Source: Aquilaria yunnanensis
Taxonomy: Eukaryota > Streptophyta > Magnoliopsida > Malvales > Thymelaeaceae
Assembly (NCBI GenBank): GCA_039654915.1
Contig: CM077599.1
Location: 78,956,001 to 79,020,000 of the forward strand
Reading direction: 5' to 3'
DNA length: 64,000 nucleotides
The position numbers and the translations under genes are program-made. This document shows positions 1 through 64,000 of the stretch, in pieces (position 1 is the stretch's first letter; every line of letters begins with the position of its first letter). The notes under the pieces are model-generated. The model did not search any database and had not been told where the DNA came from. It saw only the letters and a list, made by a program, of their open reading frames with translations.

Positions 1-189
1 AGTCATTTCCTTATTAAGCTAAACCACTATTGGGTTCAAATCATCATTCTTCAATTCACCAGCAACAACCTTCATCACAAAAAACATTTGTCCACATAAA
101 CAAAACATAGACTCAATCAAATATATATGCAAAATAATAATATGCACCAAATTACAATATGCATGAAACAACACTTACTTGTAGAAATA

Positions 190-1175
190 AAGCACATCCC
201 ATCAATTTTTTCTATTTTTTCATCTTCCACTTCTCAATTCCTACAACCAATTGATCAACTGTAAAGCTTGCCCAAACCTTTTCCTTAATCTTGCTGACAT
301 TCCCAACACATCCAAGATGGGCCAGACCAACTTGGCTTTAAATTGGTGGACACAAAATATGAGTCATGCAATACAATGCATATGCTCTCTGCACTTTTTC
401 TAGATCATTACTCTTCAACAGATCATGCTCTACAACTTTTCTCCTAACGGTCTACCTTCTGTCCCATTCCTTCCGGCAATAATATGCCACCAAATCTTCT
501 CTAGGTACATCACCTTGATTCAACTCAACTTGTTCAGTGTCATCCTAAATCCTCAATGTCTCAGTGAAATCCTATACTCTAATCTTATACTCTCTCCCAT
601 TTATTTGAATAGTCCTTTTTTCACATCAAACTTTTGAATCAATGGAAACACCAAATCCACCCACACAGCATGCGATTTTATTCCTAATAAACTCCAAAAT
701 GTTGTTTCTTTCAGTATCTCTTCTTTCTCCTTTCCCAACTTCCTCATCATCAAACAAAATGTGGAAATTGTAGACTTTAAGTTCAACTTTTCATTCTCTT
801 CAACTTTGTTTGCATACTCACTTTTTTTATCAAATGACATTTCCAGCCAACTCTTACGACAAGCCTAAATATAAAATCATCTCATTATAATCTTATTACT
901 CTTACTATTATAATTCAACTTATAATATACTTACAACACTATCATATGCCAATCCAACATCTTTGCATCTCTCCCTGTCTGCCCTCCTGCATATATTTCA
1001 ACATAAACTCGAATAAACATAGTAAACAATAACACACACCAATAGCCAATACCAGTTTACTCACTGATAATACTTCCATGCATCAGGCAGCCTTTCATCC
1101 CTTTGACTTTTCTTCGATGTTAAAACATCTTCCTCCTCATCCCCATCCAATACAACATCTCTTTTCTCGCTGAAT
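190..1175 (-). pseudogene. decayed plant-mobile-domain-like transposon gene fragment
   Basis: Reading the reverse strand from about 1175 down to 190 gives broken coding pieces. An acidic, lysine-rich stretch lies near 1170-1090. A 79-codon open segment follows at 840-601, with FWSLLGIKSHAVW. After it, with in-frame stops, comes a stretch reading LYCMTHILCPP and then HLGCVGNVSKIKEKVWASFT. The pattern LY..G/T.ILCP followed ~20 residues later by W..FT resembles the plant mobile domain / ULP1-associated proteins carried by plant Mutator-like and related transposons. I recognise the pattern by eye only. At least four in-frame stops and no convincing splice structure make it a pseudogene. It may continue to the left of the window. 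Confidence 0.45.
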
Positions 1176-1359
1176 CAATAAAAAGTCACAGTAACATACA
1201 TTATTGGAAACCTGTTAATAATTCAATAAAAAAGGTGACACAATCACCACAAAGTCGTCAAAATCATAAAAAAGGTGAAAAAATCAGCAAATAGGTGACA
1301 ACAGTTTAAAAAAATGACTAATTTAGTCACCTTTTTCCTTTCACTATCACATTTTCCCT

Positions 1360-2035
1360 ATTCTTTTTGCCTTTTGTCTTTCCCACTCACTTTTCTGTAA
1401 TTTTTGCAACTAACACTAATCACCACCCAATATCTAACTCCCAAACCCATCCATTTTTTACTACAAATGCAGGAGAATAAAAGTAACACTTACTTTCCCT
1501 CTGTTACTGATTTTCTCCCCTTATTCTTCATCATTATTTCGCTTCCTATTTCCATGCTAACAATATTGTCTCACATAACTTCAACACACAATTGTCCGTT
1601 GTCCATTTTTTTTTCAGATTCAAACTCATTTCTGCACTCACAAGTTAGAGCTCCAGGTTCTGGGTTAAAAGGATCATCCATTAGATTAGGAGGTGGGAGC
1701 ATAGCCGTTGGATGGTAAATTGACTTTTTAACCCGGGACTTGCATATTTAGGTTTTATTTACCATAGCAATAAAAAATTAAAAACATATTAAAATACCTC
1801 ACTCCAGAAATCAAACTTCAATGAATTCACAAGGGAGATTGAATCTGAACAAAGTGAAGTGGCGATTATGTGTTAACGTTGAGTGAGGCAACAACATGGT
1901 GGAAACAGGCATCGAAACAATGACGAAGAATAAGAGGAGAAAATCAAAAACAGATTTTGGGTGGGGATTAGTATTAGTTACATAAAGGCTATAAGAATAG
2001 GAAAAAAGGTGATAAAGATATGAAAAAGGCAACAA
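1360..2035. repeat. imperfect inverted repeat (foldback-like)
   Basis: The segment 1360-1640 matches the reverse complement of about 1815-2035. Both carry, in order, a stretch like CTAACACTAATC, then GATTTTCTCCCCTTATTCTTC, then CATAATTGTCC-like sequence. The spacer is about 180 bases. The longest open stretches in the two arms are shadows of the same repeat and are not genes. It is likely a non-autonomous TIR element or part of the larger nested structure to its right; no TSD was found. Confidence 0.5.
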
Positions 2036-2160
2036 AATTTGAGGCCTTTGTGATGATTTTATTGCCTTTTCCAAAATTTTATTGCCTTTTTAAAAAATTT
2101 ATCGCTTTTTATAAATTATTATCACCTTTTTTAAAAATTTATCACCTTTTTTTTAGCAAT

Positions 2161-4663
2161 TTAAGGGTTAATTACAACATCTCCACCTATGGTGTAGTGT
2201 AACTTACACTTTGCCCCCTATCATTAAAAACTAATACTTTACCTTGACTTAATTTATAGTGTTGTACAACAACTTATGAAATTTTAAATTAAATTTGATA
2301 ACCAAAATTTTAGTAATTTCAAGATTTTTTGTATTTCTTTTGTAGCTAATTGACCTTTAAAAGATACTAAAATACAGTTTTAGAAGTTGTTATAGAAAAT
2401 ATCTAAAACATTAGATGACAAAGTGTAGGGTATAAAAAATAAAAAGGATAAACAGTCAAGTATGGTTAATTTAGTGGTTAATTTTCCCAGAAATGTAGTT
2501 CATAAAGTGACCCCCTAAAAACATACCAGCAGTATAAATTCTGAGTATAGTAGTTCAAAAATTGCCCCCAAAACGTGTGCTAGCAGTTTCAAGTCAGACT
2601 CATAAAATTGAACCACAAAACCCCACATTTGTACCACAAAAAAATATGGTCCATATTAGGGCCCCCAAAAAGCTTACTACAAATGCAGCAGTTGCATAAA
2701 GTGACCCCTTAAATTAAACCACAAAGGCCCAGAAAGTCAGAAAATTTGTACCGCTGGTATGTATTTAGGGGCCACTTTATGAACCACATTGTTTAGAAAA
2801 TAAACCGCTAAATTAATGGTTGACTTTTTGGGGCTAAAAAATTAACAGGTTTTCTGTGGTGCACTTTTTGGGCCATTGTGGTTTAATTTGAGGGGTCACT
2901 TTATGCAACCGCTGCATTTGTGGCGTGCTTTTTTGGGGCCATAATATGAACCGTATTTTTTATTGTATAAATTGTAGGGTTTTGTGGTTCAATTTAAGAG
3001 GCTTGAGTCGAAACCGTTGGTACACGGTTATGGGCCAATTTTTTAACCACTTTACCTAGAATTTATACCACTGGTATATATTTAGAGGCCACTTTGTGAA
3101 CCACATTCTTCAGAAAATAAACCGCTAAATTAGTTGTTGACTTTTCGGGGCCAGAATATTAACGGTTTTTCTATGGTGCACTTTTCTGGGCCCTTGTGGT
3201 TTAATTTGAGGGGCCACTTTATGCAACTGCTATATTTGTGGTAACCTTTTTGGGGGCCATAATATGAACCGTATTTTTTTTGTGGTATAAATTATGGGGT
3301 TTTATGGTTCAATTTGACGGGCCTGATTCGAAATCGCTGGTACACTGTTAAAGAACAGTTTTTTAATTGTTTTACTTAGAATTTATACTACTAGCATGTA
3401 TTTAGGGGCCACTTTGTGAATTACACTCCCTAGAAAATAAACCGCTTAATTAGTAGTTGACTTTTCGGTGGTAGAATATTAACTGCTTTTTCCGTTGTGC
3501 ACTTTTCAGGGCCCTTATGGTTTAATTTGAGGAGCCACTCTATGCAACCGCTACATTTGTGGTAAGCTTTTTGGAGGCCATAATATGAACTGTATTTTTC
3601 TGTGGTACAAATTGTGGGGTTTTGTGGTTCAATTTGAGGGGCTTGAATTGAAACCGCTGGTACACGGTTAAAGGCCAGTTTTTTAACTGCTTTACCCAGA
3701 ATTTATACCACTAGCATGTATTTAGGGGCCACTTTGTGAACCATATTACCCAGAAAATAAATCGCTAAATTAGTGGTTGACTTTTCAGGGATAGGATATT
3801 AACCGTTTTTCTGTGGTGCACTTTTCTAGGCCCTTATGGTTTAATTTGAAGGGTTACTTTATACAATTGCTGCATTTGTGGTGAGTTTTTTGGGGGCAAT
3901 AATATGAACCGTATTTTTTTGTAGTACAAATTGTAGGGTTTTGTGGTTCAATTTGAGTGGCATGAGTTGAAACCATTGGTATACGGTTAGTGGCCAGTTT
4001 TTTAATCATTTTACCCAGAATTTATACCACTAATATGTATGTAGGGGCCACTTTATGAACCACATTCTCTAGAAAAATTACCTGCTAAATTTGTGGTTGA
4101 CTTTTAGGGGCCATAATATTAACCGTTTTTTTGTGGTGCACTTTCTAGGCCCTTGTAATTTAATTTGATGGGCAACTTTATGCAACCGCTGCATTTGTGG
4201 TAAGTTTTTTGGGAGGCCATAATATGAACCATATTTTTTTGTGGTATAAATTACGGGGTTTTGTGATTCAATTTGAGGGGTTTGAGTCGAAACCTCTGGT
4301 ACATGGTTAGAGACCAGTTTTTTAACCGCTTTACTTAGAATTTATACAATCGGTATGTATTTAAGGGCAACTTTGTAAACTACAGTCCCTAAAAAATTAC
4401 CCGCTAAATTAGTGGTTGACTTATTCATTCTTGTATATCCATTTTTTTCATGTAAAATTATTTTAATATTTTTTGAAGCTCAATTAGCTATGAAACAAAT
4501 ATGAAAAATATTAAAATTAATAAAATTTAGTTATCAGATGTTTCAATTTTGGTTGTTAGGAATTGTTGTAAAACACTACAAATGAAGTCGGGGTAAAGTA
4601 TTAGTTTTTAAAGATAGGGGTAAAATGTAAGTTACCTTAGACCATGTTGTCATTAACCCTTAA
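2161..4663. mobile_element. TIR element with internal ~318-bp tandem repeats
   Basis: The ends are long inverted repeats. Left 2165-2460 starts GGGTTAATTACAACATC; right 4425-4659, read in reverse, starts GGGTTAATGACAACATGG. They stay alignable for over 200 bases. Both ends are flanked by TTAA (2161-2164, 4660-4663), which could be a TSD or part of the palindrome. Inside, about six direct copies of a ~318-bp unit fill 2725-4425, and one copy in the opposite orientation occupies 2476-2725. No transposase reading frame exists. TIR sequence similarity to the small MITEs at 16.1 and 38.4 kb suggests a Mutator-like origin; the class is uncertain. Confidence 0.6.
2725..4425. repeat. ~318-bp tandem repeat array, about six copies
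   Basis: The marker phrase ATTTAGGGGCCACTTTGTGA recurs, with changes, near 2760, 3077, 3398, 3718, 4037 and 4357, a spacing of 316-320 bases. Each unit also holds a phrase like CCATAATATGAACCGTATTTT and another like GGTGCACTTTTCTGGGCC. The copies are diverged and have no shared open frame. Confidence 0.85.
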
Positions 4664-5170
4664 AGGATATGAAAAGACGATAAATACCTATAAAATGTGA
4701 CAATAATTTTTAAAAAAAGATAAAAATTTGAAAAAAAGTGTAAAAAATGGTAAATATTTTAAATATTTTTAAAAAATGATAAAAATTTAGGGAAAAATGC
4801 TAAAATTTATGAAAAGGTAATTTTTTTTTGAAAAGGTGATAATATTATTTAAAACATGATAAGATTTTAAAAAGGGATAAAAGTTATTAAATTTAGTAAA
4901 AGGCGATAAAAATTATGAAAAGATGATAAAAATTTTTAAAAAGATGATAATATTATTTAAAACATGATAAAATTTTAAAAATGGAAAAAAATTAAAAAGT
5001 GATAACATTTTTAAAAAGACCATAATATTATTTTAAAGGCGATAACGGTTTAATAAAATTGATAAAAACAAAAAAAAGTTATTTACAGTAAATGCAAAGA
5101 TGATAATTAGAAAAAATTGATAAAAGTCCTAAAAAGTGATTAAAAAATGAAAAATCGAGGATATCAGTAT
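4664..5170. repeat. AT-rich degenerate minisatellite
   Basis: Repeated phrases of the form AAAAGGYGATAAAAATTT occur at irregular 18-30 base spacing. The mirror-image form (TTTATCACCTTTTTTAAAAA) occupies 1990-2160 on the other side of the TIR element, so the array flanks the element in inverted orientation. No gene is seen. Confidence 0.55.
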
Positions 5171-6340
5171 TTTTTAAAGGTTGATTAGTTACGAAAAAAA
5201 TATGAAAATTTTTGAAAGTACTACAAATGTGGTTATCAAATAGTTTAATTTAGCCTCATTGGCTATATTAACTCCTTGTTATCAACAAACACAACAACTA
5301 CTTCTACATTAATTCATTTTTTCATATTAAATCAAATTTCTCATATTAATTCTCATTCTTTTTTTTTATTCCACCCACCATCTTCTTGTTCTGTTAATAC
5401 ATACTGCCATTTCTCTCAAATTATTTAATACTTTTTTTTTACTTTTATCTCACCTTAAATCAAACTCATCACATTAACTCTCTTTCTCTCAAACTATTTA
5501 CTGCTATTTAATACCATTTTTCTTACTTCTATCTAACTTATTTACCACTAACATGTTAACAATTATATTTACTGAATTTTTTAAATATAATGTTATACAT
5601 TATTTTATCTTTTTATACTTTATTCCCCTTATAAATTAAATTAATTTACATTTAAAACTGAAATAATTAGGTAACCAATAAAATTTTTTTACATATTATT
5701 ATTTTATTTTTTATCATTTTCTTCAATAGCCACTTTGATAAGTTGCGGCAATGTAGAATCTCTCCTCATCCATGTCGTGTCAGCAGGTTTAACGCTGACG
5801 GTGCGTTATTGCTTATTCCACACGCAAACGCGAGCATTATTCGCACGTGCAAGTAGAGACGTTTCCCTCTGACGTGGACGTATACGATTGGAAACAGAAG
5901 GAACCTGAAAATCGTTGCTCGGAGCCGGTGCTAAAATACGCCAATTGCCATGTCGCCAACTACCACCACTCGTTTCCTCGGGGATTGGGGAAGAATAATT
6001 AAATTCAAAGATACTAAAATGTAAAACACTAAAAGCCACTTTTAGTGCCCAAACATTTATAGAAAGAATAGTTTACACCTTAAACTATAATTTGGGACAA
6101 ATAAGCCACTCAATCAAATCCCTTACTCAGAAAGGGTTGTGCCATGGTCATCTTCTATGATCTAAAAGGCAGTTATGAGTGAACGTAGGTAATGAGCCCT
6201 ATTGAGTATTGACTGGAGGCCAGAGATTTATCTATGAGCTCACTGTTGAATCTTTGATAGATAGGGGGCTTGCGGTCATGTAACATCAAGTTAGCATTTT
6301 TCTAAATCATAAAACTTAAGTTGACGTTTAGATATGAAAA
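5171..6340. other. AT-rich intergenic DNA, no gene seen
   Basis: Mostly AT-rich, with TTTATT and CTCTCA runs. A GC-richer pocket at 5780-5990 contains several CG and ACGT words, but its open frames match nothing I recognise. Nothing else is supportable here. Confidence 0.4.
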
Positions 6341-6344
6341 ATTT

Positions 6345-6755
6345 TAACTAATTTTTCATCTTCACATTTTCTTTAATAAACTTATGAGTCATAATATAGG
6401 TGAAAACTATGTTTCTAAAGTTAGAGAACTTATTTTTAATATAATAAAAATTCTTACTTTAAATATTTTCTGTTTTATTAAAAATGTATTTAAAAGTTTG
6501 TGATACCCAAATAAGCTCTGCCATTTACCTATCGCAGTGAAAAAACGCAGGCCTTGTACGAAAATTTAGAGAACTTAATTTTAATATTGTAGATCATCTT
6601 ACTTAATTGTTTAATTTTAATATTGTAGATCATCTTACTAATTGTTTTCCATTTTATCAAAAATTTCTTTTAAGGTTGAACACGTTGTTTTTTCTCCTCT
6701 TAATATGTTATGACTCTTATGCTTATTAAAGAAAATGTGAAGAAGAAAAATCAAT
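6345..6755. repeat. inverted-repeat element, likely MITE
   Basis: 6345-6400 (CTTCACATTTTCTTTAATAA then GAGTCATAATAT) matches the reverse complement of 6700-6755. Weaker complementarity continues inward. The middle contains a short direct duplication of a phrase around TTTTAATATTGTAGATCATC, near 6570 and 6613. No TSD was determined and there is no coding potential. Confidence 0.5.
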
Positions 6756-6756
6756 A

Positions 6757-6966
6757 CTCTTTCCATCCTAAATTGATTAAGTTGTTTTTTAATTTAAGTT
6801 TTAATTGAATTTATTTTTATTATTTTTCCAGAAAAATTTTAAAATTATATTTGAAAATTACAAAATTTCATTTACTATTAGTGAAAACAAAATTAATACT
6901 TATATATAAAAATATTTAAAATTAATACTGTGAATTCCATATAGTTGAAATAAATTAGGATGGAGG
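6757..6966. mobile_element. Stowaway-like MITE (Tc1/mariner)
   Basis: 210 bases bounded by TA (6755-6756, 6967-6968). The left end CTCTTTCCATCCTAAATTGA pairs with the right end, which in reverse reads CCTCCATCCTAATTTATTTC. TA TSD plus CTCC.TCC.TCC-type ends are the Stowaway hallmark. It has no coding capacity and lies ~400 bases upstream of the OTU gene start. Confidence 0.75.
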
Positions 6967-7240
6967 TATTACAAATTATGCCCTCATATTTTCATTGAAG
7001 AAAATTTCGATATGGAAAAAAAGTTTATGGATTAACTGTCAAGTGTATTGAGTTATAGTTTCAGGGGTATAATGTCAGTGTCTCTAAAGTTTAAGGGTTA
7101 AAAGCGGATATCAGGCCAAACAACTGGCGCTGGTTAACGTCAACCGGCTTACGTTAGCATCTCTCACTCTAAATCTCCCAGATTTAGCCACGTGTATCCT
7201 CTTCCTCCCGCGCCCTTCATCTATCCGTTAATCCTAACGT

Positions 7241-7366
7241 TAACGTTCTCTCTCTCTCTCTCTCCTCTCTCCCTCTCTGCGGCTCTGTACCGGAAGCAGA
7301 ACAGGAGGAAACCAAACAAACACTGCCGGCGAGATTTTGACCGGAGAGATTTCATCTATAGTTGAT
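7241..7366 (+). promoter_or_regulatory. CT-rich 5' leader of the OTU gene
   Basis: A pyrimidine (CT)n tract at about 7247-7280 is followed by GC-richer DNA up to the ATG at 7367. Such CT tracts are common in plant core promoters and 5'-UTRs. No clear TATA box at a fixed spacing could be assigned, so the transcription start is not called. Confidence 0.35.
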
Positions 7367-9809
7367 ATGGGGAAACTAGTCTGCGACTCATCGACCGTTG
7401 CGGAGACATTTCAAACGCCGTCGTGGAGGGACCCGAACGCGGCTGCACTCGAAGCCGTTGATCTCGTCGACCAGGCGGCGGTTGCTCCGGCGACGGCCAC
7501 AGTGGACGACACTGCTTGGGACGATGTGATTGGCCTGGAGGACCAGCAGAGACGGCACCTTCAGAAGCTCCACGCGCGGGGGGTACTGTGGAAGCATCCG
7601 ACGGGGGATCATGCCACCTCGGTGGTGTTCCGGCTCTCCCACGGAGGCGAGGTGTCCGCCGACGGGAATTGCCTCTTCACAGCATCTCAGAAGGCGATGG
7701 AGCGTGATGTCGACGCGCGGGATTTGCGGCGGCGGACGGTGAAACGGTTCTTGGAGGATCTTGGATTCGCCAGTGACGAAGGGAGGGAAGCGATCGAAGA
7801 CGTGATTAGGCATATGTACTCGCCGGATCTGAAGAGTGGTTGGGGGATTCATGTGGTTCAAGAGGTGAAAGTGTTGGCCAAGAAAGACGAACGGGTCGCT
7901 CTGGATTCTGCCATTGAGGAACTTGTCGGGCTCGGGATGCGGAGGTATTTTCTTTCTGCGTTTTCTTGGATCTGTCTGTTTTGATGTTTGAGGATCTTTT
8001 CTTTTGACTTCTGCCAGATTTTTCTTTTCTCTTGTGTACTTCCTGATGAAATGTTTGAAAAAAAGAATATGCGGGGAAACAATTTTTTAGATTTGTGGAT
8101 TGAAAGATCATTTATTGGCAGATGATGTTTCTCTTTCATTCCTAGTCATACAAAATAACGAAGTAGTTAGAAGAATCCTATCCTAATTTTTTCAAATTCA
8201 AGTCTTGTATTATGCAATTCAAACGGGTTCTGCTTAGTCTTGGTTGTAGATGTAAACCTCCCAATGAAAATTTTCAGAGTGGCAACTTGTTCACAATGTT
8301 TTCTTCACAACTCTACAAAGGAAAGGATTCCTGAGTGAGTTAAATATGTGTTTTTTCAGACTGACAACAGTAGTTTACAGCGTTATTACTTAGGTGTTCA
8401 TTATTTATCTTTCTGATTGAAGAGAAATGGCAGCGGAGTCTATTTACAAAGAAAGATGTCTTCCAGTGAATGATGGCCCGAGCTGGGCCAAGTACATGTC
8501 CATCTCTGGTTCCCCTGATGATGACTATGATATCATCACTTCGCAGTACACCGAGGAGGGTTTGTTATCAGTTGATGAAAACAGAGAAGGCCATGCTGCA
8601 GCTTTTGGAGATGATATAGCTATAGAATGCCTTGCAACAGAGTTCAAGCGTGAGATATATGTCGTAAGTAAGACTAAGGTTGCTTGTACGAGATTTGCTT
8701 TCCGGGCATCATTGTTTTTTTTTTTTTCTGCAGAGTTGATAGTGTTTTGGGGATAGTTAGCACGGAAAGCTTTTTTTAATGTCAAAACCAAGACAGTTAA
8801 ACCGAGTTTGAGATAGTGTGTTCGAGCAGCTTAATGAGAAACAAAGGTCTTGGCATGTTTTGGAACTTGGAGCTCAAAACAATGCATATTTGTAGTATCG
8901 GAGTAATAGGAATGTGTATGAATGGTCTGGGGCACAATTCATGGACTCCCTGATTAGAGTTAAATAATTGGTAGTTTTGTTTTTAATCAATTCACTCAAG
9001 GTAAGTTATGGGGAAAAGGTGGCCTGTAAGTCAGCAAAGGGAATGCTTATTTTTTACCTTAGTTTACAGTGTTAAAAGTAAGTGGAATTAGTGGCATTTC
9101 AAACGAATTATACATGTTGAAATTTCTTACTAGTCGGCCTTTTCTTTGGATGAGGTCGTTTGTCATATGGAACCTTCCTATAATCAAGGATGCTTCTGAA
9201 GGATTAATTTTGGTTTTGTAGTATTTAGAATCAGTCTTCATTTCATAGCTTCATTAATGTAGTCATAGAATTATCACAAGTTTCTTGCTTCTTGGTTACA
9301 AATGTACATCTTCTGTATGTCATGTATGAGAAAGAACTTGTGATGAATGAATTTCCTTTTCAGGGTGCTTTGGGGAGTTGTGGTTTGCTGTACGAGTGTC
9401 CTTTTCTGCATGATATAGTTTAATAAAGATGTTATGAGCTGTTTGAAGTTTTAACCCCCTTTCATATGCAGGTGCAGGCACATGGATCAGATGCAATGGT
9501 CGACGAAGATAATTGTGTTTTCTTCCTACCACATCGTCCAAGGAGTGAAATTTGTGAACCTCCCTTCTTCCTTTTCATGAAAGGAACAGGTAATGAGATT
9601 TTTTCTAATTTCTAATATTTTCAGGAAAGGTATATTTCTACTGTCTTTCTGTTTTGCCAATCGCCTTGTCTTGTATGCCAACATGCTTATTCTGTCTCTA
9701 ACAATTTATGAACATAGGTTGGTGTGGTGCTGGTGCGGATCACTATGAACCCTTGATTGCTCATCCTTCAGCGATAGTCTCTCATGAGAAGGTTGCTCTT
9801 GTTCTCTAA
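7367..9809 (+). CDS. OTU-domain cysteine protease (predicted deubiquitinase), four exons
   Basis: Exons 7367-7944, 8423-8663, 9472-9589 and 9718-9809 join to 1029 nt, 342 aa, with GT/AG at every intron. I chose the ATG at 7367 (MGKLVCDSS); a start at 7337 would be TTG. Domains: a ~75-residue variable acidic N-terminus, then an OTU fold. The nucleophile motif SADGNCLF contains Cys102 with Asp99, and the C-terminal GADHYEPL contains the catalytic His321. OTU enzymes remove ubiquitin from proteins in cytosol or nucleus; that role is inferred from the family. The conserved middle (KSGWGIHVVQEVK, MSISGSPDD, NREGHAAAFGDDIAIECLA) looks like a distinct conserved plant OTU subgroup. The chain appears complete, with the essential Cys and His in place. 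It is the only single-copy gene in the window and lies on the strand opposite to the F-box array. Confidence 0.9.
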
Positions 9810-11400
9810 AAGCGTTTTGTCGGACAGTTTTGCGGGGTTAGAGATTGAGTAGCAGTAGACCTATTCTTTTGTCCTCCCCAGTCGTTATGATGCAATCCGT
9901 GTCCAAATTCTTTTTGTGGGAGAGTTTCATTTGCATCGCATTGAAGTTTTGTCTGCCTACGTTAATTTAGAGGAGATTGTTTTTTTTTTCTCTGTTCATT
10001 TTGGCAGTCAACTTGCAGAAGGCTGCAACTGGGCAACACCCAATCTTGGTAAATCTGTTTCTTTTTTCGGTTTTCTTGGGCCGGCTTCTTGCAAATTGTT
10101 GTTTCTTGTTGAGGTTAACGAGGTTGCTTTGTGTCGTCTAGCCTAGAGCCAAATTGCTGCTTCGGACAAGCTGGAGCAGCAGCTTCTTGTTGTATGTTAA
10201 TTGTTAGGCGGACCTTGGGCTCTTCTCTATTCTACCATTCAATGAATCGAAATTACCCTTTTTGGCCTGACCAGCTTCCATTTCTTTTTCTTTGTTATTT
10301 TAATGAAATAAGGTATACCGCTTGTTGGAATTTGCGTTGGTATTTTCTTAGGCCACTTGACCCATTTGATTATGTTATCCTTTTTCAGGGGATGGTACTT
10401 TCCATTCATCATCTGAGGTCATTTACATTTTTTAAACTGAGTTTTGACTTGGAAGTTTCTCAAACATTTTGCAGGGTAGAAATTAAGTAGGAAATTATTC
10501 TTTTGTATGTTTTAGTCGCTTTACATGCTTTTGAGATAGAAAAGCACCTCCATTGATCAATGACAAGCAACTGACAACCAGCAAGGAAGGTGTCATTCTG
10601 GACAATTACCGAAGCTCCTTATTTTTCTGCCTCCCACCAACACCTGCAGAGGTATAGAGAAGCTCGTTGCCATTGCTCGGCCTGCTGGCAAAACACAATT
10701 GCACTTACCTGCAATCGGATGCTTACTGCTGGATCCACATTGATCTTAACAGCTGATCCCAACGGAGCCTCCCATAACAACTTGAAGGAAAGTGAAGGAG
10801 CTTCGCAGTTGTTTCTAGAAAGAGAGGGAGTTCAATTTGCACACCAATTTCGAATGGGTAAACTTCCAGTGTTGAGGAAATATGATAAGAAATCAACTTG
10901 TTCATGATTGTGGCAATATCTAAGAACAACTCAGCTAGGGTCAGGAATTTTGGGGTTTGCTAGTACCTCTCTAGTGCCGAAATGAATGAAGTCAAATGGA
11001 CCAAGGTAGCAATTGAGGCTGACGTCTTGCCTACTACAAAGTCGTACCATACAATTGTGACATTTGTCTGCAAGCCTCACCTGAAAGAGGATAGACAATT
11101 TTGTAATCTGAACTCCGAAGGTGATACCTTGAGAATAAAAGATAAAACAACTGTAGCTTAATAAACCTTTGGAGGGCCAATTTTGTAGGATCATACCTTT
11201 TTACCCCCTAATGTCAGGTACAGTTAATAATGATCCCTGGTTTGGTTACTGGTTAGACCTTTTCTTTTGGGAAAAACTTCAGAATTTCAGTTGGGCGCTT
11301 AGTTCTCTGCCGAGAAGGGCTATACCCGAGTTTAAGCCATTATTATAACTTCTTTTGCAACTTTGAACAAATCCACATTAGCAAATCAGTTCTTCCCCTA
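9810..11400. other. 3' region of OTU gene and unassigned intergenic DNA
   Basis: It begins with the probable 3'-UTR of the OTU gene. From 9980 to 10,920 there are several short open stretches with plausible splice words (for example GTAAGT on the reverse strand near 10,705), but no product I recognise. 10,590-10,907 is open on the + strand for 105 codons without family resemblance. I see no supportable gene here. Confidence 0.35.
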
Positions 11401-11760
11401 AAAATGCCCGACACAAAGCCATAACTATGAGCCTTGTGACCGCAACCTAAACCATCGTGGCTAATAGAGTACTTCACCTACAAACATTGTACAAGGATTG
11501 GAACCAAGATCAGCTCACAGATGCCCTTGACATGGCCCGAAATATTTTATATTGCAGAGCTTGCCAGGAAGCATTGTGGTTATTCTAAGAGACGATCTTT
11601 ATCTAGATCTAAACACAACGGAGTTTTCTTTCCCCAATCCAAGCCAATGAATTACACCATCCCAAAACTAGGCTCCATGACAGTTAATTCATTGGGTCAT
11701 CACTAGAAAACGTAGCAGAAGGCCTCCACAAGAATCCAGTTTCTGATTCATTAAAATAGC
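11400..11760 (-). pseudogene. heavily decayed F-box/FBA remnant
   Basis: Blocks of reverse-strand sequence match the C-terminal half of the F-box genes nearby. 11,519-11,560 corresponds to the GHLYML/FGACQG region (compare 12,930-12,965). 11,455-11,480 corresponds to the segment coding KYSI. 11,630-11,670 matches the WNGAVHWLG region. Length and spacing differ and no frame stays open. It is the oldest-looking member of the array. From 11,930 it is followed by the 3'-UTR module of copy A. Confidence 0.6.
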
Positions 11761-11929
11761 ACCGTCAACTAGGGTCGGCATTCTGGCACTTGCTTGGTTG
11801 GATCGGTGAAATCACCCTTGGTTGGATCTCATCCTTATGTCTTGCTGACCACCAGACACACTACGAATGGTAGAAAATCTCATTTTCCTTTTTTCAAAAC
11901 TCTGATAAAAACCCACTCAAGTAAAGGGG

Positions 11930-12596
11930 CAAATACGCCTTTAAGCCCATATAATCATGAATCTTAACCTATTCATTACCATATTCTTCATTCTCACCAC
12001 ACTTACCAAGGATTTTTTCAGGTAATTCAGATGTCCAACTGCAATAGAACATGTACACCAGACCTGTAACAACAGAATGAGGAAAATACACCCGCAAGCA
12101 AACACAACAGAAACGGCAAGCCATTGCAACTCAACTTGGTCTTAAAATCAAATTGAACAATTTTTCCACAAGAGTGCACCAGTCAAAAACAGCAGAAGTT
12201 ATTTGCGTCTTATACATACAACATTAGAAGCATCTTCTTCAAGAACCACAACTCTTTCTTCAGCTCTCTTGACTTATAATCCCTGTATCACAGCATCGTT
12301 GCTGCCAAGTGTAGGAGGCCAGCTTGTAGACTGGAAAACAACAAAGAAACAGTGTTAAGCATAGGCTTCAACAAAACCAATTGAACAATTTTTCAACAAG
12401 TGTATTAATTCCAGTTAACGATTCAGAGCTAGTGCCAAGTGCTGGTGAGTTAAAAAAAAAAAAAAAGGAAAGAAAAGGAAAAAGGAAAACAGGTAATTAG
12501 GGACATTGTCAGGCATCAACCTAAATAAACCAATTCAATTCTTTACAAACTTGAAAAGAAACAACATTTTCAGATACCTGCTCCAAGGCCAAAGAT
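11930..12596 (-). other. conserved 3'-UTR module of F-box copy A
   Basis: This ~650-base module lies just downstream of each F-box copy (also 18,010-18,690, 19,552-20,045, 29,655-30,360, 33,785-34,505, and split around the retroelement at 48,480 and 53,787). On the - strand it contains a likely 3'-UTR intron. The donor GAGCAG|GTATCT is about 15 bases after the stop, and an acceptor TTCCAG (TTGCAG in other copies) sits near 12,330. The junction is under 50 bases from the stop, so nonsense-mediated decay would not be expected. Conservation across copies exceeds that of neighbouring DNA. Confidence 0.6.
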
Positions 12597-13688
12597 TCAA
12601 ACGGAGGCCAAAGACTGCATGTAAATATAAGCCTTGCGGTGAAAATAGTGGCTTGACAAAGTTGTTTGAACAGGAAAGGCATTTGGGTTCTTGGCATTAT
12701 ACGTGTAAACTTTCAGATGACAAGTTACCACCACAAACAGTTGGTCATCTTCCCCCAAAAATATGCATAACACTCGGTTATTATCACGATCTCCAAGAGT
12801 TCGAATGAAATGGCCATGCCTAACAGAATACTTGATTGACAGACATGAGAAGTCATGCTCCATCTCATAGACAATCCACCTAACAGGATTGCAATCCGAA
12901 TCAAATTTCAACATATACAGATGCCCTTGACATGCTCCAAAATATTTGACATCATTGTCCCTCAAAGGAATGGTTGCAGTTCTTCTCAAACAATCCTGGT
13001 TGAGATCAAAAGAATAGACAGCTTCCTTGCTACGTCCAAGCCAGTGAACTGCACCATTCCAAAATATGCCACTAAGATCACCCGGGAGTTTTTCAAAATC
13101 ATTTGAAGTAATTATAGCAGAATGCCTCCACAACCCAGACTTGGATTCATAAACATAAATCTGAGGATCCCCATCGCAAATGCAAACAAGTCTATATTTT
13201 TCCGGGGTGGAAGGATTGAAAGCCAGAATAGTGGAGCCTATTTTGTTTTCCTTCACCTCCAAAAGATCTGGTATTCTTGCCACGTGTTTTGTGGCTGGAT
13301 TGCAAACATAACGCGATTCATCTCCAAATGAACAAAGCAACAATCCATTGCAGGAGTCCAAAATTTCCACTCCTTTGGGGAATTTGCAAGGAGCCCTAGA
13401 ATTATTCCTAACACGGTAATCCTTATCAAATCTAACATATTTCAGATATTCACCCCAGAGGGCAGGCAAAAAGAGACCCGCGGGGCTAGTGTTGGGGTTA
13501 CGACGGGTATGTTCGAGACGAAAGTTGGGAATAGAGATGAGATCGTACCATTGCCGGGAAACCCTCTTGAAATTGAGGAGAGATTTTACCGGAAGACGAA
13601 TCAGAATTTCCCACAGCAAATCAGCGGAAGACGCTACTTCTTCAGCTGCTGCCTTGCTACGAGGACCTCGCTTGCGATTTTTCGCCAT
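12597..13688 (-). CDS. F-box protein with FBA domain, copy A (intact)
   Basis: 363 aa from the ATG at 13,688 (MAKNRKRG). An upstream in-frame ATG would add 11 residues, but the paralogues all start at the MAxN position. Residues ~20-62 form the F-box (LLWEILIRLPVKSLLNFKRV then SRQWYDLI). Residues ~85-340 form an F-box-associated interaction domain with ILDSCNGLLLCSF, VCNPATKHVARIP, LAFNPSTPEKYRLVC and WNGAVHWLG. Family knowledge: such proteins join SKP1-cullin1 ligases and recruit substrates for ubiquitination; substrate unknown. No disabling change is seen. It is the first intact member of a - strand array. Its 5' flank (CTCGAAGGGGAATC) matches that of copy F, so A and F may share an older upstream region. 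Confidence 0.88.
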   Translation of the reverse strand: MAKNRKRGPRSKAAAEEVASSADLLWEILIRLPVKSLLNFKRVSRQWYDLISIPNFRLEHTRRNPNTSPAGLFLPALWGEYLKYVRFDKDYRVRNNSRAPCKFPKGVEILDSCNGLLLCSFGDESRYVCNPATKHVARIPDLLEVKENKIGSTILAFNPSTPEKYRLVCICDGDPQIYVYESKSGLWRHSAIITSNDFEKLPGDLSGIFWNGAVHWLGRSKEAVYSFDLNQDCLRRTATIPLRDNDVKYFGACQGHLYMLKFDSDCNPVRWIVYEMEHDFSCLSIKYSVRHGHFIRTLGDRDNNRVLCIFLGEDDQLFVVVTCHLKVYTYNAKNPNAFPVQTTLSSHYFHRKAYIYMQSLASV

Positions 13689-14143
13689 TTGGAAGTCACA
13701 AGTAGCTCGAAGGGGAATCACCAGAGATCACAACGCCTCCAGCTTGGAACTTGATCGAAGGTGAGGGAGACGATGAGGCATCAAATTTACAGGACTCGGC
13801 GAGGTATTAATTTCAATTTCATTGAGTCTGAGAAAACAATTTAGTAAGATTAGGATGTTGTTAAATGTTTATCATTTTTTTTAAGATTTGAAATTAGAAA
13901 AATTTATAAAAATTGTATTTTTAATTGATTATTACAGTTACATAATATTGACTTTTATTTAAAATTAGTTTCAAGTAAAAAAGATATAAAAATAAAAATA
14001 AATCATTTTGTAATCAATTGACTAAAGTTAAAACGAGTTGGATAATTCACATTCTTACCTTTTTTTTTTATATTACTTTTATTGAAGTTTGACCACAAAC
14101 ACATTCATATTAGTATGTATTAAAAAAAAAAATTTAAATGATA

Positions 14144-15032
14144 CTCCCTCCGTCCCATATTCTTTGCATCACTTTCTTTTTTAGGTCGTCCCAAATTCTT
14201 TGCACCGTTTCCCTTTTTAGCAAGTTTTACTAGATAATTTTACATTTGTACCCCTTCCCATCTACTTTATTGTCATTTGTTTTGTCCGATCCCCTCGTTA
14301 GCCACTACTGGCATAGGCTCGCTGGCCAATCAGGGCGGCGAGTGACGGGGCGAGGAGATCGGGGCGAGCGACGGGGTGAGAAGGTCAGGGCGACTAGGCA
14401 ACGGAATGAAGAGGTCAAGGCAACGGAGCAGGGAGACTAGGACGGCGGGCGACGTGCGGCGTGCGAAGCAGAGGTAAGAGACAAGGACAGAAGTAGAGAA
14501 GGCTGAATCGATGAGGGGAGGAGATCAGGGGAGGCAGAATCGGAGGAGATCAGGAAGCAATGATGTAGCATCAAGAATGGCGACGATCGACGACAGTACC
14601 GAAATGAAAACGATGGTGGATCGAGGACGACGGTCGATTGAGGAAGACAACAGATCGAGAACGATAGTTGATCAAGAGGAGCGATGGTGCGATCGTGGAC
14701 GACAGCCGCAAATTGAGGACGACAAACCCAGCTTCGATGATCGACGTCGTTCACACTAGGCGGCGCGGAGGACGACCAGACCCGACTAGTACTCTGGTTA
14801 GCATGGAGGGAAGGACTGCCGAGGGCAAAATCACTGACGGAATCGATGGCCGAAACGAAGCTGGAATCAATGGCGCGGATGGAATTGAAGATGGAATCGG
14901 CTTTGGTGGTGTTGCACATGGGGAGAGAAAAAAGAACAATCAGGGGTAAAAATGGGAAAATGTACATCATTTTATCATTTCTTAATCTCCGTGCCATACA
15001 CAAATGGAGCAAACAAATTGGGACGGAGGGAG
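14144..15032. mobile_element. long Stowaway-like element with GC-rich insert
   Basis: Bounded by TA (14,142-14,143 and 15,033-15,034). The left end CTCCCTCCGTCCCATATTC pairs with a right end reading CTCCCTCCGTCCCAATTTG in reverse; these are canonical Stowaway ends. At 889 bases it is longer than usual for a MITE. 14,300-14,860 is much richer in G+C and CGA words than the surroundings and holds overlapping open frames in several phases, none recognisable as transposase. It lies ~450 bases upstream of F-box A. Confidence 0.8.
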
Positions 15033-15212
15033 TATTTAAAAACTATAATATTTAAAGTTTCATTTTCATACAAAATATTCATATCTTTATAATAAATTTT
15101 AAAAGAAATAAAATCATAAATTAATTATTATAAATAGTAAAAGGGTTAGTTTTTGTAAAATTGAGAGAGTAACTTAGTCTATTTGCTCTTTATCAAAATT
15201 GCTAAAATATTA

Positions 15213-16048
15213 CTTTATCCGTTTCATATTCTTTGCGACATTTTTCTTTTTAAGTCTTCCAAATTTTTTGCATGATTTTCTTGTTTAGTAAACATTTCTT
15301 ATCTCATTTACCATTATACCCCTATTCTAACCTTCTTTCTCCCCTTCCTAAGATACCCGGCCCACTCATCTTTCTTTCTTTCTCTCTCTCTCTCACCATT
15401 TCATCTCTGCTCCCATACTTTTTTTCATCTAGCTACGATTCCGGCCTAGAACAGGGCGAGGATTCACAAGGTGGCAAGGAGGCCGTTAGTCAAAGAATGA
15501 CATGGTGGTGAAATTGGGGCGAGGATCTGAGAGGTGGTGAAGTGATTGTGAGTTACAGAGAAGATGGAGGAGAGGTGACTGAAGACGGATGGACGGATGA
15601 ATGCAATGACAGATCGAGGTGAATCGGATAAAGGATCTCCGATCAAGGTGAATCGAAGAAAGGATCTCCGATTGACGTGGCCATTTTGCTCCTCGCCGGT
15701 GTCAAATCCTTCATGCTAGCGAGATTGTGACCGATCAATAGAGGCTGAGCACGGAGACGAACACCGAGCCTTTAAGAGCATGGATAAAGTTTATTTTTTA
15801 GGTCGAGATTGGGGCCGAGGTTAGGGAAGTAGGAAACAAAGCAAGAGGGAGGCAGAGGTGGATAGAGAATAATGACAGCGGCAGAAGAGGAGAACGGTGA
15901 ATCGGAGGTCGACAGAGGAGAACGAGTAATCAGAAGCGGACAAAAGAAGAGAGAAAAGGCAAAGATGAAAAGAAGAGGCAAACAGTAACTTGCTTTGGTA
16001 TGCGTGCCAAATAGAAATATTGCAAATATTGTGGTATGCAGGGAGAAG
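15213..16048. mobile_element. degenerate relative of the 14.1-kb Stowaway-like element
   Basis: TA at 15,211-15,212 and 16,049-16,050. The left end CTTTATCCGTTTCATATTCT resembles the right end in reverse, CTTCTCCCTGCATACCACAA. Internal sequence again has a TACCCC word shortly after the end and a GC-rich middle (15,430-15,970). Ends are worn, so the borders are approximate. It sits 180 bases from the first element, in the same orientation. Confidence 0.5.
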
Positions 16049-16074
16049 TAACTAGTAGTAGTATTATTTTTTTA

Positions 16075-16515
16075 TGGGAGATTTACAATTACCCGTGATG
16101 TCCCTAACTTATACTTTGCTCCTTATTTTTTAAAATTTACATTTTATCCTATATTTTTTTTACATTGTTTGATTATAACTTTTGAAACTTTAATTTAAAC
16201 TATGTAATAATTATTTTTCAAATAATTTTAATATCTTTAATATTTTTTTACAGTTAATAGATATTTAAAATTATCAGTTTTTCTTCTTTATAAATACATT
16301 TTCCTTTTTGTAAATATATATCATTATTTTTTTAAGGTTGATTAGATGTGAAAAGAAATTAAAAATTTTAAAATTACTGGAACACAATTATCAGATAATT
16401 TAAATTATGATTTTAGAAGTTGTCGTCGAGTGATAATGTGTAGGTTTTTCAAAATACAGAGGATAAAAAGTAGATTAGACCAACCCATATAGAGGTTTTT
16501 GTAAGTTTCCTATTT
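16075..16515. mobile_element. Mutator-like MITE (same family as 38.4 kb)
   Basis: An inverted repeat. The left arm (ATTTACAATTACC then TTTTAAAATTTACATTTTAT then AACTTTTGAAAC) is the imperfect reverse complement of the right arm ending near 16,515. The same order of words is found in 38,391-38,845 and in the truncated copy at 31,990-32,102. Its TSD could not be fixed; borders are approximate and it has no coding capacity. Confidence 0.55.
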
Positions 16516-18010
16516 TTATTAATTTGACTCTTTTTTTATTAGTAATATTTTTAATTGTTTGGCGGCAAATGCTTTCTTCGGAAATCTGTTGTTTTCTCAT
16601 CTTGATAGTACGAAGCATGACTCCCTGAATCGGTAAAATGATTATTCCACTGACTCGGTCCCAAAATAATTGTTTATATTTTCATTTTTTAAATAACATT
16701 TTAGTTGTCAACTTCCATAATTAAAAGATTCCAATTTAACATATTGATTATTGTTCTCTTAAATGCTTATATGAGAAAAGGTAGAACACAAAAAGAAATT
16801 GTACATTAAATGAGGGTTAAGATTGGCATATTACTCAATTTGACCAATGAAAAATTGCATTTATTGTAATTTCATTAGACTATAAGTTTTATTTACTAGA
16901 CAATTATTTTAGAATTGAAGAAAGAACACATTTAGTTCAATTTTTTTTTCAAGTTTCTATTTAAGTTCTAAAACTTTTTACATGTTTAAACATTTAGACT
17001 TAAATTGTTAGCCACCTGTTTTGGTGTTAACTTTATGACAATCTATTTACACGTTTTGCAAGTTTTTGAACTCAAATAGGATTTATAAAATTTTAAGACT
17101 TGAATAAAAATTTACAAAATTTTCGGACTTATATAAAAAAGTTATAAAAAATTTAGGACTGGATGTGATCTTGTGATCTTTCTCCTGACATTTCTAAACT
17201 TTTTGGGGAAATACTATTTTATCATTCACTATTTTTTCTTGCAAATGTATTTCAAAATCGTTCATTAAGCTCAATTTTTTCGAAGAAGATGCAATATTTT
17301 TTTCCTATTTATGCATCAAATGATTATGGAGGATTTCTTTGTTGCCATCACTTAAATTAATGTGAGGTAGCTTCATTTGGAGCATAATTGGCATGCAGAA
17401 TTGATTCTTATTTTATAGTCCCCATTAATATTCTTTTCCAATTTAGGCAAACTATTATCTTATTCATCTTTCGTTGAAAATTTCCAAACATATTAATAAA
17501 CTTAATATTTCTGTATAAGTTTAGTAAAGATTACTTTTTAGTAACTAAAAGTATTTATTTTGAGACATTTTTTGTTCTTTGAAACTTTTAATCATTCTTC
17601 AAGATTTTCCAAAAGTATTTTTTATTTTTATTTTTATGAAAAGACATACTATATTTTTTTATTATTTTTTTAAATTTGAAAAATGTAAAAGCTTATGAGC
17701 AAAAAACTACTCATACGAAAATTAAAAAATTATAAGAGCTTCTTCTAAAAAAATATATATTTTTCAAGTTGGAGGTGAAAAGACTACTTGTAGTCCTAAA
17801 TCTTTTGCGGCTTTTATACTTAAGTGATAAAATTTTATGAATTTCTATTTGATTCTTAAAACTTGCAAAACATGTAAATAGTTAAGTGCTAGAGTCAACC
17901 CAAAAACAGGTGGCTAACAACTTAGAACTAACTGTTTACATATTTTGAAAGTTTTTGAACTAAAATAAAAACTCATATAAAGTTCAAGGATTTAAACAGA
18001 AAAGTGATCA
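16516..18010. repeat. inter-unit flank of the F-box array, copy 1
   Basis: AT-rich DNA without genes. It is paralogous to 28,546-29,650, 32,723-33,780 and 47,351-48,480, sharing phrases such as TTTCTATTTAAGT and GTTAGCCACCTGTTTTGG. Here it lacks the Z insertion found in the other three, so it serves as an empty site (around 16,930). The interior contains its own inverted pairing of the TTTAGGACT...CTATTTACA words. Nothing else is seen. Confidence 0.6.
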
Positions 18011-18692
18011 AATTCCAGTCAAGTAAAAGGGCCGACAAGTCTTTAAGCGCATATAAATGTAATCATGAATCTTAACCCATCAATTCGCATATTCTTAATT
18101 CTCACTGACCCAACCTACAAGGATTTCTTCAGGTAATTCAGATGCCCAAGTGCAACAGAACATGTTCATCAGACCTGTAACAACAGAATCAGGAAAACAC
18201 ACCCGCATGCAAACTCAACAGAAACGGCAAGCAATTGCAACTTAACTTGGTCCCAAAATCAAATTGAACAATTTTTCCACAAGTGTACCAGTCAAAAACA
18301 CCAAAAGTTTTTTGCTTCTTATACAGATAACATTAGAAGCATCTTTCAAGAACCACAACTCTCTTCAGATCTCTTGACTTAACAGTCCCTTGATCACAGC
18401 ATTGTTATGCCAAGCTTAGAAGGCTAGCTAGCACACTGGGAAACAACAAAGAAACAGTGTTAGGCATTGACTTCAACAAAACCAATTGAACAATTTTTCC
18501 AGAGAAGTGTATTAGTTCCAGCTAACAATTCAGAACTAGTGCCTAGTGCTGGTGAGTTTAAAACAATAGGGGAAAAGAAAAACGTGTAATTAGTGACATT
18601 GTCAGGCATGAACCTAAAGAAACCATTTCAATTTCTTTACAAACAAACTTGTAATGAAACAACATCTACATACCTGCTCCAAGGCCAAAACA
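18011..18692 (-). other. 3'-UTR module of F-box copy B
   Basis: Collinear with 11,930-12,596, including CATGAATCTTAACC, GTAATTCAGATGCCCAAG and the splice-like GAGCAG|GTATGT (reverse strand, near 18,672). It marks the downstream side of truncated copy B. No gene of its own. Confidence 0.6.
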
Positions 18693-19548
18693 TCAAACAG
18701 CCAAAGACTCTGCATAAACATGAACGTCGTGACAAAAAAAGTAGATTGCTGGAGTTGTTTGACCATGAATTAAATTTGGGGTCTTGGCATTATAGGTGTA
18801 AACTTTCAGACCACGTGATACCACAACGAACGGTTCATCATCCTCCCCCAAAAATATGCATACCACGTGGAGATTATCATAAGCTCCAAGAGTGCAAACT
18901 AAATCATCACGGCTAATAGAGTACTTCACTGAGACAAGAAAAATCATTTTCCATCTCATAGACAATCCACATAACAGGATTGCATTGCAAATCAGCTTTC
19001 AACAGATACAGATGCCCATGACATGCCCCAAAATATTTTGTGTGCTGGCCCCTCAAATGAGTGGTTACAGTTGTTCTCCAAGAATCCTGGTTGAGATCAA
19101 AACTATAGATAGCTCTAAAGTAAAATCCAGGCCAGTGAACTGTGCCTTTCCAAAATACACCCCTGGGATAGTGGGATATTTGTAGATCATTTAAAGTAAT
19201 AGCAAAATGCCTCCACAACCAAGATTCGGATTCATAAACATAAATCAAACGAGACTCATCAAGGGAAACAAGTCTATATCTTTCCAGGGTGGAAGGATCA
19301 AAAGCCAGAACGATGGAGCTTTTAGTTTTGACGATTTCCTACCCCTCGAAAAGATTTGTAACTCTTGCCATGTGTTTTGCGGCTGGATTGCAAACATAAA
19401 GCTTGCATTCTGGATCATCAGAGAGATTTCTATCTCCAAATGAACACAGCAACAACAATCCATTGCAGGAGTCCAAAATTTCCAATCTTTTGGGGAATTC
19501 ACAAGGAGCCTTAGAATAACGCCTCACACAATAATCCTGATCAAATCA
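18693..19548 (-). pseudogene. F-box/FBA copy B, 5'-truncated and frameshifted
   Basis: The reverse strand encodes the FBA part only. From 19,527 downward it reads ILDSCNGLLLL, then VCNPAAKHMARV, then YVYESESWLWRH, then FGACHGHLYLLK, ending near 18,693 with HVYAESLAV. At least two frame changes occur, one near 18,925 where two bases are missing relative to copy E. The F-box and the start are absent: homology stops at about 19,548, where the sequence switches directly into the 3'-UTR module of copy C. The gene cannot make a working SCF adaptor. It is likely the product of unequal crossing-over or deletion between units B and C. Confidence 0.8.
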
Positions 19549-19551
19549 CTC

Positions 19552-20045
19552 CAGACCTTAACAACAGGACCAGGAAAATAAACCCACAAGCAAACACAAC
19601 AGAAATGGCAAGGCATTACAACTCAACTTGGTCTCGAAATCCATTTGAACAAAATTTCCACAATAGTGTAGCATTCAAAACACCAAAAGTTTTTTGCATC
19701 TTATACATATAACATTAGAAGCATCTTCTTCAAGAACCACAACTCTTTCTCCAACTCGCTCGACTTATGGTCCCCTGATCACAGCATTGTTCTGCCAAGC
19801 GTAGAAGGCTAGCTAGCAGACTTGAAAACAACAAAGAAACAGTGTCAGACATAGACCTCAACAAAACCAATTGAACAATTTTTCAACAAAAGTGTATTAA
19901 TTCTAGTTAACGATTCAGAGCTAGTGCCTAGTGCTGGTGATTAGAGACATTATCAGGCATCAACCTAAATAAACCAATTCAATTTCTTTACAAACTTGTA
20001 AAGGAACAACATTGTTAGATACCTGCTCCAATCAAGGCCAAAGAT
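19552..20045 (-). other. 3'-UTR module of F-box copy C, left end missing
   Basis: It starts abruptly at a CAGACCT word inside the conserved module, losing its first ~130 bases, and is joined to the truncated coding part of copy B. The remainder is collinear with the other modules, up to the splice-like GAGCAG|GTATCT (reverse strand, near 20,020). Confidence 0.6.
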
Positions 20046-21155
20046 TCAAACGGAGACCAAAGACTCTGTGTAAATATGAGCCTCGCGATGAAAACAGTAG
20101 CTTGCCAAAGTTGTCTGAACGGGAAGGGAATTTGGATTGCTGGCATTATACGTGTAAACTTTCAGACCACATGTTATCACCACGAACAGTTCATCATCTT
20201 CCCCCAAAAATATGCATAACACGCTTTGCTTGTCAAGATCTCCAAGATTGCGAATGAAATCATCACAACTAATAGAATACTTCATTGCCAGACATGAGAA
20301 GTCATGTTCCATCTCATAGACAATCCACCTAACAGGATTGCAATCCGAATCAAATTTCAACATATACAGATGCCCTTGAAATGCTCCAAAATATTTTACA
20401 TCCTTGTGCCTCAAAGGAATGGTTGCAGTTCTTCTCAAACAATCCTTGTTGAGATCAAAAGAATAGACAGCTTTATTGCTATGCCCAAGCCAGTGAACTG
20501 CACCATTCCAAAATGTGCCCCTGTAGGATAGTTTTGCAACAATATTTGAAGTCGTAGCAGAATGCCTTCACAACCAAGTTCTGGATTCAAAAACATCAAT
20601 CCCATGGTACCAAAATCTTCCCACGACGCAACGGTTGCAAACGATTCTATATATTTCCGGTGTAGAAGGATCAAAAGCTAGAACGAAGGAGCTACACCAG
20701 TCAAATATATTTGGTACACTGGCAACGTGTTTTGTGGCTGGATTGCAAACATAAAGCTTGCGTTGTCGATTATAAAAGTAAGTTCGATCTTCAAATGAAC
20801 ACAGAAACAATCCATTGCAGGAGTCCAGAATTTCCAATCCTTCCGGGAATTCGTAAGGAGCCTTAGAACAACTCCCCACGCGATAACCCTTATCAAATCT
20901 AAAATATTTCGCATCTCTACCGGCCATGTCAGTTATGAAGAGACATGTCGGGCTAGGGCAAGGGTTACGCCGAGTATGTTCGAGACGAAACTGCGGATGA
21001 GAGATGAGATCATACCATTGCCGGGAAACCCTCTTGAAATTGAGGATAGATCTTACCGGGAGACGAATCAGAATCTCCCACAGCAAATCATCAGAAGATA
21101 CTACTTCTTCAGCCGCTGCTTTGCTACGACGACCTCGATTGGAATTATTCGCCAT
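20046..21155 (-). pseudogene. F-box/FBA copy C, single premature stop
   Basis: The reading frame runs from the ATG at 21,155 (MANNSNRGRR) to 20,046 with one interruption. A TGA at 20,568-20,570 stands where the paralogues have the Trp codon TGG in the LWRHSA motif. The same frame resumes at once (RHSATTSNIVAKL) and stays open for 173 codons to the usual end. The F-box (LLWEILIRLPVRSILNFKRV) and all FBA landmarks are present. As it stands it would make a ~195-residue protein with the F-box and a third of the FBA domain. It could be a very recent loss, a polymorphism or a sequencing error. Just upstream sits a Mutator-like insertion at 21,266, so the promoter may also be displaced. Confidence 0.85.
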
Positions 21156-21265
21156 TTCCAAATCCCAACCTCGCAAGTTCTAATGCACCATGTGCAGTGC
21201 AGGTACACCACGTTTCCGTTTCCTTTGGTGCCGTCAGTGGACGTGAGAAAAATCAGCACATATTA

Positions 21266-21994
21266 GTCAAAAGTATCAAAATTGCCCCTGATATTTAACT
21301 CAGAACTCGAATTTGCCACTATAGTTTTTTTACCCAATCTTTCACTAATATTTTAAAATTGACTCAAATATACCACTGCCATTAAAAAATAATGGAAAAT
21401 GTAAATAGTGAGAAGTTTTAAAATTTTATGATGATAATGTAACTTTTAAAAAACTATAAGAGTTATAGATAATTAGACCTACCTCCAATGTCATGGATTT
21501 CTCCGGTCTCACCTTCGGCAACATCGCATCTGGTCGAACCTCACCTCTGACAACATCCCATTAAACCAAGGAAGGAGCACAAACGGAGGGCTACAGGCAA
21601 ACCAGCGAACCAGCCATTCCATTGGATTGATTTCGAGATCAAAACTGACAAAATCTCGAGCACTTCTCCTAATTTAGTCTCCAATGTAACAATGAAATTT
21701 TTTAAGAGTATTGGCTTCGTATTTTGTGCTAGAGATTCTGGAAGGTTGGTTTCCACCTCTGGCAAAGCAGCAAAAAAAAAAAGGGAGGAGAAAAAGCATC
21801 AAAGACGATAGAGCGAAGCTTCGAAGACAGTAGAGGGAGTGTTTTTATGCGGAGGAAAAACAATTCTTTCTCTCAAATCTCACTGGTGTCGATGGGAGGA
21901 GAAAAAGCTAAAAAAGCTAGAATTTTTTTTATCATCGGGCATCGTAGATAGTGACCGGAGAAGTTTCATAAAGCGGCGACAGTAGACGACCTTT

Positions 21995-22036
<42 letters not shown>

Positions 22037-22286
22037 GGAGAGAGAAAGACTAATTACATAAAATATTTAAAGTTTGTTAAAACTTGCATTATCACTCTAA
22101 ACTTTCAAAACTTGTTATTTTTAACGTTTTCTATTAACTTTTTAACGGCAGTAACATATTTCACCCCAAATCTAAAACTTTAGTGGCATATTTGGGCCAA
22201 TTTTAAAACATTAATAGGAGATTGGGATAAAAAAAACTGTTGTGGTAGATGACCTAAACATTAGTAGTAAACTTGATACTTTTGCC
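21266..22286. mobile_element. non-autonomous Mutator-like element 1
   Basis: The flanking direct repeats are CACATATTA (21,257-21,265 and 22,288-22,296; ten bases if the preceding G is counted). The ends GTCAAAAGTATCAA and, in reverse, GGCAAAAGTATCAA begin inverted repeats about 150 bases long. The paralogous position upstream of copy E (near 35,750) has the single uninterrupted site. TSD length and long TIRs indicate a Mutator-like element. The interior has no transposase. It includes a (GA)n run and a short reverse-strand open stretch (21,541-21,765) I do not recognise. It lies ~110 bases upstream of the copy C start. Confidence 0.85.
21996..22049. repeat. (GA)n microsatellite
   Basis: About 36 bases of uninterrupted GA followed by a GGAGAGGGAGAGAG variant, inside Mutator-like element 1 near its right TIR. 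Likely length-variable. Confidence 0.95.
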
Positions 22287-22296
22287 GCACATATTA

Positions 22297-24960
22297 ATTT
22301 GAATAAGTCAGTGCTTTTATTGAGGATAATTACAATTCCTTTTGTTTAAGTATTAAATATAGTAATTATCAAAATGACCATTTTCTCATTCTTTTTTTTT
22401 TTTTTATTGTGATTAACAATCAATATTTTCTTCAAGTAAAAAAATACAATTGTGGATGACTTGAGTGAAGATGAATCATATGTTATATGGTTATCATCCA
22501 TTAAAAATTCAGTAGTATTAAGAGAGTTTTTGCTAGACTTTAAGAAAAATTAGTTTATTTTTTTATAATAAGAATTTATTTTCATACAATAGGATCTCAT
22601 TTTCATTTAATAGGAAACCAATTTCGTTTAACAGATATCCAATTTTATACATCAAAATTTGCAACTTTGTATAACATGAAACCTAGTTTTGTACAATAGC
22701 TAACCAATTTCATAGGGTAAATAGCACTTGTCGCCTTTGAATTAAGACCCATGTTTCAAATTCATCTTGAAACTATAAAATGTTACACAATTTATTCTTT
22801 AAATATGAAAATATTATACCATTCATCTTGCCATTGCTTGCAACCGTTAAAATGGATGGGGAAAAAATGTAAAAAATTAGTTTTAACCTCTGAAAACTTT
22901 CTATTTGCCGTAGGAAGCTCAAAACTTTTACATTTTACAATAAAATCACCTTATATTGGGGCAGTCATACTAAAGAAATAAGACTTGTGTAAGAAGTTCC
23001 ATGGTAAACATATTAGGGGAAGGGGGTAAAGATGTTGAAATAATATGCATAGTTTGCATGAAGGGTTGAAAAATTCCATAAAAGTGCGATATTTTAAGAA
23101 CAACCACTCAGATGCAAATCCTTGAACATACAAAAATAACATAGCAGAAACAATAAAGGGTATGTAATAGATTAATTACAGACATCAATGTCCTCTTCCT
23201 TGACGGAGTACATTTTGAATATGTATAAAAGATATGCAATAGATTAATTACAGACTTCAATGTCCTTTTCCTTGATAGAGTACTTTTTGAATGTATCCAA
23301 AGGCCCTTTCTGTAGCTACTTAGTCACAATTCCATTGAACCGCACCACAACCTTCAAGTTTTGGAAGCAAAAAAATACACATAAAACTTTCAAATTGTAT
23401 GATTTACCATTAAATATATTTTAGAATGCATTAATTTAAAAATTTTGAAAATTGTATTGACAAAATTTTCAAATTTTTTTGAACTAAGGCATTTTATGAT
23501 GAATCAATCTTGTTGCGAAACTAAAGCTACTAAACAAGAAGAAAGTGATAATGGTAAAGAAAATATCATAGTGAAGCGAATGCCCTGAGTTCTAGTGGAG
23601 GATCGCACCAATTGGCAAATGACTTCCATTTGCAATGTCAAGGAAGAGAACTTTTGTTGTGTCACAATTTGGAAAGGAAATGTTGCTGAATTATAATCAC
23701 AAAATCAGAAAAATGAGAAGCCTTGATCAGACATTTGAACGGCATAGTGGCTGACCTTGACCGGTGGAGGAAAAAAAAAAAGATAGGTGCTCCACCACGT
23801 GGTGTGGAACGGCATGGTGAGGCGTCAGCGAAAGATAATTGAAGAAGTACTCTTAAACTGAAGTACCACTAATCGAAGCCATCGATCGTGACCTTGGCAC
23901 GCATTTCCCTATTATTGACTTGTTCTTATAATTGGACCAAAGAAAATGTGGTTTTCAGGTATTGAGACATTGAGCTAGTTTTGATGCATTCGATTTGAAC
24001 AGTTTCCTCCAAGAGAAGATAGTTTAATTGTAAGCTATAAAAGTTTTGAAGTTTCTATAACAAATAGAAAGTTTTCAGAGGTTAAAACTAGTTTTTCACG
24101 TTTTTTTTGTCCATTTTAACGGTTGCAGTTAACGGCAGGAATGGATGAATGGTGTAACATTTTTATAGTTAAAGGATAAATTGTGTAACGTTTTGTAGTT
24201 CCGGGATGAATTCAAAACATGGGTTTTAGCTTAGGGACGACAAGTACTATTTACCCAATTTCATATAATAGAATCTCAATTTTGTACACAACATATCAAT
24301 TTTATACTTTAGGAACTCAACTGTATTAGTGAATTTTCTTTAGGCTCTATTTTTCCACTAATTTAAATGTTAGATGTATCCTCACATTTCATTGTTGTGT
24401 CTGCACACCATGTCCTAAAAAATTTGGTCAGTTTCTCATAAATAGTTTCTAACTTCATACAAATATTTCTTAGTGTCATATAATTTCTTTCCAATTTCAT
24501 ATACTATTAAAACTCATATAATAGGGATACAGTTTCATACATAGATACACCGGATTTCAAATAACAGAAACTTAAATTCATACAATAACAATTTAGTTTC
24601 TTACAATAACAACTTAGTATCCTACATTAGGTTTCACACTTTTAGAACCCCATGACTATATACTATCAGCTCAGTTTCATACAATTCATTTCCAGTTATA
24701 TATGTGTGTGTATAGTTTTTTTATACAATAGCAACTATATTTCGTGCAATAGATTTCTAGTTTCGTACAACTACAACTGACACCAGTTTCGTATAACAGC
24801 ATCTTAGTTCTGCATAATACTAATATAATTTCAAATAATACGAGGCCAGTTTTGTCCTATAACATAATTTAATGCAATAGGAGCTAGTTGTACATAATAG
24901 TAACTCAGGTTCATAAAATAGTAACTCAGTTATATATAAATAAAATAAATGTGAAAAGCA
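22297..24960. repeat. block X, copy 1: degenerate ~20-bp repeat upstream of F-box C
   Basis: Paralogous to 35,757-37,130 and interrupted here by Mutator-like element 2. Much of it is a loose succession of phrases such as AGTTTCATACAATAGCAACT, CAATTTTGTACACAACATAT and TAGTTTTGTACAATAGC, each ~20-23 bases. No open frame of note. It sits between F-box C and block Y and is missing by deletion in unit D. Confidence 0.6.
22715..24256. mobile_element. non-autonomous Mutator-like element 2
   Basis: 1,542 bases flanked by AATTTCATA on both sides (22,706-22,714 and 24,257-24,265). Ends GGGTAAATAG...CTATTTACCC are perfect inverted repeats for ten bases. The similarity continues inward for about 220 bases, e.g. 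AACCGTTAAAATGGA and TTTTAACCTCTGAAAACTTT appear in both arms. The empty site is visible at about 36,160 in the paralogous block X. No transposase is seen; the ~1.1-kb interior has no recognised coding sequence. Confidence 0.88.
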
Positions 24961-25039
24961 GCCAATGCTTGAATGCATGAATTCGGGAATGACTTAACTG
25001 GAAACATGTAATGCAAATGCAATGAGTAAAATGGCAGAT

Positions 25040-25571
25040 CAAAATTCATAAGGGTGAATTTGGACAGCTAAAGAGAGTCTAGGGATAATGAGGGTTTGGA
25101 CCAAAAAGCGGTTTGGAGGTTCCGTAACTCGCCTGTTCGCGTCCTGACTTGCTGCCTCTCTTGATCTTCGGCGGACGGCGACGAATCGGAGGCAACGGTG
25201 GCTTGGGTCCGTAGAAAGAGCGGACAGAAAACCTGGGGAGCTGATTATGGAAGCGGTGGAGCTTCGGGCGGTGGGATCGCCGGAGAACGCGGAGGAGAAC
25301 GGGGCTCTTGAATCCGCCTTGTCATCGTTGTGGAAGAATGACGATAATTGGGAGAGAATTAGTGAGATTATTCTCGGTTTTTGAGTTTGAGAAATCTGTA
25401 GGAGAGATGTTTTGGGGGAAGGTATGTATGGAAAGATTGGATCATCTGAATCTCTCTCACTAGAACAGGAAAGAGAAAGGAGACATTTCCACCATCTGTC
25501 AGTGGTGTGTATAAACACAGCATGGGCAGTGCCCAACTCCAGAAAAGGTAAAGCACCAAAACAAAGATATA
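25040..25571 (+). other. block Y, copy 1: GC-rich gene-like fragment
   Basis: One of three copies (others near 31,600-31,960 and 37,140-37,534 continuing at 38,238). On the + strand an ATG at 25,247 in a good context opens 45 codons (MEAVELRAVG...DDNWERISEIILGF) to a stop at 25,384. The reverse strand is open across the same segment (to 165 codons). The composition, a CGGCGGACGGCGACG leader and copy conservation suggest a first exon and 5'-UTR of a captured or duplicated gene, but I do not recognise the product. Which strand, if any, is coding is undecided. Confidence 0.4.
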
Positions 25572-25858
25572 TTCCCTTTCGAATTTAGTTGAAACATTTT
25601 TCTGAGTGCGCAAATTAAAGTGTATGTAATTTATGTTAATTTTTTATATAATAAAAATTTAAATAATAATTAAAAATTTTATTATTATTATTTATTTTGT
25701 GCAGTGAGAGATTAAGTGAATATAAAAAAAAAAGTCTTTATTGAGTTTTGTGTAAAAGAGTAATTTAATTGTTTAAATTTTTTCAAAAGAGGAAATGTTT
25801 CAATTTTTTGGGACATTCTAAAAAGAAATATGTTTCAAGTAAATTGGGACAGAGGAAA
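25572..25858. mobile_element. Stowaway-like MITE
   Basis: Inserted at a TA (25,570-25,571 and 25,859-25,860). The left end TTCCCTTTCGAATTTAGTTG pairs with a right end reading TTTCCTCTGTCCCAATTTAC in reverse; both continue with TTGAAACAT. The paralogous sequence at about 38,355 shows the empty site AAAGATATATTAAATG. No coding capacity. Confidence 0.75.
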
Positions 25859-25895
25859 TATTAAATGAAAGTTAAGATTGGTATATTACTTAATT

Positions 25896-27142
25896 CATTT
25901 TACTCTCATTCGCTTATTGAATATGTTCAAACAAAGCAAAATGTGGGGCACTTTAACCCATTTACAGATTTACTCCATTAGATTTTTAATGGTTCAGTTG
26001 CTTGATTGTAACAATTTAACGTTGTAGTTGTTAAATTACAAAAAATGCGTAGCTTGGAGTACTTAATGATAATTCAATACAAACTTAATTAAAGTTTCAA
26101 AATTATAAAAAATATTGGAAAAAAATTTACTGGAAAAGAGAAAAATAAATAACGCTACAAAATAAAATAAAAAATGCTACAATATTATAATCAATTTAAA
26201 AAAAATTAACCGATTAGAAAATTAATTTTATTTTCTTAAGAATCAATTACAAAATTTCAAAAGGAAAAGAAAAAAGAATCAGACGGACATCTCCATCTTT
26301 GCCTTCAGTGGCAGCTCTGTTCCTTGGAGGCCGCTCATCATCCCTACTGTCGCATTTGGACCCATGGCTAGCAACAAACCCAAATGATTCCCCTCAAATT
26401 GGACCGAATCAAATAATCCGGACACGGTGAGGAGACAAAGCGAGGCATGGTGGAGCAGGCAAAGGCCGCCATGAGCCAGGAACGAAGTGTAGAGCAACAA
26501 GGGCAGTGGGTTGGGGAGGGGACAAAGTGGGACGACGAGGGGACATGGTAGGACGGGTCGAAAAGGCGGGTGGAAGGCGAGATTTGAGAGTGGAGATGGG
26601 GTAGAGGCAAGTGGCGACATCAACTCTTCGTCCAGGATATTCAATTTCAGACCCTTGATCTTCAATTTAGTCGTTTGCCACCTCATCGAGGCTTTTCATC
26701 GTTCCCCCACTTCATCACTCAGATTCAAACAAGTCTCCATTTGGATTTTTGTTAAACTTATTCATTTGGATTGATTCGTTAGACTAATTCGTTTGGATTT
26801 TTGTTGGATTGATTTATTGATCTTTCATTTGTAGTGGAAACGAAGCGGCAGAGGAGAAGATCGGAACAACGGCAGTGGCGGCATGGTGGTATTTAGGGTT
26901 ATTGAGGAGGGTTGTAAAAAAATAGGGATTGAGCTTAGATTACTAGATGATAAAGTATAGGGTATAAAAGAGACAAATTAAGAAGTTTGGTCAGTAAAAT
27001 TATAATTTTACTGATTAGTCAACAAATAGATAGATTTATGGTCAAAGGGGCAAAGTATTGAATGCTCCATCGCCAAGGGATTGAGTTGCACCAAACCAAA
27101 ATCTAAGATGGCAAAGTCCAAGAAAGTAACGCGGATTTTGGA
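25896..27142. mobile_element. element W, copy 1 (Mutator-like, uncertain)
   Basis: The flanks TTACTTAATT (25,886-25,895) and CTACTCAATT (27,143-27,152) look like a worn ~10-base TSD. 16,825-16,850 gives a probable empty site (ATTACTCAATTTGACC). The ends are weakly inverted, clearer in copy 2 (AACTCAGTCCTTTAAC against AACTCAGTCCCTTAAC). A GC-rich middle (26,280-26,900) is shared with 40,220-40,820 and is open on the reverse strand for 135 codons. That frame is not recognised and may be captured host sequence or a chance frame. Confidence 0.5.
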
Positions 27143-27254
27143 CTACTCAATTTGACCAATAAAAATTACATTTATTGTGATTTCACTTAACTATAAGTTT
27201 TATCTACTTATATAATTATTTTGGAATAGAGGAAAGAATATGGTTAATTCTAAA

Positions 27255-28545
27255 ACTTTAATCACTTTTCTATTGAAAAAATCTTAAAGCCTTCTAATTC
27301 AGATATTATGTCATACTCTCTCCATCCTATATTTTTTGTATTATTCACTTTTTAACAATTAATCTATAATTTTTTATTTTTAAAATTTTAGTATATAAAT
27401 GAAGAATCTTTATATAAGAATGATAAATGAAGAGATACAGTTTCTAAATATAATTTTTTTAAAATTTTTTTCTAACAAATACTAATATAAATAAATTCAA
27501 GTCAAACTACGTGAAAAAGTAAAATTGTGCAAAGAATATGAAACTAAGGTAATATATAAGTTCATTCTGTTAGTTTTTTCATTGTTTTAGATAAAAATTA
27601 CTTATATGGTACTTTCTATCCCATGGTGGGTCTCAAACTGCTATGTGGATGATTATAATGAAGGAAAATAAACTTTTAGTTAATCTGACACAAATAAATA
27701 ATTAAATCATTCTTCCCCAAATCTTCTCCCTCACCTCCGATTCGGCCCAGGTAAGCTCTCCTCCCTTTGGTCTAATGCCCCTTATTGCGGCAGGAAAACG
27801 CCAAAAACAACAGAAGCAGATAGGAGATTGGTAGAAACAGCATGATTCATAGGGTCCGAAACTGAGCAATTCAGAGGAAGATGAGTCTCAATGTTGGCAA
27901 AAAAACCCGCTGGTATTGTTGATGGAATCGAGCCCAAAACCTTGATTCACCGTGTCGAGTCTTCCATGTCCATTCCACATTTTTTTTGTCCCGATGTTTA
28001 ATGGCAACCAATTGTTGTTTTTGTTACTGCTGGTGCCCATGGAGGCAGTGCCACCGCAGCCGCCACCGCCGCCAACAGAGGAAGATATTGTTGAGGAGGA
28101 AGTTGGAGGATTCGTGCTTCTTGTTGCGTCGAGGACAATGGTGGGTTGGGGCGCCTCTACCCAGACAGGAAAACAATGTTGCAGAAGGCATCTAGCCTAA
28201 GAGCTGAGGAGAGCAGCTGGGGCAAGTCCGAGGAGAGGGAGAAGATTTGGGGAAAAATAAAAAATTACATTTAATGTCTTTAATCATTTGTCTATGTAAA
28301 ATTTTAATTTAAAGTTTTCTTTCCTTCACTGTAGTTATCCATGTGGTAGTTTAGGATTCAGAATAGGGGTAAAAAGTGCAACATGAGCAATTTGCATATA
28401 AAATAAAGGAAAAACTAACATAATGAATTTATATAGAACATGATATATGAATTAGCGGACTTTAAGATGACACCAGCTGAAGTAAGGGGCCACATTAGGA
28501 TAACCGTGATAGTAAACGAACAATTTATGGATTTTATCCTTTTTC
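27255..28545. mobile_element. element Z, copy 1 (long-TIR, Mutator-like)
   Basis: Paralogous to 46,222-47,350 (best preserved) and to the truncated 32,103-32,722. It has long inverted arms. The innermost pair is CCCCAAATCTTCTCCCTC near 27,718 with its reverse complement near 28,232. Further out, TTAGTTTTTTCATTGTTTTA matches the reverse of ~28,400. The middle (27,950-28,200) is GC-rich with a CCGCCACCGCCGCC run and an 82-codon + strand frame of unknown function. The left arm is shortened and carries the MITE at 27,316. Confidence 0.6.
27316..27549. mobile_element. Stowaway-like MITE nested in element Z
   Basis: TA at 27,314-27,315 and 27,550-27,551. The left end CTCTCTCCATCCTATATTTT pairs with the right end in reverse, CCTTAGTTTCATATTCTTTG. 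Element Z copy 3 (near 46,325) lacks it, so it inserted after Z had spread. Confidence 0.75.
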
Positions 28546-29654
28546 TAATTGAGTCACAAAACTTTGTGAGTTTCTATTTAAGTCCAACAACTTTCAGCAC
28601 GTGTAAACATTTAATCCTAAACTATTAGCCATATGTTTTGGGGTTAGTTTTAGGACTAACTATTTATATATTTTATAAGTTTTAGGACTCAAAAAAAAAT
28701 CAAAAAGTTTTGGAATTTAAATAAAAATTCACAAAATTTTATGACTTAAATAGAAAAGTCAAAATAAATTTAGGACTGAAGTGGTCTTTCTCCTAGCTGT
28801 TGTGCTGTTGAAGTTTCAAAACCTTTTGAGAAAATATCAATTTGTCTTTCACCATTCTTTCTTCCAAATACTTTTCCTCCAAATTAATCGTTTATTTTTT
28901 TAACAGTGAGAAGAGCAAATATCTTCTTTTTCAAAATTTTCAAAGAATTTTTAATATTTTTTTCTATTTATATATTGAATGATGAAACATTATACTTTGT
29001 CATGGATTTATTTGTTATCATCGTATAATTAATGCGGAGTTGGCTTCACCTGGAGTATTTCTAGCATATAAAGTTTGTTTTTATTCAATAGGTCCCATTA
29101 ATATTATTTTTCAATTTATGGAAACTATTATCTTATTTATGCTTTTAGAAAATTGTCAAACTTATTGATAAGCATCTCATTTTTATGAGGTTAGTGGAGA
29201 TTACAATTTAATGGCTAAAAATATATATATTGAGAAGTCATTTGTTCTTTGAAACTTTTAATCATCCTTTAAAATCTTCCAAAATTATTTTTAATTTTTA
29301 ATTTTTAAAAAAACATAAAAAGGTAAAAAATCATGAAAAAAATCTATTCAAACAAAAATTTAAAAATTATAAGAACTTCTAAAAAAATGTTTTTCAAGTT
29401 GAAGGGGGAAAGACTACTTTCAATCCTAAATCCATCGCAACTTGTCTATTTAAATTTTAAAATTTTATGAATTTCTATTTAAGTTTTACTAATTACGAAA
29501 CATGTAAATAGTTGGTCACAGAGAAAAAGTTTACCTCAGAATAGGTGGCTAATGGTTTATAACTAACTATTTACATTTTTAAAAAATTTTAGAACTTAAA
29601 TAGAAATTTATAAAATTTTAAGACTTGAATAAAAAATTTATCAAAGTCCAGTTA
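28546..29654. repeat. inter-unit flank of the F-box array, copy 2
   Basis: AT-rich, closely similar to 32,723-33,780 and 47,351-48,480. Shared phrases include TTTAATCCTAAACTATTAGCC and TTCAAAACCTTTTGAG. No gene is seen. It leads into the 3'-UTR module of copy D. Confidence 0.65.
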
Positions 29655-30360
29655 AGCGAAGGGGCCGACAAGTCTTTAAGCGCACGTAATCATGAGTCTT
29701 AACCTATTAATTCGCATATTCTTCAATCTCACGCACTCAGCTTCTTCAGGTAATTCAGATGTCCAAGCCACAACTGTAACAACTGAATCAGGAAAATAAA
29801 CCCGCAAGCAAACACAACAGAAACGGCAAGCCATTGCAACTGGACTTGGTCTCAAAATCAAATTGAACAATTTTTCCACAATAGTGTAGCAGTAAAAACA
29901 CCAAAAGTTTTTTGCGTCTTATACATATAACATTAGAAGCATCTTCTTCAAGAACCACAACTCTTTCTTCAGATCTCGACTTACAATCCCTCGATCACAG
30001 CAACAGTTCTGCCAAGCGTAGAAGGTTAGCTAGCAGGCTGCAAAGAAACAAAGAAACAGTGTTAGGCCTAGGCTTCAACAAAACCAATTGAACAATTCTT
30101 CCACACAAGTGTACTAATTCCAGTTAACGATCCAGAGCAAGTGCCTACTGATGGCTAGTTTTAAAAAAGGGTAATTAGGGACATTATTAGGCGTCAACCT
30201 AAACAAATCAACACAATTTCTTTCAAAACAAACTTATTTAACTCTATGGTCAATCGGATCTGAAGGATGGAGGCATCACTATTTTTGACACCCACAAAGC
30301 TAAAGTATTCTTTGCTTCGACACACTTAAAACAAGACATACCTGCTCCAAGGCCAAAACG
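29655..30360 (-). other. 3'-UTR module of F-box copy D
   Basis: Collinear with the copy E module at 33,785-34,505 with few differences. It includes the splice-like GAGCAG|GTATGT near 30,345 and the acceptor-like TTCTTTGCAG near 30,040 (reverse strand). The near identity of D and E here shows they are the youngest duplicated pair. Confidence 0.6.
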
Positions 30361-31468
30361 TCAAACAGGGGCAAAAGACTCTGCGTAAATATGAGCATTG
30401 CGAGTCCTGTGACGAAAACAGCAGCTTGCCAAAGTTGTACAAAGAACAGTTCATCTTCTTCCCCCAGAACAATGAATAAGATATCACCATAATCACGACA
30501 TCTAACATTGCGAAACAAATGATCGTGCCTAATAGAGTACTTCATTGAGAGACCTGAGAAGTCATGTTCCATCTCATAGACAATCCACCTAACAGGATTG
30601 CAATCCAAATCAACTTTCAACATATACAGATGCCCTTGACATGCTCCAAAATATTCTACAGTATCCCTGCCCCTCAAAGGAATGGTTGCAGTTTCTCTCA
30701 AACAATTCTGGCTAAGATCAAAAGAATAGATAGCTTCATTGCTATGTCCAAGCCAATTAACTGCACCATTCCAAAATATGGGACGTCTACTCAGACTATA
30801 GGGTACACATCTGTCATTTGGAATCGTAGTAGAATGCCTCCACGACCCAGTTTGGGATTCATAAACGTCAATCCGATGTCCCAGTTTGGGATTCATAAAC
30901 GTCAATCCGATGTAATCGATGGTACCCAAACCTTCTCTCGACGTAATTGTTGCAAACAATTCTATATTTTTCCGGTGTGGAAGGATCAAAAGCCAGAACG
31001 AATGAGCTACACAAGTCAAATATATTTGGTACTCTAGCCACGTGTTTTGTGGTTGGATTGCAAACATAAAGCTTGCGTTGTCGATTATCAAAGCAAGTTC
31101 GCTCTTCAAATGAACACAGCATATCCATTGCAGAAGTTCAGAATTTCCAATCCTTTCGGGAATTCGCAAGGAGCCTTAGAACAACTCCTAACGCGATAAC
31201 TCTTATCAAATCTAAAATATTTCACATCTCTACCGGCCATGTCAGTTATGAAGAGACCTGTCGGCCTAGGGTAAGGGTTACGACGAGTATGTTCGAGACG
31301 AAACTGCGGATAAGAGATGAGAACATACCATTGCCGGGAAACCCTCTTGAAATTGAGGAGAGATTTTACCGGGAGACGAATCAGAATCTCCCACAGCAAA
31401 TCAGCAGAAGATGCTACTTCTTCAACCGCTGCCTTGCTAGGACGACCTCGCTTGGAATTATTAGCCAT
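30361..31468 (-). pseudogene. F-box/FBA copy D, two frameshifts and a deletion
   Basis: Start ATG at 31,468 (MANNSKRGRPSK), with the F-box identical in its core to copy E. First, two bases are missing near 31,123 relative to E, so the first frame ends in NFCNGYAVFI. Second, a perfect 34-base tandem duplication at about 30,850-30,917 (unit starting CCCAGTTTGGGATTC) shifts the frame again. Third, near 30,440 about 50 bases present in E (the KVYTYNAKAPNLLP region) are gone. The three frames together still cover the whole FBA domain at high similarity to E. The damage is therefore recent. Confidence 0.88.
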
Positions 31469-31584
31469 TTCCAAATCCCAACCTCGCAAGTTCTGAAATG
31501 CACCGTGTGCAAGTACACCGCGTTTCCTTTCCTGTTTGGTGCCGTTAGTGGAGGTGAGAAAAATCAGCACATATTAATATGAAT

Positions 31585-31984
31585 AAATCAGCACATATTA
31601 ATACGAATCGGAGGCAACGGTGGCTTGGGTCGGTAGAAAGAGCGGACAGAAAACCTGGGGAGCTGATTATGGAACGGTGGAGCTTCGGGCGGTGGAATCG
31701 CCGGAGAACGCGGAGGAGAACGGGGCTCTTGAATCCGCCTTGTCATCGTTGTGGAAGAATGACGATAATTGGGAGAGAATTAGTGAGATTATTCTCGGTT
31801 TTTGAGTTTGAGAAATTTGTAGGAGAGATGTTTTGGGGGAAGGTATGTATGGAAAGATTGGATCATCTGAATCTCTCTCACTAGAACAAGAAAGAGAAAG
31901 GAGACGTTTCTACCATCTGCCAGTGGTGTGAATGGCGGTGTCCAACTCCAGAAAATGTAAAGCACAAAAACAAAGATATAGTAA
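31585..31984 (+). other. block Y, copy 2, joined directly to F-box D upstream region
   Basis: It starts at CGAATCGGAGGCAAC, fused to the upstream sequence of copy D (AGCACATATTAATA). The X block found in units C and E is therefore deleted here. Within the small + strand frame one G is missing after ATGGAA (31,669 onward), shifting it relative to copies 1 and 3. Not recognised as a functional gene. Confidence 0.4.
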
Positions 31985-32102
31985 ATGAGGGTTAAAATTG
32001 GTATATTACTTTTAAGTTAACTTCAAAAGTCCTTTAAAATTTGATTTAACCTACATTTTATCTCTTTATTTTAAAAAATTTACATTTTATCCCCTACTTT
32101 AC
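31985..32102. mobile_element. truncated Mutator-like MITE
   Basis: The left half of the 38,391-38,845 family (AAAAAATTTACATTTTATCC) ends abruptly at 32,102. There it is joined to the middle of element Z, which points to a deletion between the two repeats. Confidence 0.55.
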
Positions 32103-32722
32103 CCCACAAAACCTTGATCCACTGTGCCGAGTCTTCCATGCCCATGCCACATTTTTTTTGTCCTAATGTTTAATGGAAACCGATTGTTGTTGTTGTTACT
32201 GCTGGTGCCCATGGAGGCAGTGCCACCGCAGCAGCCGTCGCCGCCAACAGAGGAAGATATTATTGAGGAGGAAGTTGGAGGATTCGTGCTTCTTGTCGCA
32301 TCGAGGACAATGGTGGGCTGGGGCGCCGCTACCCAGACAGGAAAACAATGTTGCAGAAGGCATCTAGCTGAAGAGCAGAGGAGAGGAAAGAGAGCAGCTG
32401 AGGCAAATCCGAGGAGAGGGAGAAGATTTGGGGAAAAATAAAAAATTACATTTTAAGTCTTTAATTATTTGTCTATGTCAAATTTTGATTTAAAGTTTCA
32501 TTCCCTTCACTATAGTCATCTACGTCGTAGTTTGGGGTTCACCATGGGGGGTTTAGAAAGTGCCACATAAGCAATTTCTATCTAAAATAAAGGAAAAACT
32601 AATAGAATGGACTTATATAGGACACGATATATGAGTTAGGGGATTTTACGATGACACCAACCGAGGTAAGAAACCACATTATGATAACCGTTATAGTAAA
32701 GGAACTATTTATGAATTTTACC
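32103..32722. mobile_element. element Z, copy 2 (left part deleted)
   Basis: Begins inside Z at CCTTGATCCACTGTGCCGAG and continues collinearly with Z1 and Z3 to the right arm (GATATATGAGTTAGG). Missing its left inverted arm, it can no longer be mobile. The GC-rich middle (32,130-32,430) is preserved. Confidence 0.6.
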
Positions 32723-33784
32723 CCTTTTCTATTTGAGTCCCAAAATTTTGTAAGTTTTTATTTAAGTCCTAAAACTTTCAACACATATAAACATTTAATC
32801 CTAAACTATTAGCATATGTTCTGGGATTAACTTTAGGACTAACTATTTACATATTTTGTAATTTTTAGGACTAAAAAAAAAATCACAAAGTTTTGGAACT
32901 TGAATAAAACTTTACAAAATTTTAAGACTTAAATAAAAAAGTTACAAAAAATTTAGAACTAAAGTGGTCTTTCTCCTAGCTTTTGCTCTGTTGTCGCTTC
33001 AAAACCTTTTGAGAATGTATCAACTTGTCTTTCATTATTCTTTCTTCCAAATACTTTTTCAAATTAATTCTTTATTTTTTTTATATTGAGAAGAAAAAAT
33101 ATCTTCTTTTTCAATTTTTTCAAAAAATTTACAATATTTTTTTTCTAGTTATATATTGAATGATGAAAAATTATACTTTGTCATGAATTTATTTGTTGTC
33201 ATCGTATAATTAATGTAGAGCCGGCTTTGCTTGGAGTATATTCAGCATATAAGGTTGGTTTTTATTCAATAGGTCCTATTAATATTATTTTCCAATTTAA
33301 GGAACCTATTATCTTATTTATGCTTTTAGAAAATTTTCAAACTTATTAATAAGCATCTCATTTTTATATGAGTTTAGTGAAGATTACTTTTTAATGACTA
33401 AAAATATATATTTTGAGATGTCATGTGTTCTTTGAAACTTTTAATCATCCTTTAACATCTTCCAAAAGCATTTTTAATTTTTCATTTTGTAAAAAACATT
33501 ATTTTTATTTAAAAAATGTAAAAAATTATGAAAAAAAACCTATTCAAACAAAAATTAAAAAATTATAATAACTTCTAAAAACGTTCTTTTCAAGTTTAAG
33601 GGGAAAGACTACTTTCAATTTTCAATCTTAAATCCGTTGCAACTTGCTTATTTAAATCTTAAAACATTGTGACTTTCTATTTGAGTTCTACTATTTGCGA
33701 AACATGCAAATAGTTGGTCCTAGAGATAGAATTTACCCTGAAATTTTAGGACTTAAATAAAAATTTTATCAAAGTCCAGTTAAG
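32723..33784. repeat. inter-unit flank of the F-box array, copy 3
   Basis: Near-identical in order to 28,546-29,654; AT-rich and without genes. Nothing further is seen. Confidence 0.65.
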
Positions 33785-34505
33785 TGAAGGGGCCGACAAG
33801 CCTTTAAGCGCATGTAATCATGAGTCTTAACCTATTAATTCGCATATTCTTCATTCTCACGCACCCAGCTTCTTCAGGTAATTCAGATGTCCAAATGCAA
33901 CAGAACATGTACATCAGACCTGTAAAACCAGAACCAGGAAAATAAACCCGCAAGCAAACACAACAGAAACGGCAAGCCATTGCAACTCAACTTGGTCTCA
34001 AAATCAAATTGAACAATTTTTCTACAATAGTGTAGCAGTAAAAACACCAAAAGTTTTTTGCATCTTATACATATAACATTAGAAGCATCTTCTTCAAGAA
34101 CCACAACTCTCTCTTCAGATCTCGACTTACAATCCCTCAATCACAGCATTGTTCTGCCAAGTGTAGAAGGTTAGCTAGCAGGCTGCAAAGAAACAAAGAA
34201 ACAGTGTTAGGGCTAGGCTTCAACAAAGCCAATTGAACAATTCTTCCACACAAGTGTACTAATTCCAGTTAATGATCCAGAGCAAGTGCCTACTGCTGGT
34301 TAGTTTTAAAAAAGGGTAATTAGGGACATTATTAGGCGTCAACCTAAACAAATCAACACAATCTCTTTCAAAACAAACTTATTTAACTCGATGGTCAATG
34401 GGATCTGAAGGATGGAGGCATCACTATTTTTGACACCCACAAAGCTAAATTATTCTTTGCTTCGACACACTTAAAACAAGACATACCTCCTCCAAGGCCA
34501 AAACG
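33785..34505 (-). other. 3'-UTR module of F-box copy E
   Basis: Immediately downstream of the intact copy E. Splice-like GAGGAG|GTATGT is near 34,485 and acceptor-like TTCTTTGCAG near 34,185 on the reverse strand. The presence of this module at an intact gene supports the idea that it is transcribed 3'-UTR and not random flank. Confidence 0.55.
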
Positions 34506-35645
34506 TCAAACAGGGGCAAAAGACTCTGCATAAATATGAGCATTGCGAGTCTTGCGACGAAAACAGTAGCTTGCCAAAGTTGTTTGCACAGGAAGTAAAT
34601 TTGGAGCCTTGGCATTATAGGTGTAAACTTTCCGACCACATGGTACTACAAAGAACAGTTCATCTTCTTCCCCCAGAAAAATGAATACGATATCATCATA
34701 ATCACGACGTCTAATAGTGCAAAACAAATGGTCGTGCCTAATAGAGTACTTCATTGAGAGACCTGAGAAGTCATGTTCCATCTCATAGACGATCCACCTA
34801 ACAGGATTGCAATCCAAATCAACTTTCAACATATACAGATGCCCTTGACATGCTCCAAAATATTCTACAGTATCCCTGCCCCTCAAAGGAATGGTTGCAG
34901 TTTCTCTCAAACAATTCTGGCTAAGATCAAAAGAATAGAGAGCTTCATTTTTATGTCCAAGCCAGTTCACTGCACCATTCCAAAATATGGGACGTCTTCT
35001 GAGACTATAGGGTACACATCTATCATCTGGAATCGTTGTAGAATGCTTCAACAACCCAGTTTGGGGTTCATAAACGTCAATCCGATGTAATTGATGGTAC
35101 CCAAACCTTTCCTTGACGTAATTGTTGCAAACAATTCTATATTTTTCCGGTGTGGAAGCATCAAAAGCCAGAACAAAGGAGCCAAGCAAGCAAAACATGT
35201 TTGGTACCCTAGCCACGTGTTTTGTGGCTGGATTGCAAACATAAAGCTTGCGTTGTCGATTATCAAAGTAGGTTCGATCTTCAAATGAACACAGCAACAA
35301 TCCATTGCAGGAGTCCAGAATTTCCAATCCTTTCGGGAATTCGCAAGGAGCCTTAGTACAACTCCTCACTCGATAACCCTTATCAAATCTTAAATATTTC
35401 GCATCTCTACTGGCCATGCCAGTTATGAAGAGACCTGTTGGGCTAGGGTAAGGGTTACGACGAGTATGTTCGAGACGAAACTGCGGATAAGAGATGAGAA
35501 CATACCATTGCCGGGAAACCCTCTTGAAATTGAGGAGAGATTTTACCGGGAGACGAATCAGAATCTCCCACAGCAAATCAGCAGAAGATGCTACTTCTTC
35601 AACCGCTGCCTTGCTAGGACGACCTCGCTTGGAATTATTCGCCAT
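34506..35645 (-). CDS. F-box protein with FBA domain, copy E (intact)
   Basis: 379 aa from the ATG at 35,645 (MANNSKRGRPSKAA). The same frame extends upstream to an ATG at 35,747, but that part matches untranslated sequence of the other copies. A basic N-terminus is followed by the F-box (~residues 20-60, LLWEILIRLPVKSLLNFKRV) and the FBA domain (~85-345) with LDSCNGLLLCSF, VCNPATKHVARVP, AFDASTPEKYRIVC, WNGAVNWLGH and FGACQGHLYMLK. It ends with YTYNAKAPNLLPVQTTLA and a short tail. By family it is an SCF ubiquitin-ligase substrate adaptor; target unknown. No disabling change is seen. Pseudogene D is its closest relative, and block X lies upstream within ~110 bases. Confidence 0.88.
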   Translation of the reverse strand: MANNSKRGRPSKAAVEEVASSADLLWEILIRLPVKSLLNFKRVSRQWYVLISYPQFRLEHTRRNPYPSPTGLFITGMASRDAKYLRFDKGYRVRSCTKAPCEFPKGLEILDSCNGLLLCSFEDRTYFDNRQRKLYVCNPATKHVARVPNMFCLLGSFVLAFDASTPEKYRIVCNNYVKERFGYHQLHRIDVYEPQTGLLKHSTTIPDDRCVPYSLRRRPIFWNGAVNWLGHKNEALYSFDLSQNCLRETATIPLRGRDTVEYFGACQGHLYMLKVDLDCNPVRWIVYEMEHDFSGLSMKYSIRHDHLFCTIRRRDYDDIVFIFLGEEDELFFVVPCGRKVYTYNAKAPNLLPVQTTLASYCFRRKTRNAHIYAESFAPV

Positions 35646-35756
35646 TTCCAAATCCCAACCTCGCAAGTTCTGAAATGCACCGTGTGCAAGTACACCGCGT
35701 TTCCTTTCCTGTTTGGTGCCGTTAGTGGAGGTGAGAAAAATCAGCACATATTAATA

Positions 35757-37130
35757 TGAATAAGTCAGTGCTTTTATTGAGGATAATTACAATTCCTTTT
35801 GTTTAAGTATTAAATATAGTAATTATCGACATGAGTATTTTCTCATTCTTTTTATATCGTGATTAACAATAAATGTTTTCTTCAAGTAAAAAAAATACAA
35901 TTGTGGATGACTTGAATGAAGATGAATCATATGTTATACGGTAATCATCCACTAAGAATTCAATTTAGTATTGAGAGAGTTTTTGTTAGACTTTAAGAAA
36001 AATTAGTTTAATTTTTTAAAATAGGAATTTATATTCGTACAATAGGATCTCATTTTCGTTTAATAGGAAACCAATTTTGTTCAATAGATATATAGTTTTA
36101 TACATCAAAATTTTCAACTTTGTATAACATGAAACCTAGTTCTGTACAATAGCTAACCAATTTCATATAATAGAATCTCAATTTTGTACGCAACATATCA
36201 ATTTTGTACCCTGGGAAGTTGACTGTGTCAGTGAAGTTTCTTCAAGCTCTATTTTTCCATTAAATTCAAATGTTAGATGTATCATCACATTTCATTGTTG
36301 TGTCTACACATCATGTCCCAAAAAAATTACTCAGTTTCTTATAAATAGTTTCTAACTTCATACAAATATTTCTTAGTGTCATATAATTTATTTCCAATTT
36401 CATATACTATTAAAACTCATATAGTAGGAATACAGTTTCATACATATATAAGCCGGGTTTCATACAATAGAAACTTAAATTCATATAATAGCAATTCAAT
36501 TTCTTACAATAACAACTTAGTATCCTACATCGGGTTTCACACTTTTAGAACTTCATGACTAAATAATATCAGCTCAGTTTCATACAATTCATTTACAATA
36601 ACAACTTAGGATCTTACATCGGGTTTCACGCTTTTAGAACTCCATGACTAAATACTATCAGCTCAGTTTCATACAATTCATTTACAATAACAACTTAGGA
36701 TCTTACATCGGGTTTCACACTTTTAGAACACCATTACTAAACCCTATTAGCTCAGTTTCATACAATTCATTTCCAGTTATATATGTGTGTGTATAGTTTT
36801 TTTATACAATAGCAACTATATTTCGTGCAATAGATTTCTAGTTTCGTACAACTGCAACTGACACCAGTTTTGTATAACAGCATCTTAGTTCCGTATAATA
36901 CTGATATAATTTCAAATAATAGGAAGCCAGTTTTGTCCTATAACATAATTTAATGCAATAGGAGCTAGTTGTACATAATAGTAACTCAGGTTCATAAAAT
37001 AGTAACTCAGTTATATATAAATAAAATAAATGTGAAAAGCAGCCAATGCTTGAATGCATGAATTCGGGAATGACTTAACTGGAAACATGTAATGCAAATG
37101 CAATGAGTTAAATGGCAGATCAAAATTCAT
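35757..37130. repeat. block X, copy 2: degenerate ~20-bp repeat upstream of F-box E
   Basis: Collinear with block X copy 1 but without the Mutator-like insertions, so it is the reference empty site for both. It consists largely of loose ~20-23-base phrases around TTTCATACAATAG.AACT. It could serve as upstream DNA of F-box E. No gene. Confidence 0.6.
36500..36770. repeat. 89-bp tandem triplication inside block X
   Basis: AACAACTTAG recurs at 36,511, 36,600 and 36,689, exactly 89 bases apart. Each unit includes CGGGTTTCAC and ATCAGCTCAGTTTCATAC. Block X copy 1 has a single unit (near 24,600), so the expansion happened after the units duplicated. Confidence 0.9.
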
Positions 37131-37534
37131 AAGGGTTAATTAGGACAGCTAAACAGAGTCTAGGGATAACCTGAGGGTTTGGACCAAAAAGCGGTTTGGA
37201 GATTCCGAAACTTGCCTGTTCGCGTCTTGACTTGCTGCCTCTCTTGATCTTCGGCGGACGGCGACGAATCGGAGGCAACGGTGGCTTGGGTCGGTAGAAA
37301 GAGCGGACAGAAAACCTGGGGAGCTGATTATGGAAGCGGTGGAGCTTCGGGCGGTGGGATCGCCGGAGAACGCGGAGGAGAACGGGGCTCTTGAATCCGC
37401 CTTGTCATCGTTGTGGAAGAATGACGATAATTGGGAGAGAATTAGTGAGATTATTCTCGGTTTTTGAGTTTGAGAAATTTGCAGGAGAGATGTTTTGGGG
37501 GAAGGTATGTATGGAAAGATTGGATCATCTGAAT
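37131..37534 (+). other. block Y, copy 3, interrupted by a hAT element
   Basis: The same GC-rich segment as 25,040-25,440. The small + strand frame (ATG 37,330, stop 37,465-37,467, 45 codons) is preserved with the same ends as copy 1. It is split at 37,535 by a hAT element and resumes at 38,238. Product not recognised. Confidence 0.4.
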
Positions 37535-38229
37535 TAGAGATGTCAATTTGAACCATACCCTGTGGATACCCGATCCTACCCTACCTGATGGGTAGGGTTT
37601 TTTTTTTCAATTAAACGGATTCGGGGCGGATCCGGATTTTTTTTGTAATAGAACCCGTTGGATGCGGGTTTAGCTAACAACCCGCCCCTAATCCGCCCCG
37701 CTATGTGCGTGTATGTATGTGTATATATATATATATATAAACGGCTGTATAGTGTACCCCACTGTGTGCGTGTATATATATATATATATTAAAAAATAAT
37801 AAAAATATTATATCCATTAAAAGTTAAAACCATTCCTAGTTTAATCGCAATTTACATTTTATTTATATTTGACTAGTTGGTATCAATGAGGATTGTATTA
37901 CTACAATTAATTGTTATTTGGACATAGTTATTTATTGTTTTTTGTTTTGTATGAACATATTTATTGTTGTTGTGTGAGAAGTTTATCGTAGTTTATATGT
38001 TAAATTTCTCTTAATCTCATATATATTTCTCTTAATTTCATATGTAATAATTTGGTGGGTTTGTGAGTCGAGAACCTGCATCCTACCCACCAATACAAGG
38101 GTAGGATACGAGTTTAAAAAACCCTACCCGATGCGGGTTGTGGGTAGGATTCGAGTTGTATGGATTGTATCATGGGGCGGGTTCTAGAATGGCACAACCC
38201 TACCCGAACCCTACCCGTTGACATCTCTA
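37535..38229. mobile_element. non-autonomous hAT element 1
   Basis: 695 bases with ends TAGAGATGTCAA...TTGACATCTCTA, flanked by the 8-base repeats ATCTGAAT (37,527-37,534) and ATCTAAAT (38,230-38,237), one mismatch. Empty sites are seen in block Y copies 1 and 2 (near 25,443 and 31,863). Subterminal sequence carries CCCTACCCG-type words on both sides, and the middle has two (TA)n/(TG)n runs near 37,720 and 37,775. No transposase. Confidence 0.85.
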
Positions 38230-38390
38230 ATCTAAATCTCTCTCACTAGAACGGGAAAGAGAAAGGAGACGTTTCTAACATCTGTCAGTGGTGTGTATAA
38301 AACATAGCACGGGCGGTGTCCAACTCCAGAAAAGGTCAAGCACAAAAACAAAGATATATTAAATGAGGGTTAAGATTGGTATATTACTTA

Positions 38391-38845
38391 AAGTAAACTA
38401 CAAAAGCCCCTTGAGGTTTGATCTAATCGACATTCTTTCTCTTTATTTTAAAAAATTTACACTTTACCCCATACTTTCTTGATAGTGTATGATAACAACT
38501 TTTGAAACTCTTAATTAAACTGTCTGATAACTATGTTTTAGTAATTTTAAGATTTTTGACATTTTTTTTGGAACTAAGCAATCTTTAAAAAATATTGATA
38601 TGCATTTACATAACGAAAAATGTATCTATAGAAAGGAAAAACTAATAATTTAAAATATATATTAACTATAAAAAAATATTTGAGAGACTGATATTGGTAA
38701 AAGATAACTATCGTACAGTTTAAATTACAATTTCAGAAGTTGTTATTGAATAGTATAAAAAAACCCAGGGCAAAGTGTAAGTTTTAAAAAATAAATAAGA
38801 CAAACTGTTGGTTACGGTAAACCTCAGAGGTAATTATAACTTTCC
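38391..38845. mobile_element. Mutator-like MITE with 9-bp TSD
   Basis: 455 bases between TATTACTTA repeats (38,382-38,390 and 38,846-38,854). The arms are imperfect inverted repeats sharing TGAGGTTT, AAAAATTTACACTTTACCCC and ACAACTTTTGAAAC. The empty site is visible at 25,884-25,895. It landed exactly at the left flank of element W copy 2. Confidence 0.75.
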
Positions 38846-39066
38846 TATTACTTAATTGGCCAAACTCTATTTTTCTCCATTGGATTAGAGTAACTCAGAG
38901 TTTTTAGTTCTTGAATTTTAGCATGGCGTAACTCAGTCCTTTAACTATAAAACGTGTGGCACTTTAACTATAAAATCCTTCAACTATAAAATGTAGGGCA
39001 CTTTAACCCTTTTACTCATTGACTATGTCAACTTGCCGTTACTCCATTAGATTTTTAACGATTCAG

Positions 39067-39924
39067 TAGGGGTAAAAAAGGGTAGGTTTTTTTCGGGTAG
39101 CTCAAAAGATCAGGTTTGAGCTCGAGTTGAGGCATTTCGAGCTCGAGTCGGAAATTTGGCTCCAGCAATATTTGAGCTTGAGCTTGAGCTTTTAGAAGCC
39201 CCGACCCTAAAGCTCATAGGCCTAACAGGCCTTATCTTTTATCTTTCCCATCACAGCCCTAATTCCTTCACACTTACACGCAGCCCCCTTCCCCCCTCTG
39301 GCTTACGGCCTCACCTTGCTCAACTAACGCTGCGTCACTGCCACCCACCTAGTCGGCCTCACCTTGCTCGATTAATGCTACCACCCACCAAAGAGTGAAG
39401 CCACGATGACGACGATAGCCTAGGAGCCAAGGGTCGATGACAATCATTAGATTCGTCATCGTGATAGGCCCACCTACAAGCCAGCCTGTGCATCAGACGC
39501 TAAAGACACAAATCGATGCCAGCTATGGACATCTTCCTAAGCCCTGAAATCGATGCGTTAGTTGGGAGAGGCTGCGGTGGCTCCTCAATCAACGTCTGGA
39601 GGAAGATGATGGCTCGTTTATAACATTTACAAAATTAGGGTAAACTGGCAAAGGATTAGAAAGTCTAGGATATATTTTGTTATTTTCTCTTCTCTAGTAA
39701 AAAATTATAGATTTAGTCACTATCTTTTATCTAGGCTGCAAGTATGCCAATAAAGTTTTATATGTGTCATTCAAGCCCAACAGGCTTTTGAGCCGAGCTC
39801 GAGCTCAAGCCTAAAAAAATTGGGCTTGAGCAATTCGAGCTCGGGCCCGGGTAGTACCGAACAACAAAGAAGCCGGGCTAGAGCTCAGTGGGCTCAAGCT
39901 CTGCCTGGCCCATTTTCAGCCTTA
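39067..39924. mobile_element. non-autonomous hAT element 2
   Basis: 858 bases flanked by CGATTCAG (39,059-39,066 and 39,925-39,932). The left end TAGGGGTAAAAAAGGG pairs with a right end reading TAAGGCTGAAAATGGG in reverse, the usual plant hAT end type. Subterminal GAGCTCGAG and GGGCTTGAG words recur on both sides. No transposase frame. W copy 1 (near 25,999) shows the site without it. Confidence 0.85.
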
Positions 39925-42887
39925 CGATTCAGTCTCTTGATTGTAACAATTAAAGTTTTAGTTGCTAAATCACAAAAATATGTAACTTTGAGTCCTTAAT
40001 GATAATTCAACACAAACTTAATTAAAGTTTCAAAATTATGAAGAATATTGGAAAAAAAATTTACTGAAAAAGAGAAAAATTAAATAACGCTACAAAATAA
40101 AATAAAAACTGCTACAAGTATTAGAATCAATTTATAAAAAAATTAACCAATTAGAAAATTAATTTTATTTTCTTTGGAATCAATTACAAAATTTCAAAAG
40201 GAAAACAAAAAAGAATCAGACTAACATCTCCATCTCTGCCTTCCTGCCGGCTCTGCTCCTTGGAGGCCGCTCACCATTTCCACTGTCGCATTTGGACCCA
40301 TGGCTAGCAACAAACCCAAATGATTCCCCTCAAATTGGACCAAATCAAATAATCCGGACACAGCGAGGAGACAAAGCGAGGGGTGGTGGACCAGGCAAAG
40401 GCCGCCATGAGCCAGGAACGAAGTGTAGAGCAGCAAGGGCAGTGGGTTGAGTAGGGGACACAGCAGGATGACGAGGGGACATGGCTGGACGGGTCGCAAA
40501 GGCGGGTGGAAGGCGAGATTGGAAGGTGGAGATGGGGTAGAGGCAAGTGGCGACATCGACTCTTCGTCCTGGCTCTTCGATTTCAGACCCTTGTCTTCGA
40601 TTTCGCCGTTTGCCACCCCGTCGAGGCTCTTCGTCATTCACCCACCTCATCATTCACTCGGATTCAAACAAGCCTTCATTTGGATTTTTGTTAGATTTAT
40701 TCATTTGGACTGAATTTGGATTTTTTTTGGATTGATTTATTGATCTTTCATTTGGAGCGGAGACGAAGCGTTAGAAGAGAAGAGCGGAACAACGGCGGTG
40801 GCGGCATGGTGGTATTTTGGGTTATGGGAGAGGGTCGTGAAAAAATAGGGACTGAGCTTAGATTGGTAAAGTAGAGGGTATGAAAGAGACAAATTAAGAA
40901 GTTTGGTCACTAAAAATATAATTTTATTGATTAGTCAACTAATAGATTTATGGTCATAGGGGCAAAGTACTGAATGGTTCATGGTTAAGGGTCTGTTTGT
41001 AAACGAGGGAGAGCGTGGAAGGGGGAGGACGCGCCCCTTCCTTTGCGCGTTTGGGTGAGAGGAAATAGGAGGGAGAGGTTGAGAAGGGGTGAGACTCTTC
41101 CCCCCTTATCCCCTTTATTAACGTAACAGGCAATCCCTCCAAATCGAGGGGAATCGGAGGGGAGGAAGAGACCGAATCTGTCAAGTGTTTTTGGTTCTCA
41201 AAATTGCCCTCTTACACTATTATAAATCTGAGCTAACGCATCTAGCCGAATCATGCATTCAAGAGCAATCTCGTTCATCAATAGTGAGAAGCGGCGGCCA
41301 CGACGGCGGCGACAGCGGCGTGCACCATTCTCCAGGTCTAAGCTATAATTATTGTTTCTATTTCATCTGATTCACTGTGATTCTCAGTTTCTGGTTCTCT
41401 GTTTTTTTGGCTTTGATTTGTTGCTCTGTTGATTCCGTTTTGTTGTATCTTCTTTTCTCTGCTCTGTTGATTTTGATTCCGGAAAATATGGGTATTGGGA
41501 GGAGTTACGATGTCAGGTCGGGCGGCGTAGAAACGGCTAAGGAGTCTGTCGTGAATCCGTTCGACTAAGGAGTCTCCTCCCTCCTCTCCCTACTCTCCCT
41601 TCTTTCTGCCTTCCTCGGCTCTCCGGCTAAGGAGTCTGATGGTGGCAATTTCCTCGTGATCCCGTCCGTCGCGATTCCATCTGACACTTTCGATTTCATC
41701 TGTCGTGAATCCATTCGACGCTCTTAATTCCGTCACGATTCCGTCTGTGCACTGTCGTCCTCCTCGCCACCACGATTCGACTGGGAAGCTCAATTCGCCT
41801 GGCAAACGAATCGGAAAACAAATCACCTGGGAAATGAATCGTCTCTCTCTTTCTCTCCACCGTCGACTTCTCCCAGGAGCCACCTTTCTCCGTTTCAAAT
41901 CCATTCAAATCCAGAAATTCTTTTTTCGATCTCGATTGGAGAAGACAACAGTTCGTGGTCGTCATTCTCCAATGTCCACCATGACAGAGGAGCAACGAAG
42001 TGAATAACCTTCCACCGTCGGCTGGAATGCATCTGGCGCGATGCTTCATTCAACGCCATTTTGAAGTTCCAACTTGTTTGTTTCTTGATCGGCTCGAATT
42101 TGAGAAGACGGTGCCATCAATTAACTGGTAACAACCTACAGCAAGATTTCCCATTTTCATGCTTCAGCCGGCTCTCTCTTGTCTCGCCTGTTTCAACTTT
42201 ACTGCTTCTTTCCGTCCTCTTTTCATTCAAGAATGTACTTTCAAATTTGATTGCTCAAAGGTGAGTCTGAGGCAGTACACAGGGGCAAGTTAACGGCAGT
42301 GTGAAGTCCAACTCAGCTTTGCTGTTCGTCACGCAGCAGGTATCAAATAGAGGACTAACAGGAGTCACGTTTCTAAAGTTTTAAGACTTCAATGGAATGT
42401 ACTTGAAGTTTTATGCAACTCTTCACGAAAAAAAAATTATATACTAATGATTCTTGTTGTAATTATATTATTCTGGAAAGTGTGAGTTTGCTCGCTTTAT
42501 ATATTAATGCTACTTGTGGTGATATCAACTTTAAAAAGAAAATGTTTTCTTCCTTTAATTTTTCTAACACTGTTTTTTATTTGTGAATGTTTAGGTTGTC
42601 ATTTTTGAACTTATTTTTGGGGTTTGCTAAAAAAGGATACAAGCAAAAAAGGTATTTACTATTAATTTTAATCTTACTTATGGATGTATGTAATTAAGTT
42701 TTGTTTTGTATGCATGTGTGGTCTCTTTTTTGACTTTTTTTTTTTGCTTATGATACGTCATAGTTAGTTAAATGAAAACAAAAATCTAAAATTATATTGG
42801 AAAGTGCTCATTGATAAAGTCATATATATGTCTTTGAGGTTATGTTTACTTTTGTATGCATGTTACTAATTGTATTTTATTATTTAG

Positions 42888-44268
42888 ATGGACAATGAGG
42901 GAAAAGATACAATCTTTGCAATATTTTGGTGGATGCACACTCGCCGAATAGGAATGTCATATTTGTTAATGATTGTTGTTTATTGGTATTTCTCTAAGAA
43001 ACGAAAACATAGGTTATCAATAGGTAATAATAGAATTAACTTTGAAAGAAGAGAGAGAATTAGAGCTCAAGTTATGCATGACATATTAGGACCGACAGGT
43101 CGTGATATAGTTAGAATGAGCCCTACGGCTTTTATACAATTATGTGAATTACTCAAAATGGAGGGTGGTCTTCGACCAACACGGCGTGCTAGTGTTGAAG
43201 AACAAGTTGCTAAGTCCTTATACATTTTGACCCATCATGCCAAAAATCGTGCGGTTAACTTTTGGTTCAAGCGTTCTGGAGAAACAACAAGCCGTCACTT
43301 TCATCGGGTTTTAAAAGCTATTATAGAGTTAGAGGAAAGATTCATCAAGCAGCCTAATGGATCTGTAACCCCACCAGAGATTGAGCAGAACAGTAAATTC
43401 TTCCCATATTTTAAGGTAAAATATGTTAAGATTGCAGTAGTCATAACATGTTTATAACTAACGGTTGGCTGACATATAACCTTCTTGACTATAACATAAT
43501 AGGATTGCATAGGGGCGATTGATGGCACACATATTCGAGCTAAAGTGCCTACTCGAGTTGCTCCACGATACCGTGGAAGAAAAGACTACCCAACAATGAA
43601 CGTACTATGTGCTTGTTCGTTTGATTTGAAGTTCACTTACGTTCTCTCTGGGTGGGAGGGTACTGCATCTGACTCACGAATTCTGAAAGATGCACTATCT
43701 AGAGAAGATAAACTTGAGGTTCCGGAAGGTAACATATTTACAAATATTAAACTGTTAATTATTTAATTATTTATTATTTCCAATATTTCAATTTATAATA
43801 GGGTTTTATTTTATTTTAGGAAAATATTATATTGCGGATGCTGGGTTCGGGCTGAAAGCTGAATTTATCACACCTTACAGAGGTGTCCGATATCATTTGA
43901 ATGAGTTCTCGAGTAATCCGCCGAGAACCATACGAGAGTTATTTAACCATCGTCATGCATCTTTACGAAATGCAGTTGAACGAGCTTTTGGGCTATTAAA
44001 AAAAAGATTTCCCATCATATCAAGTGCCAATGAACCAACATATGAGGTTAAAACACATAAGTTAATTGTTTTAGCATGTTGTATCTTGCATAATTATTTG
44101 TTGGGTATTGATCCAGATGAGAGCCTTTTAGCAGAGGTTGACGAACGAATTAGGAATCGACGTCACCGTCGTTGTCCTACAACAGATGAAGATGACGAAC
44201 ATAGGGGAGAGTTGGTCAGAGATTCTTTAGCTGGTGCTATGTGGATTGATTATAGTCGTCGTACCTAA
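42888..44268 (+). CDS. PIF/Harbinger DDE transposase
   Basis: Exons 42,888-43,415, 43,503-43,728 and 43,820-44,268 (GT/AG introns) join to 1203 nt, 400 aa, without stops. A further intron acceptor (TTATTTAG) abuts the ATG, so the leader is probably spliced. An N-terminal hydrophobic patch (SYLLMIVVYWYF) is followed by a helical region with HHAKNRAV.FWFKRSGET. The catalytic DDE core has Asp183 in GAIDGTH, Asp258 in YIADAGF and Glu305 in NAVERAFG, in normal family order. By family it is a nuclear enzyme cutting the element at TWA sites together with the Myb-like partner encoded ~190 bases downstream. All three acidic residues are present and it looks intact. Confidence 0.88.
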
Positions 44269-44454
44269 ACTGTTTAGCATTAGATTTGATTTGTGAGATT
44301 GATTTCTATGACTACGTTGTCGAATAAAGTCCAGAATTGCTTGCCATCATATGAAAATTTATTTATTGTTTAAAATTGCTTGAAGTTCTTTAATATTATC
44401 ACATAGATTAATTTAATAAATTTTGTAATTAATTGGTTTGATCATGTCACTAGA

Positions 44455-45471
44455 ATGGAGGGAGGAAGTTCAAGTGGTGCTGAAAATTATGGCAGAAGAA
44501 ATACAGTGGTGTGGACACCTTTGATGGATGAAGCTTTATTGGATGCATTAATGCTGCAACAGGAGAAAGGCTTCAAGCAGAATGGGAGTTTTATCTCACA
44601 AGCGTATGACAATATTGTCATAGAACTGAAAGAAAAAATTGGAGACGATATAACTAAGGACAAGGTCAAAAATAGGTGGAAGACCTTGAAAAGTAATTTT
44701 GCGAAGTGCTATGATTTTTGGAGGAATGGTATGAGTGGATTTGCTTGGAATCCTACCACTAAGCTTTGGAGTGCTGAACCTGAAGTTTGGGAGAGTCTAA
44801 TCAAGGTTAGCATCTTCTAGTAACAAATACCAAAAAATTATTTTTAATTTATTATTTTTTTATATGAGATATGTTTATATTTTTTTGTTTGTTTTTTGTT
44901 TTCTCAGGATAAGCCTGCAGCTCGTGAATGGATGACAAAACCTATTCCCCATTATGATAAGATGCTGATATTGTATGGAAATGATAGAGCTACGGGTGAT
45001 GAAAGTGGAACTGCGAAAGAAGTAAGGCGCCGTCAAGCTTTTGAGCAGATGGAGACTATTGATGAGATTGATCATCTTGTCTCAGAAAATGAAGTGAATT
45101 TGGAAAGTTGTGATCCGTCTGATGATGCAGAACAACATTTCTCTGAGGCACGAGCTCGTAAAACTAAGAAGGCCAAGGGAGCAAAGAATGATAACGATGA
45201 TGGGATATTAATTAAAGAAGCAATTGATAATGTTGCTCAAGTGATGGAACGAGGAAATCTAGTACTTGAGAAGGTGATGCAACGACTTCCAATTCCTGAA
45301 GAACAACTGTGGACTCTTTTGGAAGAAATATCGCTTGAGCCGCACGTGCTAACTGACGCATATGTTCACTTAATTGCACATCCCGAGAAAATACGAGCTT
45401 TGTTAGGATGTCCTCAACATAGGCGGAAGGACATTGTCATGCGATTAGTCTTCGGACATTTTGGTCCATGA
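44455..45471 (+). CDS. PIF/Harbinger Myb/SANT-like accessory protein
   Basis: Exons 44,455-44,805 and 44,908-45,471 (donor AAG|GTTAGC, acceptor CTCAG|GAT) give 915 nt, 304 aa. Residues ~18-115 form a Myb/SANT-like DNA-binding domain: VVWTPLMDEALLDALMLQQE then KNRWKTLKSNFAKCYDF and GFAWNPTTKLW. The middle is acidic then lysine-rich (ARKTKKAKGAKN), a possible nuclear localisation signal. The C-terminal part (VLEKVMQRLP, ALLGCPQHRRKDIVMRLVFG) is typical of the second protein of plant PIF elements. By family it binds element DNA and brings the transposase into the nucleus. Same strand as the transposase; no disabling changes. Confidence 0.85.
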
Positions 45472-46221
45472 TATTCCTAAATGGTTTATTTCGTAGTTAG
45501 ATGGAATAAGTTAGAACACTTTTATTATTACATGGATTCAACATATGAAATTATGTTGGTTATGTTTTTCAATAAGTTCGTACTTATATTGTACTTAGGA
45601 GAATAATTATGAAAAGTTCCCACACTTTACAAACTTTGACTTATTTTTTTAGTTCAACAATTTTGCTTCACAAAAATGTTTTACTTTTCTTTTTATTGGA
45701 TAAATATGTTCTTCAAATCAACCAATTTTATTGGATCTATATATGGAAATTTTGTTAGTACAAGCAATTTATCACATTATTAAGAAAGAAGAATAAAATG
45801 AATTTACAAGCTAAGTAAAGGGTAAAATTGTAATAATATTTAAATTCTTTCACTCCCCCTCCTTTAATGAATGTATCCAAACAAGGAGGGGTAAACTTCC
45901 CTTTCTTCCCCTTACTAAGTCTATCCAAACAAGGGTAAGGTCATGACACCTTCCCCTTCCCTCCCCTTCCCTCCCCTTCCCTTAATGATAATATCCAAAC
46001 AAAGCCTAAGGGACTGAGTTGGACTACGCCAAATCTAAGAGCATCCATGAGTGAGTTGGCAAAGTCGGAGATAGTAAAGTGGATTTTGGACTACTCAATT
46101 TAATCAATAAAAGATTACATTTATTGTGATTTCACTAAACTATAAGTTTTATCTACTCAATAATTATTTTGGAATAGAGGAAAAAATATGGTTAATCCTA
46201 AAACTTTGATCATTTTTCTAT

Positions 46222-47350
46222 TAAAAAAATTCATATATGATCTCATCACTATAACAGTTGTCCTAATATGACAATTTATTTCAATTGGTGCTATCTAAAA
46301 GCCTCGTAACTCATAAATTATATCTTATATAAGTTCATTCCATTAGTTTTTTCATTATTTTGGATGAAAATTACTTATGAGGTACTTTTTACTCCCATAT
46401 TGGATCTTAGACTGCCATGTGAATGACTATATCGAAGGAAAAGAAGCTTTAAGTTCAAATTTGAGACAAACAAATAATTAAATCATTCTTCACCAAATCT
46501 TCTCCTTCTCCTCCGATTCGGCCCAGCTATGCTCTCCTCCCTCTCCTCCTCCCTCTGGTCTGATGCCCTTTGTTGCGTCTGGAAAACGCCAAGAACAACG
46601 GAAGCAGACAGGAGATTGGTAGAAACAGCATGATTCATAGGGTCCGAAACTGAGCAATTCGGAGGAAGATGAATCTCAATGATGGCGACAAGCCCGCTCG
46701 TATTGTTGATGGAATCGAGTCCAATACCTTGATCCACCGTGCCGAGTCTTCCATGTCCATGCCACATTTTTTTGTCCCGATGTTTAATGGCAACCGATTG
46801 TTGTTGTTGTTACTGCTGGTGCCCTTGGAGGCAGCGCAGCTGCAGCCGCCGCCGCCGCCGCCAAGAGAGGAAGACAGTGTCGATTAGCAAGTTGGAGGAT
46901 TCGGGCTTCTTGTTGCGCCGAGGACAATGGTGGGCTGGGGCGCCGCTACCCAGAGAGGAAAACAATGGTGCAGAAGGCATCTAGCCGAAGAGCAGAGGAG
47001 AGGGAGGAGTGCAGCAGACAGGCCAGCTGGGGCCAATCGGAGGAGAGGGAGAAGATTTTGGTAAAAAAATGAAAAATTACATTTTGAGTCTTTAATTATT
47101 TGTCTATGTTAAATTTTAACTTAAAGTTTCTTTTCCTTCACTATAGTCATCCACGTGGCAATTTGGAACTCACCATGAGAGTAGAAAGTGTTAAATAAGC
47201 AATTTTCATTCAAAATAAAGGAAAAACTAACAAAATGGACTTATATAGGACATGATATATGAGTTAGCAGATTTTAAAATGACACCAACAGAGATAAGGG
47301 ACCACACTAGGATGACTGTTATAGTAAAGAAACCATATATGGATTTTATC
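46222..47350. mobile_element. element Z, copy 3 (most complete)
   Basis: Arms of roughly 250-300 bases pair along their length. The outermost shared word is CATATATG. Further in come CACTATAACAGTTGTCC against TTACTATAACAGTCATCC, then TATATAAGTTCATT, then CCAAATCTTCTCC. The centre (46,560-47,030) is GC-rich with a CCGCCGCCGCCGCC run. No transposase. A TSD around TTCTATT is suspected by comparison with the empty site near 16,945 but is not certain. Probable non-autonomous Mutator-like element with captured DNA. Confidence 0.6.
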
Positions 47351-48479
47351 CATATTCTATTTGAGTCCTAAAACTTTACGAGTTTCTATTTAAGTCCTAA
47401 AACTTTCAACACGTGTAAATATTTAATCCTAAACTATTAGCCACATGTTTTGGGGTTAACTTTAGGACTAACTATTTATATATTTTGTAAGTTTTAGGAC
47501 TAAAAAAAAATCACAAAATTTTGGTACTTAAATAGAAATTCACAAAGTTTTAGAATTAAATAGAAAAGTCATGAAAAATTTAGGACTAAAGTGATCTTTC
47601 TCCTAGCTTCTGTTCTGTTGGTGCTTCAAAACCTTATGAGAAAATATCAATTTGTCTTTCACTATTCTTTCTTCCAAATGCTTTTCCAAATTAATCCTTT
47701 ATTTTTGTACAGTGAGAAGAACAAATATATTCTTTTTCAAAATTTTCAAAGAATTTACAATATGTTTTTTTCAATTTATATATTGAATGATGAAAAATTA
47801 TACTTTATCATGGATTTATTTGTTGTCATTGTATAATTAACGTAGAGCTGGCTTCGCCTGGAGTATAGCTAGCATATAAAGTTGGTTTTTATTCAATAGA
47901 TCCCATTAATATTATTTTTCAATTTAGGGAAACTATTATCTTATTTATGCTTTTAGAAAATTTTCAAACTTATTAATAAGCATATCATTTTTATACAAGT
48001 TTAGTGGAGATTACTTTTTAATGACTAAAAATATATATTTTGAGATGTCTTTGTTCTTCGAAACTTTTAATCGTCCTTTTACATCTTCCAAAAGTATTTT
48101 TAATTTTTGTTTTTGTAAAAAAAAAACATATATTTTTATTTAAAAAATGTAAAAAAACTATTCAAACAAAAATTAAAAAATTATGAGAACTTCTAAAAAA
48201 ATATTTTTCAAGTTAAAGGGGGAAAGATTACTTTCAATCATAAATCCGTTGCAACTTGCCTATTTAAGTCATAAAGCTTTGTGAATTTCTATTTGAATTT
48301 TAATACTTGTGAAACATGTAAATAGTTGGTCATAGAGATATAGTTTACCCTAGAACAGGTGACTAATAGTTTAGAACTAGCTGTTTACACGTTTTGAAAG
48401 TTTTAAGAATCTAATAGTAATTCATAAAATTTTAGGACTTAAATAAAATATTTACCAAAGTCCACTTAAGTGAAGGGGC
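47351..48479. repeat. inter-unit flank of the F-box array, copy 4
   Basis: Collinear with 28,546-29,654 and 32,723-33,784; AT-rich. No gene seen; an 81-codon open stretch at 47,591 is not conserved as a frame in the other copies. Confidence 0.65.
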
Positions 48480-48691
48480 CGACAAGTCTTTAAGCGTAAG
48501 TAATCGTGAGTCTTAACCTATTAATTCGCATATTCTTCATTCTCAAGCACCCAACTTCTTCAGGTAATTCAGATGTCCAAGTGCAACAGAACATGTACAT
48601 CAGACCTGTAAAAACAGAATGAGGAAAATACACCCGCAAGCAAACACAACAGAAACTACAAGCCATTGCAACTCAACTTGGTCTCAAAATC
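48480..48691 (-). other. 3'-UTR module of F-box copy F, distal part
   Basis: The first ~210 bases of the module, cut at 48,691 by the chromovirus and continued at 53,787-54,292. The last five bases, AAATC, are the retroelement TSD. The two pieces join collinearly with the copy E module. Confidence 0.65.
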
Positions 48692-49055
48692 TGATAAACT
48701 CAGGAGGATGGCACGTGCGCGAATAAGCCATCCAAGATACCAAGATTACATGTGAGCATGTTAGCAGTGGAAGATTTGCTCCTGATTTGCAACTACTTAA
48801 GAATCGGTCAACAAAACTTAGTATTTGAGTTTGTTTGAGTCATCAGCCAATCCACTAACTGTTGTTAGCTAGTTACTTAGAATTCAAGTCATCTTATAAT
48901 TCCTTTTGTTTAGGAAGTTTGTTGAGTCTATTGGTGTGTTTAAGCTTCACAAGTTTTAATGCAATAATCAGATTTTTCATCCAATTTGCTCCTCGATTTT
49001 ATTCTCACCAAAAGAAGAATACTTCCTGCAACAAAGTTCTGATTGGGACATATCA
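48692..49055 (+). repeat. 5' LTR of the chromovirus
   Basis: Begins TGATAAACTCAGG and ends GGGACATATCA. Paired with 53,423-53,786, most differences being C/T or G/A. Confidence 0.92.
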
Positions 49056-49070
49056 ATTGGTATCAGAGCT

Positions 49071-52000
49071 ATGGCCACGAACAAGGAAAGAATTGAGAGT
49101 CTTGAGGCAGGGCTCGGAGAGCTACAGAATGGGATTAGCCAAATGGAGTTAGGACTGGTCGACAAGCTACGACACATGGAGGAAGCCATCAGCAAACTTT
49201 CTGAGGTTATGCTGGCCAACAAGGAAGGCTCCGGGAGCAAATCCCACAACCACGGTAGAAATGCACGGAACCATCGTGAAGAGTCTAGAAACGAAACGAC
49301 TGGTAGAAACCGACTATTCACATCCAAATTGGCCAAACTTGAGTTTCCCAGGTACATTGGAGACGATCCCACTGAATGGTTCATTCGCGTTAACTAGTTT
49401 TTTGAATACCAGGAGACTCATGAATCCGAGAAGGTGCCTTTAGCATCCTTCCACTTAGAAGGCGAAGCAAATTAATGGTGGCAGTGGATGCGGAAGACCT
49501 ATGAGGAAAAAGGCCAGACAGTTACGTGGGACGACTTCCAGACGGAGCTATGGTCTCGTTTTGGACCAATAGCTTGCGAGGACTTCGATGAAGCCTTATC
49601 CAAATTCGGCAAACTGGCACACTACGTGACTACTAGAAGGAATTTGAGAGGCTTGGAAACAAAGTGCATGGATGGACCCAGAAAGCCTTAGTAGGAACTT
49701 TCATGGGTGGTTTGAAGCCAGAAATTGCTGATGGCATCCGCATGTTCAAGCCTAAGAGCCTAAAGGAAGCCATTGATTTGGCTCAAATGAAGAACGAGTA
49801 GCTCATATGCCAGAGAAAAGCCTACCGCCCGCCCATGGCCGAAGCTTCCCCAACCAAACAAAAGCCTGCCACGCCATTCAAATGACTCACATAGGAGGAA
49901 ATGCAGAAATGACAAGCATAAGGTTTATGCTTTAATTGTGATGAAAAATTCACAGTCGGACACAAATGTAGAGGATCCCAACTTCTGATCTTAGAAGGGG
50001 TCGACGTCAAGGGCTAGGATGAGATCGAGGAGGCAGAGGAACAATAAGATGGACCAGAAATTACACTCTATGCATTGACTGGATGGACAACTGCCCAAAC
50101 CATGCGAGTGGTAGCCAAGATTGGAACTCAAGAACTGGTGGCACTCATCGATAACGGCTCCACACACAATTTCATCAATGAAAAGGTGGCTGAATCACTC
50201 TAATTACCCTTGATGCCAACTGAACCTTTCAAAGTTAAGGTGGCGAATGACGTCCCCTTAAGTTGCCATGGACGGCATGACGGCATTGCTGTATACCTTC
50301 AAGGTATTTCTTTTTCCTTAACATTATGCTCTTTACCACTGACTGGACTGGATATGGTTTTGGGTATACAGTGGCTCCAACAGCTGGGTACTGTAATGTG
50401 TGATTGGAAAAGGATGACAATGGAATTTACGTGGGGCGATCGATACCACCAATTGCATGACATTCCCAGCAATCCTATCCAACCGGCCACTTATGAAGAA
50501 GCAACAAACGAAGTATGTCAAAGGGGCACGATTTATGTTCTCTGTGTACAAGAGGCTCCAAGCGAAGAACACCAGAGCACCGTCCCAGACGTGCAGCTCC
50601 TGTTAAAAGAATTTCAGGATGTTCATGCCGAACCTAAGCAGTTGCCTCCTAATTGAGACGTGGAACATCAAATACACTTGAAGGAAGGCGTAGAGCCAAT
50701 CAATGCCCGACCTTATAGGTATGCTCATTTCCAAAAGGCAGAAATAGAAAGACAGTTTCAAGACATGTTGCACAAAGGGCTGATCCGTTCCAGCACAAGT
50801 CCCTTTTCATCTTCAGTACTGCTCGTTAAAAAGAAGGATGGGACATGGCGTTTTTGTACTGATTATAGAGCCCTCAACGTTGTCACCATTAAAGATCGAT
50901 TTCCTATCCCAACTGTGGAAGACATGCTGGATGAACTACATGGGGCCTCCTATTTCACCAAACTCGACCTCCGATCTGGCTATCATCAGGTACGAGTTCA
51001 TTCAGCCAATATTCATAAGACGGCTTTTCGAACACACAATGGCCATTATGAATACTTGGTTATGCCCTTTTGGTTGTGCAATGCCCCTTCAACATTTCAA
51101 GCCCTCATGAATTCTATATTTCGGCCTTATTTATAAAAGTTTGTGCTCGTATTCTTTGATGACATTTTAATCTATAGTCCCAGTTGGTCTATGCATCTTA
51201 CACACGTACGGAAGGTCCTGGAAATACTAAGGCAACACTAATTTTTTATCAAACTCAGCAAATGTGCCTTTGGCTGACAAGAGCTGAAGTACTTAGGGCA
51301 TATTGTGACGCCACGCGGAGTGAAGGTTGATCAGGAAAAGATTACGGCAATGGTGAGATGGCCTCGACCTTCTAATATATCTGACCTCCATGGTTTTTTA
51401 GGTTTGACAGGTTATTACAGAAAATTTGTGAAGAACTATGGCATCATAACTCGATCACTCAGCAACCTCTTAAAGAAAGGGCAATTTCATTGGACAGATG
51501 AAGCAAAGGAAGCTTTTAAAGCTTTGAAACAAGCCATGATGTCAACGCCTACACTAGTTATGCCAAATTTCGATGAGTCATTTATTATAGAAACTGATGC
51601 ATCCGGAGATGGCATTAGGGCCTTGTTGACACAACAATGGAGGCCGATCGCTTTTATGAGCCGAGCTTTAGGAGCCTCCAAGAGAGTCTGGTCGACTTAT
51701 GCCAAGGAAATGTTCGCCATTGTTCAAGCCATATAGACATGGCGTCCGTATTTGTTGGGGAGGAAGTTTTACATCCAAACTGACCACCGGAGCTTGAAAC
51801 ACCTAACGGAGCAGCAAATCAATACACCAGAGCAGCAGAAATGGGTTTCAAAATTACTCGGGTATGACTATGAAATCACTTACAAACCCGGTAAAGAAAA
51901 TGCAGCTGCAGATGCCTTATCGAGAGTTACGGGCAGCCCTAGCCTTAATACTCTATTTGTTCCTTAAACGTCATTATGGGATGAAATCAAGAAAGAAGCT

Positions 52001-53420
52001 GTTACACATCCGTATATGAAGAAAGTTGGTGAGCTAGTGACAGCCAATCCGGGTACTCCTTATCAATGGCAGAATGGATTAGTATGTTATAAAAATTGAA
52101 TTGTTGTCCCTTCTAACTCACATCTTGGCACTCAGTTGTTATAGGAATTTCATGATTCTCGGTATGAAGGACACTCTGATGTGTTAAGAACATACAAAAG
52201 GGTGGCACAACAATTTTATTGGCCATCGATGCGAAAAGACAATCCAACAGTATGTTGCTTCTTGCATTATTTGCTAGAAAAATAAGGTGGAGACATTAAC
52301 ACCAGCCAGGCTACTCCAACCATTATCAATTCCATGTCAAGTCTAGGAGGAAATCACCATGGATTTCATTGAGGGCTTACCTCCGTCTAGTGGCAAGAGC
52401 ACAATCTTTGTGGTGGTTGACCGCCTTAGTAAATCAGCCAATTTCCTTGCCTTATCCCATTTATAAACGGCCAAAATGGTGGTAGAAAAATTTATAGAAG
52501 GAATTGTGAAGCTTCATGGCATGCCCAAGTCGATTGTAAGTGACCGAGATCCTATCTTCATTAGTCATTTTTGGCAAGAATTTTTCAAAATGTCAGGAAC
52601 TAAGCTACACATAAGCTCGGCATATCACCCCCAATCCAATGGCCAATTGGAGGTGGTCAACAGGTGCCTAGAGTAGTATCTACGTTGTTTTGTGTCACAA
52701 CAACCTCGCAAATGGTGCTCTTACCTTCCCTGGGCTAAATTCTGGTACAACACTACATATTATGGCTTTATTAGGATGACACCCTTCCAAGCACTCTATG
52801 GATGACTACCACCCACTATACCTAAGTATCAAGTTGGTGTAACTTTAGTCGAAGAAGTCGACCAAGCTTTAATCTCACAAGATCACATTTTGCGGCAACT
52901 CAAATCTAATCTACACGCGGCGGCCAACCGTATGAAACAAATGGCTAATACCAAACGATGGGATTGATGTTGAATTTCAAGTGGGTGACTTCGTCTTTAT
53001 CAAATTACACCCTTACCGCCAACACACGGTGTATAGGAGGGCATATCAAAAACTTACTTGCCGCTTTTATAGACCCTATCAAATTGAAGAAAAGATTGGT
53101 AAGGTGGCGTATAAACTTAGGCTGCCGAAAGGGGCTCGCATACATCCTGTCTTTCATGTGTCAATGTTAAAAAAAAAAGTAGGAAAAACCAGTCCTACTA
53201 GTACAAAATTGCCGCCAATTATTGATGGAGATATAATGGTGGAACCCGAGGCGATACTGGGCACCAGATGGGTTAAGAAAGGCTCAAGGTTTGTTGACGA
53301 AAGTCTGGTGCAAAGGAAGAACTTGCCCAAAGAAAATGCAACGTGGGAAGATACACAAGAGCTTTGCAGGCGATTTGTCAGTTTGAACCTTGAGGACAAG
53401 GTTCGGCCAAAAAGGGAGGC
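49071..53420 (+). pseudogene. chromovirus gag-pol, many in-frame stops
   Basis: The reading frame is interrupted by stops (for example ending 49,397, 49,691, 50,656, 51,136, 51,736, 51,967 and 52,676). Gag spans ~49,071-49,990 and ends with a zinc knuckle near 49,927. The protease has the LIDNGSTHNF motif (~50,145). Reverse transcriptase (~50,660-51,200) shows [10 protein letters not shown] and an FFDD catalytic box. RNase H begins near 51,590 (ETDASG). The integrase core near 52,355-52,680 has the spaced Asp, Asp, Glu residues. The chromodomain (~53,240-53,390) ends with W-E-D-T. It cannot produce an active polyprotein; described here as found. Confidence 0.9.
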
Positions 53421-53422
53421 AA

Positions 53423-53786
53423 TGATAGACTCAGGAGGACGGCACGTGAGTGAAGAAGCCATCCAAGATACCAGGATTACGTGTGAGCATGTTAGTAGTG
53501 GAAGATTTGCTCCTGATTTGCAGCTACTTAAGAATCGGTCAACAAAACTTAGTATTTGAGTTTGTTTGAGTCATCGGCCAGTCCATTAGCCGTTGTTAGC
53601 TAGTTACTTAGAATTCAAGTCATCTTATAATTCCTTTTGTTTAGGAAGTTTGTTGAGTCTATTGGTGTATTTAAACTTCACAAGTTTTAATGCAATAATC
53701 AGATTTTTCATCCAATTTGCTCCTCAATTTTATTCTCACCAAAAGAAGAATACTTCCTACAACAAAGTTCTGATTGGGACCTATCA
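53423..53786 (+). repeat. 3' LTR of the chromovirus
   Basis: Begins TGATAGACTCAGG and ends GGGACCTATCA, followed by the AAATC TSD. Same length as the 5' LTR. Confidence 0.92.
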
Positions 53787-54292
53787 AAATCAAATTGAAC
53801 AAATTTTCCACAATAGTGTAGCAGTAAAAACACCAAAAGTTTTTTGAATCTTATACATATAACATTAGAAGCATCTTATTCAAGAACCACAACTCTTTTT
53901 TCAGATCTCGACTTACAATCCCTCGATCACAGCATTGTTCTGCCAAGCGTAGAAGGTTAGCTAGCAGGCTGCAAAGAAACAAAGAAACAGTGTTAGGCCT
54001 AGGCTTCAACAAAACCAATTGAACAATTCTTCCATTAAAGTGTACTAATTCCAGTTAACAATCCAGAGTAAGTGCCTACTGATGGCTAGTTTTAAAAAAA
54101 GGTAATTAGGGACATTATTAGGTGTCAACCTAAATAAATCAACACAATTTCTTTCAAAACAAACTTATTTAACTCAATCATCAATGGGATCTGAAGGATG
54201 GAGGCATCACTATTTTTGACACCCACAAAGCTAAAGTATTCTTTTACTTCGCCACACTTAGAACAAGACATACCCTCTCTAAGGCCAAAACG
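53787..54292 (-). other. 3'-UTR module of F-box copy F, proximal part
   Basis: Continues the module cut at 48,691. Acceptor-like TTCTTTGCAG (reverse) is near 53,970, but the donor position reads GAGAGG|GTATGT (near 54,275), altered from the GAGCAG of copies A-D. Confidence 0.6.
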
Positions 54293-55801
54293 TCAAACAG
54301 GGGCAAAAGACTCTGCGTAAAAATGAGCATTGCGAGTTTTGCGACGAAAACAGTAGCTTACCAAAGTTGTTTGCACAGGAAGTAAATTTGGAGCCTTGGC
54401 ATTATAAGTGTAAACTAGGGGTGAACACATGAACAAACAGCTCGAGTTCGACTCGATTTAAAGTTCGTTCATAACTCGTTCAAATAATTATCAAGCCAAG
54501 CCAAAAAAAAATTTAAAGCTCGATATATAATTCAAACAAAGCTCAAATTGCTTACTACTCGACTCGACCCAATCTAATTTTAGATTTTTTCCTTAATTTA
54601 AATGAACAGATCAAGTTCGACTCGAGCTCGTTCAGATAAAAGTTTGTTCAAAGCTTGTTCATGTTGTTTTCAATCCAAACATAAAAAAAATATCAAGCTA
54701 GATAATTAATTCAAGCCGAATATGATCAGCCTACCACTCGGCTCGACTTGGCTAGTTTTCAGCCCTAGTGTAAACTTTCCGACCATATGGTACTACAAAG
54801 AACAATTCAACTTCTTCCCCTACAAAAATGAATAAGATATAATCATAATCACGACCTCTAACAATGCGAAACAAATGATCGTGCCTAATAGAGTACTTCA
54901 TTGAGAGGCCTGATAAGTCATGTTCCATCTCATAGACAATCCACTTAACAGGATTGCAATCCGAATCAACTTTCAACATATACATATGCCCTTGACATGC
55001 TCCAAAATATTCTATAGTATCCTTGCCCTTTAAAGGAATGGTTGCAGCTTTTCTCAAACAATCCTGGCTAAGATCAAAAGAATAGAGAGCTTCATTGTTA
55101 TGTCCAAGCCAGTTAACTGCACCATTCCAATATATGGCATGTCTACTGAGACTATAAGGTATACATCTATCATTTGGAATCATAGCAGAATGCCTCCACA
55201 ACCCAATTTGGGATTCATAAATGTCAATTCGATGTAATCGATGGTACATAAACCTTCCCTCGATGTAATTGTTGCAAACAATTTTATATTTTTCTGGTGT
55301 GGAAGGATCAAAAGCCAGAATAAAGGAGCTACACAAGTAAAATATGTTTGGTACCCTAGCCATTTGTTTTGTGGCTGGATTGCAAACATAAAGCTTGCAT
55401 TCTTGATCATCCAAGAAATCTCCATCTTTAAATGAATAGAGCAAGAATCCATTACAGGAGTCCAAAATTTTATATCCTTTAGGGAATTGGCAAGGAGCCT
55501 TAGAACAACTCCTCATGTGATAATCCTTATCAAATCTAAAATGTTTCAAATCTACAATATCATCGCGCATGAAGGGAGTTAAAAAGGGACCAGCAAGGTT
55601 AGGGTCGGGGTCATGATGAGTATGTTCGAGATGAAACTGGGATTGAGAGATAAGATCATACCATTGATGGGAAACCTTCCTAAAATTAAGGGGAGATTTT
55701 ACCTGAAGACGAATCATAATCTCCCACAGCAAATCAGTGGACGACGCTACTTCTTCAGCCGCTGCATTGCTATGGCGACCTTGCTTGCGATTATTTGCCA
55801 T
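54293..55801 (-). pseudogene. F-box/FBA copy F, C-terminus broken by a hAT element
   Basis: Start ATG at 55,801 (MANNRKQGRHSN). The frame is open for 349 codons to 54,752. The last residues (TRAEN) and the stop come from the hAT insertion at 54,416-54,767. Beyond it (54,293-54,415) the original C-terminal coding sequence remains and is in phase with the first part, since the insertion plus TSD is 360 bases. The F-box has unusual changes: LLWEIMIRLQVKSPLNF, with Pro of the usual RLPVKS replaced by Gln and Leu by Pro, which may weaken SKP1 binding. The FBA domain is otherwise complete. A protein lacking ~38 C-terminal residues could still be made, so loss of function is likely but not proven. 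Confidence 0.82.
54416..54767. mobile_element. non-autonomous hAT element 3 within F-box copy F
   Basis: 352 bases flanked by GTGTAAAC (54,408-54,415 and 54,768-54,775). The ends TAGGGGTGAACAC and, in reverse, TAGGGCTGAAAAC are typical of hAT. GCTCGA and GACTCGA words recur subterminally, as in hAT element 2. Copy E (34,615-34,630) gives the uninterrupted site. Confidence 0.9.
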
Positions 55802-55849
55802 TTGGAAGTCCTAAGCAGCTCGAAGGGGAATCCCCAGAGATCACAGGCT

Positions 55850-56310
55850 GATTGAAAGTTGAAAATGCGTTTTAGCCTTTTATTAAAATATTGATGCAAA
55901 TTAAAAAAAAAACAAAAATCAAGAAAATTATGGAATTACTTGGTGCTTAAGAAAATCCATATTTAACCTAGATAAAATCTAGAGAAAAGATAATAATTAA
56001 ACAAAGAGACATTTTAAGAGAAATCTAGAAAAAGGTGAAAAGTCAAAGATGGGGCTAGAATGTAAAAGCTTCTATAAAGTTGTGGCTAAGAGTGGTTTAG
56101 CCCAAAAAAAGGCAATTTTTTAGAAATCCCAATAGAGGGTCTGGCTGATAACAATGCCATGTACAAAGCTTAAACCTTGTTTTCTTAAATTCTTAATTAC
56201 TGGGCTACCTTGGAACCCATTTGGTATCAGAACCATGTTAGGTTGTTCTTTCCATCAAAGTTGAGTTATTAAGAATTTCTTGCTGATCCATTGACCTAGA
56301 CACTAAAAAA
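55850..56310 (+). other. leader-like region with tRNA-Met primer site
   Basis: Homology to the F-box A upstream DNA ends near 55,850. The region is A-rich and without genes. At 56,222-56,234 lies TGGTATCAGAACC, one base off the complement of initiator-Met tRNA used by caulimovirids and many retrotransposons. It lies ~90 bases before the movement-protein-like frame, as expected for a pararetroviral genome start. Confidence 0.55.
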
Positions 56311-57424
56311 CATGTTAGGAACTTCCACCCCACTCTTACTCCCTTTACCTCCTTCAGATCTACTTCCTCTTCTCACTTGGATTCTCTCTGTGAATTCAAG
56401 TACCTTTCTGATGATAAGAATATTCCTTTCATAGATCTTCCCCTCATTAACCCATATAAAGCTTTTACCAAGCCATCACGCTCTCTCACCAAGATGGTGA
56501 AGAGTATTGTTTCCCTCTCTCGGAAACATGTCAAAGAGTATGTTCAAGCTACCAAGTTTGATCAACATGTTCTTCCTACAACATCCAAAGAACATTACGT
56601 CACATTAGAGATCCCTTATCATTTTCCTCGACAGTGGATAGAAGAAGGATATACTCATCTCCACTTTGGAGCTGTTCGCCTTGCTCTCACCTACCATGGA
56701 AGAAAATGATTACCAGTCACTGCCCGTCTCGCACTTCTTGACTCCCGATGCAAGAAGTACAAGCATGCTTGCATCGGCATAGTTGAGACTACATTCAACA
56801 CTGGTACCATCCTCATCACGGTCTTCACCAATTTCTATATGGCTTTGCAAGACCCACATCTCCTATCAGCTTTGAAGATCCAGCTACAGATCACTGGTGC
56901 AGAACAGATCTCTACTAGCCTAGCATCTACACTCTACTACTAGATGGCATACAGAGTCCAGAATCATGCTCTTGACTTCTCTATGCCCAGTATGAACAAT
57001 AATGCGTTGTATCTTTCTGTAGATACAACCCATGTTCTGAACGAGACATATGTTCCACAACAAATCCCTCATGAGGAACTTTAATGGCTTATTCCTGCTT
57101 CATGGATATCGACATACGAATCGCTCCATCAGCAGACAGAGCTAGTGCAGTCAAAGAAGCTTTTATTCATTGACAGAGGAGAAGGCAAGACGGAAATCTC
57201 TTTTCAAAAAGAAGAACGGTCTAATGAAGCTGATGTGTTCTCTAACCCTGCTGTCCTATCCATGATCAGAGATACTTGGGAATCTCTCCAGGTTCCCATT
57301 GAGTCTTTTGACTCTCAAGGCAATCTGGTCTATTCATTTCAAAATGACAAAGGCCACAAATATTTTGATATTTGTGATTGCCCAGATTGCTACCAATCCT
57401 CATATGATGATGAAGAAACTACCA
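56311..57424 (+). pseudogene. pararetrovirus-like movement-protein ORF, broken and truncated
   Basis: One frame runs from at least 56,311 to 57,424 with three in-frame stops (TGA 56,707, TAG 56,941, TAA 57,082) and no frameshift. The part around 56,600-56,870 resembles the 30K-type movement proteins of Caulimoviridae, which open plasmodesmata for cell-to-cell spread: a conserved LHFGAVRLAL stretch, a LLDSRC motif, and an LQDPHL end. The start codon is unclear (no in-frame ATG seen near 56,377). The 3' end is cut at 57,425 by the LTR of the Athila-like element. Downstream coat and polymerase parts are not in the window. It could instead belong to an LTR element that carries a movement-protein domain. 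It is inactive as it stands. Confidence 0.6.
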
Positions 57425-58995
57425 TGGCCGATTGTCGAAACTGTCAAAAATAATTTTGGTATCCCTAACAACTTAGAATAAATAAATTTGTAGTCTAACA
57501 GTGAAAACCCAGGTCGAATCCCAAGAGAAATTTCTTTAACCAAAAGCTTCATGTTAGAAAACTGAAATAAAAAATTGGGGGGTTTTCTTGAAACAAATGC
57601 TGAAATAAATTAACTATAGAATTAAAATGAAATTAACTAATACTAAAAATTTTCAGTTCAGGGTTGATTATCCATTTCAATCACGTAGTTGATCATCGAA
57701 GAAAAGTGTTTCTTCAATCCAAGCAAATAAACATGAGTCTTTTTAAAACTAAAAAGAATCCAAGGAATTCAGCAGTAAAATTAACTAGAAAAAGCTTCAG
57801 ATTAATTTCTTAATTTTGAGTAACAAGATATTGAAAAGCAATTTCTAATAAACCCGAAATTAGCATTAAGAACAATGAACAAAATTTTATTCCAGACAAT
57901 AATCCAAAAGCTTGAAAAATTTAACCTATCTTACTTCTCTGTATAAACTAACCAGAAATAAAAATAATCTCCAATCAATTCACTTACTTCTAATTGAATT
58001 CTTCATCTAAGGCGTTAAAAGAAAATGAAGCAGATTTGCAATTGTATAACCAATTCAATAAGCGAGAACAGGAAAATTAATCGCAATAAATCTGAATAAC
58101 AAAGAAGTAAATACTTGAATTTAAAGAGAATTTAAGCAAGTAAAATCAATCCTCATAATAGGTGTTGGCGATAGAAATCATCCTTAGAACTGAATCAGAA
58201 AATTACACACTCATGATTGGAAGAAAAAACAAAAGAATGATAATTGAAAAAACAACTAAAATTCCGAAAAAAGGAAAGATGAAGAGAGGAGTAGCTCGCG
58301 GCAGCCACTTCTTAAAAACCTAAAAAGATTGCCTAGTGTGCTAAATACCCAAAATTTCCCTAAAATTTTTATATTATTACAAAATTACCCCACACAAATA
58401 AAAAGATTTAAAATAACTAAAAGGTTTCAAAGCTGTCACCAAGTAATACTCCATGACATCAGCAGCAACTTCAAGCTGAAATTCGACCTTGATGCAGTCA
58501 CTATTTCTCAAAATACAAAGCATGAAAGTTGTAGAGCTCTTTCTTATCTTCGAAACGACACCTGAATCGAATATAACGGATATCTACAGCCAAAGATATG
58601 CCCAAAATACCACAATTACTTTTCAGCCAGTGATGACCCGCAAATTGCGACTTTGAAGCTGAATTGGACCCTCTTAACGTGCAAGCTGGGTTTCATGGTC
58701 TACATGTTAATTGTAGCTCCAGATGTTAGCTTTGCAATGAATCAAGAATCACTTCATTCTGATCTTTGTAGCTGAATATATGATTTTTCTACTAGAACAT
58801 CACCAATCTATCAGAATACTGAAAGAACACAGTCAAATTAAAATTGTAAAATGACAAATTAAATCCACTCTTAATCAATTGAGTCCAGATATATTCTAAG
58901 CTACAAAACATACTCAAAATATATTGTTAAGGTTCAAAACATATTAAAACATACTAAATATGAGAGAAATAAATATAATAAATATAAGCTTATCA
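57425..58995 (-). repeat. 3' LTR of the Athila-like element
   Basis: ~1,571 bases, TG...CA, collinear with 62,930-64,000 over the part visible. There are many substitutions and small indels, e.g. ~14 extra bases near 57,755 relative to the other LTR. No gene; small open stretches are not conserved between the LTRs. Confidence 0.85.
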
Positions 58996-60329
58996 AATTC
59001 CCCCATACTTAGCTTTCGCTCGTCCCCGGGCAAAACTCAAAATAGAAACATACTTTTGAGCAGAACAGAGTAAGATAATTTCAAATCCAAGTGTCTTGAA
59101 AAACTTAACAAGATGAATTAAGTACGCAATCTACTCGACAATAGCAACTCAAAACTAAATAAGTCATTGAAAACAATTTCTTCTCAAGCTAGAACAATCA
59201 CCATTGAAAATCTGCGAAAAACATCAAATTTTTGTATGAATTAAAGAGAACAAACCAGGTAGATAAGAACTCAAAAAGCACCACCGGTCTTACCACAAAC
59301 CCATGGAAAATAAGAAATCAGTTGAGAATTTACTTTTGTTTTTATTTGACTTGATTTTTTTCACTTTTTTTATTTTTTATTTTTTCTTGTGTTCCGCCGT
59401 TTAGCGAGTGTATAATAGGGGCTCTATCATACCAAAGCTACTAACTCGACACAACTCCAAAGCGATCTTTGACAATACTCATGTTCCTAATACCTTTTCG
59501 AGCAGTGATTGATTCTTGCCTTAGGAGAAAACTTCAACCTACTTCAATACATAAAAACAGCGGAGTAGCAATTTTTTATTTATTAGAACACAACAATTTC
59601 AACCTTTTTTTCCTTTTTTTTTCTTCTCAAGTGGTTCAAATCATCCATCAACCGAACAAACCATATGTTCAACTTAATAAGCTCATAATCTAACAAGGTT
59701 TAAATCAATGTATCAAATACACAAATTTGATGAAAAACTCAGCTTCTCAAGATAACCATCAACTAGCTTGATCAAAAATTGTAAAAATAATTTAAAAGTA
59801 AAATTTGAGAGTTGCATAAAGACTAATAAATTACTAACTCAACATTCAAGTTAAGCATTTAAGAACCAAAAAGGTGAAATCATCTTAACAATTCAGATCG
59901 ATGCTCAAAAGTATGAATAAAAAAAATTTAATTCAAAAATTTTGAAAATCAAGAAAATTAGGGACCAAGCTACCCACTCCCTTACACTTAAATCAAATAT
60001 TGTCCTCAATGTTCACAATAAAAGCACAGCTGAGGAAAAGTAAAGGTATCGCCCTGAGAGGTGATTTCACAATTATTCGCAGCCCAGAATTTGACTTCAG
60101 CTTGTTGCCCTATATGGTTTGGTTCATCTCCAGCCTGAAAAAGATATTGCCTGACCAAAAAAATCAGTTGTGAGAATAAAGAAACCTAAAAAATAAAAGC
60201 TGGAAAATAAAAATAAAAATAAAAGAAAGAAAAAAAAAATCCTAATTGTTTGTGGCACAAAACCACGCTTGGGTTGCCTCCCAAAAGCGCCTTTATTTAT
60301 TGTCTTTGGCTAGACAACCTCTTCCTGCA
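58996..60329 (-). other. 3' non-coding interior of the Athila-like element
   Basis: From the purine tract to the integrase remnant. It has no conserved open frame; A-rich with poly(T) runs near 59,340-59,390. Athila-type elements usually carry a long region here after pol. Confidence 0.5.
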
Positions 60330-60569
60330 TCAACCAGGGTGCTTTGAGAATCCATCATGAAAATGCTTCAGCTTATGCATCTCAGTGTTGAACACTTTAT
60401 CCGTTTTTAAACTTTTAAGCTCGACTGCACCATGAGTAGAAATATCAGTAATAACAAATGGTCCAATCCAATTAAGCTCAAACTTAGTAGATAACTCTTT
60501 CCATCTTTTTCTGTGTTTGCGAAACACCTTTTGTCCAACCATAAATGACATCTCATGTTCTTGGTGCAA
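60330..60569 (-). pseudogene. C-terminal end of Athila-like integrase
   Basis: 79 residues: VGQKVF, then ELNWIGPFVITDI, then GAVELKSLKTDKVF and LKHFHDGF. This is the SH3-like C-terminal end found after the integrase core in Athila-type pol. The catalytic core is absent. Only ~70 bases separate it from the protease frame, whereas several kilobases of reverse transcriptase, RNase H and integrase should lie between. Confidence 0.75.
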
Positions 60570-60638
60570 CTTGACATTTTCTTTCTTAGCTTTTTGTGCT
60601 AACTTTGTTTGGTTTTCAAACTTTGTTCCTGATTCATT

Positions 60639-61413
60639 CTACATCAAAGTATCAATTTTTTCAACAAAAGAAACATAATTATCCTTGTCAGTTTCCTTCA
60701 ATGTGTTAAAAATATTGAACTGTGCAATTTTTCCATCAAATTCCATTGTGAGAGTGTCAGTATCCACATCAATCTTGGTCTTGGATATCTTTAAAAATGG
60801 TCTTCCTAACAAAATAGGAGCAATTAGGTTATCATTCTCCATATCAAGCACATAAAAATCAGCATGAAAAATAAAATCATTTACTTGCACAAAAACATCC
60901 TCAACTATGCCCCTAGGATAGGCATTGGATTTATCAGCTAATTGCATCACAACACCAGTTTCATTCAAAGGTCCAAGTTTCAAAGAAGTATATATTGAAT
61001 ATGGCATGACATTCATTGAGGCTCCCAAATCTAACATAGCTTTTTCCACATTAAAATTGCCTATTACACATGGTATAGTTTCTTTGGATTATTGCTGACA
61101 CATTCTTCTTAACTTTGATTGTCTCATCAACCTTCAGCTTTTTTTTATTGGTGCATAACTCCTTTAGAAACTTGGCATACGCCAGCACCTGTTTGATTGC
61201 ATCCAGCAAGAGTATGTTGATTTCTACCTTTCTAAGAGTTTCAAGAATTTCCTGCTCGGTCTCCTCTTTCTTTGATTTAGCCAACCTGCCAGGAAAATGA
61301 GGTGGGATTAGAATTTTTGATTTTGGAAAAATTGGCTTGGTGCTTACCTCCTCAGTTTGTGCATCAGAAGTTAATGGTTTTAGGCTATCTTGTTCCTTTT
61401 TAAGTGCTGCCAT
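60639..61413 (-). pseudogene. Athila-like protease region
   Basis: Two adjacent open pieces. 61,413-61,051 contains the linker PPHFPGRLAKSKKEE and LLDAIKQVLAYAKFLKELC. 61,049-60,639 holds the aspartic protease with LDLGASMNVMP (active-site LDxGAS) and LIAPILLGRPFLK. A small shift or stop at about 61,050 separates them. By family the protease would cut the Gag-Pol polyprotein; it is probably no longer made as one product here. Confidence 0.75.
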
Positions 61414-61486
61414 TTTTTATGTGGTGGTTTGCACCTTTTTTCCACTTTGAAAGGTCACGACATTAACATGCTCTCTTGAGTTGATT

Positions 61487-62824
61487 TTAGCTTGAGATGA
61501 CAGCCTCCCCCTTTTCAGCTTCAATTTTATTCAATGATGCTGCCAGTTGTGAAATTTGGTTCCCCAAGTCTTTAATGCTAGCCCTTGTTTCCTGTTGAAA
61601 CATTGGAGTGTTAGTGGCTAAAGCTTTCACAATATCTTCTAAAGCCATACATAAATTTGGTGCTTGGTTCTGTGGTGGAGGAGCTGATTTGTTGTAACCG
61701 GCAGATGGATACGGTGATTGATTGTTTGGCTGCCCATATCTCAGATTCAGGTGATCTCTCCAACCAGGGTTGTATTGATTGGCATAGGGGTCATGCCTTA
61801 TTGGTTGGTTAACAAACCCGCTTACCACATTCACTTGTGGTGTTGTATCCTCTTGCAGCTGTGGGCACGAGTCAGTAAAGTGTCCTTGAGTAGAGCAAAT
61901 GCCACAAACTCTAAAATTTTGGACATGTCCCAAGGCAACTTGTTTAACAAGAGAGGTTAGTTCAGGAAGTTGAGCTTCAACACTCGAAATTCCTACCTTA
62001 TTTACCTTCTTCGGTACTTGGTCTACCCGTGCCCCAAACTGTTGCGAGTTGGTTGCCATTTTAGAAATTAGGTCTTTTGCTTATTCGGGTGTCTTTTCTA
62101 CAAGTGTTCCTCCACTTGCAGCATCCAACATACATCGATCCATGAACAGTAGCCCTTCGTAAAAATATTGCAACAACAATTGATTAGAAATCTGGTCATG
62201 TGGGTAGCTCACACACAGCTGGTTGAATCTCTCCCAGTACTCATAAAGACTTTCTTCGTTGTACTGCCGAATCCCACTGATTTCCTTCCTAATCGTTCCA
62301 GCCCTTGAAGCTGGAAAAAACTTTTCCAAATATTTTCTCTTAAGGTCATTCCAAGTTCTGATTGAACCGGAGGAAAGGTAGTACAGCCAGTGTTTTGCCT
62401 TGTCCGCTAAAGAGAATGGGAAAAATCTCAGTTTAATCTATTCCTCTATAACTCCTTGTGGTTTCATAGTCGAGCAGACTACATGAAATTCTTTTAAGTG
62501 TTTGTGGGGGTCCTCGCCTGCAAAACCACGAAAAGTAGGCAATAAATGAATTAATCCAAATTTTAATTCAAATGCTACCTCAATATCAGGAAAAACGATG
62601 CACAAGGGTTGTTGGACAATGTCGGGAGTTGCTAACTCCCTTAGTGTTCTTTGTGCCGCCATCTCTACAATAACAACTGCTTCTTCTTCGCTTTCAGATT
62701 CACTGTTCACAGATGTTGAAGCTGTAAAATTGATTGTTTGCCTATATACTTTCCTTTTTGCTTTTGCTGTCTTCTCGATCTCCGGATCAAACACTAGTTC
62801 ACCTATACGAGAAGACCTTGGCAT
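61487..62824 (-). pseudogene. Athila-like gag, broken into pieces
   Basis: The first part (62,824-62,438) has a variable serine/glutamate-rich head, then LIHLLPTFRGFAGEDPHKHL. After an interruption (62,437-62,330), 62,329-62,081 continues with FFPASRAGTIRKEI and LYEYWERFNQLC. 62,059-61,487 contains a zinc knuckle CGICSTQGHFTDSC (C-x2-C-x4-H-x4-C). These are the capsid and nucleocapsid parts of Athila-type gag. At least two stops/frame changes divide it, so no full Gag is expected. Confidence 0.8.
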
Positions 62825-62905
62825 AAGTCAGTTTACTGAGAAATAAAGAAAGAAAAAAAAAGAAATAAATAAATAAAAAGAAAACTTTAATAGAAAAAGA
62901 AATCT

Positions 62906-62923
62906 CCCCGGCAACGGCGCCAA
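62906..62923 (-). other. tRNA-Asp primer-binding site
   Basis: On the reverse strand TGGCGCCGTTGCCGGGGA, six bases after the 5' LTR end (…GGCCA). This 18-base match to the 3' end of tRNA-Asp is the usual primer site of Athila-type retrotransposons and fixes orientation and LTR edge. Confidence 0.88.
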
Positions 62924-62929
62924 ATTTTT

Positions 62930-64000
62930 GGCCGGTCGTCGAAACCGCAAAAAATAATTCTGATATCCCTAACAACTTAGAATAAATAAATTTGTAGTCT
63001 AGCAATGAAAACCAGGTCGAATCCCAAGAGAAATTTCTTTAACAAAAAACTTCCCGTCAGAAAACTGAAATAAAAGATTGAGGGGTTTTCTTGAAACGAA
63101 TACTGAAATAAATTAACTGTAGAATTAAAATGAAATTAACTAATACTAAAAATGTTCAGTTTAGGGTTGATTATCCATTTCAATTACGCAGTTGATCATT
63201 GAAGAAAAGTGCTTCTTCAATCCAAGCAAATAAACAGGACTCTTTTTAAAGCTAATTCAGCAGTAAAATTAACCAGAAAAAGCTTCAGATTAATTTCTTA
63301 ATTTTGAGTAACAAGATATTGAAAAGAAATTTCTAATAAACCCAAAATTAGCATTAAGATCAATGAACAAAAAATTATTCCAGGCAATAATCTAAAAGCT
63401 TGAAAAATTTAACTTGTCTTACTTCTCTGTATGAACTAACCAGAAATAAAAATAATTTCCAATCAATTCACTTGCTTCTAATTGAATTTTTCACCTAAAC
63501 GGCTAAAAGAAAATCAAGCAGATTTGCAATTGCATAACCAATTCAACAAGCGAGAACAGGAAAATTAATTGTAATAAATCTGAACAATAAAGAAGTAAAT
63601 ACTTGAATTTAAAGAGAATTTAACCAATAAAAATCAATCCTCACAACCGGTGTTGGTGATGGAAATCGCCCCTAGAACTAAATCAGAAAATTACTCACTC
63701 ATGATTGGAAGAAAAACAAAGAAGAATGATAATCGAAAAAAAACTAAAATTCTGAAAAAAAGAAAGATGAAGAGAGAAGCAGCTTACGGCAGCCACTTCT
63801 TAAAAACCTAAAAAGATTACCTAGTGTGCTAAATGACCAAAATTTTCCTAAAATTTCTATATTATTACAAAATTACCCCACACAAATAAAAAGATTCAAA
63901 ATAACTAAAAGGTTTCAAAGCTGTCACCAAGCAATACTCCATGACATCAGCAGCAACTTCAAGTTGATATTCGACCTTGATGTAGTCACTATTTCTCAAA
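62930..64000 (-). repeat. 5' LTR of the Athila-like element (cut by window end)
   Basis: The first ~1,071 bases of a ~1.57-kb LTR, collinear with 57,425-58,500. Begins TGGCCGGTCGTCG. The rest lies beyond the window. Confidence 0.85.

Follow-up and report, generated by a model that had tools for sequence, protein, structure and literature searches.

Introduction

The closest described systems are covered by three reports. Lineage-specific F-box genes of plants evolve by tandem duplication, relaxed selection and pseudogenisation (PMC3030570); in the main text of that report, the word 'unequal' is absent. Plant resistance-gene clusters undergo unequal crossing over and contain chimeric genes (PMC3924838). 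Paralogous empty sites, or RESites, have served as proof of transposition (PMC2213677), so the approach itself is already known.

Here we describe an F-box cluster within a stretch of 64,000 nucleotides of the Aquilaria yunnanensis genome (hereafter the window, meaning all the DNA analysed). The cluster is one more example of a decaying tandem F-box array of known type. As in the genes of PMC3030570, the copies are in tandem and have few close relatives, dN/dS is 0.60-1.06 over whole coding alignments, and four of the six copies are broken; as a difference, the present array allows recombination within units, nested elements common to several units and insertions private to one unit to be laid out base by base. 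Like the resistance-gene clusters of PMC3924838, the array shows tandem paralogues that have exchanged sequence within the gene together with the markers on either side, whereas here the genes are of the F-box/propeller kind and the exchange is read from one genome rather than from observed recombinants. As with RESites (PMC2213677), a paralogous site lacks the element and holds a single copy of the duplicated target, but here one gene array serves several superfamilies and yields some order. A limited literature search brought to our notice no report of F-box hybrids formed by recombination within a plant array. Element insertion into individual copies and hybrid formation by exchange between neighbours are both well-known processes, and the locus is a clear but ordinary case of them.

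Results

Organisation of the F-box array

The six F-box copies and one remnant, all on the minus strand, that an earlier note on this DNA had listed are borne out by tblastn (Table 1) and lie far above chance: 45 direct matches 200 bp or longer were found within positions 11000-56000, compared with 0 in each of five order-1 Markov resamplings. Full open frames are kept by U1 and U5 only. The 5' end of U2 abuts the 3'UTR of U3 directly, near 19548, and the lesions of U4 include an exact 34-bp tandem duplication at 30846-30913. The common 3'UTR module of the earlier note is likewise present in all six units, shorter in U3. Its claim of collinearity outside the coding regions stands for much of the units, but the 5' flanks of U1 and U6 are only 42-48% identical to those of U3, U4 and U5. 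Blocks X and Y are missing from U1. The letters X, Y, Z and W are those of our analysis and may not match those of the earlier note, which gave no coordinates. A 135-aa frame at 37149-37556 was rejected as a gene: it had no Pfam match at E 0.01, and its start falls within hAT1. An Rfam scan gave no match. Separately, an OTU-like frame has its nearest named relatives in Malvales (68-74%), with Acer and Pistacia (71-72%) not far off, its best match being 76%.

Table 1 Features of the F-box array and its elements (positions in the window).
Feature	Position	Strand	Description	Empty counterpart
U0	11370..11667	-	F-box gene remnant (residues ~209-333, with stop); tblastn with U1 and U5 proteins	
U1	12597..13688	-	full open frame, 363 aa; F-box and KIB1-4 propeller; Pfam, tblastn	
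U2	18699..19545	-	5'-truncated (residues ~87-361; stop and frameshift); tblastn	
U3	20046..21155	-	full length, one internal stop after codon 195	
U4	30364..31468	-	broken hybrid gene; frameshift near 31123, deletion near 30438	
U5	34506..35645	-	hybrid, full open frame, 379 aa; U3-like 5', U6-like 3', break ~35161-35220	
U6	54296..55801	-	frame interrupted at 349 aa by hAT-like MITE	
3'UTR module, U5 copy	33759..34480	-	relatives 3' of all six copies	
Beta-type 5' flank and upstream block of U5	35663..37534	-		
X, U6 copy	46223..47352	.	terminal-inverted-repeat element; duplication TTTTCTATT/TATTCTATT	
Y, U6 copy	47355..48451	.	terminal-inverted-repeat element	
Z	25885..27140	.	dispersed repeat upstream of U3, ends approximate	
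W	38391..38845	.	MITE-like; duplication TATTACTTA	
MULE1	21266..22286	.	Mutator-like, upstream of U3; duplication GCACATATTA	U4, U5 (2/2)
MULE2	22715..24256	.	Mutator-like, upstream of U3; ~245-bp inverted repeats (78.8%); duplication AATTTCATA	U5 (1/1)
Stowaway-like MITE, U3	25572..25858	.	upstream of U3; duplication TA	U5
Stowaway-like MITE, U4	27316..27552	.	inside X of U4; duplication TA	U6 (1/1)
hAT1	37535..38229	.	non-autonomous hAT-like, upstream of U5; duplication ATCTGAAT/ATCTAAAT; ends TAGAGATGTCAA	U3, U4 (2/2)
hAT2	39067..39924	.	hAT-like, upstream of U5; duplication CGATTCAG	U3 (1/1)
PIF/Harbinger-like	40989..46006	.	5018 bp, upstream of U5; duplication TAA	U3 (1/1)
Ty3-like LTR retrotransposon	48692..53786	+	in U6 3'UTR; duplication AAATC	U1-U5 (5/5 tried)
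hAT-like MITE, U6	54416..54767	.	in U6 coding region; duplication GTGTAAAC	U1, U2, U3, U5

U1, U5 and the fragment of U3 match the F-box family PF00646 above its cut-off, and U6 falls short of it (19.5 bits; cut-off 20.5). The piece of U4 given to the Pfam search excludes the F-box region. The KIB1-4 beta-propeller scores above its cut-off in U1 and U6 and below it in U5. In the structure model of U5 (mean pLDDT 74.2), the F-box helices span residues 21-63, and the model resembles kelch propellers (best E 1.1e-08, TM 0.49/0.61). The encoded proteins are thus predicted to combine an N-terminal F-box with a C-terminal substrate-binding domain, and they may serve as adaptors of SCF-type ubiquitin ligases through SKP1 binding and ubiquitination. 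The label 'FBA' in the earlier note finds no support in Pfam: the FBA_1/FBA_3 families (PF07734/PF08268) were matched by none of the five F-box frames of the window that were searched (E 0.001), although many database relatives carry these accessions. The protein relatives comprise 37 matches, 25-38% identical, the top-scoring one at 31%.

Hybrid structure of U4 and U5

Judged by their sequences, U4 and U5 are both hybrid: U3-like in the upstream flank and the 5' coding part, U6-like in the 3' coding part, 3'UTR and downstream flank, with the break at about codon 142-161. The 5' flank and coding start give the tree ((U1,U6),U3,(U4,U5)), and the 3' coding part and the 3'UTR both give ((U1,U3),U6,(U4,U5)). 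The opposite grouping is rejected for the 5' flank with coding start, the 3' coding part and the 3'UTR (lnL differences 40, 97 and 45; AU p 3e-5, 0.0004 and 2e-5, respectively). This conflict is strong with the flanks and weak on the 5' coding sequence alone, much of the strong 5' signal being due to 5' flanks that are non-homologous between the groups. For the first partition, columns 126-760, which extends beyond the break, the U1+U3 trees were 6.5-6.8 lnL worse and not rejected (AU p 0.070 and 0.197); for 5' coding columns 126-560, a cut picked once the break position was known, the U1+U3 tree was worse by 10.5 lnL (AU p 0.025). With an outgroup 82 kb distant, (U3,(U4,U5)) has support of 97.6/97 in the 5' coding part and ((U4,U5),U6) of 99.1/100 in the 3' part. 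Among informative sites (coding and 3'UTR sites, two further alignments), 14 of 21 in the 5' part group U1 with U6 and none U1 with U3, and in the 3' part 70 or 66 group U1 with U3 and 4 U1 with U6. The PHI test gave 0/1000 shuffles, and max-chi run without the 5' flank places the switch of both U4 and U5 between U3-like and U6-like sequence at columns 567-632 (0/5000 shuffles each).

These results bear on the history proposed in the earlier note, read here as clean whole-unit duplication followed by element spread and single-unit insertions, free of recombination between units. The single-unit insertions and their empty sites are real (see below), but the conflicting trees, max-chi and PHI contradict the model, as do 5' flanks that are non-homologous among units and elements shared before duplication, making it highly improbable. 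Haplotypes mis-joined during assembly would also give apparent hybrids. However, U4 and U5 have one common breakpoint region, the two genes are unlike at 5-6% of their sites and unlike the nearer parent at 8-9%, values above those expected of allelic mis-joining, and the contig is 87 Mb long; we give such an artefact hardly any credence.

The U3-U6 distance is equal on either side of the break (K 0.248 and 0.231; dS 0.281 and 0.284), and for the hybrids K is 0.091-0.101 to U3 over the 5' half and 0.086 to U6 over the 3' half. This nearly equal divergence on both sides (8-9%) fits a single unequal crossover. The features of an unequal-crossover hybrid, an internal breakpoint and exchanged flanking markers, are both found: the upstream blocks of U4 and U5 match U3, and their downstream X/Y blocks match U6.

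Gene conversion without crossover would instead make U4/U5 a plain duplicate of a U3-like or U6-like unit, with one half overwritten by the other parent. Between U3 and U5, 17/694 sites differ in one upstream tract vs 69/730 in the adjoining tract. We rejected slow evolution as the cause, since relatives on another contig, C6, are no closer in the first tract than in the adjoining one. The first tract appears to have been homogenised later, and dating by flank divergence would therefore mislead. Conversion thus appears active in the array, and the U4 and U5 genes are less diverged than their X/Y blocks, which also favours it; nevertheless, as the origin of the hybrids it is unlikely, because the outside markers are exchanged too (3'UTR and X/Y with U6; 5' flank, ~1.9-kb block and Z with U3) and the conversion tract would need several kilobases on one side. 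We infer a crossover, with U3-like and U6-like genes as parents.

U3 was also considered as a U1/U6 hybrid and rejected, as max-chi gave no significant break (418/5000); its distance to U1 is K 0.151 in the 3' half vs 0.245 in the 5' half. Further breaks were found for U1 vs U2/U3 (0/5000) and U3 vs U2/U1 (34/5000) and, near the distal 3'UTR end, possible ones for U1 vs U3/U6 (23/5000) and U6 vs U3/U1 (77/5000). Earlier exchange is therefore likely as well, including exchange between U1, U2 and U3.

Elements copied with the units

Y is dispersed on contigs C1-C8, and its further copies in the array lie at ~16915-17987 (U2), 28541-29650 (U4) and 32725-33750 (U5), with approximate ends. Its truncated right end is identical in four units, marking one shared insertion. 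X is nested inside the left repeat of Y, with further copies at 27275-28540 (U4, containing a Stowaway) and 32107-32724 (U5, cut), and its target duplication agrees at 8/9 bases in U6 and in U4. Z has a counterpart in U5 at 39928-46054, divided by the PIF-like element. W is common to the U4 upstream region (32014-32100, cut) and U5 at one junction and is missing at the U3 site. Y, X, Z and W predate some duplications and were copied with the unit, contrary to the spread of Z and W after duplication in the earlier note, if the letters correspond.

U2 was rejected as a clean empty site for X, with ~26 bp deleted over the target; in junction trials, the flanks of U4-X aligned across (56/75, 16 bases past) and those of U6-X did not. 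No clean empty site was found for W, where the alignment ends 3 bases beyond the junction, and no empty counterpart of Y was found in the window. Between U4 and U5, K is 0.125-0.140 in X/Y vs 0.055-0.061 in the genes, and the X/Y sequences do not place U4 with U5. Clean block duplication does not predict this excess and grouping unless the elements evolve faster or conversion came later. The W remnant pair (K 0.20 over 87 bp) is also above the gene divergence.

Single-unit insertions and their empty sites

Paralogous units work as each other's empty sites, as the earlier note proposed, with the LTR element of U6 (5/5), the hAT-like MITE of U6 (4/4 units tried; the site is deleted in U4), MULE1 and hAT1 (2/2 each) as the cases with two or more empty counterparts. 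An empty counterpart for each insertion was too broad a claim: one aligned across the junction for 9/11 elements tested, and in the window none was found for a Stowaway-like element of U1 (14143-15033) or for the LTR element at the right (from 57425), as for Y, with no clean one for X and W.

The target-site duplications fit LTR, hAT, Mutator-like, PIF-like and Stowaway-like elements. MULE1, MULE2 and W have exact duplications of 10, 9 and 9 bp; with duplications of ~9 bp and inverted repeats, these three and X are, by structure alone, putatively Mutator-like. hAT elements have short inverted ends of the YAGGG type. Short inverted ends and 8-bp duplications, at 7/8 bases in hAT1 and exact in hAT2 and the U6 MITE, point to hAT for these three, the ends of hAT2 matching in part only. 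The PIF-like element combines a TWA duplication (TAA on both sides), in itself weak evidence for its three bases (chance 0.021), with a Myb/SANT-like second frame at 44455-44820 (Myb_DNA-bind_3, 61.7 bits), as in PIF/Harbinger; its other frame, 42888-43457, has no Pfam family at E 0.001. The Ty3-like LTR element of U6 has RVT_1 and RNase H domains, an LTR pair 94.7-94.8% identical, a target duplication within the 4-6 bp usual for such elements, and a chromodomain-like match at 53164-53559 (20.4 bits, below cut-off). The U4 Stowaway-like MITE has a near-full relative (86%) at locus L033 outside the array, and the empty-site alignment for that of U3 has one gap near the junction, the right end used being 19 bases off. 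At 21 loci outside the array (115,351 bases), hAT1, hAT2, MULE1, MULE2, the U6 MITE, the PIF-like and the LTR elements had no match except one of 38 bp to MULE1, so the identification of these seven rests on target duplications, ends and empty sites.

Discussion

We consider that the tandem F-box cluster probably expanded through unequal crossing over within coding sequence and that transposon insertions and point lesions are now breaking it down. The ancestors of U3 and U6, two older genes, would have mispaired and exchanged sequence at about codon 142-161. The resulting hybrid would have taken its upstream region, F-box and initial propeller strands from U3, and the end of the propeller, the 3'UTR and the X/Y block downstream from U6. 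Y, X within Y, and Z would already have been in place and been carried along in copying, and W would have inserted before the hybrid was copied into U4 and U5. Nine elements are each present in a single unit, as far as counterparts survive, and were probably the latest inserts. The order in the earlier note, in which units duplicate, Z and W spread and single-unit inserts follow, holds for the reality of the last step but is too simple for mosaic units.

The beta-type region extends from ~18 bp before the start codon to ~1.9 kb upstream and has block copies at U3 (~21173-25451, with inserts) and U4 (mostly deleted); U1 and U6 carry another type of 5' flank. The block of U3-U5 occurs twice on contig C6 without the present gene, and one of these copies is followed, after ~475 bp, by a different F-box gene of like orientation. 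Tentatively, and with more doubt than confidence, the beta-type region may have become joined to F-box coding sequence from elsewhere, the captured promoter then spreading through the array by intragenic crossover, which would give new propeller ends to a promoter and F-box that had been borrowed. If so, the locus would act as a natural device for shuffling promoters and domains, its steps stamped by transposon insertions.

The locus offers a compact, readable case of the growth and decay of a plant F-box cluster, with hybrid genes (the promoter and F-box of one gene, the substrate domain of another), a tract of conversion, and insertions both nested and confined to one unit, within ~45 kb. 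Because trees of the 5' and 3' parts disagree, the units cannot be treated as single lineages, and parts of one unit differ in history. The locus is thus a warning that, in tandem arrays, the order of insertions and dates from synonymous sites need to be read block by block.

Gene copies and their products

The array comprises six F-box copies (U1‒U6) and one remnant (U0), all on the - strand, as the earlier note had claimed; direct self-matches of at least 200 bp in the array interval number 45, against 0 in each of five Markov resamplings. The naming of the copies as F-box/FBA genes is not borne out by Pfam, which matched an F-box and a KIB1-4 propeller, and found no FBA domain in the window's F-box frames. 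Full frames are kept by U1 (363 aa) and U5 (379 aa). U3 has a single internal stop, the U6 frame ends at 349 aa, cut by a 352-bp hAT-like MITE, and U2, truncated at its 5' end, is fused to the 3'UTR of U3. The lesions of U4 are a frameshift near 31123, a deletion near the 3' end, and a 34-bp tandem duplication that is probably very young, since its two copies are exact. The predicted structure of U5 (mean pLDDT 74.2) has helices at residues 21-63, at the F-box, followed by strands up to residue 372. Kelch propellers in the PDB matched this model (best E 1.1e-08), and residues 252-276 resemble in sequence a blade of the designed proteins Cake and Scone (PDB).

Features of the array and its surroundings (C7, contig of the window; L009 and L010, loci outside the array)
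Feature	Location	Strand	Description
Window	C7:78956001-79020000		within 842-Mb genome, 345 contigs
Tandem array	window 2743-4422		5 copies of 320-bp unit, 83% matches; flanked by inverted arms (2087-2737 and 4140-4735)
OTU-like frame	window 7367-7984	+	205 aa; up to 76% identical to OTU-domain proteins of plants
Z	window 25885-27140		dispersed (40 of 213 candidates scored)
34-bp duplication	window 30846-30913		exact tandem duplication, U4 coding region
Hybrid break in U5	window 35161-35220		about codon 142-161, within propeller; max-chi
89-bp tandem repeat	window 36504-36772		three copies, U5 upstream block
Second LTR retroelement	window 57425-58995 and 62929 to L009:484		just past array, leaves window
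U5-matching fragment	C7:79028489		61 bp; whole-genome search with U5
Divergent paralogue	C7:79102281-79103286		82 kb past window right end; 67% to U5
Same paralogue, in its locus	L010 4198-5315	-	one apparent frameshift between U5 residues 167 and 168

Recombination among the copies

The array had been described as a record of transposon insertions. This record is real, but conflicting trees and max-chi breaks reveal that recombination is recorded as much as insertion. The phylogeny proposed as a check gave trees for the coding and UTR parts, but those of the 5' and 3' parts conflict. For the 5' flank and coding start, ((U1,U6),U3,(U4,U5)) beats any tree uniting U1 and U3 by 40 lnL (AU 3e-5). 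In the 3' coding part, ((U1,U3),U6,(U4,U5)) beats the 5' tree by 97 lnL (AU 0.0004; first partition 0.0001), and the same topology is favoured by the 3'UTR by 45 lnL (AU 2e-5). The conflict is weaker in the 5' coding part alone: over columns 126-760, which extend past the break, it amounts to 6.5 lnL and the trees uniting U1 and U3 are not rejected (AU 0.070), and over columns 126-560, a cut picked after the break was known, to 10.5 lnL (AU 0.025). When the paralogue 82 kb away served as outgroup, support was 97.6/97 for (U3,(U4,U5)) over the 5' coding part and 99.1/100 for ((U4,U5),U6) over the 3' part.

Informative sites were counted in two other alignments beginning at the start codon. U1+U6 was favoured at 14/21 sites and U1+U3 at 0 in the 5' part, while beyond it 70 sites (66 in the other alignment) favoured U1+U3 and 4 favoured U1+U6. 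The PHI test gave 0/1000 shuffles, and max-chi, also without the 5' flank, placed a break in both U4 and U5 at columns 567-632 (0/5000 shuffles each). U3 compared with U1 and U6 had no significant max-chi break (418/5000). A possible break towards the distal end of the 3'UTR came from U1 against U3/U6 (23/5000) and from U6 against U3/U1 (77/5000), and U1 against U2/U3 gave a break at 0/5000.

Downstream markers (3'UTR and the shared elements X and Y) of the hybrids U4 and U5 go with U6, and upstream markers with U3. The dS between U3 and U6, the presumed parents, is about equal along the gene (0.281 and 0.284), while the hybrids have a dS of 0.061-0.081 to U3 in the 5' part and of 0.107-0.112 to U6 in the 3' part (K2P 0.091-0.101 and 0.086). 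The U3-U5 upstream blocks without the homogenised tract described below have a K2P of 0.081-0.119. The 5', 3' and upstream divergences seem to be of about the same age, as a single crossover predicts. U4 and U5 are separated by K 0.055-0.061 (dS 0.070-0.083). The X/Y blocks diverged more (0.11-0.155), and U4 is not grouped with U5 there; both features may reflect faster change of the elements or later conversion between the genes.

Upstream block and 5' flanks

Between the upstream blocks of U3 and U5, 69/730 sites differ in one part and 17/694 in the next (Fisher p 1.2e-08). In the same parts, U5 differs from its relatives on contig C6 at 123/730 and 140/694 sites (locus L023) and at 133/730 and 134/694 sites (locus L022). 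Since the second part brings the C6 relatives no nearer to U5, the low U3-U5 difference there is best read as recent homogenisation, not constraint (ratio test p 4.7e-08). U4 also has the low divergence of this tract (K 0.008-0.012 over 263-264 bp).

Collinearity outside the coding regions, which the earlier note's reading required, breaks down at the 5' flanks: the flank shared by U3, U4 and U5 lacks homology to the one found at U1 and U6 (42-48% identity), which is 83% identical between these two over 47 bases. The flank of U3, U4 and U5 and about 1.7 kb beyond it have relatives at about 9.10 and 9.25 Mb on C6 (73-87%), without the array gene and broken up by other sequence. In L023, homology stops about 18 bp before the U5 start codon position, and some 475 bp past that point a different F-box frame begins, oriented the same way and 26% identical to U1 over 124 residues. 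Homology gives out sooner in L022, where no F-box match was seen. The paralogue 82 kb away has no convincing likeness to either 5' flank in a shuffle test (U6 score reached by 7/200 shuffles, others by 112-184/200). About 185 bp of the upstream block (window 37016-37200) occur in at least 15 other genome places at 70-81%.

Elements shared between units and their nesting

Y, an element with terminal inverted repeats, has copies scattered across contigs C1-C8 (40 of 545 candidates scored). Because its left flank is common to U2, U4 and U6 in comparison with other Y copies, and its right end lacks about 25 terminal bases in U2, U4, U5 and U6, the Y elements of these four units are copies of a single insertion. 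X is also dispersed, on C6, C5 and, as partial copies, C4 (71-79%; 40 of 443 candidates scored). The nesting order of Y, then X, then Stowaway is direct, since in both U4 and U6 X lies inside Y's left repeat, three aligned outside Y copies (loci L028, L031 and L034) are uninterrupted at the X insertion point, and the Stowaway-like element of U4, which has an 86% relative in L033, lies within X.

The proposal that duplication preceded the spread of Z and W does not fit these elements, provided that the letters denote the same ones. Z was duplicated along with the unit, since its U3-U5 divergence (K 0.105) resembles that of the flanks (0.08-0.12); the U5 copy is split by a PIF-like element. W has an identical junction in U4 and U5 and is absent from U3, and its family recurs within the window and in loci L011, L023 and L024.

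Single-unit insertions and empty sites

For each of 11 elements (X in two units), 60 bases from each side were joined, with one target-duplication copy kept, and aligned to other units. The claim that every insertion has an empty counterpart held for 9/11 elements, which aligned across the junction in at least one other unit, but the alignment of W ended just 3 bases past the junction (38/41), and X crossed it, by 16 bases, with U4 flanks (56/75) but not with U6 flanks. The site was empty in 5/5 units tried for the LTR element of U6 (105/115, 104/113, 107/120, 110/115 and 115/120), in 4/4 for the hAT-MITE of U6, in 2/2 each for MULE1 and hAT1, and in 1/1 each for MULE2, hAT2, the PIF-like element and the Stowaway-like element of U4. 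The site of the Stowaway-like element in U3 was empty in U5 only (67/73, one gap near the junction), with the right end then set 19 bases off; the U4 alignment ended 1 base past the junction and that of U2-left short of it.

Target duplications were exact at 10, 9, 9, 8, 8 and 5 bases, and 7/8 for hAT1. Exact duplications at random position pairs have frequencies of 0.0016 (5 bases), 0.00007 (8 bases) and 0.000015 (9 bases), whereas those of 2 (0.075) and 3 bases (0.021) are weak evidence by themselves. Superfamily names are based on duplication length and end motifs, to which protein domains are added in the LTR and PIF-like elements. A primer site, presumably of tRNA-Met type, adjoins the 5' LTR of the U6 element.

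Genomic setting

A whole-genome search with U5 gave at least 13 matches: 8 inside the window, the paralogue 82 kb away, the 61-bp fragment and three fragments on C1 (65-68%). Since the matches concentrate around the window, near kin of U5 seem, as far as these lower-bound counts go, to be confined to this neighbourhood. Two small fragments in L009, one 80% identical to the U5 3' coding end (8489-8549) and one 87% identical to window 56111-56221 (6687-6797), suggest another decayed unit to the right of the array. The LTRs of the second retroelement are 91-92% identical (K 0.086 over 1071 bases). On the other side, the OTU-like frame, which may be exon 1 of a genuine gene, has its closest named relatives in Malvales such as Gossypium, Rubroshorea and Theobroma at 72-74%, followed by Acer and Pistacia at 71-72%; this points to a malvid dicot as host, probably near Malvales. 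The adjoining locus on the left, L011, contains further repeats related to the 320-bp-unit array, and these have sequence in common with W.

Proposed order of events and known parallels

Placed on the local divergence scale (K), the events may have begun with the U3/U6 split at about 0.24. Y, then X into Y, and also Z would have preceded the crossover at about 0.09, which would have been followed by W and then by U4/U5 copying at about 0.055. Because U3 and U4 are both empty, hAT1 would have entered U5 after this copying, unless this site was changed by the conversion tract next to it. With its LTR pair at K 0.055 (16 transitions and 3 transversions among 360 sites), the LTR element may have arrived at or after the copying. 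Since a deletion removed the U4 counterpart, hAT2 and the PIF-like element can be placed only as younger than the U3-U5 split.

Empty-site proofs of insertion are already established (PMC2213677), and unequal crossing over and chimeric genes are known from resistance clusters (PMC3924838); a further source concerns nematode clusters, among others (PMC5041008). Tandem F-box genes that are specific to a lineage, rich in pseudogenes and under relaxed selection are likewise well documented (PMC3030570).
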